This document shows positions 1 through 64,000 of a stretch of 64,000 bases of DNA, one piece after another. The first letter of the stretch is position 1, and the number at the start of each line of letters is the position of its first letter. Position numbers and translations under genes: made by a program. The DNA lies in contig JAFCMP010000334.1 of assembly GCA_017506865.1 (NCBI GenBank), forward strand, positions 186,001 to 250,000. The letters are read 5' to 3'. The notes below the pieces were generated by a model. It did not search any database and was not told the origin of the DNA. It was given only the letters and a program-made list of their open reading frames with translations. This DNA comes from Tribonema minus. Its lineage: Eukaryota; Sar; Xanthophyceae; Tribonematales; Tribonemataceae.

Positions 1-3000
1 CAGTAGCTGAGCGCTGTGCATGAACTTCAACGCCTTCACGAGCTGGTAGATGATGTACTTCTTGTGGATCTCCTCCAGGATGTTGGCGCGGATGACGGCG
101 TGCAGGTCCGTCTCTACGCGCGCACGAGTGAGTTGTGAGTCGAGTCAAATGAGTTACGCAGTGAGTCATGAAGTAAGTCGATGTTGGCGCGGGTGACGCC
201 GTGCAGGTCCGCCTCTGCGCGCGCGCGGGATTGAGTCGTGCAGCGAATCATGCGGCGACTCATGAGCAGAGTCACACGCTGAGTCATGCAGCGACTCAAA
301 GGGAGTAACACACTGAGTGTGACGGCGTGCAGGTCCGTCTCTGCGCGCGCGCACGCGAGTGAGTCGCAGCGAGTCGTGTGGTGCGTCATGAGCAGAGTCA
401 TGCACCAAGTCATAAAGTGTTGTGCAGTGCCTCGCACCTGCGCACCGGTTCACCGACACTGGCCGCGTGCCGAGGAAATCAGTGCGTGCATGTGGCGGTT
501 TGTATGCCCGCATGTATACTGGCACTTATTTGTGCGTCCCATGCGCACGCATCAGGTTGCGCATGCTAGGCCACTTCTATGCGAGGGCTGCTGCTTGTGG
601 CGCAAACACAGAGGTGGCAATGCGGCTTCTGCGCGTATGCATGCAAGTGCATACACATGAGCCATATGTGCACGGCTGCATGTTTGCGTGCATGTACCAA
701 AATGACAGGCAAATTGATGAAGTAGTTCATGGCACGCATGCATACAGCCAACTGCGCTGTGGTAGTTGTGTGCGCGCCTCGCACGATGAAAGCTACTGCA
801 GCAAACTGACGGAGGCAGCAAGCTCACCCATGTGATCGAAAGTCAGGTAGATGTCCCGTCCGTTTTCCGCCTTGATGACGTGCTGCAGCCTGATGATGTT
901 GTCGTGGCCGCTGAGAGCCTGCAGCGTGCATACATACAGTATACACAACATAAAGTACTGGAAGCACACATGTATACATGCTTGTATGAGAGGCAGCACA
1001 CAGCACTACGCTGAGGGCCTGCGGCGTACATACATGCATGCACACAAAAGTTGAGGTACTTGGAGTTTAAACATGTGCATGTATGCACGTTTGTGGCAGG
1101 AACAGCACACTCTGGCAGCCTGTCGCTTTCTTGCGTCCAATGACTGTGAAAGCCAACACCTGTGGCTCCTCCACATGGTGCTTCACGGTGCCGGAGCCCG
1201 GTCGGTGCTGCCACAGTTGTTGCCGCGGCCACTGCAATTCTGCAGCAGCGCTCTGGCAGGTGTGTTGCAGCAGCGCTCAACTTAGGAACCACTGGTAGCG
1301 CCTTCATCGATTACGTTGCATGCAGTGTGACTTGGCGACAGTAGTGGCTTCAGGGGGCGGCGGGAGTGTCACTGAGTGCAGTGTTGCAAGTGCCGTTGCT
1401 CTGGGCTGTGGCTAAGGTGGTGCAGGGGTTCAGATGAGTGTTGGGTGAAGCTGGGCTTGCTGGGAGTGTGTGAGCACATACATGCAGGCATTCACAGTCG
1501 CCAAGTGGGCTAAATGAAAGTAAATGAAATGGCGTATGGTCTGCGGCGTGAGCTGGAATCGACGGGTGCTTCTCATCGTGCCTGAATTCTGGGGTGTATG
1601 CTTTATGTGACGGCAGGTATCCTGCAAGCAAGATTTGTGAAAGTCAGGGTGCTCCACGCGAGCTGGCTACTCGCGCATACAGGCCTGTCATCAGCTCAGC
1701 AAGATGCCATTGAGGATTGGTGAGTGTACTTGCTGTTGAATCTGCAGGTGTTGCCACGGAGCAGGAGCGCCGCATCTGCCGCAATGTGCGCACATACCTG
1801 GCGGGTACAAGACAATCTCCCTGAACGTGCGCTGCGCGTCCGTCACGTTTCTGCTCTGCCCGCACGTCTTGACCTCACGCGACTGATCTCGTCAGATATC
1901 TAACGCTGTGCAGGCGTTTGCAAGCGTATAGCGACATGCCCACGCGGATGCAGACACAGCGCTGGCGTCGATGACTACCACACATGACAGGGGCGCCGCA
2001 TGTGCTGCGTAGGCGGCGGTGCGTACCTGAAGACACATGATGTCCCTGTGCGTGCGCTGCGCGCCCGTCGCGTTTCTCAACGCGTCGAAGCACTTCCTGA
2101 CGTTATGTGATTGAACCCGTCAGATATCTAGTAGAAGTACTGTTTACTGGCGTCAATGGCTACCACAAATCACAAAAGTGCCTTATCTGCTGTGGTGCGT
2201 ACTCATACCTGCAGGTACATGATCTCCCTGAACGTGCGCTGCGCGTCCGTGGCGTTCCTGAAAGCGTCGAAGCATTTCTTCAGCGCCACCACGCAGCGTG
2301 ACCGCTTCTCCGTCGCCTTCCACACGATGCCGTACGCCTTCACATGGAAGGAAGGCAAACGAGGGCGGTTTTGTCAGTGTTCTGCTGACCGTTACCACAC
2401 ACCTTGGTTGCAAGAGAGAATAATTTTCGTCCTGTGACAATGACTGGAGCCGTGACAGCTTCTATGTCCCCTTGCAGACGATCCCGTAGGCCTTTACATA
2501 GAAGGAAGGCATACAACAACAGTCACAAGGGGCGGTTTCCTCAGTAATCTGGTGAGCGTTGCCACAGAGCACGGATGCTAGGAAGATTGATTTCCGTCTT
2601 GTAAGCAGCTAATAATGACTGGAGCCGCGGCCGCTTCTCCGCCGCGGTGCCGTATGCCTTTGCAAGAACATAAAAGCGCAACCACGCAAGGCTGTTGCAA
2701 ATGAGAGGGGCGACGCAAACATACTCTGATGAAAGAAATGACCATTATCACCTTAACTGAAGCCTTTGACAACGAGCAGTGCCTAACCCTCAGGGTCTGG
2801 TGCCCTGCTCAGCGCTAAATCGCAGTCCCCTTGCTGAGAAGCCCCCCTCTGCAGCCTGGTGTATCAACAACCTTCGCTTGCATCCAATTAAGCCAGCATC
2901 AATGATACACAAACTTGTATGCTCCGAGCATCGCTGACAGCCCTCACACAAAATGCAATGTGTTTGTGCAGAGTCGGAAGATGAAGCTAGCATCGCAATA

Positions 3001-3734
3001 CGTTTGCACTTGACATGAAAAATGCTGCTGGGCGACTTCATTGACCGAGCGCGCTTTTGGTCCCAGGCACTGCCTGCATAGCTTCACTGTCGCTAATATT
3101 TACTATGCAGAAGCGTCTGCGCAAATAACGCGGCCCGTATCTCAAATGACGGTCAATACTTTCCGATACAATGCAGCGGTCATCATGCGGAATGAAAGCG
3201 AGTACCAGTGTGAGAAGCGAATAGCGCGCACAGCGTCACCAGACCACGAATTGCAACATCCGAGAGCTGCACACAGGGAATTGTCCCCCGCCCGTGGGTT
3301 GTCACCTTACTAAAAGCTGCGTGCTGCGCGCTGTCACCAGCTCCTGAAGGCATGGCATGCGATGTACTGTTTCGTTGTCGATTGGCGAGCAAGTAAACGC
3401 ATAGCCGAAAACGCCATGTAGTACCTCGCCCGATGCCCCTCCTTAGGACATGTAGTTTTATGCGTACAGGTGACGGCGTACGATTTACTGCTCATGCTGC
3501 CTAAGGTCAGTGGCGCAGCACTTCTTGGCGATCTTTTAGCCAGGCTAAACGCAAGCATGCAACTGCATCTAGCCCTTGCGCAGCCTGTAACCATACTTGG
3601 TTGACTCAACCACATTGTTTGATTGCACTGTTTAGCAGGTGTTGCCATAAGCATTGCAGCTGACTCACCCCCTTGCCCAGCTTTTGGCAGATCTCAAAGC
3701 GACGCAGCACGTGGCGGTCAATCTCGTCGCTCAT
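1..3734 (-). CDS. MAPK15: ERK7/MAPK15-type MAP kinase, 5' four exons (runs off the window)
   Basis: Atypical mitogen-activated protein kinase, ATP:protein Ser/Thr phosphotransferase; in known members it acts at basal bodies and cilia and in autophagy. Exons on the minus strand: 3734-3669, 2337-2209, 918-828 and 113-1 (continuing outside). All junctions keep frame (phases 0, 0, 1). The protein starts [22 protein letters not shown], then the P-loop [11 protein letters not shown], the VALKK lysine strand, [17 protein letters not shown] (alpha-C), [21 protein letters not shown] and [16 protein letters not shown]. The last blocks are diagnostic of ERK7/8 rather than classical ERKs. The HRD and activation loop lie beyond base 1. 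The ATG at 3734-3732 is chosen because the usual ERK7 N-terminus follows at once. Exons 2, 3 and 4 are flanked by partial copies of their own edges. Family assignment is firm; exon borders are predictions. Confidence 0.92.
114..437 (-). repeat. Two decoy copies of the MAPK15 exon-4 acceptor in a GAGTCA-rich array
   Basis: Inside MAPK15 intron 3 the start of exon 4 (real boundary 113/114) recurs with boundaries at 214/215 and 340/341. Each copy keeps a CAG acceptor and the following codons: [12 protein letters not shown] in the first and ETDLHAV in the second. The two copies are 126 bp apart, so they share a frame, and the stretch 437-117 stays open until a TAG that overlaps the true acceptor. 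Between them lie many GAGTCA/TGACTC words. Either acceptor could be spliced in phase from exon 3. I read this as tandem duplication of the intron/exon edge; use as alternative acceptors is untested. Confidence 0.8.
828..1050 (-). repeat. Duplicated acceptor edge of MAPK15 exon 3
   Basis: The exon-3 start (boundary 918/919, CTGCAG then GCTCTCAGCG) is repeated about 100 bp upstream in the transcript at boundary 1018/1019 (CCGCAG then GCCCTCAGCG). Both copies are preceded by a similar purine-pyrimidine alternating stretch of TATGTATGCA type. Only about ten exon bases are preserved in the copy. Confidence 0.7.
1640..2210 (-). repeat. Tandem array of MAPK15 exon-2 donor edges
   Basis: The 3' end of exon 2 (real boundary 2209/2208) recurs downstream in the intron at boundaries 2027/2026 and 1798/1797. 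Each copy keeps about 75 bp of exon (readable as [14 protein letters not shown] and [13 protein letters not shown]) plus a GTACG or GTATG donor and matching intron sequence such as the TCAGATATCTA word. The period is roughly 180-230 bp and decay increases away from the exon. Confidence 0.8.
2338..2670 (-). repeat. Tandem array of MAPK15 exon-2 acceptor edges
   Basis: The 5' edge of exon 2 (boundary 2337/2338, AAG then GCGTACGGCATCG) recurs upstream in the transcript at 2491/2492 (KAYGIV) and 2657/2658 (KAYGTA), with a period of about 155-165 bp and shared intron sequence. Exon 2 is therefore bracketed on both sides by arrays made from its own two edges. Confidence 0.78.
2671..3668. other. MAPK15 intron 1, remainder
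   Basis: Upstream part of the first MAPK15 intron. Short open frames exist on both strands, but none has domain-like composition or convincing splice sites. I see no further repeat or gene here. Confidence 0.5.
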
Positions 3735-4412
3735 GATGCTCCAGCTGTCTGATAATCCCCCCTCCTCCTGCTGGTGCTGCTGCTGGTGCTGCTGCTGATA
3801 CTCGTTCTCCTCTTCTTACTGCCGTTCTTGAACTGATGCTCGCGCTGCTGCCGCCGCCGCTACTGCCGTTGCTAACCCTGTGCTGTTGAGAGTGCTTCGC
3901 TGGCTTCCTTTGAGGATCTGCCTCGAGGACCTGCGTGCTTGCGTGCACGAACCGTGCTGAAGCTGCTCCACTGATCGATAATGCCACTATAGAACCTGCT
4001 TCAAGCTTGTGGTCGTTAATGCTCCTTTCCTCCCACTCACACACCTCAAGTGTAACTGACGTAACCGTCAAGGGCAAACTTTGAAGTTGCGCATCAGGGT
4101 CGTTCCGGCTACCAACAATTGCATGCAAAAACCGGCACCACCATGTGTATAGGTATAAACTCAAACATGTCTTATTAGTCAGCGCACGTTCCTGCACACG
4201 AGTGCATGCTCTGCCAAGGCAGCAAGCAGCATTGCCCCCCTCCCCCCCCCTACACGGTATTGCACCAGCCCAGAGGATTCCTTTCCTGCCATTGATCTGT
4301 CAAAAATGCGCCAGGCATATAGGAGCGGCTAAAGGTACGGCCCTCAACAGCCGATGTCATGCAGCGGCAAACGTAGTCAATGTAGCCACTGAGCTGCCTC
4401 TGCTTCTGCGCG
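3735..4412. promoter_or_regulatory. Intergenic region: MAPK15 upstream / gene A downstream
   Basis: About 680 bp between the MAPK15 start codon and the gene A stop codon, both on the minus strand. It must hold the MAPK15 promoter and 5' UTR and the gene A 3' UTR. A CTG/GGTGCTG-rich patch lies at about 3763-3800 and another trinucleotide patch at about 3840-3880. I cannot identify a TATA box or other defined element. Confidence 0.4.
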
Positions 4413-7400
4413 TTAAAACCTGCCACCCCCATCGCTGCCAGTGGCGCTGCCGCTGCTGCTGCCACCATCACTGCCGCTTCCGCTGCCGCTACCGTCATCA
4501 CTTGTGACGCCGCCGCCGCTGCCGCTGCCGCTGTTGCCATCGCTGCCGCTGCCGCCGTCACTGCTGCTGCCGCCGTCGCTGCCGCTGCCGCTGTCATCTC
4601 CGCCATCGCCAACCGCGACACCACAGATCTGTAGCTGCAGCATGTACTCGCGGTCCAGTATGCGCCAGCCGCCCTGAGCGGTGCAGTGGCAGAGCAAACT
4701 TCAAGCTGAGAAATGAACTTCAAGTTAAGCTGCACCGCTCATCTGATCATCGTCACCGCGGCAGGCAGGCACTGCACTGCGGAGCATGGTGATGCGTGCC
4801 GCTTGCCAGTTGTAGCCACAATGCACTTACATACTGTATTAGTTAGCAGCACGCTTTGTACCCTTGCGCCCAGGTGTTGTGTTGTTGATGCAATACAACT
4901 CGGTACCTGTACGACGCTCGTGTCGTACAGGTCGTGTCGTACAGGCACAGAGAGTGTCACATTGGTCTCAGCGGCTCACATAAACTAAAGCCGGCCCCAA
5001 AGCCTGCTAACTAAAGCCGGCCCCAAAGCCTGCTTCATCTGGTACAGGGAAGTTCAGACCAGCAGTTTCATAGCACAATGAGGCGTTTGTTAGGGGGAAT
5101 GGGTTGTGTTACTTGACGGTCACTTACTACCGAATGATGCGTAAATTCTGCTTTGTGTGCTCAGCGACTTTCACTCTCGTACGCCCAGCACCCACGGTCC
5201 GGCAATGTGTCTCAGCGTCCTCTGCTGCCTTCGCGCAAGCTTAATGTGGCTGCTTTGAGATTTCCATGGCTGCAAGTTGCGAGTGCTAAGTCAGGAGCCC
5301 TTACTGACCAGTCATGCAGGTCAAGTCCATATTACTCACCGCTGACAAGTTCTGAGTCAAAAACTCATCGGCCACGAGTCCTGAGTCAAGACTGCTCGCC
5401 AAATACAACTTTGACCCGACAATACTCACCAGCTATGTTGTCTACAAGTGATCCTCAGTACGCTTTGAGACACTCTCAAGGTGGTACAAAATACATGTAG
5501 ATTCTGGTAGCAAGCTGGACGCCACCATCTGGAACTTCTCGCTGCCTAAGCGAGCATACATGAAAAGTACTCACCGGTATCTTGGGATTGAACTGGGCTC
5601 CTGCGGGGACCAGGAGTGCTGCTATGTAGGGTGTGGTGTAGCCATCCAGCTGAGCCGTCTCTTTCGCGGTGAACTTCATGAGGTGACGCGTCCAGTCGCC
5701 CTTGGCGTTGCGCGTGAGGCCAAACTCATCCGATTCAGCAATGTAGATGTCCTGCGACGAGCAAGGTACGGGACATTGAGCATGAGATAATTATCAGCAT
5801 GTTAGAACACTTGGTGCAGGCGGCGGTGATGATGGTGGGACTGAATTTGGTGAGGTAGTGTAGTCATACATTCGAGATGACGGGGAGGGAAGCGGCACAA
5901 CGAAAGATAGACGCGCTTGATGATCATTGACAACGACACAATAATATGCCTCAGGCACAGATCCGAACAGCTGCAGCTCCTAAGGTCAATCAACAGAAGT
6001 ACAAGTGTGAATAAAAAGTACACGCAACGCACGCAAGCACTTGCTCGATTCCGGTCGCAGCGCCACATGCACTCGATCGGCATGGCATTCCTCAACGAGC
6101 CCATGTACTCCACAACGGCTTCGTTCGATGGCCTATCCTGGCAGCTGGCCGTCAAACGCGCCATCGGAGTAGAGGAGCAGACGGCAGGCTGCAAGCTGTG
6201 CGGGAAGTCGCCGGGCGGCACCCTGCATGCACGGCTGTGTCAAGCGCCACGCGTCAAGGCGCACGACACCATTGTCCACAATAGCGTCAAGAGGGCCACG
6301 CAGCGCCTCCTGCGGCAATACCTCAAAACGGGACTGGTGGACGAGGACTACACGCCGTTTCTGGGGTCCGCCGGGCCGCCGGGGAGTCGCAGGATGGACA
6401 TCGTGCTGCCTGCCGACGCCTTCCCGGTGACCGGCTACGACGACCCGACACGCCACCTACCGCTCATGGTGGACGTTACCTGCTTCGAGGCACAGGTGGC
6501 GTCGCGGGCGGCGAAGACTGCAGCAGACCCCGAGCGATGCTGCCGCGACCAAGAGGCCGCCAAGACTACCCACTATTCTGGTCATTATGATCAGAATTGC
6601 TACAAACTTGCCACATTGGCAATAGGGTCATTTGGCAGCATCGGGGAGCAGGGGCGGAAGCTGCTGGAGGCTGTGGCGACGGAGTATGCCAGCAGGATGT
6701 CAGTGCCCGGAGGAGCGCGCCCTAAAGCTCTCAAGGGCATCGCCCTGGCGCGCTTACGCTCGGCACTGTCGGCAGCGCTCCACATGGCGTACTCTGGCCG
6801 TGTCATGACACACATGGCAGAATCCAGGGGGGGGGGGCACATGGAGGAGGACGTAGGGGAGGACCCCGAGATGCCATTTGGCGGCGGCGGCGTTTGAGTG
6901 GTTGTCGTTGCGACACTTTCAGACTGTCATACGACATGTAGATTCCTTACAGCTAGATGCCAATCATCTGGGCTTTTTCGCGCCCTGAGCGAGAATTAAT
7001 AAAAAGTACAAGTGTGACATCATACCGCACCCCTGGCACTCAAAACCTTCTAATGCACTCTCACCCAAATACGCGCCCAGAACTGTCAACAACCACATAA
7101 AACACCATCAACCAGCATCGCGACAGACGGTGCTGCGCGTCGCTGCTCATGCTGAATAGTGCAACTTGTTGAACTTCTGCACATAAACTTCTATGAAGGA
7201 CGCTCCGCTTACATCGGGACCCAGGTAGGTATCAGCGCCGGTGCCAATCTGCAGATTGACATGAAGGTCGGCGGTCGGTGCGCTCTCCAAATGCGTCAGC
7301 ACGGCCACCTGCCAGGGCTCCCCCGGCTGTATGCAGTCGGGGATGATGGGGAAGTCGATGCCATCCTGCAGTTGAGAGCACAGGAAGGGCATGGACATGT

Positions 7401-10400
7401 GTTGAGACACAGCATATGGTAGAAAAAGCCGGAAGGTACAGAAGCCAAGGAGGTTTTGGGGGGGGGGGGGGGGTAATGTTGAAGGGCTTCCAGGGCGGCT
7501 GCACGCAATTGCAGCAGGAAACCTTTAAAGTGATTTAGGGACGGCAAGGAGTTGCCGTGGGAGGGGGGGGGAGGTGATGCTGGTGACGAGGGAACTCCAC
7601 ACAACACAATGTTTTATGAGCCAAGGATTCATACTAGTGCCTCTGCGTAGGTCGTATTTGACAGGATAGCGCTGTAGCCACTGGTACCAAGACACGTGGT
7701 GACAGCGCATGCAAGCACGCACGTGATTTGTGCAAATCTTCAACCACTTCTTCAAGAGATGTGGTTCCGGCAGTGCACGGCCGAGAGCGGGGAACACTGC
7801 ACACATCACCCGCAAATGGTGTCTGCCATCTCTGTGCACCTTGCTATTTAATCTGCACACACGCGCTGCCGTGCACCACAGCGCTACGGTGCTGCCAAGG
7901 ACATCCCGAGATTTGCCGCAGACTGGCACGTCAGTGAGGCATCAAAACATGCATCGGTACAGGTTGCACTCGCAGTACTGCAGTCAGTTTTTGGCAGCAG
8001 TGCTCAGACTACACCCTCTGCTACTAGCCGAGTGTTTGCACGCGGCAGAACGGCGCGAGTGAAGGCGTTTTGTTGACCCTAAGTATGCGCAGAAAACACA
8101 AGCTCACTGCAGCTCTAGCGCAATGCGAGCGTGCGCTGCGCAGTGGCGTGTACGACGACATGTGCTCGCACACCAGGCTTCAACGTCTGTAGCCTCCTTC
8201 ACTCCTGAGCCTCCATTCACTCATGAATGTGATAATTTGTTGAATACAGCGCATAATGGCTGTTTGGTGTGCCGCCGATTTCCGCAGACTCTCACACGTC
8301 ACGTACCATTCATGGTGCTTGTTCAAAGAACAATCCATATTTTCAAGATCACTCATTCATGGCGCACGTTCACATGACCATGAATTCATCCACTCAGCCC
8401 GTGAATGCGGAGCGTCACCTGCTCGCCAGTGGGCGCCATGTTCCAGAGGTGGTCCGGTACGGGTTTGCAGTCACCCTCCAGGCCGTCGTACAGCGGCTGC
8501 TGATCGATGCCCGTCTCGGCGAGCATGTTCGGGAAGGGGTCGTATACCTCCGTACCCGCAGCTTCGTTGCCCCACTCGGGCTGCGGGGGAGAACAGCGAA
8601 ACACGGCTTGAGTTCTTGCGTGCTGCTGCGCTTGTCGTAGGATGATTGCTTGGAGGAATGCATGTTCATGCGGAGTGTGACAAGGCGGGGAGGCGGGGGG
8701 GGGGATGGGGGGATGGGCTGCGGGGGAGGACAGCGAAGCTCGGTTCCATGTTGAAGCCTTACGCGCTGCTGCGCTTGTTATAGGATGAATGCTTTGAGAA
8801 TGAGTGTTCACATGGAATTTCGGAAGGTGGAGGGGGGGGTAGAGAGGGTGGGACAGGTGCTTGCTCGCTGGTCGCGCCTGGCTGAGAGTCCACAACGCAG
8901 TAACGCAACTTAAGTCACATGCGTCGTGCTGCGCTAGTGAAGGTATGTTGCTGTATTAACCATAAACGCAGGTGACACCCAGCAGCAACGCTCAGCGGCA
9001 GCTAGTACTTCTGCATTCTGAGTACAGCATCTGGAGCAGAGATCAATGCAGTGTGCGAACCTCTGTGAGCACGCTTAAGGCAATGATAATGCGACGCAGC
9101 AGCTGGGCGTTTGCAGTAACAACACTTTTGCCAGCTCTCCACTGCAGGTCATGACGTCTGGATGCTGATGCATGCATGCTGGGCCCTAGCGCACACAAAA
9201 CAAAGCACATGTGCATTGTCCAGTGCCGGCAACATCAAGACCTACATTTGTCCCCCACTTCCTCCCATTGCCCCATCTTACAACACACCACAACCAAGCT
9301 TCTCAAGTGCTGCTGCGCAGCAGAACATCCACCATGCAGCGATGCGCGTGCCTGTGTAACTTCAACTCCTTCAACGTCAACTTCAATGCGTCAGCACTCC
9401 GCGCACTGCGGCTGGACCACAAGTGTGTTTGCTTCCTGCACGTCTGGAACATCAACTTCAACTTTGACTTCAAGAGGACGGCTGTGTACTGACCGCGATG
9501 AAAAACTTCCACATGACGTCGTACTCTCCGGTATCGGGGTCGGGCACGGCGTCCATGGTCTGCTCAAACGTGTGCTCGCCGCACTGCCACTCGCCCTCCG
9601 GTGTGTAGCCTGCCGGTACGTATGTATACAGTATATGTATGCACACGTATGCATATTTGATTAGTTTGGTATGCGTAGCACTCCTAACGTGTTTGAACGT
9701 GTGCTCGCCGCACTGCCACTCACCCTCCGGTGTGTAGGCTGCGGGTACGTATGCATAGACTAGTATGCATTCATATACCTCCAACCTGTGGGAACGTTCA
9801 TGTCATGCGTACGCGTACGCATACATCCTTCAAGTGTACAACGGGGACAAGTCTGGAATTGTGTGATTTGAACCAAGGCCGCTGAAAGGGGCATCGCGTG
9901 TGCTCATCGAGGCAGTCCTTTCTGATTGAGGCACAACAAATGCGATAAGGCAGCACAAAGGCGGTCACGACCAATATGGCTACAGAAGTTGAAGTGATTG
10001 CTGTCTGGGCGACCAGGCATTGCCATCTAGGGTATGGGTATGCGCGTATGCACTAGGGCGACACGCCAGCAATATTGGTAGCTCATCACATGAAGTGCTG
10101 TGCAACATCGAGATCCAAGATGCAAGATCACAAGATTGCATGTGGCTCATTTTTTTGGGGGAAGTACTGCCTCAGACGTAGGCAAGTACATGTACTTCTG
10201 GCGGAGGCGTTGTCAAGTCCTCACAAGGGAACTAGAAACTGATGCACATTTGGTACAACTCCAGGGTCATACGACATTCGAAGCTGCCACACATGCCAAA
10301 GCAGAACATTAACAACAGTGCTTGTAGCCGATATGAATCATCGCAACGGTACTAAAAACATGCTGGTAGGCCCATTCCAGGGTCATACCATGCTAGCAAA

Positions 10401-11978
10401 AGCAGTACATACCTCTGAGTCGAAAAGCTACAACAAGAACGCTTGCAGATCCTTTGACTGCAATATAGCTCAGCCTACCCACGCCTCCGCACCACTCCTT
10501 GGTGTGCATGTCGAGGGCCACACCCGCAAAAGCAGAACTCAAGAAGAGTGCTTTGCAGATCATCTGGTTGCAACGCAGCTGAGCTCACCTACGCCACCGT
10601 ACCACTACTTGGCGTGCATGTCGAGGGCCACACTTGCAAAAGCAGACCTCAACAAATTTTTTTGCAGATCATGATTGCAAAATAGCTCAACTCACCTACG
10701 CCACCGTACCACTCCTTGGCGTGCATGTCGAGGGCCACACTTGCAAAATACAGAGCTCAACAAGAGCGCTTGCAGATCATATGATCGCTGCATGGCTCAG
10801 CTCACCCACGCCGCCGCACGACTCCTTGGTGTTCATGTCAAAGGCCACACTCGCAAAAGCAGAATTAACCAGAGTGCTTGTGAATGAGATGACTGCAGCA
10901 ACGCTCAGTCACCTACCAGAACGTCAAAACAAGAGTACAGAGCATATGATTGCAACATGGCTTAGCTCACCTACGCCGCCGTACCACTCCTTGGTGATCA
11001 TGTCGAGGGCGTCGAATGTCATGTGCCACCGCCGCGGCCGCTGCAGGCACCAGCGCACGGTGGCGTGGAACGGCTCGCCGACGGCGATGCTGGTAGGCAG
11101 GCACATGACCTGCGACGGCATACGTGCAACATGGCAACGAGAACAGAATATTTCTCAGCAACAGTGCACCTCATCTAGCATAGGACGCATCTCAAGAAAG
11201 CTGCAAAGCCAAAGCCAGCAGTGTGCGTGTGCGTTGGTGTTGCGGTCATTTGCCTGGGTGAAACTGTGGTGAAAAGTGGGTTTGAACCAAATTCGAAGTC
11301 AGTCGGATGTCTGACATGCTCTTGTGCACCTTCTTTCACCATTGGAGCTGCAGAAGCCGGCGATACGTGCTCAATGGCGTGCCCTCAGGCTCCACAGAAA
11401 CCTACTAAATAGTAGCTCACGTGTCGAGTATAGTCCAACCGGATAGCCACTTTTGTGACTGAATGCCTTCGACACCATATGAGCAATGCGTCAGCTGCCA
11501 CGGCAGTCATATGTGATGTATGTATTGAAGCAAAAAACTGTTGCACAGCACTGCCCGACGCGGGATGCTGGATACCAACGTGTGGTGAAGGTCGAGAGAG
11601 GTAAAGTCACCGGAATCCATGTCACAGCCGCCCAATTGCAAGTTGGATCGCTGTGCAGCTAAAACATAACAAGACTCAGGGAGGTGAAAGCTTCAGCAAT
11701 ATTGTGGTAACCATGATAGAGCACAGCATTGCATCATGATGCGGGCAAAATCACCGATGTCGCGCACGGACCTCAAAACAGCTTCCAGGCTTCACACCAG
11801 GTGGCGGAATCGGCTGCCTGCACATCTCGTTCGCCGGCGCCGCGTCCATCACGGGGGCTTCTGCAGGCTCTGCGCCACCCCCTGCAGCAGCAGCTGGCAT
11901 CTTCTTTGGCGGCACCGGAGGGGCACCTGTGTGCACAGGCAGCCCCACTGCTAGCAGCAGCATCAATACGGCCCGCAT
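4413..11978 (-). CDS. Gene A: secreted two-module beta-sandwich-like protein, 7 exons, about 404 aa
   Basis: Family not recognised. Exons (minus): 11978-11772, 11109-10971, 9609-9494, 8580-8419, 7365-7213, 5751-5575, 4673-4413; phases 0,1,0,0,0,0; 1215 nt in total. Exon 1 encodes a signal peptide (MRAVLMLLLAVGLPVHTG) and a Pro/Ala-rich linker. Two repeated modules follow. Each opens with a G-E-P-[FW] strand (VGEPFHATVRWCLQ; PGEPWQVAVLTHL) and ends in a W/Y-rich strand (DVMWKFFIA; TTPYIAALLVPAG). TKEWYGG-like and LHVNLQIG blocks suggest Ig-like or cell-wall-associated modules (inference). Exon 7 ends in a Ser/Gly/Asp low-complexity tail. The start is the ATG before the hydrophobic segment. Every exon has the same phase as in gene B, which makes the model strong even without a known function. 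Introns carry retroelement insertions and exon-edge repeats. Confidence 0.82.
4906..4931. repeat. Small perfect hairpin
   Basis: CCTGTACGAC at 4906-4915 pairs with GTCGTACAGG at 4922-4931 across a 6-nt loop, and GTCGTACAGG recurs just after. The same CCTGTACGAC word occurs in the larger inverted repeat at 21077-21136, so both may derive from one fold-back family. It lies in gene A intron 6. Confidence 0.6.
4984..5032. repeat. 25-bp tandem duplication
   Basis: Two back-to-back copies of a unit beginning ACTAAAGCCGGCCCCAAAGC, in gene A intron 6. The copies are almost identical, so the duplication is probably recent. Confidence 0.8.
5491..5567 (+). mobile_element. Solo 3' end of a non-LTR retroelement in gene A intron 6
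   Basis: The segment from the TGTAGATTC word to ATGAAAAGTAC resembles the 3' tail of the truncated element ending at 7004: TGTAGATTC, a TAGC..GATGCCA-type stretch, CTGG, TTCTCGC, CTGAGCGAG and an A-rich end. It stops at GTAC, which belongs to the exon-6 donor GTGAGTAC on the opposite strand. This appears to be a very short 5'-truncated or decayed insertion. Confidence 0.6.
5998..6010. repeat. Target-site duplication, left copy
   Basis: AGTACAAGTGTGA here is repeated exactly at 7005-7017, directly after the A-rich 3' end of the retroelement. Confidence 0.85.
6011..6897 (+). pseudogene. Retroelement ORF fragment: CCHC zinc finger and restriction-like endonuclease
   Basis: Open to the stop at 6895-6897; the frame also runs upstream into flanking DNA from 5917, which is not element sequence. 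Residues just after the truncation (ARFRSQRHMHSIGMAFLNEP) align with the region before the zinc finger of the complete ORF at 15125-19060. Then come CKLCGKSPGGTLHARLC (C-x2-C-x8-H-x3-C), RRMDIVLP and PLMVDVTCFEA, which fit the PD-(D/E)xK core of R2/NeSL/CRE-type endonucleases, and a C-terminal helical region. The reverse transcriptase domain is missing, so this is a dead 5'-truncated copy. Confidence 0.8.
6011..7004 (+). mobile_element. 5'-truncated non-LTR retrotransposon with 13-bp target duplication
   Basis: About 1 kb element inserted in gene A intron 5 on the strand opposite to the gene. It contains only the C-terminal part of the element ORF, a short 3' UTR and a 3' end AATTAATAAAA without a long poly(A). 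Exact 13-bp direct repeats (AGTACAAGTGTGA) flank it. The 3' 364 bp is almost identical to the copy at 25781-26144, so both insertions are recent and from one active family. Confidence 0.85.
7005..7017. repeat. Target-site duplication, right copy
   Basis: AGTACAAGTGTGA, identical to 5998-6010. Confidence 0.85.
8420..8790 (-). repeat. Duplicated acceptor edge of gene A exon 4
   Basis: The exon-4 acceptor (boundary 8580/8581, CCCCCGCAG then CCC) and the preceding intron are repeated about 137 bp upstream in the transcript at boundary 8717/8718 (CCCCCGCAG then CCC again). Shared intron words include GCTGTCCTCC-like and AGCGCAGCAGC. Long C-runs lie in the copy. Confidence 0.7.
9480..9790 (-). repeat. 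Duplicated acceptor edge of gene A exon 3
   Basis: The first roughly 45 bp of exon 3 (boundary 9609/9610) plus upstream intron recur with boundary 9738/9739. The copy still reads CYTPEGEWQCGEHTF-like codons after CCCGCAG. Period 129 bp. Both acceptors follow an alternating TACGTATGCATAC stretch. The paralogous exon of gene B shows the same arrangement. Confidence 0.85.
10371..10990 (-). repeat. Five-unit array of gene A exon-2 donor edges
   Basis: The end of exon 2 (real boundary 10971/10970; LDMITKEWYGGVG then GTGAGC) recurs at boundaries 10806, 10696, 10589 and 10479, with spacings of 165, 110, 107 and 110 bp. Each copy retains about 45-55 bp of exon and a GTGAG or GTAGG donor followed by common intron sequence (TGCAATCATATGATCTG-like). 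Decay is visible away from the exon, and a still weaker trace lies near 10371. Confidence 0.88.
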
Positions 11979-13690
11979 GATCACTTCACAGGCCCTGCAA
12001 CGGGGCCGCAGAAGTGATTGTCACGCTGCAGAGGATCTGAATACGGCGTCTGCACAAGCTTGCTTTGCACTGAGCAAGGTACATTCCAGTTCGGAGGTTG
12101 CCGCTGGCGATCTGGGCTCAGTTGGTTGCCGCTCAACGGTGGCCCAGTGCAGGTGTGAGCCCCGGGACACGCCGAGGATGCGGAGCCCGGCAGCAACCAT
12201 CGGGTAGGCTGACATCATTGGCGAGAGCCGGAGCTGCTCTGTCGGTCGTTTGAGCTCATCTCGAACTTCATCTTGACCTCAATCTCGAACTTCAACTTGA
12301 ACTCTAAAGTTCACTGCGTTTTTTTAATTGTTTTGCAAATGCACTTCATACTTGTCTCATCACCCCCACCATGACACTATTCTGCACCATACGTTTGCAA
12401 AGTAGACTACCTCCGACTCCGACGTACGTGGCAGCACGCTGTCCCCTCATGTCATTGCCAGAACGGCAGCACTGCTACAGAGATGCCTGCTGCCCACAAT
12501 GGGCACACCTGCGTTCCAGACAAGCTCATCGTGTATACACATCTGGTGATGTATTGTGCGACCCATGAAGATGATGCAATCAAAATTGGGAAATCATTTC
12601 TGCTTGGCGAACAGGGAAGCATCAGTAGTGGCCATGCTAGGTTTCTGACTCATTCGCTGAGCACCGCTTTCACTTGAGAATTCTGATGCCTAACATGAGG
12701 TTATAGAGGGCACAAGTGCATGACGCCTAGGAAAACCACTGTTTTTCTGGTGCTGCCCAGCTTGCCAAATCTGCAGCTTTGCAAAAGCGCCAGCTGTGCT
12801 CAATGAACAATATGTGTGCAAGTACTACATGATGGTGCTCCTAGACTTGTATGTATCCATGAACATCCTAAGGGAGGCGTTTGGTTCCTTGTTCTAGAAA
12901 TTACGTCACATCAAAGTTTTCGGCAATTTTGGCACAAAATGGAGCCAAAAACCAGGAACCAGCAGGGGCGCAGAGGAGGGGGAAGGCGATGGTTCGGGCG
13001 TACAGTCACACGCAGCACAGTCTCAGCCGGACGCAGACATGCAGCAATCAGCAGACCAACGTAGCCCCAAGGTGGCACGTGGGGCTTGCAGCTGCTAGCC
13101 CAGGCAGAGATCGATTTGCAAAACCTAGCCTGCCGACTGTGGTACTCGCTGCACGTCTCAAATCACATTTTAATTGCATGTAATGAAAAAGTTTGTGAGC
13201 GGAAGCAGTGTCATATGCCTGTGGCGCCAGCCTTCCGGTGCCAGGCTATTGCAACGAGCCCTACAACAGCTCAACAATCATCACTTAAATGACAAGACAC
13301 ACAGAATGGGAGCATGCACAAACACCATGCGCGAGTGCTTTAGCCATTTTCTAATTGATGATCGGCGTACAAAGGTCTAATATTGAAGTGCGTCATGATG
13401 CTTTGCCGAAGGCAGCAGTATGCAGCTGCTGTCAGTGCGCCAACCCCCCCCTATGCCTCAAACCCCCCAGGGCGCCAAACCCCCCTGATACCACTGGTAT
13501 TCCACAAACGTACTGAGATGCTTATCAACCTACAGCTGATGTTACACTTCTACTTGAAGCTAATGTCATACTTATAACTGTACACCACATCTGGCACGTC
13601 ACAGGATGCTGCTAGCTCAGCCACCACCAGTATCAGTGCCAGCAACACCTAATGTCATTCAGCAGACGCTGCCAATGTAACGATTGCTGC
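11979..13690. other. Intergenic region between paralogues A and B
   Basis: About 1.7 kb between the gene A start and the gene B 3' duplication. It must hold the gene A promoter and the gene B 3' UTR. Seen here: an ACTTCAA/TTGAAGT-rich patch at about 12255-12310, a T-rich patch at about 12320, and CCCCCC clusters at about 13440-13490. The exon-free stretch 12660-13400 has only short open frames without recognisable features. Confidence 0.4.
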
Positions 13691-13990
13691 TGAGCTGTGC
13701 GTGATGCTTCTGCGCTTCAAAATCTGATGCAGCCAAGACTGTCATCGCCGCCATCACCGCCGACGCCGATGCCGCTGCCATTATTGCAGCCACTGCCGCT
13801 GTTGCTGCCGTCGTCGCTGACGCTGCCATAATTATGGCCTGGCAGCACCACTTGGATGTCATGCACCAGATGCTGCTAAAAACTGCTGTTGAGTTTCGTG
13901 TGATGCTGCTGCGCTTCAAAATCTGATGCAGCCAAGACTGTCATCGCCGCCATCACCGCCGACGCCACTGCCGCTGCCAACGTTGCAGCC
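13691..13990 (-). repeat. Tandem duplication of the gene B 3' coding end
   Basis: About 80 bp spanning the last codons and stop of gene B (13900-13980) is repeated nearly perfectly at 13701-13790, period close to 200 bp. Both copies contain the stop codon. It is the same kind of edge duplication as at the splice sites, but at the end of the reading frame. Confidence 0.8.
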
Positions 13991-16900
13991 GCTGCCGCTA
14001 TTGCTGCCGCCATTGCTGTCGCTGCCACGACTAGGGCCATCACTAACCGAGACGTCGCAGAATTGCAGGTTCAGAAAGTACTCGCGTTCGAGTATGGGCC
14101 AGCCACCCTGCGCAGCAACAGGCGCAATGGCAGAACAAACTTCAAGTTGAGCAGCATCTGATACGGTTGATAGAATCGCATTGCAAGGCATTGGGCATTC
14201 CAGTTTTGGCACTTGTGTGTGCCAAAGGCGTCATTGGGAGAATCAATATCGAATTGCGCAAGTTATGCCGTACGCACGTGACTTGCTAGACCATATATGA
14301 TAAGACAGGGTGTGCACCGTGCTTCAGAGCAAGAGTTGCTGGTTGGGTTTAATACTGAAAACATCTGGATTTCAGAACAGCGTCTCTGACTCTATACTGC
14401 ATTCAGTCACCACAGACACACTGTCATCGGAGAAATGTGATGAATCAGGCTGCATACTTCAGATTATTAAGTGACGGAAACTGTCTGCAACGTGCCCAGT
14501 GCAGGCTGCTTGCCCAGGCCTGACGCAGTCTCTGCATGCAGTTCAGATGCAGTATCACTCCACAGATGCTGGTGCTGTACTACAGCAGCTTTTGCGCCTG
14601 TGCGAACAAGTCCTAAGTAGTCCCTCACAGCGGTACTGCGCAGACGTGAAAACACCATAAGTGTAATGGAATACCATATTATGAGCTGGCGGAGGACACA
14701 GACGGAATTCATTTGCCCGACGACGCGTCCGGGGTGGACGGGCTCGTTGATGCCATCTGGACGGCCAGCAACTGGGGGCTGGCCGTCCAGATGAGATCAA
14801 CAAGAGTTCATGCAGCCACGCGTCGTCGGTCAAGTAAAAGTCGCTGGCGCCCTCCGCCAGCTCACACCCTTCTCACGTTCGGGCGGTGCCGCTGTGAGGC
14901 GCCGCCCCGGGACGTGGACGCACCGGTACAATGACAGCTATTACAACGACAGCTGTAGTACAGTAGCAGCGGCAACTGCGGACTAGCTACTGCATATGAA
15001 CTGAGTGCAGAGACTGCGTCGGTCCATCGCAAGCAGCAGTCTGTACGTATGGACTTGTATTTATAAAGGCCCAAGGGAGGCCGGGTTGCCTATGCAATCG
15101 AAAAGCTTGCGTCAACGCAGCAGCCTAGTCTGCGCTGTGCCCTAGGAGTTTGGATACCGGCGCCGCAACACAGCCCAGCATTCGCGCTCCACGTGTGTAT
15201 GCCATGACGCGCTCCGCCAACTCCCGCGCCAGCGATATGCTCAGCTCAATGTGGATCTGACGCTTAGCTAACCCGGCCTTGCGTAACACATCTGCCTTCC
15301 CCCCCCCTGAGCACAGTGCTGAGTGCATTGCCAACTCCTTAACAAAAAGGCTTGTCTGCTTGCCCAGCCGTCCGTACGACTCCTGCACGAATGGCACAAA
15401 AGCCCAAGATGACGTCAAGGTGCCGGTGTGGTGCTTGACCTTCGCGTCCTCCCCCACCCCAGCAGCATAGCCGTCCGTGTTCGAGGCATTTGTTTTGCCT
15501 GTCAGGTACGAGCTCGCTGTGGGTGCGCGCACACTTGTGTCTAGCACTATTCCCTTGTTACGGTATGCACTGCTAAAGTGCAGACACCCTGGGTCAATGA
15601 CTGTGTCCGCCCGATACCCCGGTACCTTGAAGACGCTAGCGTCCTCATTGCGGACAATAGAGACATGGTGCTGTCTCAAGATGCGCTGTAGGCACCGCTT
15701 TTGGGCAGTGTGTGTCGCGTTGTGCCCCCGTATGTGCTGGCTGGGGCAGCTGATCGCATGCGTGGAGGTGGGGCTCACGTCACTGCACCGCCATGGGCAC
15801 ACCTCGCCCTGTATGCCCCACCCGTCTATAAAGATCGCAACCATAATCATCGTGGCTGCTGCCATACTGGACATGGGCGCCGCACCCGGGCGGTCATTGG
15901 CAGCGGGTGGCACGCTCATCCACGCCATTGCCCCGGACGCACGCTGGCTGCGCAGCTGCGCCAGGACCCGCGCGCTAGCCTGTTGGCGGCGGCGGCTGGT
16001 GTCACGCAAGTCACCAATAAGTGTAGCCTGCGTCGGCTTGCCCACGGCACCAGCCGAGGCAGCCTCTAGGTCCTCCACCAGGCAGTCCTCGTATTGACGT
16101 CGAAGAACATTTGAAAGGCCGGCTTGTAGTCCGTGCGTGAAGTGACCGCGCCGGCGGCGGGGCACTACCTTTCTGCAGATCTCGTCAGCATAGGCCTCCC
16201 AGTCGTCGTCGTCGTCCTCCTGCCCGCCGCTGCAGCTGCTTTCTTCCGCGCTAGTTTGTGTTTTAGCGGGCGTGGAAGAGGCAGCCGCGGCAGCGGCTTG
16301 AGGGCCAGGTACGGTCGCCGCCGCAGCGGCCGCCTCGGCGCCAGGCACAATGCCGTGGGTGTGTGGGGCTGGCTCAGTGGTCCCCGTCTCCGTGACGGCA
16401 GTTGCGGCGTAGATCGCTTGCACCGCAGTGGGGAGCGTCGACGCTGCGGCCGTTGTATCCGCTGCCCACCGTAGCAACGATGCTGGGAGCTGCTCGGCCA
16501 CAGCTGTGCGTGATTTTTCGCCGCCATCAGCTGTCAGCGCTCGCGTAGAGCGTCGCACGGCCTCGATGATTGGCGGCAGTCCCTGGTCCTCGCGTATTGC
16601 GCATGAGTGCTGCGCGAACCAGGTGACTGCGCCGTGTTCGTCAGTGCCGAGCCTCAGGGCCCCTGCTGCCACAGTGGCATGAATTATTGCAGGCCGCAGT
16701 GTTGTGCATGCCTGGGCCGTGTATGCGGCTGGTGCCAGTAGCCCCAAAAGCGGCATGCCCAGACCGCCTCGTCGCTCCGGCAACCGTGACGCCCGCAGTG
16801 GCACTGCGATGTCCGTGAGTTCTGGCGGGCCCAAGCGCGGCAATACCAGCACGCTGCCACTGCTGGCTACCTCATTGTCACCAGCAGTGCAGGCGGCCAG

Positions 16901-19900
16901 CAGGTGTGACTTCATGACTGCCGCGGTAGCGCAGCCGTGCAGGTGCAGCATGCGTTCAAGCGTCCATGCACAGAACCCGTCAAATGCGTGCAGCCATGTC
17001 TCACTCAAAGCCGTGTCAACGACCCGAGCTAAGAAGCCCATGCGCTTTGTCAGTGACCTGCGCAGAATGAATTGTGCTGCCTGTAGGTGATGCCGCGCCA
17101 TCCCAGCTAGCTGCCACGACAATCGCCATGTCCCTGCGTCAACAAGATGCTTGCTCATGGCAGCATGCACATAGGCTGGGTGCCCTACCGGTACCCCGAC
17201 CGACGTAAAGCCCTGACTGGATTCTGGCATGGTGGCGTCCACAAACGGTATGTCAAGGGCGCGCAGGCGTGCTCTGGCCGCTTCATCAAACACTGTGCCG
17301 CGCATGGCAATGGCCAGCGACTTGTCTGGTCGAACGCGTAGGCCCCCTGCCGCAAGCCGACGGATCACCTCTGCCACCCCAGCGGCCGCTGCATCGTCGA
17401 AGTAGGCAGCTTGCAGCACGTTGAGGTCATCCAGGAAAGCGCAGTGCGGGGCTGGCGGTTCCGCTGTGCTGTGGCCGTAGGCCGGCATACTGCCGGGCGT
17501 CGCACTCACTCCATCAGGGTAGAAGAGTAGGAATGCCGCTGCCACTGCAAAGTACAGCGGCCCTAGAGGGTCCCCTTGCTGGCACCCTAGGTGGGAGCAG
17601 ATAATGCGAGCTTCACCGTTCACCTCCACTCGCATCTCTGGGGCAGTGTCACCACAGTATACGGACTCAAAGTGCGGGAGCAGCTCCGGACAGAAGAGCA
17701 TAAGTCCCCGCACAATGGCGGCGCGATCCACACTGTTAAATGCGTTCTCACAGTCCAGCTGGATTGTGGTGCCATACAGCTCGTGCCACACGCGCGCGCG
17801 CGCTGCCACATGCTCGACGCCAGACCGGTATCCTACGCCAAACTGCGACATGGAGGCCAGCAGCCCCGATATTTTGCCCTTGACACCCCGTGCCGCTGTG
17901 GACCCGAGGAGTCTGCGCCAGACACTGGAGCAGGCGATCGGACGCCGCTTCTGTTCTATGCCTGAGAGGGCCGCGGCGCGGAGAAGCCGTTGCGATTGCT
18001 CCGGCAGCAGTTCGGGCTCAACAAGCAGCGTCGTGAACACCTTGGCCAGGTGATGGGCGAATGCCGGTTCCATCACATCCGATTCTGAATCACCAGCTAG
18101 TCCTGGCGAGGCACTGCCCACGGGGCGGGTGGCTGCTTTCACTGGTGCACCAGGCCCAGCGGCCATCAAGAGGTGTTCATAGCGTAGGCCGTCCAGCCCT
18201 CCTGCCTTCCCCGCCCCTGCTGCGGACAAGGTCGACAGTATGTCTGTCGCCTCCACCTCGAGGCGCCGTCCGGCTGCGCTGGCAGCATCCTCAGGCCTAT
18301 CGCTGCGATCATGCGCCTGACCCGATTCGAAGACGGGACTGCCGCTGCCAGCGGGCCCGGCGGTCGTTGCCACCCCTGCGCCGTGCAAGCAGTGCCGCCG
18401 GGCGTCGCGTACCAGGCCGCGCACTTGCTCCATTGGCGTATCGACTACCCCGGGCCGGGTGCCAGTTTCAGGGTGCTTTGCTGCCAGCACCTGTGCCGTG
18501 ACCTCGTCTGCTGGGGCGCATGCTTCACGCGCCTCTAGTCGTGCGGCAGCCAGGCCTACCCCCCGTCGCTTGCCTGAGAGGGCAGCGCATGCTGTTTGCT
18601 GCCTGGAGTCAGCCTCCGTCCAGTCGGCATCGAAGTTCGTTTGTGCCGACGCCGTAGCTGCGTTGTTTGGTTTGGGGGCCCGCAGCGCCGCTGCTGCTGA
18701 CAGCGTCTTTCTCAGTAGCTCCGCAAAGTCGCCAGACAGCAACGCTGCCAGCCGGGCCGCAGGCGGCATACCGGTTCCCTCCGGTTGCCTACCAAAGGCC
18801 ATTGCTGCTAGCAGGTGCAGCAGCCTGTAGCCGCGCTGCACTAGAGTCTGAGAAACCTGATGAGCAAACGCCCCGGCACCATGGTGGAGGCGCACCCGTG
18901 CCGCCTCACGTGCACTGTCTGTGGCGTCCGCCAGTAGTCGTGTGGCGTGCTCCACTAGCCGTGCCCACTGGGTGCACTGCAGCTGAGTGCGGAAGGGGTT
19001 GGCAGTCGTGGTGAACCGTAGCAGCAGTAGATCCGCCTCATTGGTCTGGTCTGCGAACATTCAAATGAAGTGGCTTCCCCATTTCTACCGAACAAGGAGG
19101 TGTCTGGGGCAGCACGACGTGTGAGCGATGCAAGTGTGCACATCTGCTACCACTGACTGAGTACCAAATAGTTGTGAATGAGGCAGCATTCTAGTTGCAT
19201 CCTGGTAAATTGTGCATAAGCGCCAGAAAGATGGGCACATCAGGCGGTCCTATGCGCGTGGGCCCACAGGCCTGCGCGATCTGTCCGTTCGCAAGGCGCC
19301 AAATAGGACACAATGGTACTACTTGAAGTTTTGTGATGTGAAGGTAGTCGAAGTGACATACATGCAACAGGCAAGCGTGCATGAGGTCGTAGCACAGCCA
19401 GCGCCAGTGTAATGAGCCATGGCGCAGGACATCAGTGATACGGTGGCCGTATTCACAATGATTGCTCTCGTACAATGAACCGAAAATCAAGAAAACTCCA
19501 TCACATTTGTTCATGTCTGGAAAGATCACAAAAGCAGCAAACGCGTGCGTGCGCTCACAGACTTTAATTTGTGCTGCGCAAATGGGGTCGCGCGTGCACA
19601 GGCATTGGCTGCATGCACATAAGTTCAAGCCACGAGTCCCGAGTCCCAAATCAAGCGCACGCAACGGTATTGCGGGATCGAACATGGACCCAGCGGGCAC
19701 CAGGAATGCTGTGAGTATTTTACTCAAGAACGATGTTCGATCTGCACGCATAAATATAAATACAGTTTAGGCATTTTCTATATACAAGCTCAGTCGCGGG
19801 CCTCTCCTGGGGCCTTCGCGAGTCACGAGTCCCGAGTCGAGTGCACGCAGCGGTATTGAGGGATCAAACGTGGAGCCTGCGGGCACCAGGAATGCTGTGA

Positions 19901-22900
19901 GGTAGGGCGTGCTGTACCCAACAAGCATTGCCGTTGCTCTTCCGGTGAATCGCGCGAGGTGACGCGACCAGATGGCGTCCACATCGCGTGGGATACCAAA
20001 CTCCACAGATTCGGCGACAAAGATGTCCTGCGGCGGGGGCATTTGGCGCAGCGAGTTGAAGTGTCATCACATTGCTCAAAGGACTTCCGGGTACTTCAAG
20101 TTGCGCGCCAGAGAGTGTGTCAGTGTACATACAGCGGGTGGGCAGGTAAGGTTGGCTGATGCGCAGGGGGAGGGGCTATATGGGGGTGGCCTTTAGGGTG
20201 ATTGAGCGCCACGCACTGCATTTTCAGACAAGCCAACGGACTCTCTGGTATTCAATTGGTCGTCTGCTTTGAAGCGCCCTCGTCAAGAATCAATACAAGT
20301 ACATGACTTCAACTGTATTGATCTCTTAAAAACATGCTGCTAAACGGTGGGTGGCACACACTAACCAAACGCACTCAACTGCCATTCATACATGCTTCAA
20401 GAAGGGATCAGCTACCACAGCTCACATGCACAGCCCTTCAATGCTTCTAGTGTGATCGGTGTTCCAACGGTTGTGCTTGCTTCACCAAATAGTGGCGCTT
20501 GCTTGATGCAAGCACCACATTGAAACCCAACATAATATAGTCATTTGTGAACGTTCAAAGTCCTTCAGGCGTGCATCAATTTTCATTCCAACAAACTGCA
20601 AAGCAGCATGCGCGCGCACTTTATTATTGGTGTACCCTGAGGCCTACGATTCTCCTGTATTATCTTCATGTACATCGAATTCGCTTCACGCGCTCATGAA
20701 ATTGAAGTTGTATTTTTTTTGATAATTCTTGAGGGTGCGAGATAGGAAAGTGTACCCATCAACACCCTTTGGTAGACGCTCTGAACTGTGGTCCATGAAT
20801 GCAGCGTACGTCAGCTGTGCGCATGACACAGTATGATAATAGCGTATACAAGGGTGATATGCAGCATCATGCTGCGTACATGCACATGCCTGTTTTGATT
20901 ACATCAACGAGGTCACTGCAGGGAGCACGTAGCAGCGCCGTTCCAAACAAACCTTCACGGCGGCCTGAATCCAGCAGCCAGCGCTAACTCCGCTGGGTAC
21001 ACAGTTGGCGGTTGAATTGCACAGTTTGCTTGACACATGTTTCAGGGACCTGTTTGTGTGCAAGACCTGCCGTAACTGTGCGCCCAGGTGGTCAATGCAA
21101 CACATTTCGACCTGTACGACACCACCTGGGCGCACATAACTCTTAAGGTCATAGTGAGGAGACAGCATCACGTAAGCGGCCGTGGCTCCACCGTGACTGC
21201 TGCTAAAGCATATCCGAACTGCGTCAATTGTTTCCAAGACGGGACAAGTGTGCCTCACGGCTGGGCAACTCTAAGTAGGGTTTGGTGGTGGGGTGTTGGT
21301 GGTAGCGTGAAGAGGAGGAAGCCTGTTTGCTTTTGCGTCTCTCTGGGGAGAAGGAGTGCTGCTGCATCAAGTGCATTCCGAAATGTGTGGGCTCTTCGCG
21401 CCCCACTTGACTAGCGAATTAATAACGGTACAAACATTCCAGTATTCATTGAAGGCTAACCATCCCTTGTCTTCTTGATTCGTTTTTCATTTATTGAAGG
21501 CATTTGTGGCTGACCACACCTAGCGCTCTTCGATCTTTTGATTCGTTTCCATTCATCGTGGATGCCGCACTCACATCAGGGCCCAAGTATTTATCAGGCC
21601 CCGTGCCAATGTGCAGATTCACGTGTAGATCGGCCGCCGGCGCGCTCAGCAGATGCGTGAAGACGGCCACAAAGAAGGGCTCCCCCGGCTGTATGCAGTA
21701 GGGAGTATACGGGAAGTCGATGCCATCCTGCCGCCGCAAACGCCAAATGCATGGACATTCGTTACGTCATGACGTCAGATGTAAACTTCAGTAGGAAGTA
21801 GTGGATACCAAAGTGACAATAGACGAGGGCGCTGCTCACCCGGGGAAGGGGTGTTAAGTGTGCCAGTGGTGTCTCGGGGAATGGCAAGGGTCGCCGTAGC
21901 AGCCATGTTCACATGAACGTGGATGCCGTGACAAGATGACACCAAGAAAGGGCCACAATCAATGACACAAGCACCATACCAGAGTTGTGGGTAGTTTTGA
22001 CCTGGAGATGCTGTGTAGTCACTGGTGCCGCAACATGCATTGACAGCATGTTCACTTGTACGACGTACGTGAACAACATGACTTCCTGGCGGTCTCCTCA
22101 AGAGATGCAGCCCCAGACTGGGACATAGAAACATAAAGAAAGCGGGGGCGTGCGGCGTGCAGCGCAATTCACAGGGGTAAATGCCACTAACCTGGCCACA
22201 TGCACTGATTGTTCACCCTGTCGAATAACAATTAGGGTTGGCAAAGTGCGTATATTTGGATTTTACATACCCGTATATATACGTACTTTTGGCGTATAAT
22301 ACGTATATACTGCGTACATTAGCGTATCTGACAAAGCCAAATCTCGCTACGGCGACTTTCCGTCTTTGGATTTCTGTGAAACCAGGTGCATTCGAACGGG
22401 CTCAGGCTGCTGATTACAGACATGCAGACACTAGAAAAATTTGCCTGCATAAATTGATATCAGAGCAACACTTGAAGTATGGGATTTTCTTGAAGTTGGC
22501 TGAAATGCCAAAAGAAGCTTGGTTACGGCCTGAGTGTGCCGACCGCATGGTGCCGCTGAAAAGCCGCACCTCGCCAGAGGCCAGCGTGCGCTCTGTCAGC
22601 ATGGGCAGCGACTCCCTTCCCATCGTCCACTTCCACATCAGCGACAGAACAAGCCGTGAAGGCTCGTGCAGGCTCTGCTGCCCAGGTGCGAAGCTGCCTG
22701 AGCCACTGAATTGTCAAGTGCAGGCTGTGCTGGCGCCTCCTGTGGCTTAAGACCACCGCTCAGCCCTGCCTTTCCGCTTCTGGCCCCCAGGTAGCCCTAG
22801 CCACCTTACCCTTGGCATGCGCTGGGCCACGGGCGACGCTCGTGAGCGCCACAGCGGTGCAAAAGCGTATACGCGAATATACGCCCCGTTTCGGCGTCTA

Positions 22901-25900
22901 CGCGTATATATACGCGTATATACCAATATACCGTATATATACTATCTACGCATGTGCCAACCCTAATAACAATACAACGCGGTACATCTCGGAGGCAGCA
23001 GAGCGCGTACCAACACATCTTGCACGCAGAGCACCGCAGATGGCAGTGAGCGGTTATGCAGCAGCAGTGCTCAGGCCAACAACCCCTTCTGCCCGCTCAG
23101 TGTTTGCACGCAGCGGCATGAGGAGGGGGGGCTGCTTGCCACGTATACATGTGTAGCAAACTGCAACCCGTTGCATAACCATTTCGCAGTGTTTGCGCCT
23201 CGCGCAGTGGCGCGTGTCAGACTTGTGGCTGCTCGGATGATCCACCTTCACAATCATGATTTCGATCATTCGCTCATGCCTGGTGGTGCTGAACCTTGCA
23301 GCACCACTCGCGTTTTCATGAATTTATGCACTCATCGCTTATGCCTTCAGGAGAAGCGCACCTGCGCTCCAGTGGGGGGCAAGTTTCAGAGGCGATCGGG
23401 GACATATTCATGTGTTCATGAATTCATCCACTCATCAGATGAATGCGGAGCGTCACCTGCACTCCAGTTGGGGGGAAGTTGACGAGGCGGTCGGGGCGCA
23501 GTCCGCAGTCATCCACCAAGCCGTCGTACAGCGGCTGACGATCGATGCCGGTCGCGGCGATCGCGTTTGGGTACGGCTCTTCCTCCCGTATGTCATAGCG
23601 TCCATCGCCCCACACTGGCTGCAGGGGGAGAGGGCAAACTTGAAGATTTAAATTCTGAAACTTCTGCTGCGAGGCTGTACTCTTTGGTTGACATCAATAG
23701 CACTTGCGTACATGAGTGAAGGACGCATTTGCCAATGCGAGAGAAGGAGAGGAGAACAGGCCACTGCTTTGCTGGTGTGGCCTGGCTGAGTCTCAATGCA
23801 CGCTGACATGCAGTACCGCAGAGAGTACGTGTGCCGGACTGGACAAAGTTGACGAGCGGCAGCGAGGCTTAACATCAGCCAATATCTGTCTCATCATCGT
23901 GCAGCAGTGGTCGAGACAGTACGCAGATGCCAGTACTTCAAGTTGCGGCTTGTTGCCACATCACAGCAGCGGAAAGAGCAGCGTGGCGGTGAAGAATGGC
24001 GATCACATGTCACTGCTGAGCGCTGCCAGCACCATCATCAGATTGTCAGTTGTGACGTGTGCTGTTTTTGCTGTTCATCCTGGCGTACGTGCTGAGAAGC
24101 TGCGCTGTTCTCTGACGCTGCGACTAAGACGCAAGCACAAAGCAGAGTCTGCCGATCGTGCTACGCCTCCCTCACATACTGCCTCTGTTATGCCTTCCTC
24201 AGATAGGCGCGTGTAGCTTGTGAGACAGTATGAGTGGCAGCAGAGTGCGTTTGCAGTCCGCTTGTATGCCTTCCTCGGATAGGTGCATGTAGCTTGTGAG
24301 ACAGCATGAGTGGCAGCAGTCCGCTGGTGTGTGCTGTGGGCGGCTGGACCACGAGATTTTGCTTCCTGCACGTCTATAAATGCCTGCTCAAGACTCTTTT
24401 GCCCATACGTTATATCATGCGCCAATGCAAGCACTGGGCATGCATGCCCGTGCATCTGCGTACATGTGCAGCCATATGACGCCAGTAGCCAGATGACGGG
24501 GCACATGAAGGTCGGGACAGCCTAATCATAGCCAACCGTGGTGAGCGGCAGCTCCCTAGTGTTTTAACACGTATAACGTTGGTTCGGCACTTGAACTTCA
24601 TCTGCGTTTTGATGTTCCCTCCTCTGGAAGTTCGTCTACATTACATGATTGCCATCGTGCAATAATGCGCCTCACAGCATGGCTTCTCACGTGTTGCCGC
24701 GCACAAGGGGAGCCACCGCTCAGCAGCGCGTGCCTCAACTGATGCAACTTCAACTTCAAATAAAATGCAACTTCAAGAGGACGGCCGTGTACTGACCGTG
24801 ACGAAGTACCTCCACAGGACGTTGTACTCTCCGGTGGCAGGGTCAGGGACGGCGTTCATTGTCTGCTCGAACGTGTGCTCGCCGCACTGCCACTCGCCCT
24901 CCGGTGTGTAGCCTGCGGGTACGTACGTACACGCATGTACACGTATGCACAATTTCAGATTATTAGTTTCGTGTGCGTAGCACTGCCTACGTGTTGAAAG
25001 TGTGCTCGCCGCACTGCCACTTGCCGGTCGGCTGGTATTCTACGGGTATGCATGTACACGTACGCATAGTTTAGTATGCGTAGCACTGCATGCGCGTACG
25101 GCGGCGCCGCTCTTCTGGTATGCTATTTTCTCTCGGGTTGCGCGACGGGGTTCAGTGCCAGTGGAGGGGATCCGATGCTCGTACTTCAAGTCAAGTCCTG
25201 TAACTGCAGCACAACACTTGCGACTGTACGACATACTAGTTGTATGCACAGCACCACATATGCATGTGCGACGGCGGCGATAATTTCCTGGTGTGCCGTT
25301 TCTCGGGCCGCGTATTGGGGTTCAGTGCCAGTGGAAGGGACCCAACGCTCATTCTTCAAACACCAAATGCTGCAACTGCAGCAACATACTACTGTAGTGC
25401 AAAAATGTGGTAGAAAGGCGGCGGCGCTGACGGCCAGCCAAGAAGTCTGCTGGCCCAATGCCGATTGCCCGCCTCGGTGGGGTATGCTCGTGTGCGCAGG
25501 GGTAGCAGCAAGCGGCGTTTCTGCGTCCTTTATCATTTTCATCATTAGGCAGGTGGTCATGCAGCTCAAATAACAGACAGACACTCGTTCACTGCAGGGA
25601 GTATTGTTTGCAGCAGGTGTGGAGGGAAGTGCACCAGCACCTTCGCTTTTGGATTGAACAAGTGAAATCAGTGAAATTACCTGTGATTGGCGAGTCACCA
25701 CTTGATGTTCACATTGGTGCTGGGCGCACGGCGCCGCGGCGCAAGAGTTTGTGTCCCCAGCAAGTCTTGAGTACAACGCATCGGGGAGCAGGGGCGGAAG
25801 CTGCTGGAGGCTGTGGCGACGGAGTATGCCAGCAGGATGTCAGTGCCCGGAGGAGCGCGCCCTAAAGCTCTCAAGGGCATCGCCCTGGCGCGCTTACGCT

Positions 25901-27581
25901 CGGCACTGTCGGCAGCGCTCCACATGGCGTACTCTGTCCGTGTCATGACACACATGGCAGAATCCAGGGGGGGGGGGCACATGGAGGAGGACGTAGGGGA
26001 GGACCCCGAGATGCCATTTGGCGGCGGCGGCGTTTGAGTGGTTGTCGTTGCGACACTTTCAGACTGTCATACGACATGTAGATTCCTTACAGCTAGATGC
26101 CAATCATCTGGGCTTTTTCGCGCCCTGAGCGAGAATTAATAAAAAGTACAACGCACAATTGGGCCGCAGCCACACACAGGCATACGGCCTCTCTAGGGGA
26201 CTCAATGTAGACCTTGCAGAAGCGCTGCAACTAAGGCGCGCCAGAAGCTAACCCTGACCCTAACCGTAACCCTAACCTGACCCTAATCCTAACCCTACCC
26301 CCTCACATGTGTGATGGAGTCACATGTGCACACAGCTCAGCTCACCGTCTCCGCCGTACCACTCCTTGGTGTTCACATCAAGGGTGTCCACCACCAAGTG
26401 CGACCGGCGCGGCCGCTGCAGGCACCAGCGCACCCTGGTGTGGAACGGCGCGCCGATGGCGATGCTGGTAGGCAGGCACACGACCTGCGACGGCGCGTAC
26501 GCGCAACATGGCAATCAGAAAAGTCATCAGAGAAGAGTGCTCTTTCAAAGGCACACAAGTGGCATGTACGAACAATACATTCAGGACAGGCGTTGTCAGG
26601 GGAGAGGCCAGCTGCCGATGTGTGGCGGCCATCGGACTTTGTGCGAAGCGACTGTGCGCCCGGGTGTTGTCGGTGCAACGCATCTCGTGGGGTGCGCCAG
26701 TCGCCGCACTGCGGGGCTCTTGAAGTTATTGAACACAAGTGAAGTGGTGCTCATCTGCTGACTTGGGAAGTGCATGAGTCACGGTGGTATCGGTGCCTGG
26801 GAGGTGTTGGAGTTGCTCTGTGAATGGTGTTGTACAGATATTGAAGTGATGAGTCTACCACGGCTACCCTTTCAGCAAGACTGCAGAGGCCGCCGAGCTG
26901 TGCTTGCTGCAGTGTTGTAGGCGTATCTTCCACATGCTGTACAGCATCACTGCTGACTGATGGCTTTGACCACCATGTAAGCAACGCATGAGCTAGCTCA
27001 GCGCTGGCATTTGTATGTGCTGTTGTGAGGGAGAAACTACACTTTTATTTGTCACGGTGACGCCTGACGCAGGATGCTGAACACCAGGCTATCTGGATGC
27101 CAGGGGTGCTGAAGCATGGCATTATTTGTCACGGTGGCGCCTGACGCAGGATGCTGAACATCAGGCTATCTGGATGCCAGGGGTGCTGAAGCATGGCAGA
27201 AGCAACCAAAACCATTGCGAACCAAAACCATTGCGAGAGCAGCCATTGAGTCGCCTATCGCCTTGCAGTTGAAGCACACGGCATTCCGAGCAGGTGATAT
27301 TCACACAAAGTAGGGGCGACTGTGGTGGTCGATTAAGGCGTTGCATCCTGCTAAATTTCGCAAATACAGCTTGCATCGCATGGCAGCACCTGGAAGCAGC
27401 TTCCAGGCTTCACACCAGGTGGCGGAGTCGGCTGTTTGCAAAAGTCGGTCGGTCCAAAGTCCACGGCGGTAGCTTCACGCTGTGCAGCTGGCATCTTCTT
27501 CGGGGGCACAGGAGGGGCACCTATGCGCATAGGCAGCCCCACCGCTAACAGTACTACCAGCAGCATCGGTTCGCTGCGCAT
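13916..27581 (-). CDS. Gene B: paralogue of gene A, 7 exons, about 376-384 aa
   Basis: Exons (minus): 27581-27390, 26484-26346, 24912-24797, 23618-23457, 21727-21575, 20027-19851 (or to 19827), 14107-13916. Exons 2-6 match gene A in length (139, 116, 162, 153, 177 nt) and all phases agree. The signal peptide is MRSEPMLLVVLLAVGLPM; the same two-module pattern follows (CLPTSIAIGAPFHTRVRW; PGEPFFVAVFTHLL; LHVNLHIGTG; STPYLTAFLVPAG; GGWPILEREYF), then a Ser/Gly tail. Differences: the gene A exon-6 donor GTGAGT is replaced by CTGCGT, so splicing would need another site such as GTGACT 24 nt on, which keeps frame and adds about eight residues. A 4-kb retrotransposon ORF sits in the 5.7-kb last intron, and a hAT element and a retroelement fragment sit in introns 4 and 2. 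Expression is uncertain, but no stop or frameshift is visible in the exons. Confidence 0.78.
14950..19200 (-). mobile_element. Non-LTR retrotransposon (RLE type) in gene B intron 6
   Basis: Approximate extent: the ORF plus about 100 bp of 3' UTR ending near 15045-15060 in GGGCCTTTATAAATACAAGTCC. The 3' UTR matches the inverted fragment at 60255-60325, which supports this end. GTACA follows the end within a few bases. The 5' end is unresolved, and I found no target duplication by eye. Orientation is the same as gene B. Confidence 0.7.
15125..19060 (-). CDS. Retrotransposon polyprotein: reverse transcriptase and restriction-like endonuclease
   Basis: A single uninterrupted 1311-codon ORF, so probably young. 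About residue 290: GGLDGLRYEHL (RT entry). About 430: IQLDCENAFNSVDR (motif A aspartate). About 490: CQQGDPLGP (motif B). About 543: FLDDL (catalytic FxDD). A thumb and linker region rich in Ala and acidic residues follows. About 1083-1120: CPWRCSDVSPTSTHAISC, a C-x3-C-x8-H-x3-C finger. About 1150-1175: YRADTVIDPG and IVLDTSV, consistent with a PD-(D/E)xK nuclease. This order (RT, then CCHC finger and RLE) is that of R2/R4/NeSL/CRE/HERO-type single-ORF elements, which nick DNA and prime reverse transcription at the target. No N-terminal DNA-binding zinc finger or apurinic endonuclease domain is evident. Clade assignment needs a tree. Confidence 0.9.
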   Translation of the reverse strand: MFADQTNEADLLLLRFTTTANPFRTQLQCTQWARLVEHATRLLADATDSAREAARVRLHHGAGAFAHQVSQTLVQRGYRLLHLLAAMAFGRQPEGTGMPPAARLAALLSGDFAELLRKTLSAAAALRAPKPNNAATASAQTNFDADWTEADSRQQTACAALSGKRRGVGLAAARLEAREACAPADEVTAQVLAAKHPETGTRPGVVDTPMEQVRGLVRDARRHCLHGAGVATTAGPAGSGSPVFESGQAHDRSDRPEDAASAAGRRLEVEATDILSTLSAAGAGKAGGLDGLRYEHLLMAAGPGAPVKAATRPVGSASPGLAGDSESDVMEPAFAHHLAKVFTTLLVEPELLPEQSQRLLRAAALSGIEQKRRPIACSSVWRRLLGSTAARGVKGKISGLLASMSQFGVGYRSGVEHVAARARVWHELYGTTIQLDCENAFNSVDRAAIVRGLMLFCPELLPHFESVYCGDTAPEMRVEVNGEARIICSHLGCQQGDPLGPLYFAVAAAFLLFYPDGVSATPGSMPAYGHSTAEPPAPHCAFLDDLNVLQAAYFDDAAAAGVAEVIRRLAAGGLRVRPDKSLAIAMRGTVFDEAARARLRALDIPFVDATMPESSQGFTSVGVPVGHPAYVHAAMSKHLVDAGTWRLSWQLAGMARHHLQAAQFILRRSLTKRMGFLARVVDTALSETWLHAFDGFCAWTLERMLHLHGCATAAVMKSHLLAACTAGDNEVASSGSVLVLPRLGPPELTDIAVPLRASRLPERRGGLGMPLLGLLAPAAYTAQACTTLRPAIIHATVAAGALRLGTDEHGAVTWFAQHSCAIREDQGLPPIIEAVRRSTRALTADGGEKSRTAVAEQLPASLLRWAADTTAAASTLPTAVQAIYAATAVTETGTTEPAPHTHGIVPGAEAAAAAATVPGPQAAAAAASSTPAKTQTSAEESSCSGGQEDDDDDWEAYADEICRKVVPRRRRGHFTHGLQAGLSNVLRRQYEDCLVEDLEAASAGAVGKPTQATLIGDLRDTSRRRQQASARVLAQLRSQRASGAMAWMSVPPAANDRPGAAPMSSMAAATMIMVAIFIDGWGIQGEVCPWRCSDVSPTSTHAISCPSQHIRGHNATHTAQKRCLQRILRQHHVSIVRNEDASVFKVPGYRADTVIDPGCLHFSSAYRNKGIVLDTSVRAPTASSYLTGKTNASNTDGYAAGVGEDAKVKHHTGTLTSSWAFVPFVQESYGRLGKQTSLFVKELAMHSALCSGGGKADVLRKAGLAKRQIHIELSISLARELAERVMAYTRGARMLGCVAAPVSKLLGHSAD
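19640..19905 (-). repeat. Duplicated donor edge of gene B exon 6
   Basis: The last about 55 bp of exon 6 and the following intron recur about 181 bp downstream in the transcript (19640-19715). Both copies read FLVPAGS-FDP-IPLRALD, and both lack the GTGAGT donor of gene A, so the donor change preceded the duplication. Confidence 0.8.
20197..21060. other. Gene B intron 5 interior, no gene seen
   Basis: AT-richer than the exons, with only short open frames. No repeat, splice-site pair or domain is recognised. Confidence 0.4.
21077..21136. repeat. 16-bp perfect inverted repeat (fold-back)
   Basis: TGTGCGCCCAGGTGGT at 21077-21092 is the exact reverse complement of 21121-21136, with a 28-nt spacer containing CCTGTACGAC. 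Related single arms occur near 4867-4880 and 26655-26670. It could be a small fold-back transposon or a transcribed hairpin. Confidence 0.7.
21385..21437 (+). mobile_element. Solo 3' end of the 6-kb-type retroelement in gene B intron 5
   Basis: GGGCTCTTCGCGCC...GCGAATTAATAACGGTACAAAC matches the terminal 50-60 bp of the element ending at 7004. The junction again abuts GTACAA. Confidence 0.65.
22225..22232. repeat. 8-bp target-site duplication of hAT element, left
   Basis: ATAACAAT, repeated exactly at 22966-22973. Confidence 0.85.
22233..22965. mobile_element. Non-autonomous hAT-like DNA transposon, 733 bp
   Basis: Left terminus TAGGGTTGGCAAAGTGCGTA; right terminus, reverse-complemented, TAGGGTTGGCACATGCGTAG. 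Ends of TAGGG/CAGGG-TGGCA type with an 8-bp target duplication are typical of hAT elements. Sub-terminal regions are rich in TATATACG-type alternating sequence on both sides. The interior (about 22340-22850) is GC-rich with an open frame (22238-22750, plus) that shows no transposase motif, so it depends on an autonomous relative and may carry captured host DNA. It lies in gene B intron 4. Confidence 0.85.
22966..22973. repeat. 8-bp target-site duplication of hAT element, right
   Basis: ATAACAAT, identical to 22225-22232. Confidence 0.85.
23345..23500 (-). repeat. Duplicated donor edge of gene B exon 4
   Basis: The end of exon 4 (boundary 23457/23456) recurs at boundary 23362/23361 with CACTGGAGCGCAG then GTGCGC. 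About 40 exon bases are retained; period 95 bp. Confidence 0.78.
24185..24330. repeat. Intronic tandem duplication, period about 78 bp
   Basis: The unit TATGCCTTCCTC..GATAGG followed by TGTAGCTTGTGAGACAG and ATGAGTGGCAGCAG occurs twice in gene B intron 3. Confidence 0.8.
24860..25085 (-). repeat. Duplicated acceptor edge of gene B exon 3
   Basis: The exon-3 start (boundary 24912/24913) is repeated at about 25039/25040, period about 127 bp, with GTGCTCGCCGCACTGCCACT kept on the plus strand. Gene A has the same duplication with nearly the same period. It either predates the A/B duplication or has recurred. Confidence 0.82.
25095..25400. repeat. Intronic tandem duplication, period about 180 bp
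   Basis: Two copies of a unit containing TTCTCGGG..GCG, GGGGTTCAGTGCCAGTGGA, GACCCAACGCTC-like and CTGCAACTGCAGCA words, continuing outward from the exon-3 acceptor array of gene B. Confidence 0.75.
25770..25780. repeat. Target-site duplication, left copy
   Basis: AGTACAACGCA, repeated at 26145-26155. Confidence 0.82.
25781..26144 (+). mobile_element. Strongly 5'-truncated retroelement copy with 11-bp target duplication
   Basis: Nearly identical to 6641-7004, at a constant offset of 19140 bp; one clear difference is a C-to-T change at 6798/25938. It encodes only the last about 85 residues of the endonuclease ORF plus the 3' UTR. AGTACAACGCA flanks it exactly. It lies in gene B intron 2, opposite to the gene. 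Confidence 0.9.
26145..26155. repeat. Target-site duplication, right copy
   Basis: AGTACAACGCA, identical to 25770-25780. Confidence 0.82.
26247..26306. repeat. Interstitial telomere-like repeats
   Basis: About nine degenerate CCCTAA-type units (CCCTGA, CCGTAA and CCTAAC variants) inside gene B intron 2, about 90 bp beyond the retroelement insertion. Confidence 0.8.
27049..27200. repeat. Tandem duplication, period about 75 bp
   Basis: Two almost identical copies of a unit starting TTTGTCACGGTGRCGCCTGA and ending GGTGCTGAAGCATGGCA, followed by a 16-bp duplication of ACCAAAACCATTGCGA. It lies in gene B intron 1. Confidence 0.85.
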
Positions 27582-28171
27582 GGTCACCTGACAAGCCCTG
27601 CTTTGCTCGGAGCAAAGACATCTAGACTACGTGGGCCCAATTGCCGCTCAACGGTGGCCCAGTGCAGGTGCAAGCCAGAACGGGTCACGCCGAGGACGCT
27701 GAGCCCGGCAGCAACCATCGAGCAGTCGAGAAGATTTCAACGAGATCCCCGATGCATTGGTGCGACAAGCGCGTCAACTATAACCATGTATGAACAACGC
27801 TGAACTTCGAAACTTGAAGTTGATCTGGTGATTTTGAAAAATATGTTCTTCTGGACTTCTGCGGCGAATCTGCGCGCCACAATCTCTGGATTCCCTGGAC
27901 ACTGCTACCCTCCTGCAGTACCAAGAGCCTGCTGCCAGCATATCCGGCTCTTCACCTCTTTTAAAAACAGGTACTCCTTGCTTTGTGCTACCGGAACAAC
28001 TCCGAGCGTGAAATTGGATGCGCATAGCGTAACTGGATCAATGCCCAATCTTGTCAGTAATTGGCTACAGCTTTTAAGAGAGCAAGCGACATCCATTTCT
28101 GTGCATGGAGCTTGCGTCTCAGTGTACTGCAAGCACCCATTTCCGCCGTTGTTCGCCCTGGCGCAGGAACG
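27582..28171. promoter_or_regulatory. Divergent promoter region, gene B / PP2 gene
   Basis: About 590 bp between oppositely oriented start codons, so both promoters and 5' UTRs must lie here. No TATA box or other element can be assigned with confidence. Confidence 0.45.
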
Positions 28172-28850
28172 ATGGATCCGGCGGACGCAGCCACATGCAG
28201 CGTAGTGCTGAGCGAGTGGCTGAAAGCGCCAGAACTCAGCCATTTGGCGATGGCTAGCAAGATCACCCTGCGCATATGTGAGAGCGGAGAGCTGCTGCTG
28301 CCGCTCGCCAACAACTCCCCAGCCCTGCTGGCCTTCCTGGAGCACCACTTTAAAGGACGCCACACATGGGGGAGCGTTCTGTCAGGTCTCGGGGCCCGTT
28401 GCCACACAGGGCTCCGCAGCCCGGTATCCCCCGCTCTCGCCATCAACGAGGCCCATAACAGCAGTAGTCGCCTGGCCTTCCTCTACTCCCCAGCGCAAAT
28501 TTCGGGGGCCTGGGTCAACACCCACCACGTGCCGCGCGTGGCCACTGCCATCCACGACAGATCGCCTTTCCCTGAGGCGCTGCGCATCGCGTCCGTCTGG
28601 TGGCTGGACCTCAGGCTGGCGCCCGCACCGCTGCCGCCGCCGGGCCGCTACACGGTCGCCTGGGCGCTGTGCCTGAGGGCTCCGAGCGTGTCCGACTTCT
28701 ACGCGCACTCCACCTGGGTAAGCGTGAACGGCGAACGCGTAGCCAAGCCCGCGTCACCGACTCCCGCGCTGCCTCGCAGGCGCCGCAGCATCCCCCCTGG
28801 ACTGATCTCAGGTCATGGCCACGGATTAGGCGGCGGCGACATCGGCGGCG

Positions 28851-28882
<32 letters not shown>

Positions 28883-29062
28883 GGCGGCAGCGGCGGCGGC
28901 AGCGGCGACCATCCCACTGAGTACCCTCACTACTGCGTGGAGCCGGTCTGCGAGGTGACGCTCGGCGCCGGCGATGCCCTCGAGGCGGGCTTCACGGACA
29001 CCAACGCGCGCACGTACAAGGGCGGCGTCACCGTGCTGTACCTCGTGCTGCAGCCGGTGTGA
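28172..29062 (+). CDS. F-box-like / PP2 (Nictaba-type) lectin domain protein, 296 aa
   Basis: ATG at 28172 (MDPADAATCSVVLSEW). Residues about 10-60 (LSEWLKAPELSHLAMASKITL) resemble a degenerate F-box. Residues about 98-296 fit the phloem-protein-2 domain: AIHDRSPFPEALRIASVWWL corresponds to the family SRFPEVAEL..VWWLDI block, LPPPGRYTVAWALCL to LSP-T-Y-AYLVF, and the end TYKGGVTVLYLVLQPV to WKSGLIVEGIEIRP. A (GGC)n tract at about 28826-28908 inserts a Gly/Ser linker between the halves. F-box-PP2 proteins bind glycans and recruit SCF ubiquitin ligase in plants; that role here is inference. A GTAAGC at 28718 and a CTCGCAG before 28777 could mark a short intron, but the unspliced frame is open to the stop. 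Confidence 0.6.
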
Positions 29063-30573
29063 GCGCTGCTGCTGCGACGCGGCGCAGGCCTGGGCCGCAG
29101 CGTGCGTAAGAGCTGTTGCGGATGACGCAGAGCGCACACCGGGCTGGTCGACAGGCGGCAGCGCGCTTTGCTGCTGCCAGCGGCGTTGGCTGGGCGGAAC
29201 GCGGCTGGCAGCGGCGACGGCGCCGCGATGGTCGGTGCAGCGTGTTCCAGCGTGTGCATAGAGTCTTGTGCAGGCAGTCACTGCAAGTATGCTAGTGCGT
29301 GAGGGGGTGCGCTGCCCATGTGTTTTGGCGACATTGGCAACGCCGTCGCACGCGTTTGATTGGCGGAAAGTGTTTTTGCAGCATGTGCATTCCATCGGCA
29401 CGAAGGTTTGTGCAGTACGCAAGTGACGTCACAAACTTGTCTACCCTGTATCCCAGGGCCTTGCCTTCATAGGCGCCGTAGTTATGGGTATCAGCTTAGC
29501 GTCAGTGCGAACTGTGCAAATGGCTGAGCGTTGACTTGATTGCGCACACATCAGCGTTCTTGAGATGATGTGTCACATCGTGGACACGCTGTACATGGCG
29601 CAAAGGTTTCCTGCACAGATCTCTGATGCACTTTTGTACCAGTGCGGAGGTCCGCGCGTGATAGCGTGTTTTCTTTCACAGTCCATGTCTATTCCTAGCA
29701 CGTCCTGCATTGCACAATGTAAAGCCATTGTTATACTCGGGCACAGCGAATGATGTTTTATCCCACTGCATTGGTTGTGTCTTCCTGTGCTACGCGTTGT
29801 GCATGAACGTGCCCATTCTGCAAGCCGCCTCCCTGCTGTGCACTAAAGTACGCCTCAAAGACCACTTAGCCATTCATGCTGCCTGCTGCTTGCTGCTGGC
29901 GCACAATGCCTGAGTCCACTGCAAGTACAACATCAACTTGAAGTTCACAGGTCATCTTTTTTTTTCAAATTTTCAGCAGTCGCCTGCACCAAACGATCCA
30001 AAGGCATGCCCATGCTTTAAATACACAAATCAGCATAACAGCCCAGCAATAGTTGCTGTTGTTGTGGCCTACCACCCCGCCCAGACTGCACGCCTCGGCC
30101 TGCCACAGAACCACGAGCCATAGGGGAGGCAAACAGCATGATGATATCAGTAGGACCATTTCACTGCCGCGAGCCTGGAGCCTTCTTGTGAAATGTGTCT
30201 GCTGTGTATGCCTGCAAGAACAAGAACAACTCAACCGCTTGCTGCAAGGAAGCGGCCAGCAAATGCTATATTGCGTTTGCACAGCTGTGCGGCAAGGTTG
30301 CCATGCGCCTGGAGGATTGCATCAGTGGCAGCCAGGCAGGGCTGTTGCTACGCGTGAAGTTGACCAAAGGCAGAATTACAAACGTTTATGAGCATTGTTC
30401 ATGTTCTGCTTAGAAGTCTCCATATGATGGAGTGGGCTGGTCACGCTGGTTTGGCCGACACAATCTAGGGTACATGTGTTTAATGGACAGTTGCAACCAG
30501 CACTTGTGTGCTCAATGGAGGGGCTGTGACAAAAAAAACTCCTGTCGCCCGCCCGGGGCGAAAAAGAAAGTTT
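29063..30573. other. Intergenic region
   Basis: From the PP2 stop codon to the tRNA gene. GC-rich near the PP2 gene (3' UTR), AT-richer later. Short frames only. A T-run lies at about 29958 and a C/A-rich patch at about 30520-30545. No feature could be supported. Confidence 0.4.
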
Positions 30574-30643
30574 GACTTGGCCGGGAATCGAACCCGGGTC
30601 GAATGCATGGCAAGCATCCATTCTGCCATTGAACCACCAAGCC
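30574..30643 (-). tRNA. tRNA-Gly (GCC anticodon)
   Basis: On the minus strand the acceptor arm GGCTTGG pairs with CCAAGTC (one G-U). Box A is TGGTTCAATGG, the anticodon stem is GATGC/GCATT around loop TTGCCAT (anticodon GCC), and the T arm is CCGGGTTCGATTCCCGG with a perfect box B. 70 nt, no intron, CCA not encoded. A T-rich run (TTTCTTTTT) just downstream on the minus strand is a good RNA polymerase III terminator. Confidence 0.95.
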
Positions 30644-30716
30644 ATTGTGCTTTGTGGCGTGATTTTGAGTACCTGACCACATTATGCAGACTCAAACACC
30701 TTGGGGCACAAAGTGG

Positions 30717-30757
30717 ATAGGGTTAGGGGAGCTTTAGGGTTAGGGTTAGGGGAGCAT
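30717..30757. repeat. Interstitial TTAGGG repeats
   Basis: GGGTTAGGGG, TTTAGGGTTAGGGTTAGGGG: four to five telomere-like units about 75 bp upstream of the tRNA gene. Confidence 0.85.
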
Positions 30758-31211
30758 CGGGGGCGACTGTGGGGAGTGTGCATTTTGCTTGTAATGCTCC
30801 TTGTCATTCTATGAGTTAGTGTAGCTGTCTTCCATGGTGCTTGGCAGTTGCACAGTTGTCAGCAGCAACTGCTTAGTGTCTGTTGGCTGTGAGAAATGGT
30901 CAGAAGATTCTTCTTGCTTCCAGAAGGCCCTTAAGTAGGTTTTGCAGTTGGAATTGAGTTAGTCTTGGGGTGCTGGGAGCACCAGATGAATGGATGGAGT
31001 GTTTAGACATTGAAGACAAGCTCTGCCTTCTGCTTTTGCTGCTCTGGACACCAGCATAGCTCGGCAACAGCCTGTTGGGACCAGACGTAATTAACCTGCC
31101 CCAACAGGCTGCTGCTGCAGAATCACAGGAGGTGGGCCTGGCTCTTCATACATGATGCAAGCCACATAAGACACTTGAGGCATTTGAAATACATGATGCA
31201 AGCCACACATA

Positions 31212-31469
31212 CACTAAGCACGAAGAAAAAGTTAGTGGCTTGGTGGTTCAGCGGTCATGCTGGTAGCTAGGTATGGATCCACTTTGTGGCCAACGTGGGG
31301 GTGTTGAGTGTGCATCACGCGGGTCAGATACTCATCCTGCCACTAAGCACGAATAGTTTAGGCTTGGTGGTTCAGTGATCTGCTAGTAAGGTGTGCCAAG
31401 CCAAGGTGGGCGGTTGGGGATCCATTTGAGTCTGCATATGCGCGGGTTAGACTCTCAACTAATCACGAA
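31212..31469 (+). repeat. Two tandem tRNA-Gly-derived SINE-like units
   Basis: Units at about 31224-31341 and 31354-31457 each begin GGCTTGGTGGTTCAG (as in tRNA-Gly including box A) and end with a box-B-like CGCGGGTCAGATACTC or CGCGGGTTAGACTCTC. The usual distance between boxes is stretched to about 60-70 bp, and no cloverleaf forms. The 12-mer ACTAAGCACGAA precedes, separates and (one mismatch) follows the units, like target duplications of retroposed copies. A3-A6 runs follow it. Confidence 0.6.
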
Positions 31470-31917
31470 GAAAAAATTGATTGACTTTACCGTCGCCAAT
31501 GCAGATGGCGGCGATGTCATTGCACGCAAGATGCTGCTCGTGTCGGGGTGTTTCGGCTGTCGCCAAGACACAGTGTGTGGGTAGACAGATCGCAGACAAA
31601 AAACGCGGCATGTCACCAACTTCACCTGCAGGTTCTTCTTCAACCCGCGCCGAACTCAGAAATCAGAGGTAGGGACGCTCACTGGGAGAGCACACGCATA
31701 GACTCGACGCCGCACTCCGTGGAGAGGCTGGCCTGGACCTTCGCATAGATTCAGCACCATCGGCAGCGCGCCGCAACGCCCACTGGGCCCAATATCCCAT
31801 CAGCTGGAGGCCAGATAGATTTCTCGCACGCGTCTCAAGGCAGACCTTCACCAAAAGCCAGCAGGCCGGGGCCAGACCTCGACAGCACACAGCAAAGACA
31901 ACACAGGTGACACCAGC

Positions 31918-34900
31918 ATGAGTGCGGGCGCGGCAGTCGACGACGTCAGCGCAGCGGCTCTGCAAGCTGCTCTTGAAGCTGCTGCCGAAGTCCGAGCCTT
32001 ACAGCACGAGCGCTTGGGTGCGGCGGCGACCAGGCTGCACGCCCGGCTCGCAGAACTGCACAGCAGCCAGGAGGCGCACCAGCTCTGGCACAATGGGAGG
32101 TTCGCTGCCGTCTCCCTGAAGATCAACAAGACTGGTCGCTGGTCGTTCAAAAACGACAATCCACACTTCGGAGGGGATGCTGGCACTTCCATGCTGTGCA
32201 TTGCCACCGCGCTCACGGTGCTGGGGTGCCCGCAGCGGTTCGACTTGCTGCCCGGCGCGAAGTGGCGCCCGTGCGACATCGCCCTGCTGCCGGTCTCAGT
32301 CTTCAAGCAGGGCAAGTACGACATGGCGCCCGGCAATCTGCGCGCCCTCGGCGGCAGTCTTGTGTGGGTGGCGGAGCTGTGGGCCCGCTGCATGCTGGAC
32401 GGCAACAGCTCCGCCCAGTACAATGGCAGCCGGGGATACATTGAGGCGTGCTTCGCCGCGTGCGACGATTTCGTCCGCACCGAGGAGTGCAGACGCATGC
32501 GCGCGCATGTGCTGCAGCGCTATCTGCCGCACTTGCAGGGGGCTGGCCATGGTGCCGCGGCTGCCGACTCCATCAGTGGCCCAAGCCCCGCAGATCAGGT
32601 TGCCACCATGCAGCAGCAGTTTGCCACGGAGCACTGCGTACAGGCGATAGAGGCGGCCAGAGCTGCGGCGGTGGAGTTTAGGTCGCCCGGCAGCAGCGGG
32701 CTTCAGGACGGCCCCAGCCTCAGAGCCGCCACCAGCGCAGCCACCGCCGCTGCCGCCGCCGCCGCCGCAGTCGCCGCCAACGCCGCCGCAGCAGCCGCAG
32801 CACATGCCGCCGCCGCCGCCGCAGCCGGAGCAGCAGCCGTCAACCCCGCAATGGCTGCCCCCCCAAGCGTCGCTGGAGCCATGGATGCCGCCGCCGCCGC
32901 CGCCGCTGCCGCCGCCGCCGCGAATGTCGCCGCCCGCGGGAATCATTATGGCGCCGACGCCAACACAATTGCGGCGTTCTTGCAGCAGCAGAGGGACGAC
33001 CTCTGCAACCGCAGCAGCACAGTCACGACAGCAGCTCTGCGCAGCCTGCCGACGGGGCAGGTGCAACAGAAGCCACCGGAGGGGCGCGTCACCCGCACCT
33101 ACTTTCTGTGGGTAGACAAGAGGCAGTTCGGCCCAGTCTTTCTGGTGCCTGAGCCGGCAACACTCATGCGCGATATTCTCGGCGCGCTGCTAGGGGTGGC
33201 GCGCTTCAGGGCGAGCTTTCTGGACGCAGCAGACGACATCTTGGTCTTGCTGGCGCTGTTCGCCAGCACGGCGGACCTGGCGCCGGCGATCTCGCGTGCG
33301 GGTGCGGCGGCGGGACGGCAGACACACGCGGGGCACCACCTTCGCGGGCGCACCAGTGACATCCTTGACATGGTGCTGGAGGGGGCTGAGGGGCTGGCGC
33401 AGCAGCGGGGAGAGAATGCGGCAGCTTGGGGGGTAGTGGTGGAGCTCATCAAGCACGTCATCAGTTGGCCAAGGGTCCGGTCGCGGCGGCCATGCGCGGG
33501 GAGCTAGGCCGTTCTGTCGCGCGGCGTGCAGCTGGGCAGGCGGAGGTTGTGCACTCCATGAAACTGGACGAGGTGAGCATATGGGACTGCAAGGGTGTTG
33601 TTGTTGAGGTGAGCCGCTGTTACAGTACAAGGTATGATCGCGGAGAGTCACCACTTCCAATTCCATCGCATCAGCAAGGTGAGGTGCCGGTGGCGGATTC
33701 ATGGTCTCAGGCGGCTGCGCAGATCAGATGAGCATGACACTTGCACTTTGAGCGTTGTGGCGCACTGTGTGCACAGGGTGCAACTGTTACAGCGCCACTG
33801 CAGAATGATTATAGTCAAACTCAGAGTCTGCGTGGTGACACACAAGTAGTTCAACACTTGTCTGATGTAGAACTTCCACCATCATGCACCTGACTTCACC
33901 TTTACCAAGTGTGCTTTGCAAATATGCATGCTGGCCATAATCATGAGAGCACATCAACTATTGTCCACTATACTTCCTATCTCTCTCGATGGTGTTGTCC
34001 AGCAGCAGCCTGAGTAACCCTCCATGACACTATGTGAAGAGAAATGACTTGTTAAGACAAGATGCAGCCACACTGGAGCTTTTAAGAACTGCAACTAGGC
34101 GTTGAACTTTTTTCGAAGTTAAACGCCCTACTTGCAGTTGGTCTGCTAAGCCTCTGCTTGATACAACTTGCGGCACACAACATAGCTGACGGGGATTTGA
34201 GTGACTATCAATGGTGACTGTAGCTTTGGATTCGATACGCACTCTGTGCGCCCGACAAGGCACGGGGAGCAAGCCGGGCTCGTGTTGGGGGATCACGATT
34301 GGAGTTGGGACAGGCAAGTGTGGGGTGCACATCGCTGTCCTGTTGCCAGCGTGCATTGAGCGCATGCTAGCGCTCTCATTCGCGGTAGGTGTCGTGCCCC
34401 GATGCCGTGTGGCCATCAGGTGCGTTGTATGCCTAGTGCACGGCACCTCCCTGGTGTTGCTGCGAACGACCTCGCGAAAAGCAACCAGCCGCAAGTAGGC
34501 TGTTTGCTTCGATGGTGCTTTGTAGCGCTAGTGCTTGACTTCTTGGCAGGTGTTCAGAGTGGTATCAGCCACTGTCAACGCTCAACATGCGCTTTCAGGC
34601 TTCTGAGGGCACTAGACCAGCTGCATTCCGCATTCGCGATGCCCAGGTAGTACAGCATCTGGCAGGCGCTGATTCAGAGGTGCCTTGCTGGTGCATTCAG
34701 TCGCCAAGACTTCTTGAAGAAATCAAGAATTGCCATTGACTGAAGCTGACGAGGTAGAGCGCTGCAGTGGCATGCACAGCATATCATGCAGTGTGCTTGC
34801 CCCCCCGCCTCCTGACCCCCTCCCCCTCCCCGCCCTTCCTCGTCGTGGCGCTGTCTCAGAACGTGTTCCCGTTCTGGCGACAGCTGCGTGCGCTGCCGCA

Positions 34901-37900
34901 GTTTCGCCTGCGGCAGGATGCTGGCAGTCTGCGCTCGCAGATGGGCCACCTGCCGGCCAGCATGTTCGACAAGGCCCCCAGCCGCGCCACCTCTCTCCAT
35001 CTCAACGGCACCAAAGTGCTGGCGACCAAATGCGCTGAGACGGCGGCGGTCCTCACGGATGTGGTGCAAGTGCTGCTGCTTGGTGAGCGCGCGGTGACGA
35101 CATACCTTCACCCGGACGACCACGGGCGGCTGGCCACCATACCTCTAGCGAAGCCCCTGTGGCTGGCGCCGGCGTCCGGTGGCGACGACCGCCTCCTGTG
35201 CCGCCACGAGTATGCGCTGGATGCCCTGCACACGAAGAGGGTGAAAATGATGCAGGCAGGTCCGCAGTACGCGCCAGTGGTGGCGGAAATTAGGCGGCTG
35301 TTGCACAGCGCGCCGCAGGAGCTGCGGCGGCAGCGCGCGCGCGTGCAGCTGGAGATGGTGCAGCAGGACTTGGAGAGCCTCCGCGCCGAGCTACGTCAGC
35401 GCCGGCAGGCCGGGGAGGGCGTGGCGCTCGACAACGAGTGGCAGGTTCGGCCGCGCAGCGGGGAGCAGGCGATGGCGGCAGCGAATGCGGTGCTCGATGA
35501 CGCCTCCTGCAGCTACCCCGGCACGGGGTCAACGCGCCTGGTGAGAGTTCAAACGCATCTGATTCTGTAGTGCTGCTGCAGCACACAAAGTCGTTCATAC
35601 AGCAGTCTGCGGCGATGACTTGTTGCAGTATAGGTTCGGCGTGTGAACTGCGCGCGCCGGCACACATATCAATGTCGGCACTCTCAGACAGCAGTGATCG
35701 TGCACGAGCCCCTGCTGAAAGTCAGTGCAACACCGCAGTAACCCTATTGCATGCGACGGCACGCTGCGTTAGACTGAGCATGACGCCATTTACCGAGCTT
35801 GCTTGAATCAATGATGCGGTGACGGCATACCTCACTAGGACGGCACCTTGTTCTTGTTCACCAGGTCCACTTCAAGTTCAAGTAGTTTGTTTTTACTTAA
35901 GCCACAGTGTCGTCGTGGAGCACTGCAGCCATCACGTCATGCCGCTGCCATCTTCAGCTTGTGAGCTCGTTTCATTCGCCATGGTTGCCCAACTTCAAGT
36001 TTATGCATCTTTTGTGAAGTGACGGCCATGTGTTGGCCACTCTATAACCCCCTTCCCCCCCTCCGCCCTCCTCCCCCCCTCACCCCCCCACCCCATCCTT
36101 ACCCCCCCCCCCCCCTCCCCCCCTTCCCCTCCCCCAACCCCATCCACTCTTTTGACTCTCGCGCATACAGCAATCGCTCGACGCGGTCGTTATGGTTGGC
36201 TTGGAGTTTCTCGTTGATGAGACCTGTGATGCGCCATCGCAGCCGTCAACAGCTGCTGCATAGGTCACTCAGTGTTATGCGTAACTGCTCGCTGCTTGAC
36301 TGCTCGCTGCGTGCTGCTGCAGGATGACGCATACATAAACCCCACCGCCGACCTCGGAGACGCGGAGATAGAAACCAGCATTCAAGCCTTGGCGGCCGCC
36401 ATGCGCCAGCTGAGCTCCAACTTCTGCTCAATCGCAGAGGACAGGGAGTGGGTCTTTCCCCTCGTTGTCTGCTGCGAGGATGTCGAGCGCATGGTGGGGG
36501 AGACTGGGCGCGAGCGCCGGGGGCGAGTCCTGGAGTCTGTGCGGGAGCACGCGCGCCTCGCCGTCGCCGGCACACAGGAGGAGCTGCTGAGCGCCTTCGC
36601 GGAGGGGGGGGTGACGGCCGGCAGCGGCGCGCCGAGGCTGGGGCGCATGCACGTCGTGCTGGTGCATGGGCGCGCGCTGCTGGCGTCTGCGGTAAAGGGG
36701 CTGACGTCCTGGGACGTCGGGGACGCCATGCCCGTGCTGTGGAGGGCGGACCGGCTCAAGGGGGTGCTGGTGCCGCTCAAGGAGGGGGAGACTACAGAGC
36801 TGGTGCGCCTTACAACTGAGGACGGGTGGGGATGCGATGAAGACGAGCTCCCAGCGCCGGCGGGCACTGCGTACCACCGCAGGTGCTGGGCATTCTGCCT
36901 CGGCGTGCCTGGGACGCTCGGGATCGTATGCAGGGCGGTGGTGGAGCGGACGCTGGTGGAGTGGTGCAGGCAGCAGCACCAGCAGCCTCGAAGCTCTGCC
37001 CTGCAAGGTATCAGCGGCCGCCTGGTGCCTGCTCACCCAGTGGTGCACAACCGACTGCGCGAGGCGCCCAGCGCGGCATCTGCTGCCAGTGCTGCTGCGG
37101 CATCAGCGCGCAGGGAAGGGGGGGGCGGCGCCGCGGCGGCGGGCGCATCATCGTCCACAGCATCGTCGCTTGCAGCAGCCGCTGCCGCTGCGGCGGCAGT
37201 CACGGAGGAGGGCAAGGAGGGCGACGGCGAAGGCGACGAGGCGTTGCTGGCCGCCTTCGCCGGCAACGCCGACGTCCCCAGCGCCGTGGCGGAGCGGTGC
37301 CAGGAGGAAAGCAGTGAGCAGGCCATCGGCTTCTACTATGGGAATGGGGGCATGAGCAGCCTGAACGACGGCGGCGGCGGCCATGCCTCGCGGCGGCGTA
37401 TGTCGTGGCTGCGGTTCACCAAGCGCCAGCGCATCTCCTTACGCCTCAGGGGTATCCTGCACCTGCAGCGGCGCCCAGCGGCGGACGTCGCGCGCGCGCG
37501 GGAGGCCGCTGAGGCTCAGGCGCAGCAGATATGCGCATCGGTACGGCCCGACGACACCGGCATGCAGCAGGCGCTGGCAGACTTGCTGCTGCCGGTGAGC
37601 TCCATGCTGTCCTCCGACCAGGCCATGATCCCCATCGTCCTGCAGCAGATACCACCAGGGCAGCAGCGCAGCGCAGCGCTGATGGACCTGGGCTGGACAT
37701 GGCCCGGCAGCAGCAGGCTCTGGTTCCGGGACGCAGAGGCCAGGGCCATGTACGACCACGAGGGGCAGCTGCTGGTGGCGCTGCCGCAGGAGGTCTGCGG
37801 CAGCGTCAATGCACTGGCAAGCCGCTTGGTGGTCGTCAACGTCCGCCGGCTGCTGGCAGCACTGCTCATTGACCACTGCGCCCTCGACGACATCTTCTTC

Positions 37901-38176
37901 GAGCTCGTCGACGGCGACTATGAGGAGATAGAACTCGCGCAAGTCATAGTTTGGCACCGGCAGTGCTGCGGGGGAAGCAGGCCGTGGATGCGAGTCCGCA
38001 TCCCCGGCAACAGGGGGGGGCGCGCGGCGATTAACGTGTGCATTGTGGTTCTGGTCAGCGCCTGGCTGGGGGGGCTCACGGCCGCGTTTCCGGTCGTGAC
38101 CAGCGCCAAGTACTACATTACAGGCGGCCTGGAGATCAGGCTGGCGGCAGGTGTTGAGGCGGGCCTGGGGGTGTAG
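31918..38176 (+). CDS. Gene C: large unrecognised multi-exon protein, about 1.4 kaa
   Basis: Predicted parts: 31918-about 33456; about 33465-33608 (alternative donor 33572); 34860-35540; 36323-38176. Introns 33609-34859 and 35541-36322 have good GT-AG borders and phase 0. Between parts 1 and 2 the frame must change near 33457-33465 with no plausible intron, so this is a frameshift, assembly indel or missed splice. Visible features: an Ala/Gln-rich N-terminus, SLKINKTGRWSFKNDNPHFG, a poly-Ala tract (about 32740-32930), a charged helix (about 35330-35440), a second Ala-rich stretch (about 37060-37200) and a near-C-terminal hydrophobic segment (INVCIVVLVSAWLGGLTAAF). No family is recognised, and no transposase or polymerase motif is seen. 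A decayed partial copy lies inverted at about 41.7-42.3 kb, so the gene belongs to a duplicated or mobilised family. Confidence 0.6.
35541..36322 (+). other. Gene C intron with C-rich tract
   Basis: Starts CTG then GTGAGA; ends GCTGCTGCAG. About 36045-36140 is almost pure C/T with runs of C up to 14, far longer than a normal polypyrimidine tract and about 180 nt upstream of the acceptor. The opposite strand could form G-quadruplexes. Confidence 0.55.
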
Positions 38177-38990
38177 GTTTGGAGTGCGGCGGCGGTCGGT
38201 CACTACAGAATTCACACATGCATCACGAATTATGAGCTGCACAACCGACCGTGCCTCCCCCTGCGCTGTTGCAATTGCCATTGCAGTGCCGTTGCCTGCT
38301 TCAAAGTGCGGTGCTTAGAGGCGTCATGTTGAGTATCTGACACACTAGCTTTTTTGTTCTGTATACCTGACAACCAGCCGGTTTTTGAGTGCCTGACCTC
38401 TATGTGTGTGCGCTCGCGCGCCAGCATGCGCAATACGGCTCGCGATCATGATCACCGCGCCGCATTGTGGCTTTCAATGGCCCGGGAGTGCATCACACTC
38501 GCAGAGTACTGAGTAGCCATGATCGCGACTTTGGTCGTGGTTTGGTCGTGGTTTGAGGCATGATTTTGAGTAATTGACCCACATATGCAGACTAAAAAAC
38601 TGGTTCTATACATCAGCGATTGCTTGGCCCGCAATACTTCCAGTTGCGCTCCAGCCTCTGTGCATTTCTAGTCAGCGTCAAATAGAGCAGAGTTGATCAT
38701 TCTCAGTCCAAGTCGTGACAAACCAACTTTCTAGTCCATCAAATCATCTGCAGCTGCTGTGGTGCATGCAAACTCGCATGCTATTTTTGCGTCCAGCACG
38801 CAGCATGCTGTCGCAGCTACAGAGCTCTCAAGCAGGCCCATCACAACTTATTGTTGCGCTTTGAGCAATATCAGCACACCAGCCACATGGCCTCTGCGGC
38901 CACGATTTGCGCTTGAGCGCTTGCAAAGGGCACATAACCGCTGAGCACTGATGCACGCTTGGTGTCTGATCTGCACTTTTAAGAAGAATT
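38177..38990. other. Intergenic region after gene C
   Basis: Gene C 3' UTR and spacer. AT-richer, only short frames, no recognised element. Confidence 0.4.
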
Positions 38991-38994
38991 GCAA

Positions 38995-39735
38995 TAGTTA
39001 GTTATTCGTTATGCCTGCTGAACCATTCGTTTGTTATTTGTTAGTTATTCGTTATCTTATGTATATTCGTTATTTTCCGTTATTGATTGATATATTGATG
39101 GTTTCACTAGCAAATTTACTTCACCACCACCCCAATGGGCCAAGGGTGATAGAGCTCCTTCTTGCTGTCGGAACTCCATGTTTGTGGCTGCACATGATAT
39201 CTTGTCTTCAGCAGTTATATAGCCTGCAAAATCATATACCATGGCGTTGCTCCAGTGCAATGTTTTTTCACCTTTCCCAACCCTTGAGGTTCCACAACTG
39301 TTGAAGTTCTCATTGTGGAGTGCCGAAAGCCAAGGCTACTAGGCTACTAAGCCGGTGGTCGGAAGCTTGAGAATCAACACCATGAAGGCTTGGACGTGAC
39401 ACTGTGTTGCTTCCAACCAGCATGAAGCAAGCACTCGGCGAGTGCATTCGTGCGCGGCTATCCAGTGCGTGCTTTTTGGCGAGGCTGGCAAACAAACCCG
39501 GATTTGGTGATGGAGATGTGCTGCTGTGCTGGTGCTGCTCTTGCTGGCACATCAACGCAACATCATGCGTGCAGTCTTCGCTGTTTACACCGCGTAATAA
39601 GCTCGACAACGAGCTGCAGGGGGGCAGTTCAAAAATGCGAAAACAACGAATCGCCTTCAGAGGCGTCGTTAGTTATTCGTTGTATAACGAATACCGAATA
39701 ACTAACGAAGCAACACGTTGTTTTTTGATTCGTTA
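38995..39735. repeat. Candidate fold-back or MITE with GTTAGTTATTCGTTAT ends
   Basis: GTTAGTTATTCGTTAT occurs on the plus strand at about 38997-39055 (with variants), and its reverse complement is part of a hairpin at about 39666-39709 (CGTTAGTTATTCG / CGAATAACTAACG). The AT-rich termini against a GC-richer interior suggest one inverted-repeat element of about 740 bp, but no clean target duplication was found. Confidence 0.4.
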
Positions 39736-39754
39736 TGTAACTCTACTTTTAAGC

Positions 39755-40290
39755 ACTTGCGTCCTGAACACTGACTCACTCGGAAGCTCAGCGCTGATGA
39801 CACACTGGTGTCCCACGCGCTGCGCACATACACTGGGTGTACGAGCACTGACAAACTTGCATCCTGAGCACTGATGCACGCAGCAGTTGAGCACTGACAC
39901 ACTCGTGTCCTGAGCGCTGACGCTCTTGCGTCTGAGCGCTGTTACCCTCAGCTTCTGAGCGCTGATATGGTCGTGCTCTCCCCTATTGTGCGACGCTCTG
40001 CACAGCTGCCGGGGGCGCGTGTGCCCCCTCTTTCGCACGATGGCATCCCACTTTTACATGTTATGTACCCTCTACCTTCAAGCTGGCCGCTCCCAAGTAG
40101 GGCAACATACGTATATTGCCGTACCGTGGGTGGACATGTCATTGCTCAGGATGCAAGTGCACCAGTGCTCAGCATGGAAATGCATCAGCGCTCAACTACT
40201 GAGCGCATCAGCGCTCAGGACGCAAGAAGTGTGTCAGTGCTCAGACACCCAGTGTGCGCAGCGCCGCTGCGCACACATATAACATAACCC
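39755..40290. repeat. Fold-back element of GAGCACTGAC minisatellite arms
   Basis: Left arm (about 39755-39950): several monomers like TTGCGTCCTGAGCACTGACAC. Right arm (about 40140-40280): the same monomers in inverse orientation, with GTGTGCGCAGCGC..GCGCTGCGCACAC marking the arm ends. The spacer contains a GGGGGC/GCCCCC hairpin at about 40012-40029. A CCCTAACCC block abuts the right end. Confidence 0.65.
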
Positions 40291-41692
40291 TAACCCGCGC
40301 CCAATTGTGACCGCAGCACTGAAAGACTTGTCGCTTGTATGTAGCTCCTCAGCGCAGGCGCTGCATGCCCCCCCCCCCCCTCCCCGAATACTCTGTCTGT
40401 GTATATAGAAGTATCAAAGGGGTCGGAGTTCATGAATTGAGTGCAATGGGTTGCTTCTGACGTATGACCAACTTCCTAATCCTGCTGTGGCGTATTCGCT
40501 GTGCACAGGATTATGACCGCAGCGCGTTCTCTCCACAGATGTTCTAAAGCGCTATCTCAATGATACTGTTGGTCAGAGCGTTACTGTAACGCGCCCCCTC
40601 CCCCCCTGCCCCCTTCCTCCCCCATCACTCCCAGGTGGAGGCGGCGAATTTGTCATTCTCAAGCTCAAGAGGCGTCAGGCTATACTGCTCATGTGAAGCA
40701 AGCGACAACCATGTCTGCAGACAAAGGTGCGCGCACGCGGCCATATCTGCGGTCCGTTGGCACATGCGCAGCCGCCACGCGCACGCGTGGTCAAACATGC
40801 AGGCGACTCAAAGCTCAAGCTGGGGACCCACGACTTGTCAATCTCAGACTGGGGATCATGACCGTGGCGGCAGTGCATGTCAGCTAAAGCACCGCATCAC
40901 GTATGGAATGCTAGCTGTGTCAAGCATGTCCACGCAACACGTGCAGCTGATTGGTTGTAAATGCATGCGTGCGTACACGCTAAGGGGCAACGGCAGTCAA
41001 CATCGCAGCGCACAGTGCGAGCAGACAATGACACCCGGTGTGACACGACAGCAGCAGCATACCGTAAATGTACTTTCTTGTTGGATGTTGTCAGGCAGCC
41101 TCTTGGCACTTTTGGTCAAGTGTTTCATCACTGCAGCCATGCCATATGGCGGCTGCATGCGTTTGCATGTTTGCATTGCTCAATGTGCAGCGCTGCGCAC
41201 TTTGCACAGACGTGCTTGGTATGTGTAGTTTGCACAACCCCCACGTGAGCTTGCGCAGCGCCTTGTACAACCCCCTCGCATGCTGTGCACACCACGTTGT
41301 ACAACGGTTACCGCTGCGGTAATGGGTCAGAGTGCACGATGTGGCCTGCCAGCTTAAAGGCACCACATATGCTACGAACTGAAGTCGTGCATGCCAGCAT
41401 CAAAAAAGTGTTTGAAGCAACATCATACACTATAGCAGGCAAACGCACTATTCAAGACACATGAACTTCAACTTCAAGGTGGCATCACCAGAGGACCTGG
41501 CTCAGGCTGTTTGAACAGTTGCAGCTTGTACAGACAATGGTCTGTGGCAATCATGTGAGTGGCAACCGATGCAGTGCGCACAGTGACTCTGCATCATAAC
41601 CCATTGCTGCATGCAATCAATTCACAAACCATCATGACGTGACTGACAGAACCATCATGTCTTTGAAGTCGTTTTTCTTCCTGAGACATAGC
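40291..41692. other. Intergenic region
   Basis: Contains a C-run at about 40369-40380 and a C/T-rich tract ending CCCAG at about 40595-40632 that resembles an acceptor, but no exon with matching phase or homology follows. Otherwise featureless. Confidence 0.35.
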
Positions 41693-42262
41693 ATTGTACA
41701 TTTTCAAACCGCGCTCAACGCTAGTCTTCTACACTCATGCCCGCCTCGCCACCTGCCGCCAGCCTGATCTCCAGGCCGCCTGTAACAAAGAACTCGGCGC
41801 TGGACGCGATAGGAAAAGCGGCCGTGAGCCCCCCCAACCAGGCGCTGACCAGAACCACGAAGCACACGTTGATCGCCGTGCGCCCCCCCCTGTTGCCGGG
41901 GATGCGCACTTGCATCCACGGCCTGCTTCCCCCGCAGCAACACCCGTGCAGAACTTTGACTTGCGCCAGCTCTATCTCCTCAAAGTCGCCGTCGATCATC
42001 TCGAAGAAGATACCGTCGAGGGCGCAGTGGTCAATGAGCAGTGCTACCAGCAGCCGGCGGACGTTGACGACCACCAAGCGGCTCGCCAGTGCTTTGACGC
42101 TGCCGCAGACCTGTTACGGCAGCGCCACCAGCAGCTGCCCCTCGTGGTCGTGCATGGGTCCTGGCCGCTGCGTCCCGAAACCAGAGCCTGCTGCTGCTGG
42201 GCCATGTCCAGCCCAGGTCCGTCAGTGCTGCGCTGCGCTGCTGCCCTGGTGGTGCTGAGTAC
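41693..42262 (-). pseudogene. Truncated inverted copy of the gene C 3' end
   Basis: On the minus strand it matches gene C from about 37650 to the stop (VVVNVRRLLVALLIDHCALDG against VVVNVRRLLAALLIDHCALDD; RIPGNRGGRTAINV; AWLGGLTAAFP). An indel near 42150 breaks the frame. The 3' end runs into GTTTGAAA followed by ATGTACAA, and the 5' break is preceded by ATGTAC, a possible 6-bp target duplication like the GTAC sites used by the local retroelements. It is probably a 5'-truncated retrocopy (inference). Confidence 0.75.
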
Positions 42263-43865
42263 ATGCGCAGATCAAAGCTAGCCCTCTAGAGCTTCACGAC
42301 AAGCGTTGGTCATCAGAGTGGAAGTTATAACTGGTGACTCGCCACAGAGTTGAACTTGTGATGTGGTGCTCTTGTGTTCTTGCACTGGGACACCAACAAC
42401 ACGGTGCGTCCTCAGTTCAGCCAACGAACTATCTCAGCTATGTGACCCTCCATGCTTCTTATCTGCCCTTCCTTGCTCGGATCTTGATCTGTGACACGAG
42501 GTGATGCATGTACTGCAGGTTGCACTTCACACTGGAAGCATGGATCCACGCCAACACGATCAGAACCAGTGCACCTTCACCCAAGACTGTTTCCAGAATG
42601 GAGTGGACACAGCATGTACTCCTAGGGAATATACCGACAGAGAAAGCAGCGCCCCATTTCCCATGAACGCAGCTCATGGGTTCAATGTCGCTCACGACAC
42701 TATCTGGGATGGGAGCATGGCAGACGCATCTTCGGGGCTCTGTGCCAGGGGACGGCCTGACGTTCAGGGCAGGTGCATACAGGTGCGAGCTGCACACTTG
42801 TGCCCTGAGTCATGCGATCCAATGTGCCGAAAAAACAGCATCAATACAGTGACATAGCTTCAAATCTGCAAAGCAGCTTGTTCATCAAAATTCAAATCCA
42901 ATAATCAAGCGGAGCTGGATTTAAATTGTTGAGTGTCATCTACATTCCCGTGTTGAGTGACCACTACGTCACTACAGACCTGTACACTTGAAAGTTCCAG
43001 GCCATGTCTCGACAGCAAGAGATCACTATGTACGCCCTACTTGTCCCACGCAACCATACTTGAGGTTTACTTTTGACAGTACATGTGCATGTCAATCTGA
43101 CTTGCACTGACAGTGCCTTGGATCCACTTGGTGTGGTGCCAATGCCAAGAGCACATCCAGCCGCAAGTGAAAGTGCACTTAGCAACCTCAGATTTCTCTT
43201 GGGTGATGTGTAAGCTTTCGCATCGCCCCAGCCATCACCACCAAATATGACGGTTAAAGCGTCGCCGACGATGGCCAAACTGAACCAAATTCCCACTCTA
43301 GGATGGCACCAACGGTAATGTGATCCTCACCGCTTATGTGTGATCCTCACCGCTTACGTCAGAGGCCTTCAGTTGGTGATTGTGACCAATATCTGCATGG
43401 TCAAAAAGATCAATGTGTGATCGGTACCTCCGGCAGCTCCGGCAGTAAGTGAGTGCAAGTTCTTAAATGGCAGCATATGATGGCGCTGAACTGCATAACT
43501 GATGTGGCTCGCTGCAAAGCTGCACTCTGTAACTGCCAGCAGCAGCGGCGCCCAGTGTGGCGTGTAGGCAATTCATTTAACTGCCCAACTAGTGAGCACA
43601 CACTACCGCTGCGGAGCTTCCAACTGTAGAAGGAGCTTCGCCAAATCAATCCTATTTGCCATTCGAGCTGGGGTGCGTTCCCATACGCACTTGCGCTTCG
43701 TCGTGCCACCCGCCCTCAGCGCGCTGATGAGCGCTGCTGCACGTCTCCTCATACGCTGCGACCGCTGTTGCCCGCACGCATTGCACCACAAAAAACGTCA
43801 CATGTCTCAGCTATCCGTTCGCAATTAAAACTTGCGACGATCATTCAATTGAATCCTTTCCTCCG
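42263..43865. other. Intergenic region / unplaced 5' part of the NPC1-like gene
   Basis: The next gene lacks its expected signal peptide exon, which should lie here. A plus frame at about 42570-42620 has a C-x5-C-x8-C pattern loosely like the NPC1 start, but splice sites do not connect. A 21-bp tandem duplication (GTGATCCTCACCGCTTA) lies at about 43318-43358. Confidence 0.35.
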
Positions 43866-46800
43866 ATGCAGAGCTGGGACGCGTCCCTCGCAGCAGTCGC
43901 GCCCATCATGTGTCCGCAGTACGCCGGCGCCGGCTGCTGCACGTGGCAGCAGAACTACGCGCTGTTCCAGAACCTGCGCACCCTGGTGGACAGCTTTGGA
44001 GGAGCGACGGTGAGAGTTGAATCTTTACTTCGTTGTTGAGGTTACTGGTTTGCAGCAGGCGGGCAGCGTCACATTTGAAATCTGTTGATAGTGACTCTCC
44101 ATTGGTGCGTTCTCTGCAAGTAGCACCGTCCGGCAGACAGCTTCGTTCGAAACGGCAGCGAACTTGCACTGCGGAATATACTTCTCAGTTGAAGTGTTCT
44201 GCCGTCCATCCTACCCGCCAGGGCTGCCGGGCTTGAACCTGGAACCTGTCCACCAACGTGCTGCCACCCCGTCTGCATCGCTTTGAGGCGTGACACTGGC
44301 TTCAGATGCAACCACTCACCAATATGTTGCACCCACTGCGAGCGTCCATGCTGGTGCCCGCGTGTTCATCCGCACCAACGCTCAGCACGCCTGAGCACTG
44401 CCCTGATGGCTGCCCCGTCCGGCATGTATGCGTTCTGACGCGGTCACACAGCACTGTACTCACTGACTCAACGCTTTGGCACACGCACGGCGTGGGCGTT
44501 TTCGCACTAAGAGTGTCCCCTTCATGTGCTGCTGAACTGTATATTTACCAATACTGCTGGACTGCATAACCCAAGCTGGCGGCCCTGACTCTGGACGCTC
44601 ATAGGCGCCTTCGCACGCGTCTGCTGCCGCTGTCAGCGCGCCTGCCCTGCCCTCTATATTGATATGATATACGGTATGCGAAGTGACGATGGCGGCGATG
44701 CACATGAAGGCAAGCCTCTCTTGTTGCTCTGACTAAGGCAACAGGCGAGGTCAATTTGCGTACAACTCATGCACCATGGAGGCTCACCTCTGGTGATAAG
44801 TTGAAACAGTAGACTACATACTTCAGTATACACCCAGCATGCTAGAAGAGCATGGACCTGGTAATTATACAATGCAAAGGTCAAAAGAGAGCAAGAACGC
44901 ACAAGCACAACACAAGGGCAATCATGTGTAATGGGCTAATTCAAGCCGTTGTGCGCAACTTCACTGTCTGAGTGCGAAAAGTGGGACATGACAATGAGAG
45001 CGCCTCTGCAGTCCGCGTAGCGTGGCTGCAGGTTTGAGAATGCAGTATGATACATGCTAAGCGCCTACCTCTATCTCCATTGTTTTGCCAAAGAGTAAAT
45101 AAATACTGCAATACAAAAACACTGTGATTGCAGTCATTTTTGAAAATGGAGGCAGTTCACACACGGGGCGATTGAAGGCTCTGGGCCTGACGCTGGTGCT
45201 ACCAGTAGTGGCAGCCTCTGCGCGAGCGTTCACCTTTTACACCATAGCAGCGTCAAGAGCAGTCAGGCATGAAGTCTGCGCCTTATCGTCCAATGGCGAT
45301 GGCGCACATTGCAGAGAGCCCCCCCCCCCCCCCCCAAATGCCTGCTGCGACTGCAAGCGAGCTCTGCGGGAGTGACACGAAAAGCTCTCTCTGCCCGACC
45401 TGAGCAACACAGCAGATCGGGATGATTCAGATGCAGCTACCATCCATGAAGACCTAGCCGCAATGCGGAGGTCGCTGCCATTGCTCGCCAGGCAAATGTG
45501 CTGGTCCAGCTTGCTGTGTGCACGAGCAGCTCTTTTGTCAGCTGCAGGACGTGGCGGCAACCTCGTTGACCACAGGCGCACAGCGAGCAGCGCACCTGCC
45601 TGGCGAGCGGTGGCAGCAACCTCTTCATTTGTCGCGGCTAGGTCTTCATTGATGGCAGCTGCATCATCCTCAAAGCCATCTGCTGTGTTGCTCAGGTCAA
45701 GCAAAGACGTCCTGCTTTCGTGTCACACCCGCTGAGCTCGCGTGCAGTCGCAGCAGGCATTAGGGGGGGGGGTGCTCTCTGCATTTTTAGGTATTGCGCC
45801 ATCGCCACTGCAATGGACGATAAGGCGCAGACTTCATGCCTGACTGCTCTTGATGCTGCTATGCTGTAAAAAGTGAATGCTCGCAGCCACTAGCACCAGC
45901 GTCAAGCCGTGTGTGTGACCAACCTCTTTTTTCAATGGCTGCTTACACATCTGTCCTGGGTCGAAGGACCTAGACCCAGGACCCAGCCGCCGAGATATGT
46001 GTGGGCTGAGCAAGCGCGGACCTGTACTTTTTTCTCTGTTGTGCATTGTTGGGAGGCAAAAAACCTATGCCATATAGAACATATGCAATATAGATTCCAT
46101 ACCGTAACTGGCTCAGCGCACACAGTGCGCCTAAGCGCAACCTGTTCCCTCCCAGCTTCAGCTAACACCACCACTACTGTATGCCCTGACAGTTGCGGAA
46201 CTCTCAGCAGCTGTTCCACTATACTGAAGCTTCAGCACATACGCCCTCAGCTCGCGAGCGAGACTCCAGCATTTTTGTGGTTGGCATCAACAGGCCCAAA
46301 AGTATCAAATAGTGCCCTCACAGGTAGGTCCAGCACAGCAGCTGCTGGCAAACGCGCAAGTCTTAACAAGCTCCAGCCCCTCACTGCATCCTGCTGCAAG
46401 CAATACTCCACAGGAGTGGTTGTAGCAATCATGGGCGCCATTGTAATCTGTAGGCCCCAAGATGGTCCGTCTCCATGCAGAATGAATGCAGGTCCTGCTG
46501 GCTGGTGCAGCTGCTGCTGGCGCTGCTGCTGCTGCCAATGAGTCCACAAGCGCGCTCCAACGCCTAGCGCCGCCCTGAGCGCTGCTGTCGCAGGCAGGCA
46601 TTCCATAAGCGCGCTCCAGCCCCTATCTCTGTCCTGGGCAACGCTACGGAGGAATGAATACTGCAACCTTGGGCGCCAACAGGCGCCAGGATAGTGCCTC
46701 TGTACGCCGCTGCCAATGCTCCAAGCGCGCTCCACCTCATAGGTCCATCCTGAGCTGCCAGCGCTACTACTGCTGCTGGCGGCGATCCCACAAGCACTTT

Positions 46801-49800
46801 CCAGCCCTAGCTCCTGTCTGCGTATGGGCAACACGCCCGGGGAGTGCATGTGTAGCAATCCTAAGCGCCACCGGGCCCCATAATAGTGCCTCTGCACGGA
46901 CGTGCGAGAAAGCTGCTGCTGCTACTGCCACCGACGCTGCTCCTGAAACGACTCCACAAGCGCATCCCAATCTCTAGCTCTGAGCTGCTGGCGCTTCTCC
47001 GGGCGATTCCATAAGCGTGCCAGCTCCCAGCTGCATCCTTCGCATTGTTAGAAATCTGCTCGTCCTCGGTGCCAACAGGCGTCAGGATAGTGCCTCTGTG
47101 CGGCGGTCACAAGGTATGAGCGTTATCCTGCCTTTAGGTGCACTTCAGTTCCCACTAATTGCAAATGCCGCCCTCTTTTTGACACATCCATTTTCAGTAG
47201 GGTCTAGACTGTTGCCGCCAGCCTCGCTTAGCCTGCTTGCGAGCTGCTTTCTGCTCTACTGCACAGCGAGGGCGCTGCATGGCGCTGCATGCCGCTCGGC
47301 GTGTGGCGCATGGCAGTGCCCCCCGCGTGCCTTATGAACAACCTCAACTTGAAGTCATCGCCGCGCTCCATCTGCCCGCCGCCATGCCTCCCATGACGAT
47401 CTCACAGTGCACATGCCCCCCTTGCACCTCTTCTTGGCCACCGCCGACAGGGCTGCCTGGCGTGCGCGGCGAACTTGGTCAACCTGTGGTGCGCGCTCGT
47501 GTGCTCACCGCAGCAGGGGTCGTACGTCACGCTGCACGACCCGCCGCGCGCGCTCATGGACGACGACCTGACCGGTGCCGCGCAGCTGCCAGTGCTGCAG
47601 GTGCGCATGGAATTCCACGAGTGCTTGTGAAGTTCAAGTCGTGAATCTCATTTCTGTACTTTTGTATTGAAGTGAAACGCGCGCTCATGGATGATGACCT
47701 GACCGGCGCCGCGCGGCTGCCAGTGCTGCGAGCGCGCGTGTATGCGCAATTGCCCTAATTGCTGAGCATACCTGTATTTTGTTTGAAATTGACAGTCTTC
47801 AAATAACAAGCAAGATCCTGCGCCAGCCGGTGCCCCAGGTGCGCGGGGGCTGCTTAGTTGGCGGCGTACGGTCGTGGGTACACCTAAGACCGCAACGCAC
47901 ATCAGTGACCGCTGCTGCAGTACTATTTGATACAAAAGTTGTCAAGCACACCAATCTAGTACGTTAAGAGCTCCAGGTACAATCATTGGGTATAATGGCT
48001 GTCATTTATGGCGGGCGCAGGCCATGCCGTTCTGTGCTGTTGTCCTGCACGTGACATCAATTTATTGACCGGCAGTTGTCATTTCTGGTGATTCATACAC
48101 GTTTGCGTGGGACCAGGGGCTCATGCAGCTGAGCGTGGGGGGTTTGCTCAAGGCGACCGTTGCCTGACTGACAGTTGTCACTCACTGAAGCAACAGAGTA
48201 AGGTTCTAATCATGTGGAGCAGATGTAGTTCTTTTGACAAGGCTGTAAACAGCTCTCTCCGCCTACTAATGAGCGTAGGGCTATGACACCGAGCACCCTT
48301 CCTGAGCAAGCACAAGAGCTGGTTGTACCTCTGTACCTCATAGTAGCTGTAGCAGCGCACTTCGTGTCACCCAACATGCTGTAGCACGCTGGCAGCTGCG
48401 AAATACTGAAAAGACGCAGCACACTGTGGTAGCACAGATATGGTTTTTAGACGAAGCACCACATTACGTATTTTCAGACCTGTTTCAGTCTATGTAAATA
48501 ACCTGCTGCTCTTGATTGGTGTGTGCGCTCAAGAGCAAGGCATGGGCATCACACCTGCAATAAAAAAGCGGCAGTGCTGGCCGTTGCAATCGCACCAACC
48601 GCCATACGCGGCCCGCTTCAAGTGCGCACACGAACGAGGCAACATCACCGCACATGTGTTGACAGTCTGATACGATGCCTGTAACTGCCACAGGCGGACG
48701 TCGTGCTGGACGCCGACTACGCCTGCGCTGTGTTTGAGAGCTGCAGCGCCACCGCCATTGCGGGCGCCAGCACCGCCATGCAGAGCGCAGTCGGTGAGTG
48801 GTCCTTAGCTATGATCACAGCGACCTCAAATGCTCAAAGTTGCGGATCTGAATTCGTACATCAATGGTGACAATGCACACACTGTCCAGTTCTGCATAGG
48901 CGACCTCACGAGGCCAGGTGCAATCCAATCTGGCAATACTGTTGATTTGGAAGGCTGGACATGCTGCGAAAGGCGGGGAATCCTGCTGGTAATGCAATGC
49001 ACATGCGCATGATAGCACGGGTGTGACAACGGCAATTCGTACGCGCAGTGAGCATAGTTTTGATGGTGCACAAGCGTTGGGGCATGATTCGCTGACACCC
49101 GCACTTGTAGCAAGGAAAACGGAAGGGGGGGGGGGGGGGGCACGCAGAAAAAGGCGAAGTTGATCTCAGCGACCAACCTGCCCTGCTGCACTCGAAAGCC
49201 CTCCTACTGGCGATGCTGATGGCTTGTCACTCCACAGTTCACTTTGAAGCTTGAATATGCCTCGTGCCGGAAAGCCGAAAAGCCGACTGACAGAAGAAGC
49301 ATGGTCGGCTCATTCCACAGCACCGCAATCGCACATTGTGTAGCATGTTACGGATATGTATCATGGCAAGCTACGTTGCATGTATCGGCTCACGTTGCCA
49401 CGCTCTCTCTCCGAACGCAGGCCTGCTGCAGTTCCAGCTGCAGACTGGCGCCATCGGCCACGGCGAATACTTCTACCTTGCGTTTGACGGCCGCGCGGCG
49501 CCGAACGCCACGCGTTCACATGACGTGCGCTGCCCGCACCAGGTGGGAAGCGAGCACATTTACCTTATATACCACGAAGCACATGAAGTAAGGCGCAGTC
49601 AAAGTCGCATGGCGCCAAACACCGCGCACGTTCACCATATGCGCTGCCCGCACAGGGCGGGGGGGGGGGAAGCCAGCCTGCTCTGCCAAATGTCAAGTTG
49701 AAGATGCCATTGCCAGGCCCCACACGTGTGTTTGCAGCACTTGTCAGCAGCCAGTCACCTCCGGCATTCAGCTGAAAGCGGGCTGCTAGATTGTCTTCAT

Positions 49801-51135
49801 TCACTGAGCGCTGTGATGGTCAGAGCGTTGAGCGTTGTGTGCGGCTGCACAGCTTTTGTATTTTGCCGCTGTTCCCGTTGTGTAAAGCATTGCTGCCTCA
49901 AGGCGCACTCGCCGTGATTCTGCCACACCCACAGTTGTGCTCGTGCTGCTCAGCTGGCGTGCATACGTACCTGCCGTCCTTCACTCTCTGCGCCCGAGTA
50001 GCAGGTGGTTGTAAGGTGCTGGCGCCCAGGGCAATGACGCGGTTGTAAGCGGCAGCAGCGCTCCGCCGCTCATCTTGTGGACATGGCACGTCATAATCAT
50101 TGCTTGAACATTGGATGATGGGTATGCGCTCAAGGTCCAGCAGCCAAAAGCCACTTGCAGGCATGCCTCTTGAGTCTAAGCGCGTCGCTTCAGCACTTTC
50201 AATTGCAAATTCATCTGATGGCGCGCCATTTTGTGCCTTATCTATCGAGTGCAGCTCGTGCAACGCGAGGATGCAGAGCAATCCACTCAAGCCCTACCGG
50301 CACCGGAACCGCAATACAGCGGCTTCAAGACGGACGTGCTGCAGTGCGACAGTTACTGGTACCCGGGCAGTGACTCTCCGCCGTTCCCATACCCGCCGCC
50401 GCAGCAGACGCTCACTTCGTGCAGGCAAGTGCGCGTATACATACATACCACACGCTGCATCGCAAGCACTTGGGTTAGTGATCTCTAACTCTAGGCGTGC
50501 AGACGCTTGAATATTGTTGGAGTAGTTCTTGCATGTAGATGCGCATCACAAATGGCTCAACTTCCAGAAGCTCAGACGCACTACAGCAGCTGCACATCTG
50601 GCTGCCTTTTCACACTGTGTAGAAAGGCAGAGTAACTCCCCCTTGCCTCTGCCAGCCCGGCAGCACTCACGTTTCTCGGATGCAGAAAACTCGTTGAAGT
50701 GGCCGTTCTTCTGCTGATGCAATCAGGCATGCAGTAGTGGCATCTTCTACCTACATACCTGCATGGCGCCTGCGCCAAAGCGTGATTCAACGACACATGC
50801 TCAGCGTGCAGCGTCAGCTAATTCTACGCTACGTGGGACCCATCAGTTGTCTGCGCAGCCAATTCGCTGCTCCAAGTCACACGCTGTCCATCACAAATCG
50901 CTCATCAGAGTTTACTCACCTACACCTGCCCCTGGATTGATTCTTTGCGCGCAGCTGCGGCTACTGCAAGGCCGCCTGCTCCGGCGGCGGCGGCGGCGCC
51001 GCGTTCGTCCCCGCAGACAACCCCATCCCCATCATGAACGGGTTCAATTACGGCCTCGTGGCGGGGGTCTACGCAGCTGTGGCAGCGCTCAGCGCTGCAG
51101 TTCTCTTGGCCAGGCGGCGGTCGTCGAGGGCGTGA
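43866..51135 (+). CDS. NPC1 N-terminal sterol-binding domain protein with one membrane span
   Basis: Exons: 43866/43872-44009, 47451-47600, 48694-48793, 49421-49542, 50255-50424, 50955-51135; all phases agree. The order of conserved blocks matches the lumenal domain of NPC1: CPQYAGAGCC, FQNLRTLVDSF, CLACAANLVNLWCALVCSPQ, YACAVFESC, NATRSHDVRC, SCSCGYCKAAC. A single hydrophobic helix (about 51050-51112) and an RRRSSRA end with TGA at 51133-51135 follow. In NPC1 this domain takes cholesterol from NPC2 inside lysosomes, and about 1000 residues with twelve more membrane helices follow. Here the next gene starts 1.3 kb on with no room for them. The stop overlaps a GTGAGTG, so a short further exon is possible. 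The fifth intron is GC-AG (CAG then GCAAGT). A signal peptide exon is missing upstream; 43866 could be a start or an internal acceptor (ATGCAG). Confidence 0.78.
45160..45925. repeat. Long fold-back element, arms about 350 bp
   Basis: 45160-about 45540 and about 45545-45925 are imperfect inverted repeats. Both ends carry CACACGG..TTGACGCTGGTGCT, and next comes TTACA-CATAGCAGC..TCAAGAGCAGTCAGGC in opposite orientation; both arms contain a C/G-run at the same place. Both arms read, inward, DLSNTAD..DDAA.I.EDLAA-like codons, so the repeat captured or derived from a coding sequence. It lies in an intron of the NPC1-like gene. Confidence 0.8.
45956..45981. repeat. Short hairpin
   Basis: CCTGGGTC and GACCCAGG arms around a short loop, just outside the fold-back element. 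Confidence 0.6.
46250..47110. repeat. Intronic tandem array, period about 200 bp
   Basis: At least four diverged units share GGCGCCAACAGGCGCCAGGA, TAGTGCCTCTGT, CACAAGCGC-CTCCAGC and CTGCTGCTGGCG words. It lies between the first two recognised exons of the NPC1-like gene. No exon edge is included. Confidence 0.75.
47540..47740 (+). repeat. Duplicated donor edge of NPC1-like exon 2
   Basis: The last about 50 bp of the exon (RALMDDDLTGAAQLPVL; boundary 47600) is repeated at 47678-47729 (RALMDDDLTGAARLPVL). The copy has lost its GT donor. Period about 129 bp. A still weaker candidate copy ends at 47838 with CCCCAG then GTGCGC. Confidence 0.85.
49500..49665 (+). repeat. Duplicated donor edge of NPC1-like exon 4
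   Basis: Exon end APNATRSHDVRCPHQ (boundary 49542) recurs at about 49605-49655 as MAPNTAHVHHMRCPH, followed by a G-run. Confidence 0.8.
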
Positions 51136-52475
51136 GTGAAACAAATCACGCCGCGGGGCGCAGTCCGGCACGGCAGGCGCGCCACAATGAACACCTCAAC
51201 TGTGAAGTATCCGACATGTACCGAGCACACGTGCGAGTGCCGCCGCGAGGTGAACACGCAGAGCTGATCCCCACTGAGAGCAGCCGCTGCGGCGCTCAGA
51301 AGCATATGGGGGGCGGCACGGGGGCTTCGCAGCAGCGTCCACGAAGACTGCTGAATCTTTGCTGGTGTCAAGGTGGTGTTGCTGTCGCACGGCTCTGTTG
51401 AGGCAAGCCGACAGCCGCTGCGATGCACAGTCTGTGACAGTGCTCAGCATGGTCGTCGTGTTTGCCAGCCGGCCTTCGCAGCCAAGCGCAGCGCGTGATA
51501 GTGCTGATGGCACATACACGTGTACCAAGTTACACCAGCATGGCGCCTTGCAACAGCGCCTTCAATATTGACAGCTTCACGCCCTTTACAGGGATGGGCG
51601 CGTCACTGGGTAGCCGGCGGCGGAGGCATCTGTCGTGACATGTCATGTGCTGTCGGGCTATAGATCGAGCACGAGCCGACAAGTCTGTTGGCGCATACCT
51701 CGACAGCACGCAGCGTCCCTCGTACCGTTGCCAACCGCGGCCTACTGGTGGCCGCTTGAGCAACTGATGCATGGCTCATCCGAGGCACTACCGCTGCGCA
51801 GCGCGTGCATGCCATGGCTCGCAAGGTTTGGCATGGCACCAATCAAGTCTCTCAGCGGATGCGGCATGCTGCGACAGCAGCTCCCAGTGCCTAATTGGAC
51901 ACACTTTTTCAAGTCTTCAGTTACCTGAAAAGCTCATACTGAAGCTTTACATGCGTACACTCACTCCTGTTGTGCCGTTGTGTGTGGCGGTTTTGGAAGG
52001 CCGTTGGCAGCTTCAGCAGCATTTCCCGACAGTTGGGCTGCATTGACCCTGGTGCAGATCGCTAATCATGAACGTCATGACATGTTCTAGACATGTCTTC
52101 AACTGAGCAAAAGCTGCATTTGGCAGGCCCTTTCACTTGAAAAGCTGATGCTTGCAGACTTTGTGCACTACAGCCACCAACGATATGGAGAGAGAGAGAC
52201 GCGCAGAGCGGCGCTGCTGTCCGTGCTGCAAAATTATCTGGGCGGAACGTTGCGCGTGGCACTGCGGTTCGCGATGGTGCCGAAATGCAGCACAGTGCCT
52301 CACAGGCCACGCAGCCGTTACAGCGTCTCCAAAAGACTTCAACATCAACATCAACTTCACCGAGAGTTTGAAGTTCGTGTTCGCGTTGTGTTGGGTATCA
52401 CTTCAGTGTCAAGCAGCACGCTGGGCGCGCGCTTGATTGCACGTAATCGGGATGCGGATCTGAGGCCCAAGCAGC
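51136..52475. promoter_or_regulatory. Intergenic region, NPC1-like 3' / FIBP 5'
   Basis: Must contain the NPC1-like 3' UTR and the FIBP promoter. An ACTTCAACATCAACATCAAC patch lies at about 52335-52370. No promoter element is assigned. Confidence 0.4.
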
Positions 52476-55400
52476 ATGAGCAAGGCGGTGTTCACTGGCG
52501 TGTTTGACACACTCGTGTCGGATCCTGTGACCCTGCACACGGGTGGCAGCTTTGAGGACTCGCCAGATCACGCTGTCTTTCAGTGGTGGTGCGATGGAGC
52601 CAGTCTGCAACAGGTTCGTTTAATGGATGTTGACAAGAAAAGAGTTGGTGGGAACTTGATTTACCTTCAGGCCAAACTGGCAACTCATCGACCGAATAAA
52701 ACACGTCGTCAACAAGAAGTGTTTTTCGTACACGAGTCAGGATTGCATACATGATGTCATGCAAAGCATGCCCAGCCAAGAAACAGACAAACAGAAGAGC
52801 AACAAGGTGCTGTAGTATACTGTAGTCAAAATATTGGCATTATGTATGGAGGGGGAGGGGGGGGTTGAGTATACCCTAACCCTAACCCCTGCCGGCCCTA
52901 GGATCCGACCCCTGGGCGTGAGCCCGGTCGCCGACTCCAAGAAGAACCCCCCCCTTCCCCGCTCCTCCCCCCGCACCTACTCTTGACGAAAACATAGGCG
53001 TGGGTGGGTGGGTGTTTTCTCGTTCCGTGTTAGCTGGCTGTACTACGGTGGCCTGCTTGACAACGCACACAGTGTGATCAAACGCAGGGCCACCAACATT
53101 GTGTGACCGCAGTGACATCACTGCAGTTCAAGCGAAACCGATATGTTTATGCAATCGCTTATGGCTCCCGAAAAACGGCCTGCCTCTCCGTGAACTCCGA
53201 TGCACTCCGACCTTATGATGAGTGCGGCAAGCTGTTTAACTGTGGTGACACGAGACAGAAACACTAGCCTTTGTATTCACCATCATCATGTGCCAATGCA
53301 TATGGCGATTGGCAATCACATCATGTGGTACTGCTGCTATCCCTGCGAAAATACACCATATACAAGGTGCAGCCCTTACTGGATCATCAAATGAAGTATT
53401 TTGAATGCGAAGCATTGAACACCCAGCCTTGGCAAAACCGAACACGTATCTGGCATGAATGAACATGGACATGATGCAGTGTCAAGAACAGCATCGCCGC
53501 AGGATGCAGCAAAATCGTGCCATGCATCATCCGCTGTACACAGCAGCACTGCTCGGCTGCTGGCGCATTCGATGGCGTGTGTGCCTCTTTACACTGTGGC
53601 TGTAGTGACCATGAACAAGCTGCTGCAGTGTGGCACACCAGGCCTTATTTAAACTCTACGCAAATCACACCACACTCTGGGTTGCCCTACCCCGTAAGCA
53701 CATCACACGACACTCCGGGCTGCGAGTGTAGCCCAGCACACTTAATGCAGGAAACTCACGCAGCGCTGCTGACACCGCTGCTTTGGAACCACATGCTATG
53801 CAGGTAATCAGCTGGCGCCATGTCGCTGTGAACGCTAACAAAAAACAACATTCCAAAGTGTGCCTTCCCAGTCCCCCCTGTGCATACGGGGTTCCTAACC
53901 CTCCTCGGTGTGCCGATCCCAGTGCACCCTAACCCTGATTCTAACCAAACCCTAGCGGTATTCCTAGCTAAACCTTACCCTGACCCCAGCCCTCACTTCC
54001 AGCGGGTCGGCGTCCTTCACGAGCAGCGTCCCACACCGCCCTAGCCCTACGTGCGCCAACCAACCCTACTTCAACCCTACTTGTGCGCGCAGGTCGTGCG
54101 GCAGCGCTCCATCCTCTTCAAGCAGGAGGCGCAGAACCACGCGCTCAAGATGGGCAAGATCCCCGGCATGGAGTTCTCGTTCCGGCGCCGCGGCTCGTCG
54201 GTGGAGGAGATGAGCGCGGAGGCAGCGCTCAGCGAGAAGCAGCAGCTGGAGAGGCTGTTCCTGCGCGATACGAAGGACCTGTACCGTATTTTCGACACGG
54301 CGGAGCATTTTCTATGCCAGCCAGATCTGCTGCGGAGCCAGGCGAGTTCTTGGGACCTCTTGTTAGGGTTTGGGCAAATGGTCCAAACCCTACCCCTAAC
54401 AGTAAGCTCGAACTGCTGCAGAGGTTGGCGCGCAACGGGAGGTCCGGGTGGTTGCAGCAACCGTAATCATAAATGAAAATTTAAGGCCGATCTGCTGCGG
54501 AGTCTGGTGCGTGGCAAGGGCAGCGTAGTGAACCCTAAGCCTAACTTATTGCCCTTTCTGCTACAGAGCCAGGTGCGCCGTGAGCGTGCTCTGCGAGTGC
54601 CTTCAAAGTCCCCTGTCACATATCGCTGATGGCCCTGGGCTGATCATGTACTGACACGTGAATGAGAGACTGAGCGTTGTGCGCCGCGCTTCGTCCTAAC
54701 CCTAGCCCTAGCCCTAAACCCCACCCCTAACCCACATTGGGAGACGTTTCTAGTGCTACTCAATAAGCAACTTTGAAGTACGGTTTTCGACCTGCTGACT
54801 GCACCTAAAACGGAGGCACACTCATTGGACGCGTACTCTGCGCCTTAGAGTAAAACAAGGGTTGAGTAGCCCCAATTTTTAACTGTATTACCCCACACAA
54901 CCAACCGGAGAGCTGACCATGGGCCATGCCGCGACCGTTACGATGTGCCGTCGCAATAGTGCTCATCCCAGTGGTAAATCCCCTTGTGCGCACATGCGTC
55001 TCTATCGGCTGGTGCCGGCTGACGGACGCGCCCGCTGAGTAGGCACCGCACGCGCTTGTCCCTGGTAACACACTGTAAGACAATGCCGTGTCAGACCCAC
55101 AAACACTGCAAATGCAACACCCTGCAGCTGCCCGGGCACCAGGTTGACTCAGGTCTGTGTTGAGCATACATACCTGCCATCCCACAGGCCCCAGCTGTCG
55201 TGTTTCTGACAACATAATGCAACACAGCGCCGTGTAAGAGCCCAACGGCTGCACCTTCCTGAGGCAACACCTGATCCTTATCTGTCATCTGCAATACGGT
55301 ACCTGCCCCCCTGCCAGGGGCATTAACTTACCCCACTTCTGTCATCTGCATACCTACGGTACCTGCCCCCCTGCAGGTGACGCTTCAGCTGTTGTACTTA

Positions 55401-58400
55401 TGCCAGGCCCAGTGCAATGCGCCATGTCAGACACGCGCGCGCTGTAAGAGCCCCACCGTGACAACTGCCAGAGTCATCACCTGACCCCATTTCTGTAGTT
55501 TTTTCTGGTCCTGCCCCCCCCATTTCGTCATCTGCATACATACATGCCTGCCCTCCTGCAGGTGGCGCTCCAGCTGTCGCCCGCCGCCGCGCAGTGGATA
55601 ATCACTTATCAACAGCACACAGAAGTCTTGACTACTGTGGATATGATGGCACTGTTTGACTCGTGGCCAATTACTGCAGCAGCGGCGACCACGGTTATCG
55701 GTGGAAGGCACTTGCGGCTAACCACTCCTTGTCACCTGCAGCTTTACGATCTTGTGATTCGTTTCTATTTTAAAATCAGCTGTCAGGCATCACCTGACCC
55801 ATTTTTGTCATGTGCGTACATACATACCTGCCCTTTCGCAGGTGACGCTCCAGCTGTCGCCCGCCGCCGCGCAGTGGATGATCCGGTGCTACTACGCGCT
55901 CGATGAGAACGTTCTGAGAGAGTTCCTGGGAAGGCGCCTCGCAGGAAAGGTCCGCAAGGATCTGGGCGATGTTAGCGAGGCCACCAAGACCCCCGTGAAG
56001 AGCTGCCGACGGCAGTTTGACAACCTGCGCAGGGTCATGACGATGCTAGAAGAGGTGTGTACTACTGACATACAACGGTGATAGGCAGGTAGATGAGTAA
56101 TGAAGGTCTGATACGTGCACACACCTGAAAGTATTGATTGTGCTGTCAACATTTACTAGTTCAGTAGCAAAATACGGCCATAGTTTGCTGTCTGTAGTGG
56201 GCCAGCGTGCCCTTGATAATGTTGTCAATCCTTGCGCTGCGTATTTGAAGGCATGCATCGCTGCAGTCGCCAGTCGAACACTTTGTTCTGGGCCATGTTG
56301 TTGCTCTCCGAGATACAAGGGTATGTAGCAGGACACTTGCAAGAGCACAGACGCTGATACGTGTTGTAAAGGTACAGGCGTGCCAGGCTGAGGTACTGAG
56401 AGTGCTGAAGCAGCATATATGGGGTGTTGACAACACCCTGAATTGGCGAAAACATTTCTACACTTCGCGTAGCTTCATGAGGACACCCAATAACCTAGGT
56501 ATGCAAGTATGATAGCTGTTATAACACAGGCTGCTTTGCACCACATTGATTTCGTGTCTTGTCGACCGTGTTCAAGTAAAAAGCTGACTCAGATGCACAA
56601 TCGCGGTGGTCTATTATCACAACAGATACTTGTTTGATCTGCTGATGTGCTGCGTTGAGCTTTTTGTACTCCTTTGAAGCATTTGAACTTGCTTTGTATG
56701 CCCAAGCGTGATAAAACAGGCAGAAGACCGTGGTGCGCTGACCAGTTTCAAGACCCAAGAGTGTCAATGCTGTTTTTGTGCTCAGTCCGCAATCCCAAAT
56801 TGTACTTGTGGCTTGCCAAAATCGAGTATTATATTGCAATGTACACAATCCTGCCTATGTGCCCAGTCCGCAATCCTAAACTGTACTTGTGTCTTGCCGT
56901 GATTATAGAGCTTCCTTTCTGTAATGCAGCATCCAAGGTAGCAGCTGTTACACGCCAGACAGCCTGAGTAAGAGGCAAGTCAGACATGAGGTATGTACTT
57001 CAAGGACTTAGGCGATGAGGCGTGCATTGCAAGGATGGAAGATATTGCACGATGGCTTTGTCTGCCTTTGATCGCAGTGCGCGACGCTGCGCAGGATACG
57101 CTATGCGAGGCATCGCATCGGTCCATGGTGCCCTCCTTTATAGTTTGAGCAAGGCACCATTGCAGTAACACGCAGTCATACACAATGCACGTCTAACGGG
57201 GCCCAATTCGCACGCCATCGCCGCCGCCTCGCCGCTGTTGCCATGCTTTCAGAGTCATCAATATCACTGCTACGTGATGTTGGAACTTCAAGAGAAGTTT
57301 GAGCTTGGGCCGAGGTAAGCTGATTGTGTCCGCATCGGTTGATGTTGAAGGTGGCATTGTGTTGACAAAATTGTGTGCTTAGTGTCACCACTGGTGTTGT
57401 GGATGTCAGGCCTTTGACCTATCGCCACCGTGAGCTCAGCGTCAACATGGCTGCCATCATGGTCTGTTTTTACGCCATGCAGTGACTGGAGCATAGCAAG
57501 GCGCATCCCAGTGGCTGCGCCTATCAGTCACCAAACGCGTTTTGCGCCTGTGTACAGCATGCGTCATTAAAGCACTGCCCTGCGTATGCCCGCGCAACGC
57601 AATGCGCTCTGCTGACATGGTTGATGCAGCCCGCATTGTGCGCCGCTTTGCGTTCGCTGCAGTGCTGCGTGGCACTTCAGCCTGCTCACAAACCTGCGAC
57701 GGTACCAACTTCAACAACTTCATGCCTCTCTTTGGACATACTGCAGCATGTGACGCAGCACTGTGTATCATGTGCCGCTTTACGTCCTCTGCAGCGCTGT
57801 TCGGCACCTGAGCCCGCTTACGCCCTGCATCACCAACTTCAACAACTGCACGCCTTTTGCCGCTCAACAGACTGCAACTCTGGTGACGCTGTTATAGTGG
57901 CACTGCGCATTTGACGGTGCATACATGCATGTGTGCATACGTGAGGGTCGTCGGAGCTCATGCCTTTCATTGCCCCGTGCCTGTCATCCCCCCCCCCCCC
58001 CCCCCCTGTCCCCCTCCCTGCAGCCTCGCGGCTCAGTACATGTGCGTCACCTTCCTGCTGCACCACAAGTTCAACTTGCAGGCGGCGCGCCACCCGACGG
58101 CCGGGGTCACGGCGCAGGACTTGGTGTGGTGCGCGGCAGGTGCGAGCTGCATCTTCAATATCTGCTTTTTCAACATCTTGCTGAGCATCATCATCATCAT
58201 TACCCGCTGTTTGCCCTGAGCTTGGGGAGCTGAGGGCTGTGTGTAACTGTGAAGTAACCCCCGCTGCAGTACACGCACATGGTCAGAATCGTTCCCGAAC
58301 GCAGTATAATCGATCACGCATGCATGAAGTGGTGGTGCGATAGCGCGCAGATGGGCCCAGCAATTCAGCCAACTGTTACTGTGGTATGCCTCAGTGCTCC

Positions 58401-61322
58401 AGTGATGGAGCTGCTGTGACCTCCATAGCAGCAGCTTCAATGGCGCGTACAGCATTTGCGGCTGCGCAAAAGGTAACTGCTTTGACAGGAGAGCTTCAAT
58501 GAATGAGAGGCATGCGCTCGCACGACAATGTTGAATGTGATAACTGGAATGCGTACCGTCCCCCTGGGACTTCAAGGGCGGAATGAAGGGTGCAGGACGG
58601 CTGGCGCTACCCCCCTACATGAGTCCCAGGCTCTAGTCTGAGTTCCATTTAATCCCCGGACTGTGGCTCCCCCCCCCCCCTCCCAGGACTGAGGCTGACC
58701 CCCCCCGCCCCCCCCTCCCCCCTTGAACACCATTGTATGCAGGGCTTTTGTGCTTCTGGGTCTGTCCTGGCAATCACCGCATGACGCAGCACACAGAGTA
58801 CTTGGAGCTGCAGGCGGAGCTGACTGGGTCACGCGCGCCGCCGTTTGAAGAGCGCGAGTCGACGCGGCCCGCACTTGAAGATGGCCTCGCAGAGGTGCGT
58901 GAGTACGGTGCAGTGAAGCAATTATGCGGCACTTAAATACGGTACAGCAAACCAGTGACACGGCACTTGAAGATGGCCCAGCAGAGGTGTGTGAGGACGG
59001 TATAACGAACCAACAGTGTTCGGCACTTGAAGATGACCTCGCAGATGTGTGTGGGTATTGTACAACAAATGCGCGGCACGTGAAGGTGGCCTCGCAGAGA
59101 GGTGTGCAGAGGTGTGCAGAGAGGTATGAGTACGGTACAATAAACCAGTTACGCGGCACTTGATGATGGCCTAGCACAAGTATGTGGGTACGGTACAACG
59201 ACCCGAATGCAATACAATCCCTGCACTGTTGTTGAGGCACTTCACAATGTCACAATGAACTCCACACTTGAGGATGAAGATGACGCGATGTGAGTGTGGC
59301 AGAATGACTGAATCGTGCTCATTGCACTATTTCAGAGCACTCTGCAATATCACAACGTCTTTCGCGGCAGCTTGAAGGCGGTGCCTGACAAACTGCTTCA
59401 GCAGACACTATCGTGTGTACATTCACTGAGCCTTGCTGTGGCTTGCACAAAATTGCCACAAGATGTGCTTTCGCTGTCATCCACTTCACATTTCTTAATC
59501 TTATTCCTGGTTTATCGCGGTTGCGCGCATCGCCACAGGTGTTCGGGCTGGACCTGGACAAGGATTGGATAGCGGCAATGCGAGAGATCAAGTAAGTACG
59601 GTTACACACGAATAAGTGCGTGAAGATTGCCCTTGTCAGGCACTCATGGTGTTGTGATACATGCAAACATACTCTCGCTCATGCTTCCAGAACCGCATTT
59701 GTAGCCATTGAAATATTACTGTGCCAGCATTCGGGCTGCTACATCACCCGGTTCATCAGCTCTGCCTTGTGGACAGGATTAGGTCAAACCTACTCCTTGC
59801 ATCGTGAATCTCTTCAACTCACACCTCTCATGCTGCCATGTGAGAACGTCTTCAAGTCAACGCAGGCATCTGTCTATCTGCAAGCTCTCCACATGCAGTT
59901 GCTACTTCAACTTCAAGCTGTAGGCTCAGACGCGCCTACGCAGTGCACTCGGTGTAACCGCCACTGGTCACTGTCACCGCTGACTACCCTGCCTACTTAC
60001 CTACCCGCATGCGTCACCGTGACGTCACTTCAACTTGGCCTGCAGGCACTTGCTAGCTGGAGAAACGAGGGGGGGACCCCTGGACTCGCTGCAGCAGTAC
60101 ACCCTGGCGGCGCTGCGCGAGCAGCTGCCGCAGGCGCACTTCAAGTTCATCGAGGCGCACTTCAAGAGCGCCGTCAAGCAGCTGTGCAGCATCGGCGCCA
60201 ACCTGGGCCTCAGTCGGGAGTGCAGGTGCGATGGATAGGCGCAACGGACTTGCCTTGTCACTGTGTACTGGTCGACTTTTATTTCAAAAGGCCCCTAAGG
60301 GGGGCTGGGTGTCCTATGCAATGGTGACGTTTGCTCCTGCGCAGCAGCTCACTCACTGCGTACTACCGGTCATGATGTGCAGTGCACGCTGTGCTCGAGA
60401 AGCGGTGGCCCCAGCGCCAGTGGCAGACCGCGCATGTGACTTCAGCTACTTGATGTTTTCAATCGGAAGCAACACACACTGAGCCACCGCTGAAAATGTC
60501 TTGGGCTGAATTGCGGCCGGGGTTGGGGCTACCTAGGTGGTGCGCAGCGATGGCGCCGATTGCAGGTGAAGTTGCAGGTTCTGCTTATGGCAACGCAGGG
60601 CAGACAAGGCGATGCGTGTGTAGATCAGAGAGCTCAGACAGTCACCATGGTCAGCTTTCAGTTCTGACTGGCATCGCTGAGCTACACCTGCCACCTTCCG
60701 CGCGACGATGCAGCACTGCGCCTCGCCTGAAGCGTGACGCAACCTCGCCGCCGCGTCTGTGCCTCGCGCGAACGTCTCGCGCGTGCTCGAGCTGCCGCGC
60801 AAGATTGAGAGTGGTTGCGGCCACCTTGTCCACCTGTGTGTCCCCTCGCCGTACAAGCTGCCGTCATGGGAGAACGTCGCAGGCGGCGTCCGCTTGGCTC
60901 GCTTAGCTGGTGCAATAACATGTAGCACGCCCGGGCCGCTTCGCCGCCGTAAACCTGTCTCAAATGGCGCGGACGGAAACTGACCGCAATGCGAATCACC
61001 GTCACTCCGCGCGTGCAGAGACGTCTTTGAAGACCTCATTGTGCGCGTCTTCGAGCCCCTGCTCAAGAGCGGCAGCGGCAGCAGCGCTCCGGCCCTCGCA
61101 GACATCCTCGCCTTGCTCGCCGCCATGACGCACCACTTCCCCGCCGCCGTCGCCGCCGCCGGTCAAGTGACGCCGCACATGCACGTGCACGGCGGCGGCG
61201 GCAGCGCTGCGGCGGCGGCGGCGTTTGGCGACGTGGCGGCGACGGCGGCGGCTTGGACGCGGTTCATGGGCGGCGTGCGCGTGTGCCTGCTCTTCATGTA
61301 CAGCGGCCGGTCCGACAAATGA
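52476..61322 (+). CDS. FIBP: FIBP orthologue (FGF1 intracellular-binding protein family), 9 exons, 470 aa
   Basis: Exons: 52476-52613, 54093-54341, 55842-56054, 57253-57314, 58024-58139, 58797-58894, 59539-59591, 60046-60225, 61019-61322; total 1413 nt, all phases consistent. The match to animal FIBP runs the full length: FRIFDTAEHFL-like, YYALDENVLREFLGRRL, RKDLGDVSEATKTPVKSCRR, QFDNLRRVMTMLEE, LQEKFELGPSLAAQYMCVTF, EYLELQAELTG, VFGLDLDKDWIAAMREIK, FIEAHFKSAVKQLCSIGANL, DVFEDLIVRVFEPLL, RFMGGVRVCLLFMY. It is longer than human FIBP (364 aa) because of an insertion in exon 2 and an Ala/Gly/His-rich insert in the last exon. Biochemical role is unknown outside animals. Exon 2 seems to use a GC donor (CAG then GCGAGT). 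Exon edges are duplicated at exons 2, 3 and 6. Confidence 0.93.
52870..52895. repeat. Interstitial CCCTAA repeats
   Basis: ACCCTAACCCTAACCCC within FIBP intron 1, next to G- and C-rich sequence. Confidence 0.75.
53885..54090. repeat. Degenerate telomere-like stretch up to the FIBP exon-2 acceptor
   Basis: Repeated CCCTAAC, AACCCTAG, TACCCTGACCC and CAACCCTACTT words run almost to the acceptor at 54092 and double as its polypyrimidine tract. Confidence 0.65.
54320..54580 (+). repeat. Tandem donor edges of FIBP exon 2
   Basis: Exon end CTGCTGCGGAGCCAG (boundary 54341, followed by GCGAGT) recurs at 54506 (GATCTGCTGCGGAGTCTG then GTGCGT) and 54572 (CTGCTACAGAGCCAG then GTGCGC). The copies carry GT donors while the in-frame exon carries GC. 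Telomere-like CCCTAA words (54355-54405 inverted pair, 54530-54545) are interleaved. Confidence 0.75.
54690..54738. repeat. Interstitial CCCTAA/CCCTAG repeats
   Basis: CCTAACCCTAGCCCTAGCCC TAAACCCC-type run in FIBP intron 2. Confidence 0.7.
55145..55900 (+). repeat. Array of FIBP exon-3 acceptor edges
   Basis: The real acceptor is at 55841/55842. Copies with tract, CAG and exon start lie at 55561/55562 (GTGGCGCTCCAGCTGTCGCC, about 40 exon bp kept), 55376/55377 (GTGACGCTTCAGCTGTTG) and 55187/55188 (GCCCCAGCTGTCG); a tract-only copy ends near 55317. All share the upstream TCATCTGCATACATACCTGC motif and TCACCTGACCCC. Period about 185-285 bp. Confidence 0.88.
56754..56935. repeat. Intronic tandem duplication, period about 107 bp
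   Basis: Two copies of a unit with GTGCYCAGTCCGCAATCC, AAAYTGTACTTGTG and CTTGCC in FIBP intron 3. Confidence 0.8.
57620..57870. repeat. Intronic tandem duplication, period about 124 bp
   Basis: Two diverged copies with TGCGCCGCTTTGCGTYC, CTGCAG-GCTG, ACCAACTTCAACAACT and GCCTTT words in FIBP intron 4, before the long C-run at about 57988-58008. Confidence 0.75.
58850..59300 (+). repeat. Array of FIBP exon-6 donor edges, 5-6 units
   Basis: Exon end GCACTTGAAGATGGCCTCGCAGAG (58871-58894; donor GTGCGTGAG) recurs with boundaries near 58986, 59046, 59101 and 59179, and weakly at about 59290. Most copies keep a GTGTGTG or GTATGTG donor and the following TACGGTACAAYRAACCAG intron word. Period 60-100 bp. 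Confidence 0.88.
60255..60325 (-). mobile_element. Solo 3' end of the 15-19 kb-type retrotransposon
   Basis: GTCGACTTTTATTTCAAAAGGCCCCTAAGG and CCTATGCAAT correspond to the 3' UTR of the complete element (about 15045-15100, same relative orientation). GTAC lies just outside the end. It lies in FIBP intron 8. Confidence 0.65.
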
Positions 61323-62980
61323 ACACTTGAAAGTATGGTGCGACAAATGAATACTTGAAGTATGCTCTCTGGTGCGCTGGTGTAGGGCGCGTGTACGTGT
61401 CGTGCCCGGTGCTTGTGAGGTCCATGCGTGGTGGCGTGAGCTGCCAGTTTGCTGCATTAGGTGACTGTGGCCAACCTCGCGCACAGGTTGCTTGCTTCTG
61501 TCTCTGCCACTGAGCAGTACTGCGTGCGTGCGAAAGATTAGCATCAGGTTTACCTGTCGCAGACTGTGATCGATAACTCTGCTTAAGTGAAGCTTCAGCT
61601 GAAGGCTGCAAATCATATTAAAGTTCGTCTGCATTCCGCCTTTTAACTTTCGCGGTTGCCAGTTTGCATGCCCTTTAGTGTGCTGTATTTCCATGCGTCA
61701 CACAAGATCTTGGGAGAGTTACTGCTGTAATCAACAGCCAGTTCTCAGGAATGTGCGCATCTGAGAAGCCCGTCGTTGACAATGTGCCAGGTGCACCTGC
61801 CAAAACTTCAACAGGTAAAAGGCTGAATGTTGACGTGTGTTTTAACAACATCCTACTACAGGTGCCCAGAGCTGGACAGGTTGATGCATAATGAAATGCA
61901 CACTATCGAGCATACAAACAAACCAATTCCCAATGATGACTAACTCTGCAAACGATGCACAAGATCAGGCACAGCAGAGTATGCAATCAGGCAAGAGTGT
62001 GGTTGATGACCAGACAGAAACTTGCGTCACGGCAGCCGTGACAGGCCTATGGAGCCCTATGAGCATCCTGACACCACGCAACAAAGGCGAAGCATCCAGC
62101 AACATCACAGGAAGCACTGTCTAAGAACATCATGTGCAGGAACGCGTTTATTGAGCACCCACGCATCGACCGTCAGCGCAGCTTGCACATGCAAAACACA
62201 TCCAGATCTGTGATGGACACCAGCTTCGCCGGGCAGGCAGCACAGGGGCTGTGCCGCAGCCACTCACTGGGTATGAAGGTATACCTAGGCCCCAGACCCG
62301 GAGTACATACCCTGCCCCGCCAGGGGGCCCCCCCATTTTGTGCGTCGCTGGCGCCGCTGCACACCCACTGTGCGTGAAATCAAGCACCGCGCGGCAGTTT
62401 CAGGCGTGCGCGGCAAAAGTGCAGCAGCTGTCTCCTTTTTCTTGTCTCTTTGTGGCGCGGGAGCGGAGCCTCCGACTGACCATTGAGCACAACACAGTCA
62501 CCCCCCCCCCCCCATGCAGCAGCTGCTGCTGAGCAACTAGTTGCGGCTGCCCGTGCGAGTGGCGAGGGCGCAAGAGGGGCCGGGAAGGGGGGGGGGGAGG
62601 GGGGGGGGGAGAGCAAGATGCCGGCAAGGCGGCTGCAGCCCGGTGGCACGGGAGAGCCAAGGGGGGGGGGATGGACACACAACTCGCAAGACACCCAACA
62701 ATATAGTACCAAGCTTAGACCCCGGGGCCCAGCTGATCACGCCCACTCCTCATCAGAGTCCTGTACAGACGTGCAGCAGATGCGCAGGCAGGGAAATGCA
62801 GAAATCAGTGATCAGCCAGCAAATGATTTTGTTGCAACGCATTACACACGGTATAACCGACACTTTGTGCGCTCAAGTGCTGTAATACCTCTAAACACGG
62901 ACCTGAACGACAGGTACCGAGATGCGCGTTTACTGACAACACCTGGGCACGCGCAACTCACGCAAATGCAGAGTTCAAAA
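61323..62980. other. Convergent intergenic region, FIBP 3' / BET gene 3'
   Basis: Holds both 3' UTRs and perhaps further BET exons that I cannot place. A 15-bp repeat (ATACTTGAA-GTATG) follows the FIBP stop. C-runs lie at about 62502-62515 and long G-runs at about 62587-62612 and 62663-62672. No other gene is supported. Confidence 0.4.
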
Positions 62981-62984
62981 CTGT

Positions 62985-63350
62985 TCTCCTCCTGCACACA
63001 CAAAAGTCCCCGGCGTAGAGGCACCGGCACATCACCCAGTAAACAAGGCACGACGCAGTGGAACAGTACAGGAGCACGAGCACACAGTTCACCACTGTAC
63101 TGATCCTGGACTCAACAAGTTACTGGCGTACAAGCGCCAGCACAGTACAAGGCACGTTGCAGTGGAACAGTACACGAGCACAAGTACACAGTTCACCATT
63201 GTACCGATCCTGGACTCACAAAAGTCGCTGGCGCAGACGTTGGGGGGGAGTAACCAAAGCACGACGCAGCGGAACAAGCACACTGCTAGCTCGAGTACGC
63301 AGTTCACCACTGTACTGATCCTGGACTCACAAAGTCGCTGGCGTAGTCGT
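62985..63350 (-). repeat. Array of BET-gene donor edges
   Basis: The exon edge at 63331 (SDF then GTGAGTCCAGGATC) recurs at about 63218-63236 and 63112-63130, with a trace near 63000, spaced about 105-110 bp. Intervening sequence (GAACAGTACA..GAGCACGAGCACACAGTTCACC on the plus strand) repeats with it. Confidence 0.8.
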
Positions 63351-64000
63351 TGGAGGGGCTGGCGCGGCGCCGCGACGCGCTGCGCTTGCTGAAGGTGCTG
63401 CCACGCCGCATGCAGCTCTCCACGTAGATCTGCAGCTCACGCAGCGTGCCCGTGTCCATGGAGTCAATGTCGATCTCGATTTCGGACTCGTCCTGAGAGT
63501 GCGGCGTGGCGATGGGAAGCGGTGTGTTAGTGCGCAGTTAGTTGTCTTCGAGCAATGAACCAATCGGCATAGAGTAAGTTCGTACATCGATGTAGATACA
63601 GTGCGGGCTGGGTGATGTTCGCTATCACCACTGAGTTGACCCTGGCCCTCATTTTTGACCTAGCGCTACTCCTGACCCATAAAGTATGCGGAGTGTCAGC
63701 CACGGGCGGCCAAGCTCCTCCCGAGAAGAAGACTGCACGTTGCGCTGCATTTAAGGTCACAATAGCTTGTGCGGGCACCAGTCATGTGCGCGTGCATAAA
63801 GACACAGGCAAGCAGGCACTGCAATGGCCAGCCCACTCTACCAGCATAATACTTGCCGCGCATTGAGTGTGATGCCGCAGGTGGGTAGGTAGGCATGCTA
63901 GGCATGCTACCTCATCTTCGGTCTGCAGTTGCGGCGGGACGTCTCACCTGTGCGCCGAGCGGCATGCGCTCCTGGATGATCTGCACGACGCGCGTCAGCT
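63331..64000 (-). CDS. BET/GTE bromodomain protein, ET (NET) domain exons (partial)
   Basis: Exons 64000-63948 (enters from outside) and 63492-63331, minus strand, joined in phase 0. They read LTRVVQIIQERMPLGAQ, then DESEIEIDIDSMDTGTLREL, QIYVESCMRR, which is the extra-terminal domain of BET proteins (family pattern: KL..VVHIIQ..EP, DEIEIDFETL..TLRELERYV..CL). This surface binds chromatin and transcription cofactors. It is followed by a basic/Ser stretch (SKRSASRRRASPSNDYASDF) and a GTGAGT donor. The bromodomain would be upstream, beyond base 64000; the C-terminal remainder below 63331 was not identified. Confidence 0.87.

Follow-up and report, generated by a model that had tools for sequence, protein, structure and literature searches.

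Differences in intron length between lineages are an old question, to which the usual answer is transposons. A stretch of 64,000 nucleotides from Tribonema minus (contig JAFCMP010000334.1, positions 186,001 to 250,000; here called the window) raises the possibility of another source, namely the exons that flank each intron. The original prediction for this stretch was that exon edges, together with their splice sites, had been repeated into the adjoining introns at about 16 junctions in six unrelated genes and at one gene end, and that this was a genome-wide mode of intron extension.

Exon-edge arrays in the window

Alignments bore out 10 of the 16 junctions clearly, found copies at 3 that were weak or merely touched the exon, and found none at the other 3. 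On the minus strand, the MAPK15-like gene has clear arrays at the exon 4 acceptor (79..413; period about 101-126 bp, exon part 79-113), at the exon 2 donor (1762..2278; exon 2209-2334, with two decayed donor copies), and at the exon 2 acceptor (2297..2668; one upstream copy), while the array proposed at its exon 3 acceptor (909..1139) is weak and takes in 11 bp of exon. Gene A, on the same strand, aligns clearly at the exon 3 acceptor (9567..9773) and at the exon 2 donor (10426..11010; units of about 108 bp), where all four matches begin at -40, i.e., 40 bp inside the exon; the array at its exon 4 acceptor (8578..8853) is weak, abutting exon 8419-8580 with only 3 bp inside it. Also on the minus strand, gene B has clear arrays at the exon 4 donor (23312..23496; exon 23457-23618) and the exon 3 acceptor (24869..25390; exon 24797-24912), and the predicted copy at the gene end is confirmed: the final stretch of its last coding exon recurs 3' of the stop codon (19633..19901; period 186 bp), 19633-19715 being a copy of 19819-19901. 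Apart from this 3'-end copy, the copies expected at exon 6 were not found. The six genes are not all unrelated, genes A and B being paralogs. By our own reading of the alignment, the intron copy of the gene A exon 3 duplication is common to gene B; a counterpart of the gene A exon 2 donor array was not found there.

The BET gene, on the minus strand, has a clear array at the predicted donor of its NET-domain exon 63331-63492 (62963..63358; period 114 bp). On the plus strand, the NPC1-like gene has a clear copy at the exon 2 donor (47547..47740; 54 bp of exon and 9 bp of intron), a weak one at the exon 4 donor (49491..49661; raw score, 24), and an array in the interior of an intron (46335..47154). 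In the FIBP gene, also on the plus strand, the exon 2 acceptor array (55227..55883; exon 55842-56054) is clear and the copies claimed for exons 3 and 6 were not found. Two further FIBP arrays are intron interior: one (57609..57889) stops 134 bp before the exon 3 acceptor at 58024, and the other (58871..59204) is intronic in a gene model in which one FIBP exon, somewhere from 58139 to 60046, is left unplaced.

Excess of arrays at exon edges

Duplication of exon edges into introns is widespread and reaches beyond the window, as had been predicted. Our main sample comprised 91 introns with both exons defined, drawn from the window genes, kinesins, a myosin, relatives of gene A, and ab initio genes. 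A stricter gene finder was used after a first version, which over-predicted following self-training, was discarded. Introns of <60 or >4,000 bp, low-complexity pairs, and repeats lying wholly inside a single exon were excluded. In this sample, 62 of 71 direct-repeat arrays included an exon edge, compared with 25.0 expected from even placement, a count reached in 0 of 50,000 simulations; a sliding null gave 25.7 +/- 3.5 edge arrays, with a maximum of 39 in 5,000 draws. The excess was found in the window genes alone (10/14 versus 2.9 expected), outside the window (52/57 versus 22.1), and in the kinesin and myosin genes alone (28/30 versus 12.9). It was likewise found when only the two-copy arrays of the unmasked search were counted (35/43 versus 14.5) and when 40 or more noncoding columns at an identity of at least 0.75 were required (38/44 versus 14.3).

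The exons of most loci were defined after the repeat positions had been seen, the exception being a blind set of five genes (L064-L068; 23 introns) picked before their sequence was fetched. Here 21 of 22 arrays lay at an edge, compared with 7.4 expected, and 13 of 14, compared with 4.7, with the noncoding identity filter. The window pooled with random 10-kb stretches gave 79 repeat pairs, 33 of which took in a strong predicted exon edge (null expectation, 18.5 +/- 3.6 pairs; maximum of 31 in 500 draws).

Left out of the 91-intron count, despite two predicted exons, were L044, L046, and L056, which have no repeat pairs, and L045, L047, L053, and L061, which have no intron arrays. Arrays that could not be placed between two known exons were also uncounted: a donor-edge array and one 60 bp inside an intron in L050, L057 1-304, two in L060, those of L063 and L016, and the outer arrays of L014, L015, and L019, these last three at exon edges. 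If every unplaced array were interior and the edge ones were omitted, the tally would by arithmetic be 62/77.

Arrays affect 65 of the 182 edges in the main sample and occupy 26,284 of its 90,538 intron bases. Only 9 of the 71 arrays are interior, and for 4 of these 9 the nearest edge is no more than 26 bp away. Among the 34 introns that are 1 kb or longer, the share of bases in arrays is 0.50 up to 200 bp from an edge and drops to 0.11 at distances above 600 bp. Arrays are not evenly placed along introns and their edges, although the departure is weaker when exons are masked before the search: edge arrays then number 16/31 versus 9.2 expected at score 30 (P = 0.005) and 14/29 versus 8.8 at score 36 (P = 0.025), with 9/14 versus 3.7 and 7/12 versus 3.4 for pairs of at least 75% identity. 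For masked two-copy arrays the excess is not significant (8/17 versus 4.7, P = 0.06; 7/16 versus 4.8, P = 0.17). Judged by reading the results rather than by computation, 24 of the 31 arrays in the masked search belong to arrays that reach an exon.

Structure and decay of the copies

Donors and acceptors are both affected and decaying copies are left behind, in agreement with the original prediction. Exon copies in neighboring introns are mostly direct (92/97; 5/97 inverted), and the same exons gave 0 matches when each was compared with one randomly drawn intron of another gene. What is copied is a donor or acceptor already present, in most cases together with the intron sequence next to it, and in several introns each end has an array of its own. 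The alignment of many copies spans less than a full period, so that such copies are not clean tandem units. A common exon breakpoint marks some arrays, but not all: in intron 3 of kinesin C516, as at the gene A exon 2 donor, all matches share an exon start (-66 in 3/3), whereas those in intron 2 of the same gene start at -79, -43, and -97.

The copies decay without apparent constraint while the real exon is kept, the exception being a subset with a well-kept exon part. Identity is 0.86 to 0.89 in the exon part and 0.72 to 0.74 in the aligned intron part, a gap that corresponds roughly to one-sided versus two-sided decay. Mismatches at codon positions 1, 2, and 3 number 222/2,125, 198/2,115, and 367/2,112, and the excess at position 3 is consistent with synonymous changes in the real exon. 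Purifying selection on the real exon is enough to make it the best-kept unit, and no special mechanism is required. Splice signals in the copies are kept no better than their surroundings: among 43 donor copies, the G is retained in 41 and the T in 34, and among 40 acceptor copies, the A is retained in 33 and the G in 35. In the 16 of 89 copies whose exon part is at least 95% identical, the intron side has an identity of 0.71, compared with 0.94 expected, as if well-kept exon parts had been refreshed from the exon. Intron-side identity is nearly flat (0.69 to 0.75) at any exon identity and exceeds expectation in the most decayed copies; it is therefore a poor measure of age.

Origin of the arrays and relation to known systems

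Edge copies are far commoner than even scatter would give, which suggests that introns grow from exon edges. We lean, if only slightly, toward exon-biased local duplication across these edges, followed by neutral decay of the copies, as the process that lengthens introns from the edges inward. Short local tandem duplications, with periods mostly of 90 to 250 bp, would be frequent in the genome and biased to segments with one end within an exon. Those confined to an exon would be purged by selection, and those crossing an edge would be tolerated, because they add a copy within the intron and leave the outermost exon and its splice site unharmed. Unequal exchange among copies may then give longer arrays, whose members would decay unconstrained, although gene conversion from the exon may have partly restored some of them. 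Introns would thereby grow inward from their edges.

It is rather unlikely, yet deserves serious weight, that tandem duplication is of the ordinary, evenly spread kind and that edge copies merely survive and show more easily, perhaps with strong gene conversion in addition. Tolerance of edge-crossing duplications would have the same reason, and edge copies would stand out more because, with the exon conserved, decay affects only one member of the pair; consistent with this, decay in the exon part is about half as fast, the masked-exon search leaves only a 1.6- to 1.7-fold excess, and interior arrays are present (9/71). In our simulations, which are unfitted toy models, even duplication reached edge ratios of 1.02 to 1.65 in 11 of 12 runs (up to 1.79 for two-copy arrays), compared with 2.5 observed; the ratio of 3.64 in the twelfth run rested on 3 arrays. 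Even duplication with heavy gene conversion yielded 88 to 89% edge arrays, but the introns filled with arrays (109/122 at the edge versus 100.3 expected; 90/102 versus 78.5), unlike the real introns, with 26,284 of 90,538 bases in arrays. Even duplication is also at odds with the overall count (62/71 versus 25.0), with the persistence of the excess at a noncoding identity of at least 75%, in unmasked two-copy arrays, and in the blind genes, and with the proximity of 4 of the 9 interior arrays to an edge. A 10- to 20-times bias toward exon ends gave 77 to 88% edge arrays, compared with 87% observed, and a tenfold bias suits the data better than even duplication, although exon-bias runs without conversion overshot the edge ratio (3.8 to 4.2 versus 2.5). 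A passive ratchet, in which contractions onto the exon are purged and expansions are neutral, was also simulated, and its runs fell short of the observed excess.

We consider it improbable that the boundary itself is duplicated by a process that targets splice sites, or chromatin or RNA bound by the spliceosome, a reading whose candidates include polymerase pausing, R-loops, RNA-templated repair, and template switching. Such a process would account for arrays over exon edges at donors and acceptors alike and for certain copies that stop a few bases from the splice site; moreover, at least 40 bp of exon is included in 31/32 donor arrays, whereas 10/33 acceptor arrays include <40 bp, a contrast spotted post hoc (Fisher P = 0.006). 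The exon-side ends are nevertheless scattered, over 10 to 199 bp at donors and 11 to 197 bp at acceptors within an examined flank capped at 200 bp, and gene B has a like copy at its stop codon, where the gene model has no splice site. Insertions made by template switching and end joining are frequently inverted, and only 5/97 exon copies are; together with the spread of duplication ends inside the exon, this speaks against the template switching at splice-site words that had been proposed. Selection that keeps or favors the copies, whether for their decoy splice sites or because they lengthen the intron, seems to us very improbable. Some copies do have an exon part much better preserved than their intron side, and only 3 stops occur in 1,300 copy codons, a figure that stands without a computed expectation. 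However, the donor GT and acceptor AG of the copies decay about as the rest of the copy does, contrary to the suggestion that decoy sites are selected, and codon positions 1 and 2 mismatch nearly equally. We hold more tentatively than the duplication model itself, at somewhat below an even chance, the wider proposition that exon-biased duplication and exon-to-copy gene conversion together grow introns genome-wide from both edges and that neither transposons nor even duplication explains the pattern.

In the Rogers model, tandem genomic duplication of an AGGT-containing exon segment is said to create an intron. PMC3443670 credits intron gain by tandem exonic duplication to Hellsten et al. 2011 and to Gao and Lynch 2009, and Drosophila cases appear in PMC2891723. 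The Tribonema arrays resemble AGGT intron gain in being local direct tandem duplications of exon sequence, tolerated as splicing removes one copy. They differ in that an existing intron is lengthened, whereas in the AGGT model a new intron arises between two exonic AGGT copies, and in that the unit is mostly an exon end, splice site, and intron start. Gao and Lynch (2009) reportedly described internal (partial) gene duplication across exon-intron boundaries. Those segments likewise often span an exon portion with its splice site, but here 65/182 edges are affected, many arrays are multicopy and decayed, and placement at edges was measured to exceed an even distribution. Intronic minisatellites are arrays of units of about 100 bp thought to change by unequal exchange; unlike them, the arrays described here are anchored to exon edges, with a master copy kept by selection, and to our knowledge minisatellites are not a genome-wide mode of intron growth. 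Introners and transposon-derived introns (PMC9860276) are repeated sequences that shape many introns of a genome; the copies in Tribonema instead match their own neighboring exon, with no matches in the randomly drawn introns of other genes. Intron sliding, as outlined in PMC2891723, also involves extra splice sites near the true one, but the sites in our copies look nonfunctional by their decay. In the CC-licensed literature searched, we found no paper that describes introns growing genome-wide through exon-edge arrays. If exon edges do seed growth, intron length would be tied to a duplication process in which each copy can be dated, and the decoy splice sites, arrayed in rows and free of constraint, would provide a natural test of how the spliceosome chooses the right site.

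In the course of this work, exons of light-harvesting proteins proved numerous in the 158-Mb genome and mark this alga as photosynthetic. A search for phycoerythrin alpha gave no match, but its controls gave none either, and the negative carries no weight. A PDB search with one light-harvesting exon gave no match at 1e-8. For another, the best matches over a single stretch were chains named ACP and CAC, which we take to be cryptophyte and red-lineage names; with scores summed over several stretches, the long LHCI chains of PDB 9vfj were best.

Genes and repeat arrays in the window

The Tribonema minus genome comprises 158.18 Mb in 554 contigs, with a GC content of 56%. Exons in the window (G000:C334:186001-250000) were defined from coding score and homology. 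Judged by sequence, the minus-strand kinase appears to be MAPK15-like, and the NPC1-like and BET labels are by-eye assignments; for FIBP, PF05427 was present in all four relatives found. The original prediction spoke of six unrelated genes, which does not hold for A and B: they align exon by exon and are paralogs, with relatives elsewhere (48 exon-level matches genome-wide, their own exons counted). One gene A relative (L003; G000:C27:344206-347625) has a single open frame where gene A has three exons (query 56-214), a possible intron loss relative to gene A; arrays were looked for at this locus and none was found.

Local self-comparison of the window gave 37 pairs of repeats separated by under 2 kb, 31 of them direct. 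In exons 2 to 4 of the kinase gene, donor and acceptor segments recur in the introns, carrying substitutions and stops. Exon-edge copies had been proposed at 16 junctions, and 10 of these were clear, three were weak or merely touched an exon, and the remaining three, claimed at FIBP exons 3 and 6 and gene B exon 6, were not found. The copy proposed for the 3' end of gene B was present.

Excess of arrays at exon edges

Our main sample consisted of 91 introns for which the exon on either side was known: 19 from window genes, 38 from kinesins and one myosin, 24 from gene A relatives, and 10 from genes predicted ab initio in random 10-kb stretches. It contained 71 direct-repeat arrays in 56 introns, occupying 29% of intron bases. 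Under a null in which the array start falls anywhere in the intron, or overlaps either edge by at most one period, 25.0 arrays should include an exon edge; 62 did, a number reached in none of 50,000 simulations (a sliding null for the same arrays gave 25.7 +/- 3.5). As originally predicted, both donors (29 arrays) and acceptors (30) were affected, three arrays including both, and 65 of the 182 exon edges carried an array. Four of the nine interior arrays lay within 26 bp of an edge. Median intron length was 932 with arrays (n=56) versus 663 without (n=35).

The excess was seen in window genes (10/14 arrays versus 2.9 expected), kinesin and myosin genes (28/30 versus 12.9), and an earlier 59-intron set (38/45 versus 13.1). 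Five genes of the kinesin/myosin set (L064-L068; 23 introns) were selected by domain coordinates while their sequence was still unseen, which kept repeats from steering the choice, and gave 21 of 22 arrays at edges versus 7.4 expected; at all other loci, exons were defined after the repeats had been displayed. When the window was pooled with eight random 10-kb stretches, a strong predicted exon edge was included in 33 of 79 repeat pairs (random placement, 18.5 +/- 3.6) and in 11 of the 26 pairs at least 75% identical (3.8 expected).

A search counting noncoding similarity alone warns that part of the raw excess is due to conserved exons matching more readily. With exons masked, the excess was reduced to 16 of 31 remaining arrays versus 9.2 expected (P 0.005), or 14 of 29 versus 8.8 under a stricter score (P 0.025), and was not significant for two-copy arrays alone; this scoring demanded matching periods and missed arrays that reach an exon in the unmasked 59-intron run. 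Because conserved exons are easier to match, we added a noncoding-filtered count (40 or more noncoding columns, identity 0.75 or higher), which placed 38 of 44 arrays at edges versus 14.3 expected, and 13 of 14 versus 4.7 in the five preselected genes.

Anatomy, decay, and origin of the copies

Array periods ranged from 88 to 282 bp, plus one at 613, with a median span/period of 2.2 (quartiles, 1.7 and 3.2). Exon copies in the neighboring intron were direct in 92 cases and inverted in five, and control introns contained none. Of the 92 direct copies, 79 extended to within 5 bp of the edge. With up to 200 bp of exon flank examined, the exon part spanned 10 to 199 bp in donor arrays (at least 40 bp in 31/32) and 11 to 197 bp in acceptor arrays (below 40 bp in 10/33), a post hoc difference (Fisher P 0.006). 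In some arrays every match begins at a single exon position (-40 in four matches; -66 in three), as would be expected if one initial duplication had been multiplied by exchange between its copies; in others the starts vary (-79, -43, -97; -58, -38, -54).

Identity was 0.86 (donor) and 0.89 (acceptor) in the exon part of copies and 0.74 and 0.72 in the aligned intron part, near the relation between one-sided and two-sided decay, with intron parts slightly below it. Mismatches by codon position (222/2125, 198/2115, and 367/2112) are as expected for copies free of constraint, combined with synonymous substitution in the exon. Among 43 donor copies, G of the GT was retained in 41 and T in 34; among 40 acceptor copies, A of the AG was retained in 33 and G in 35. 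These counts reveal neither retention nor removal of decoy sites.

Intron-side identity was almost flat across exon-part classes and is thus a poor tracker of age, yet the most exon-like class stands out. Where the exon part was at least 0.95 identical (16/89 copies), the intron side was 0.71 (shuffled, 0.60) versus 0.94 predicted at equal age; it was 0.74 versus 0.84 in the 0.90-0.95 class, equaled the prediction of 0.75 in the 0.85-0.90 class, and exceeded predictions of 0.64 and 0.51 in more decayed classes (0.69 and 0.73). In a manually read alignment, genes A and B share the outer flank of the copy upstream of exon 3, and this copy therefore predates their split; its exon part is almost exon-identical in gene A and decayed in gene B. 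Gene conversion from exon to copy would account for both observations.

An even duplication process with exons under selection was simulated in twelve settings, to some of which homology-driven exchange or gene conversion was added. The observed/expected edge ratio was 1.02 to 1.65 in eleven and 3.64, from three arrays, in the twelfth; the real data gave 87% edge arrays and a ratio of 2.5. Strong conversion raised edge arrays to 88-89%, through introns filling with arrays (109/122 versus 100.3; 90/102 versus 78.5). When duplications that have an end inside an exon were made 10 or 20 times commoner, edge arrays came to 78% and 88% (ratios 3.8 and 4.2), and the tenfold bias gave 77% (2.04) with conversion and 86% (3.8) with exchange. 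As the models are unfitted, they show only that even duplication, in the settings simulated, is not enough. The pattern is real and unusual: its ordinary part is tolerance of edge duplications and their unconstrained decay, and the remainder is not well explained by even duplication. The gene B copy lies after the stop codon, which suggests that exon sequence, rather than the splice site, is the prone element.

That new introns arise from tandem duplication is established (PMC3443670, PMC2891723). The process described there creates introns, whereas in T. minus existing introns appear to grow from exon edges, at a large share of those edges. We found no description of such growth among the open-licence papers searched.

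Other elements

Separate from the exon-edge arrays, the window holds four long, decayed, spacerless self-complementary palindromes (14505-15037, 39817-40264, 45184-45908, and 61115-61278; 62.8-74.6%), and 80 kb of random stretches hold two (L033:344-593 and L039:535-993). A 1311-aa open frame on the minus strand (15128-19060) is probably a retroelement; its reverse transcriptase match (RVT_1, E 7.7e-7) scores 29.5 bits, slightly below the curated cut-off of 29.6. A 374-bp pair (6638-7011 and 25778-26151; 99.7% identical) sits in different introns of A and B, whose exons are just 74-84% identical, and is probably a recent mobile element. Inverted 523-bp copies (37651-38172 and 41731-42253; 90% identical) of the terminal part of a long open frame are likely a mobile element. 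An interstitial telomere-like array of CTAACC/CTAACCC units (TTAGGG-type) lies at 26248-26301.
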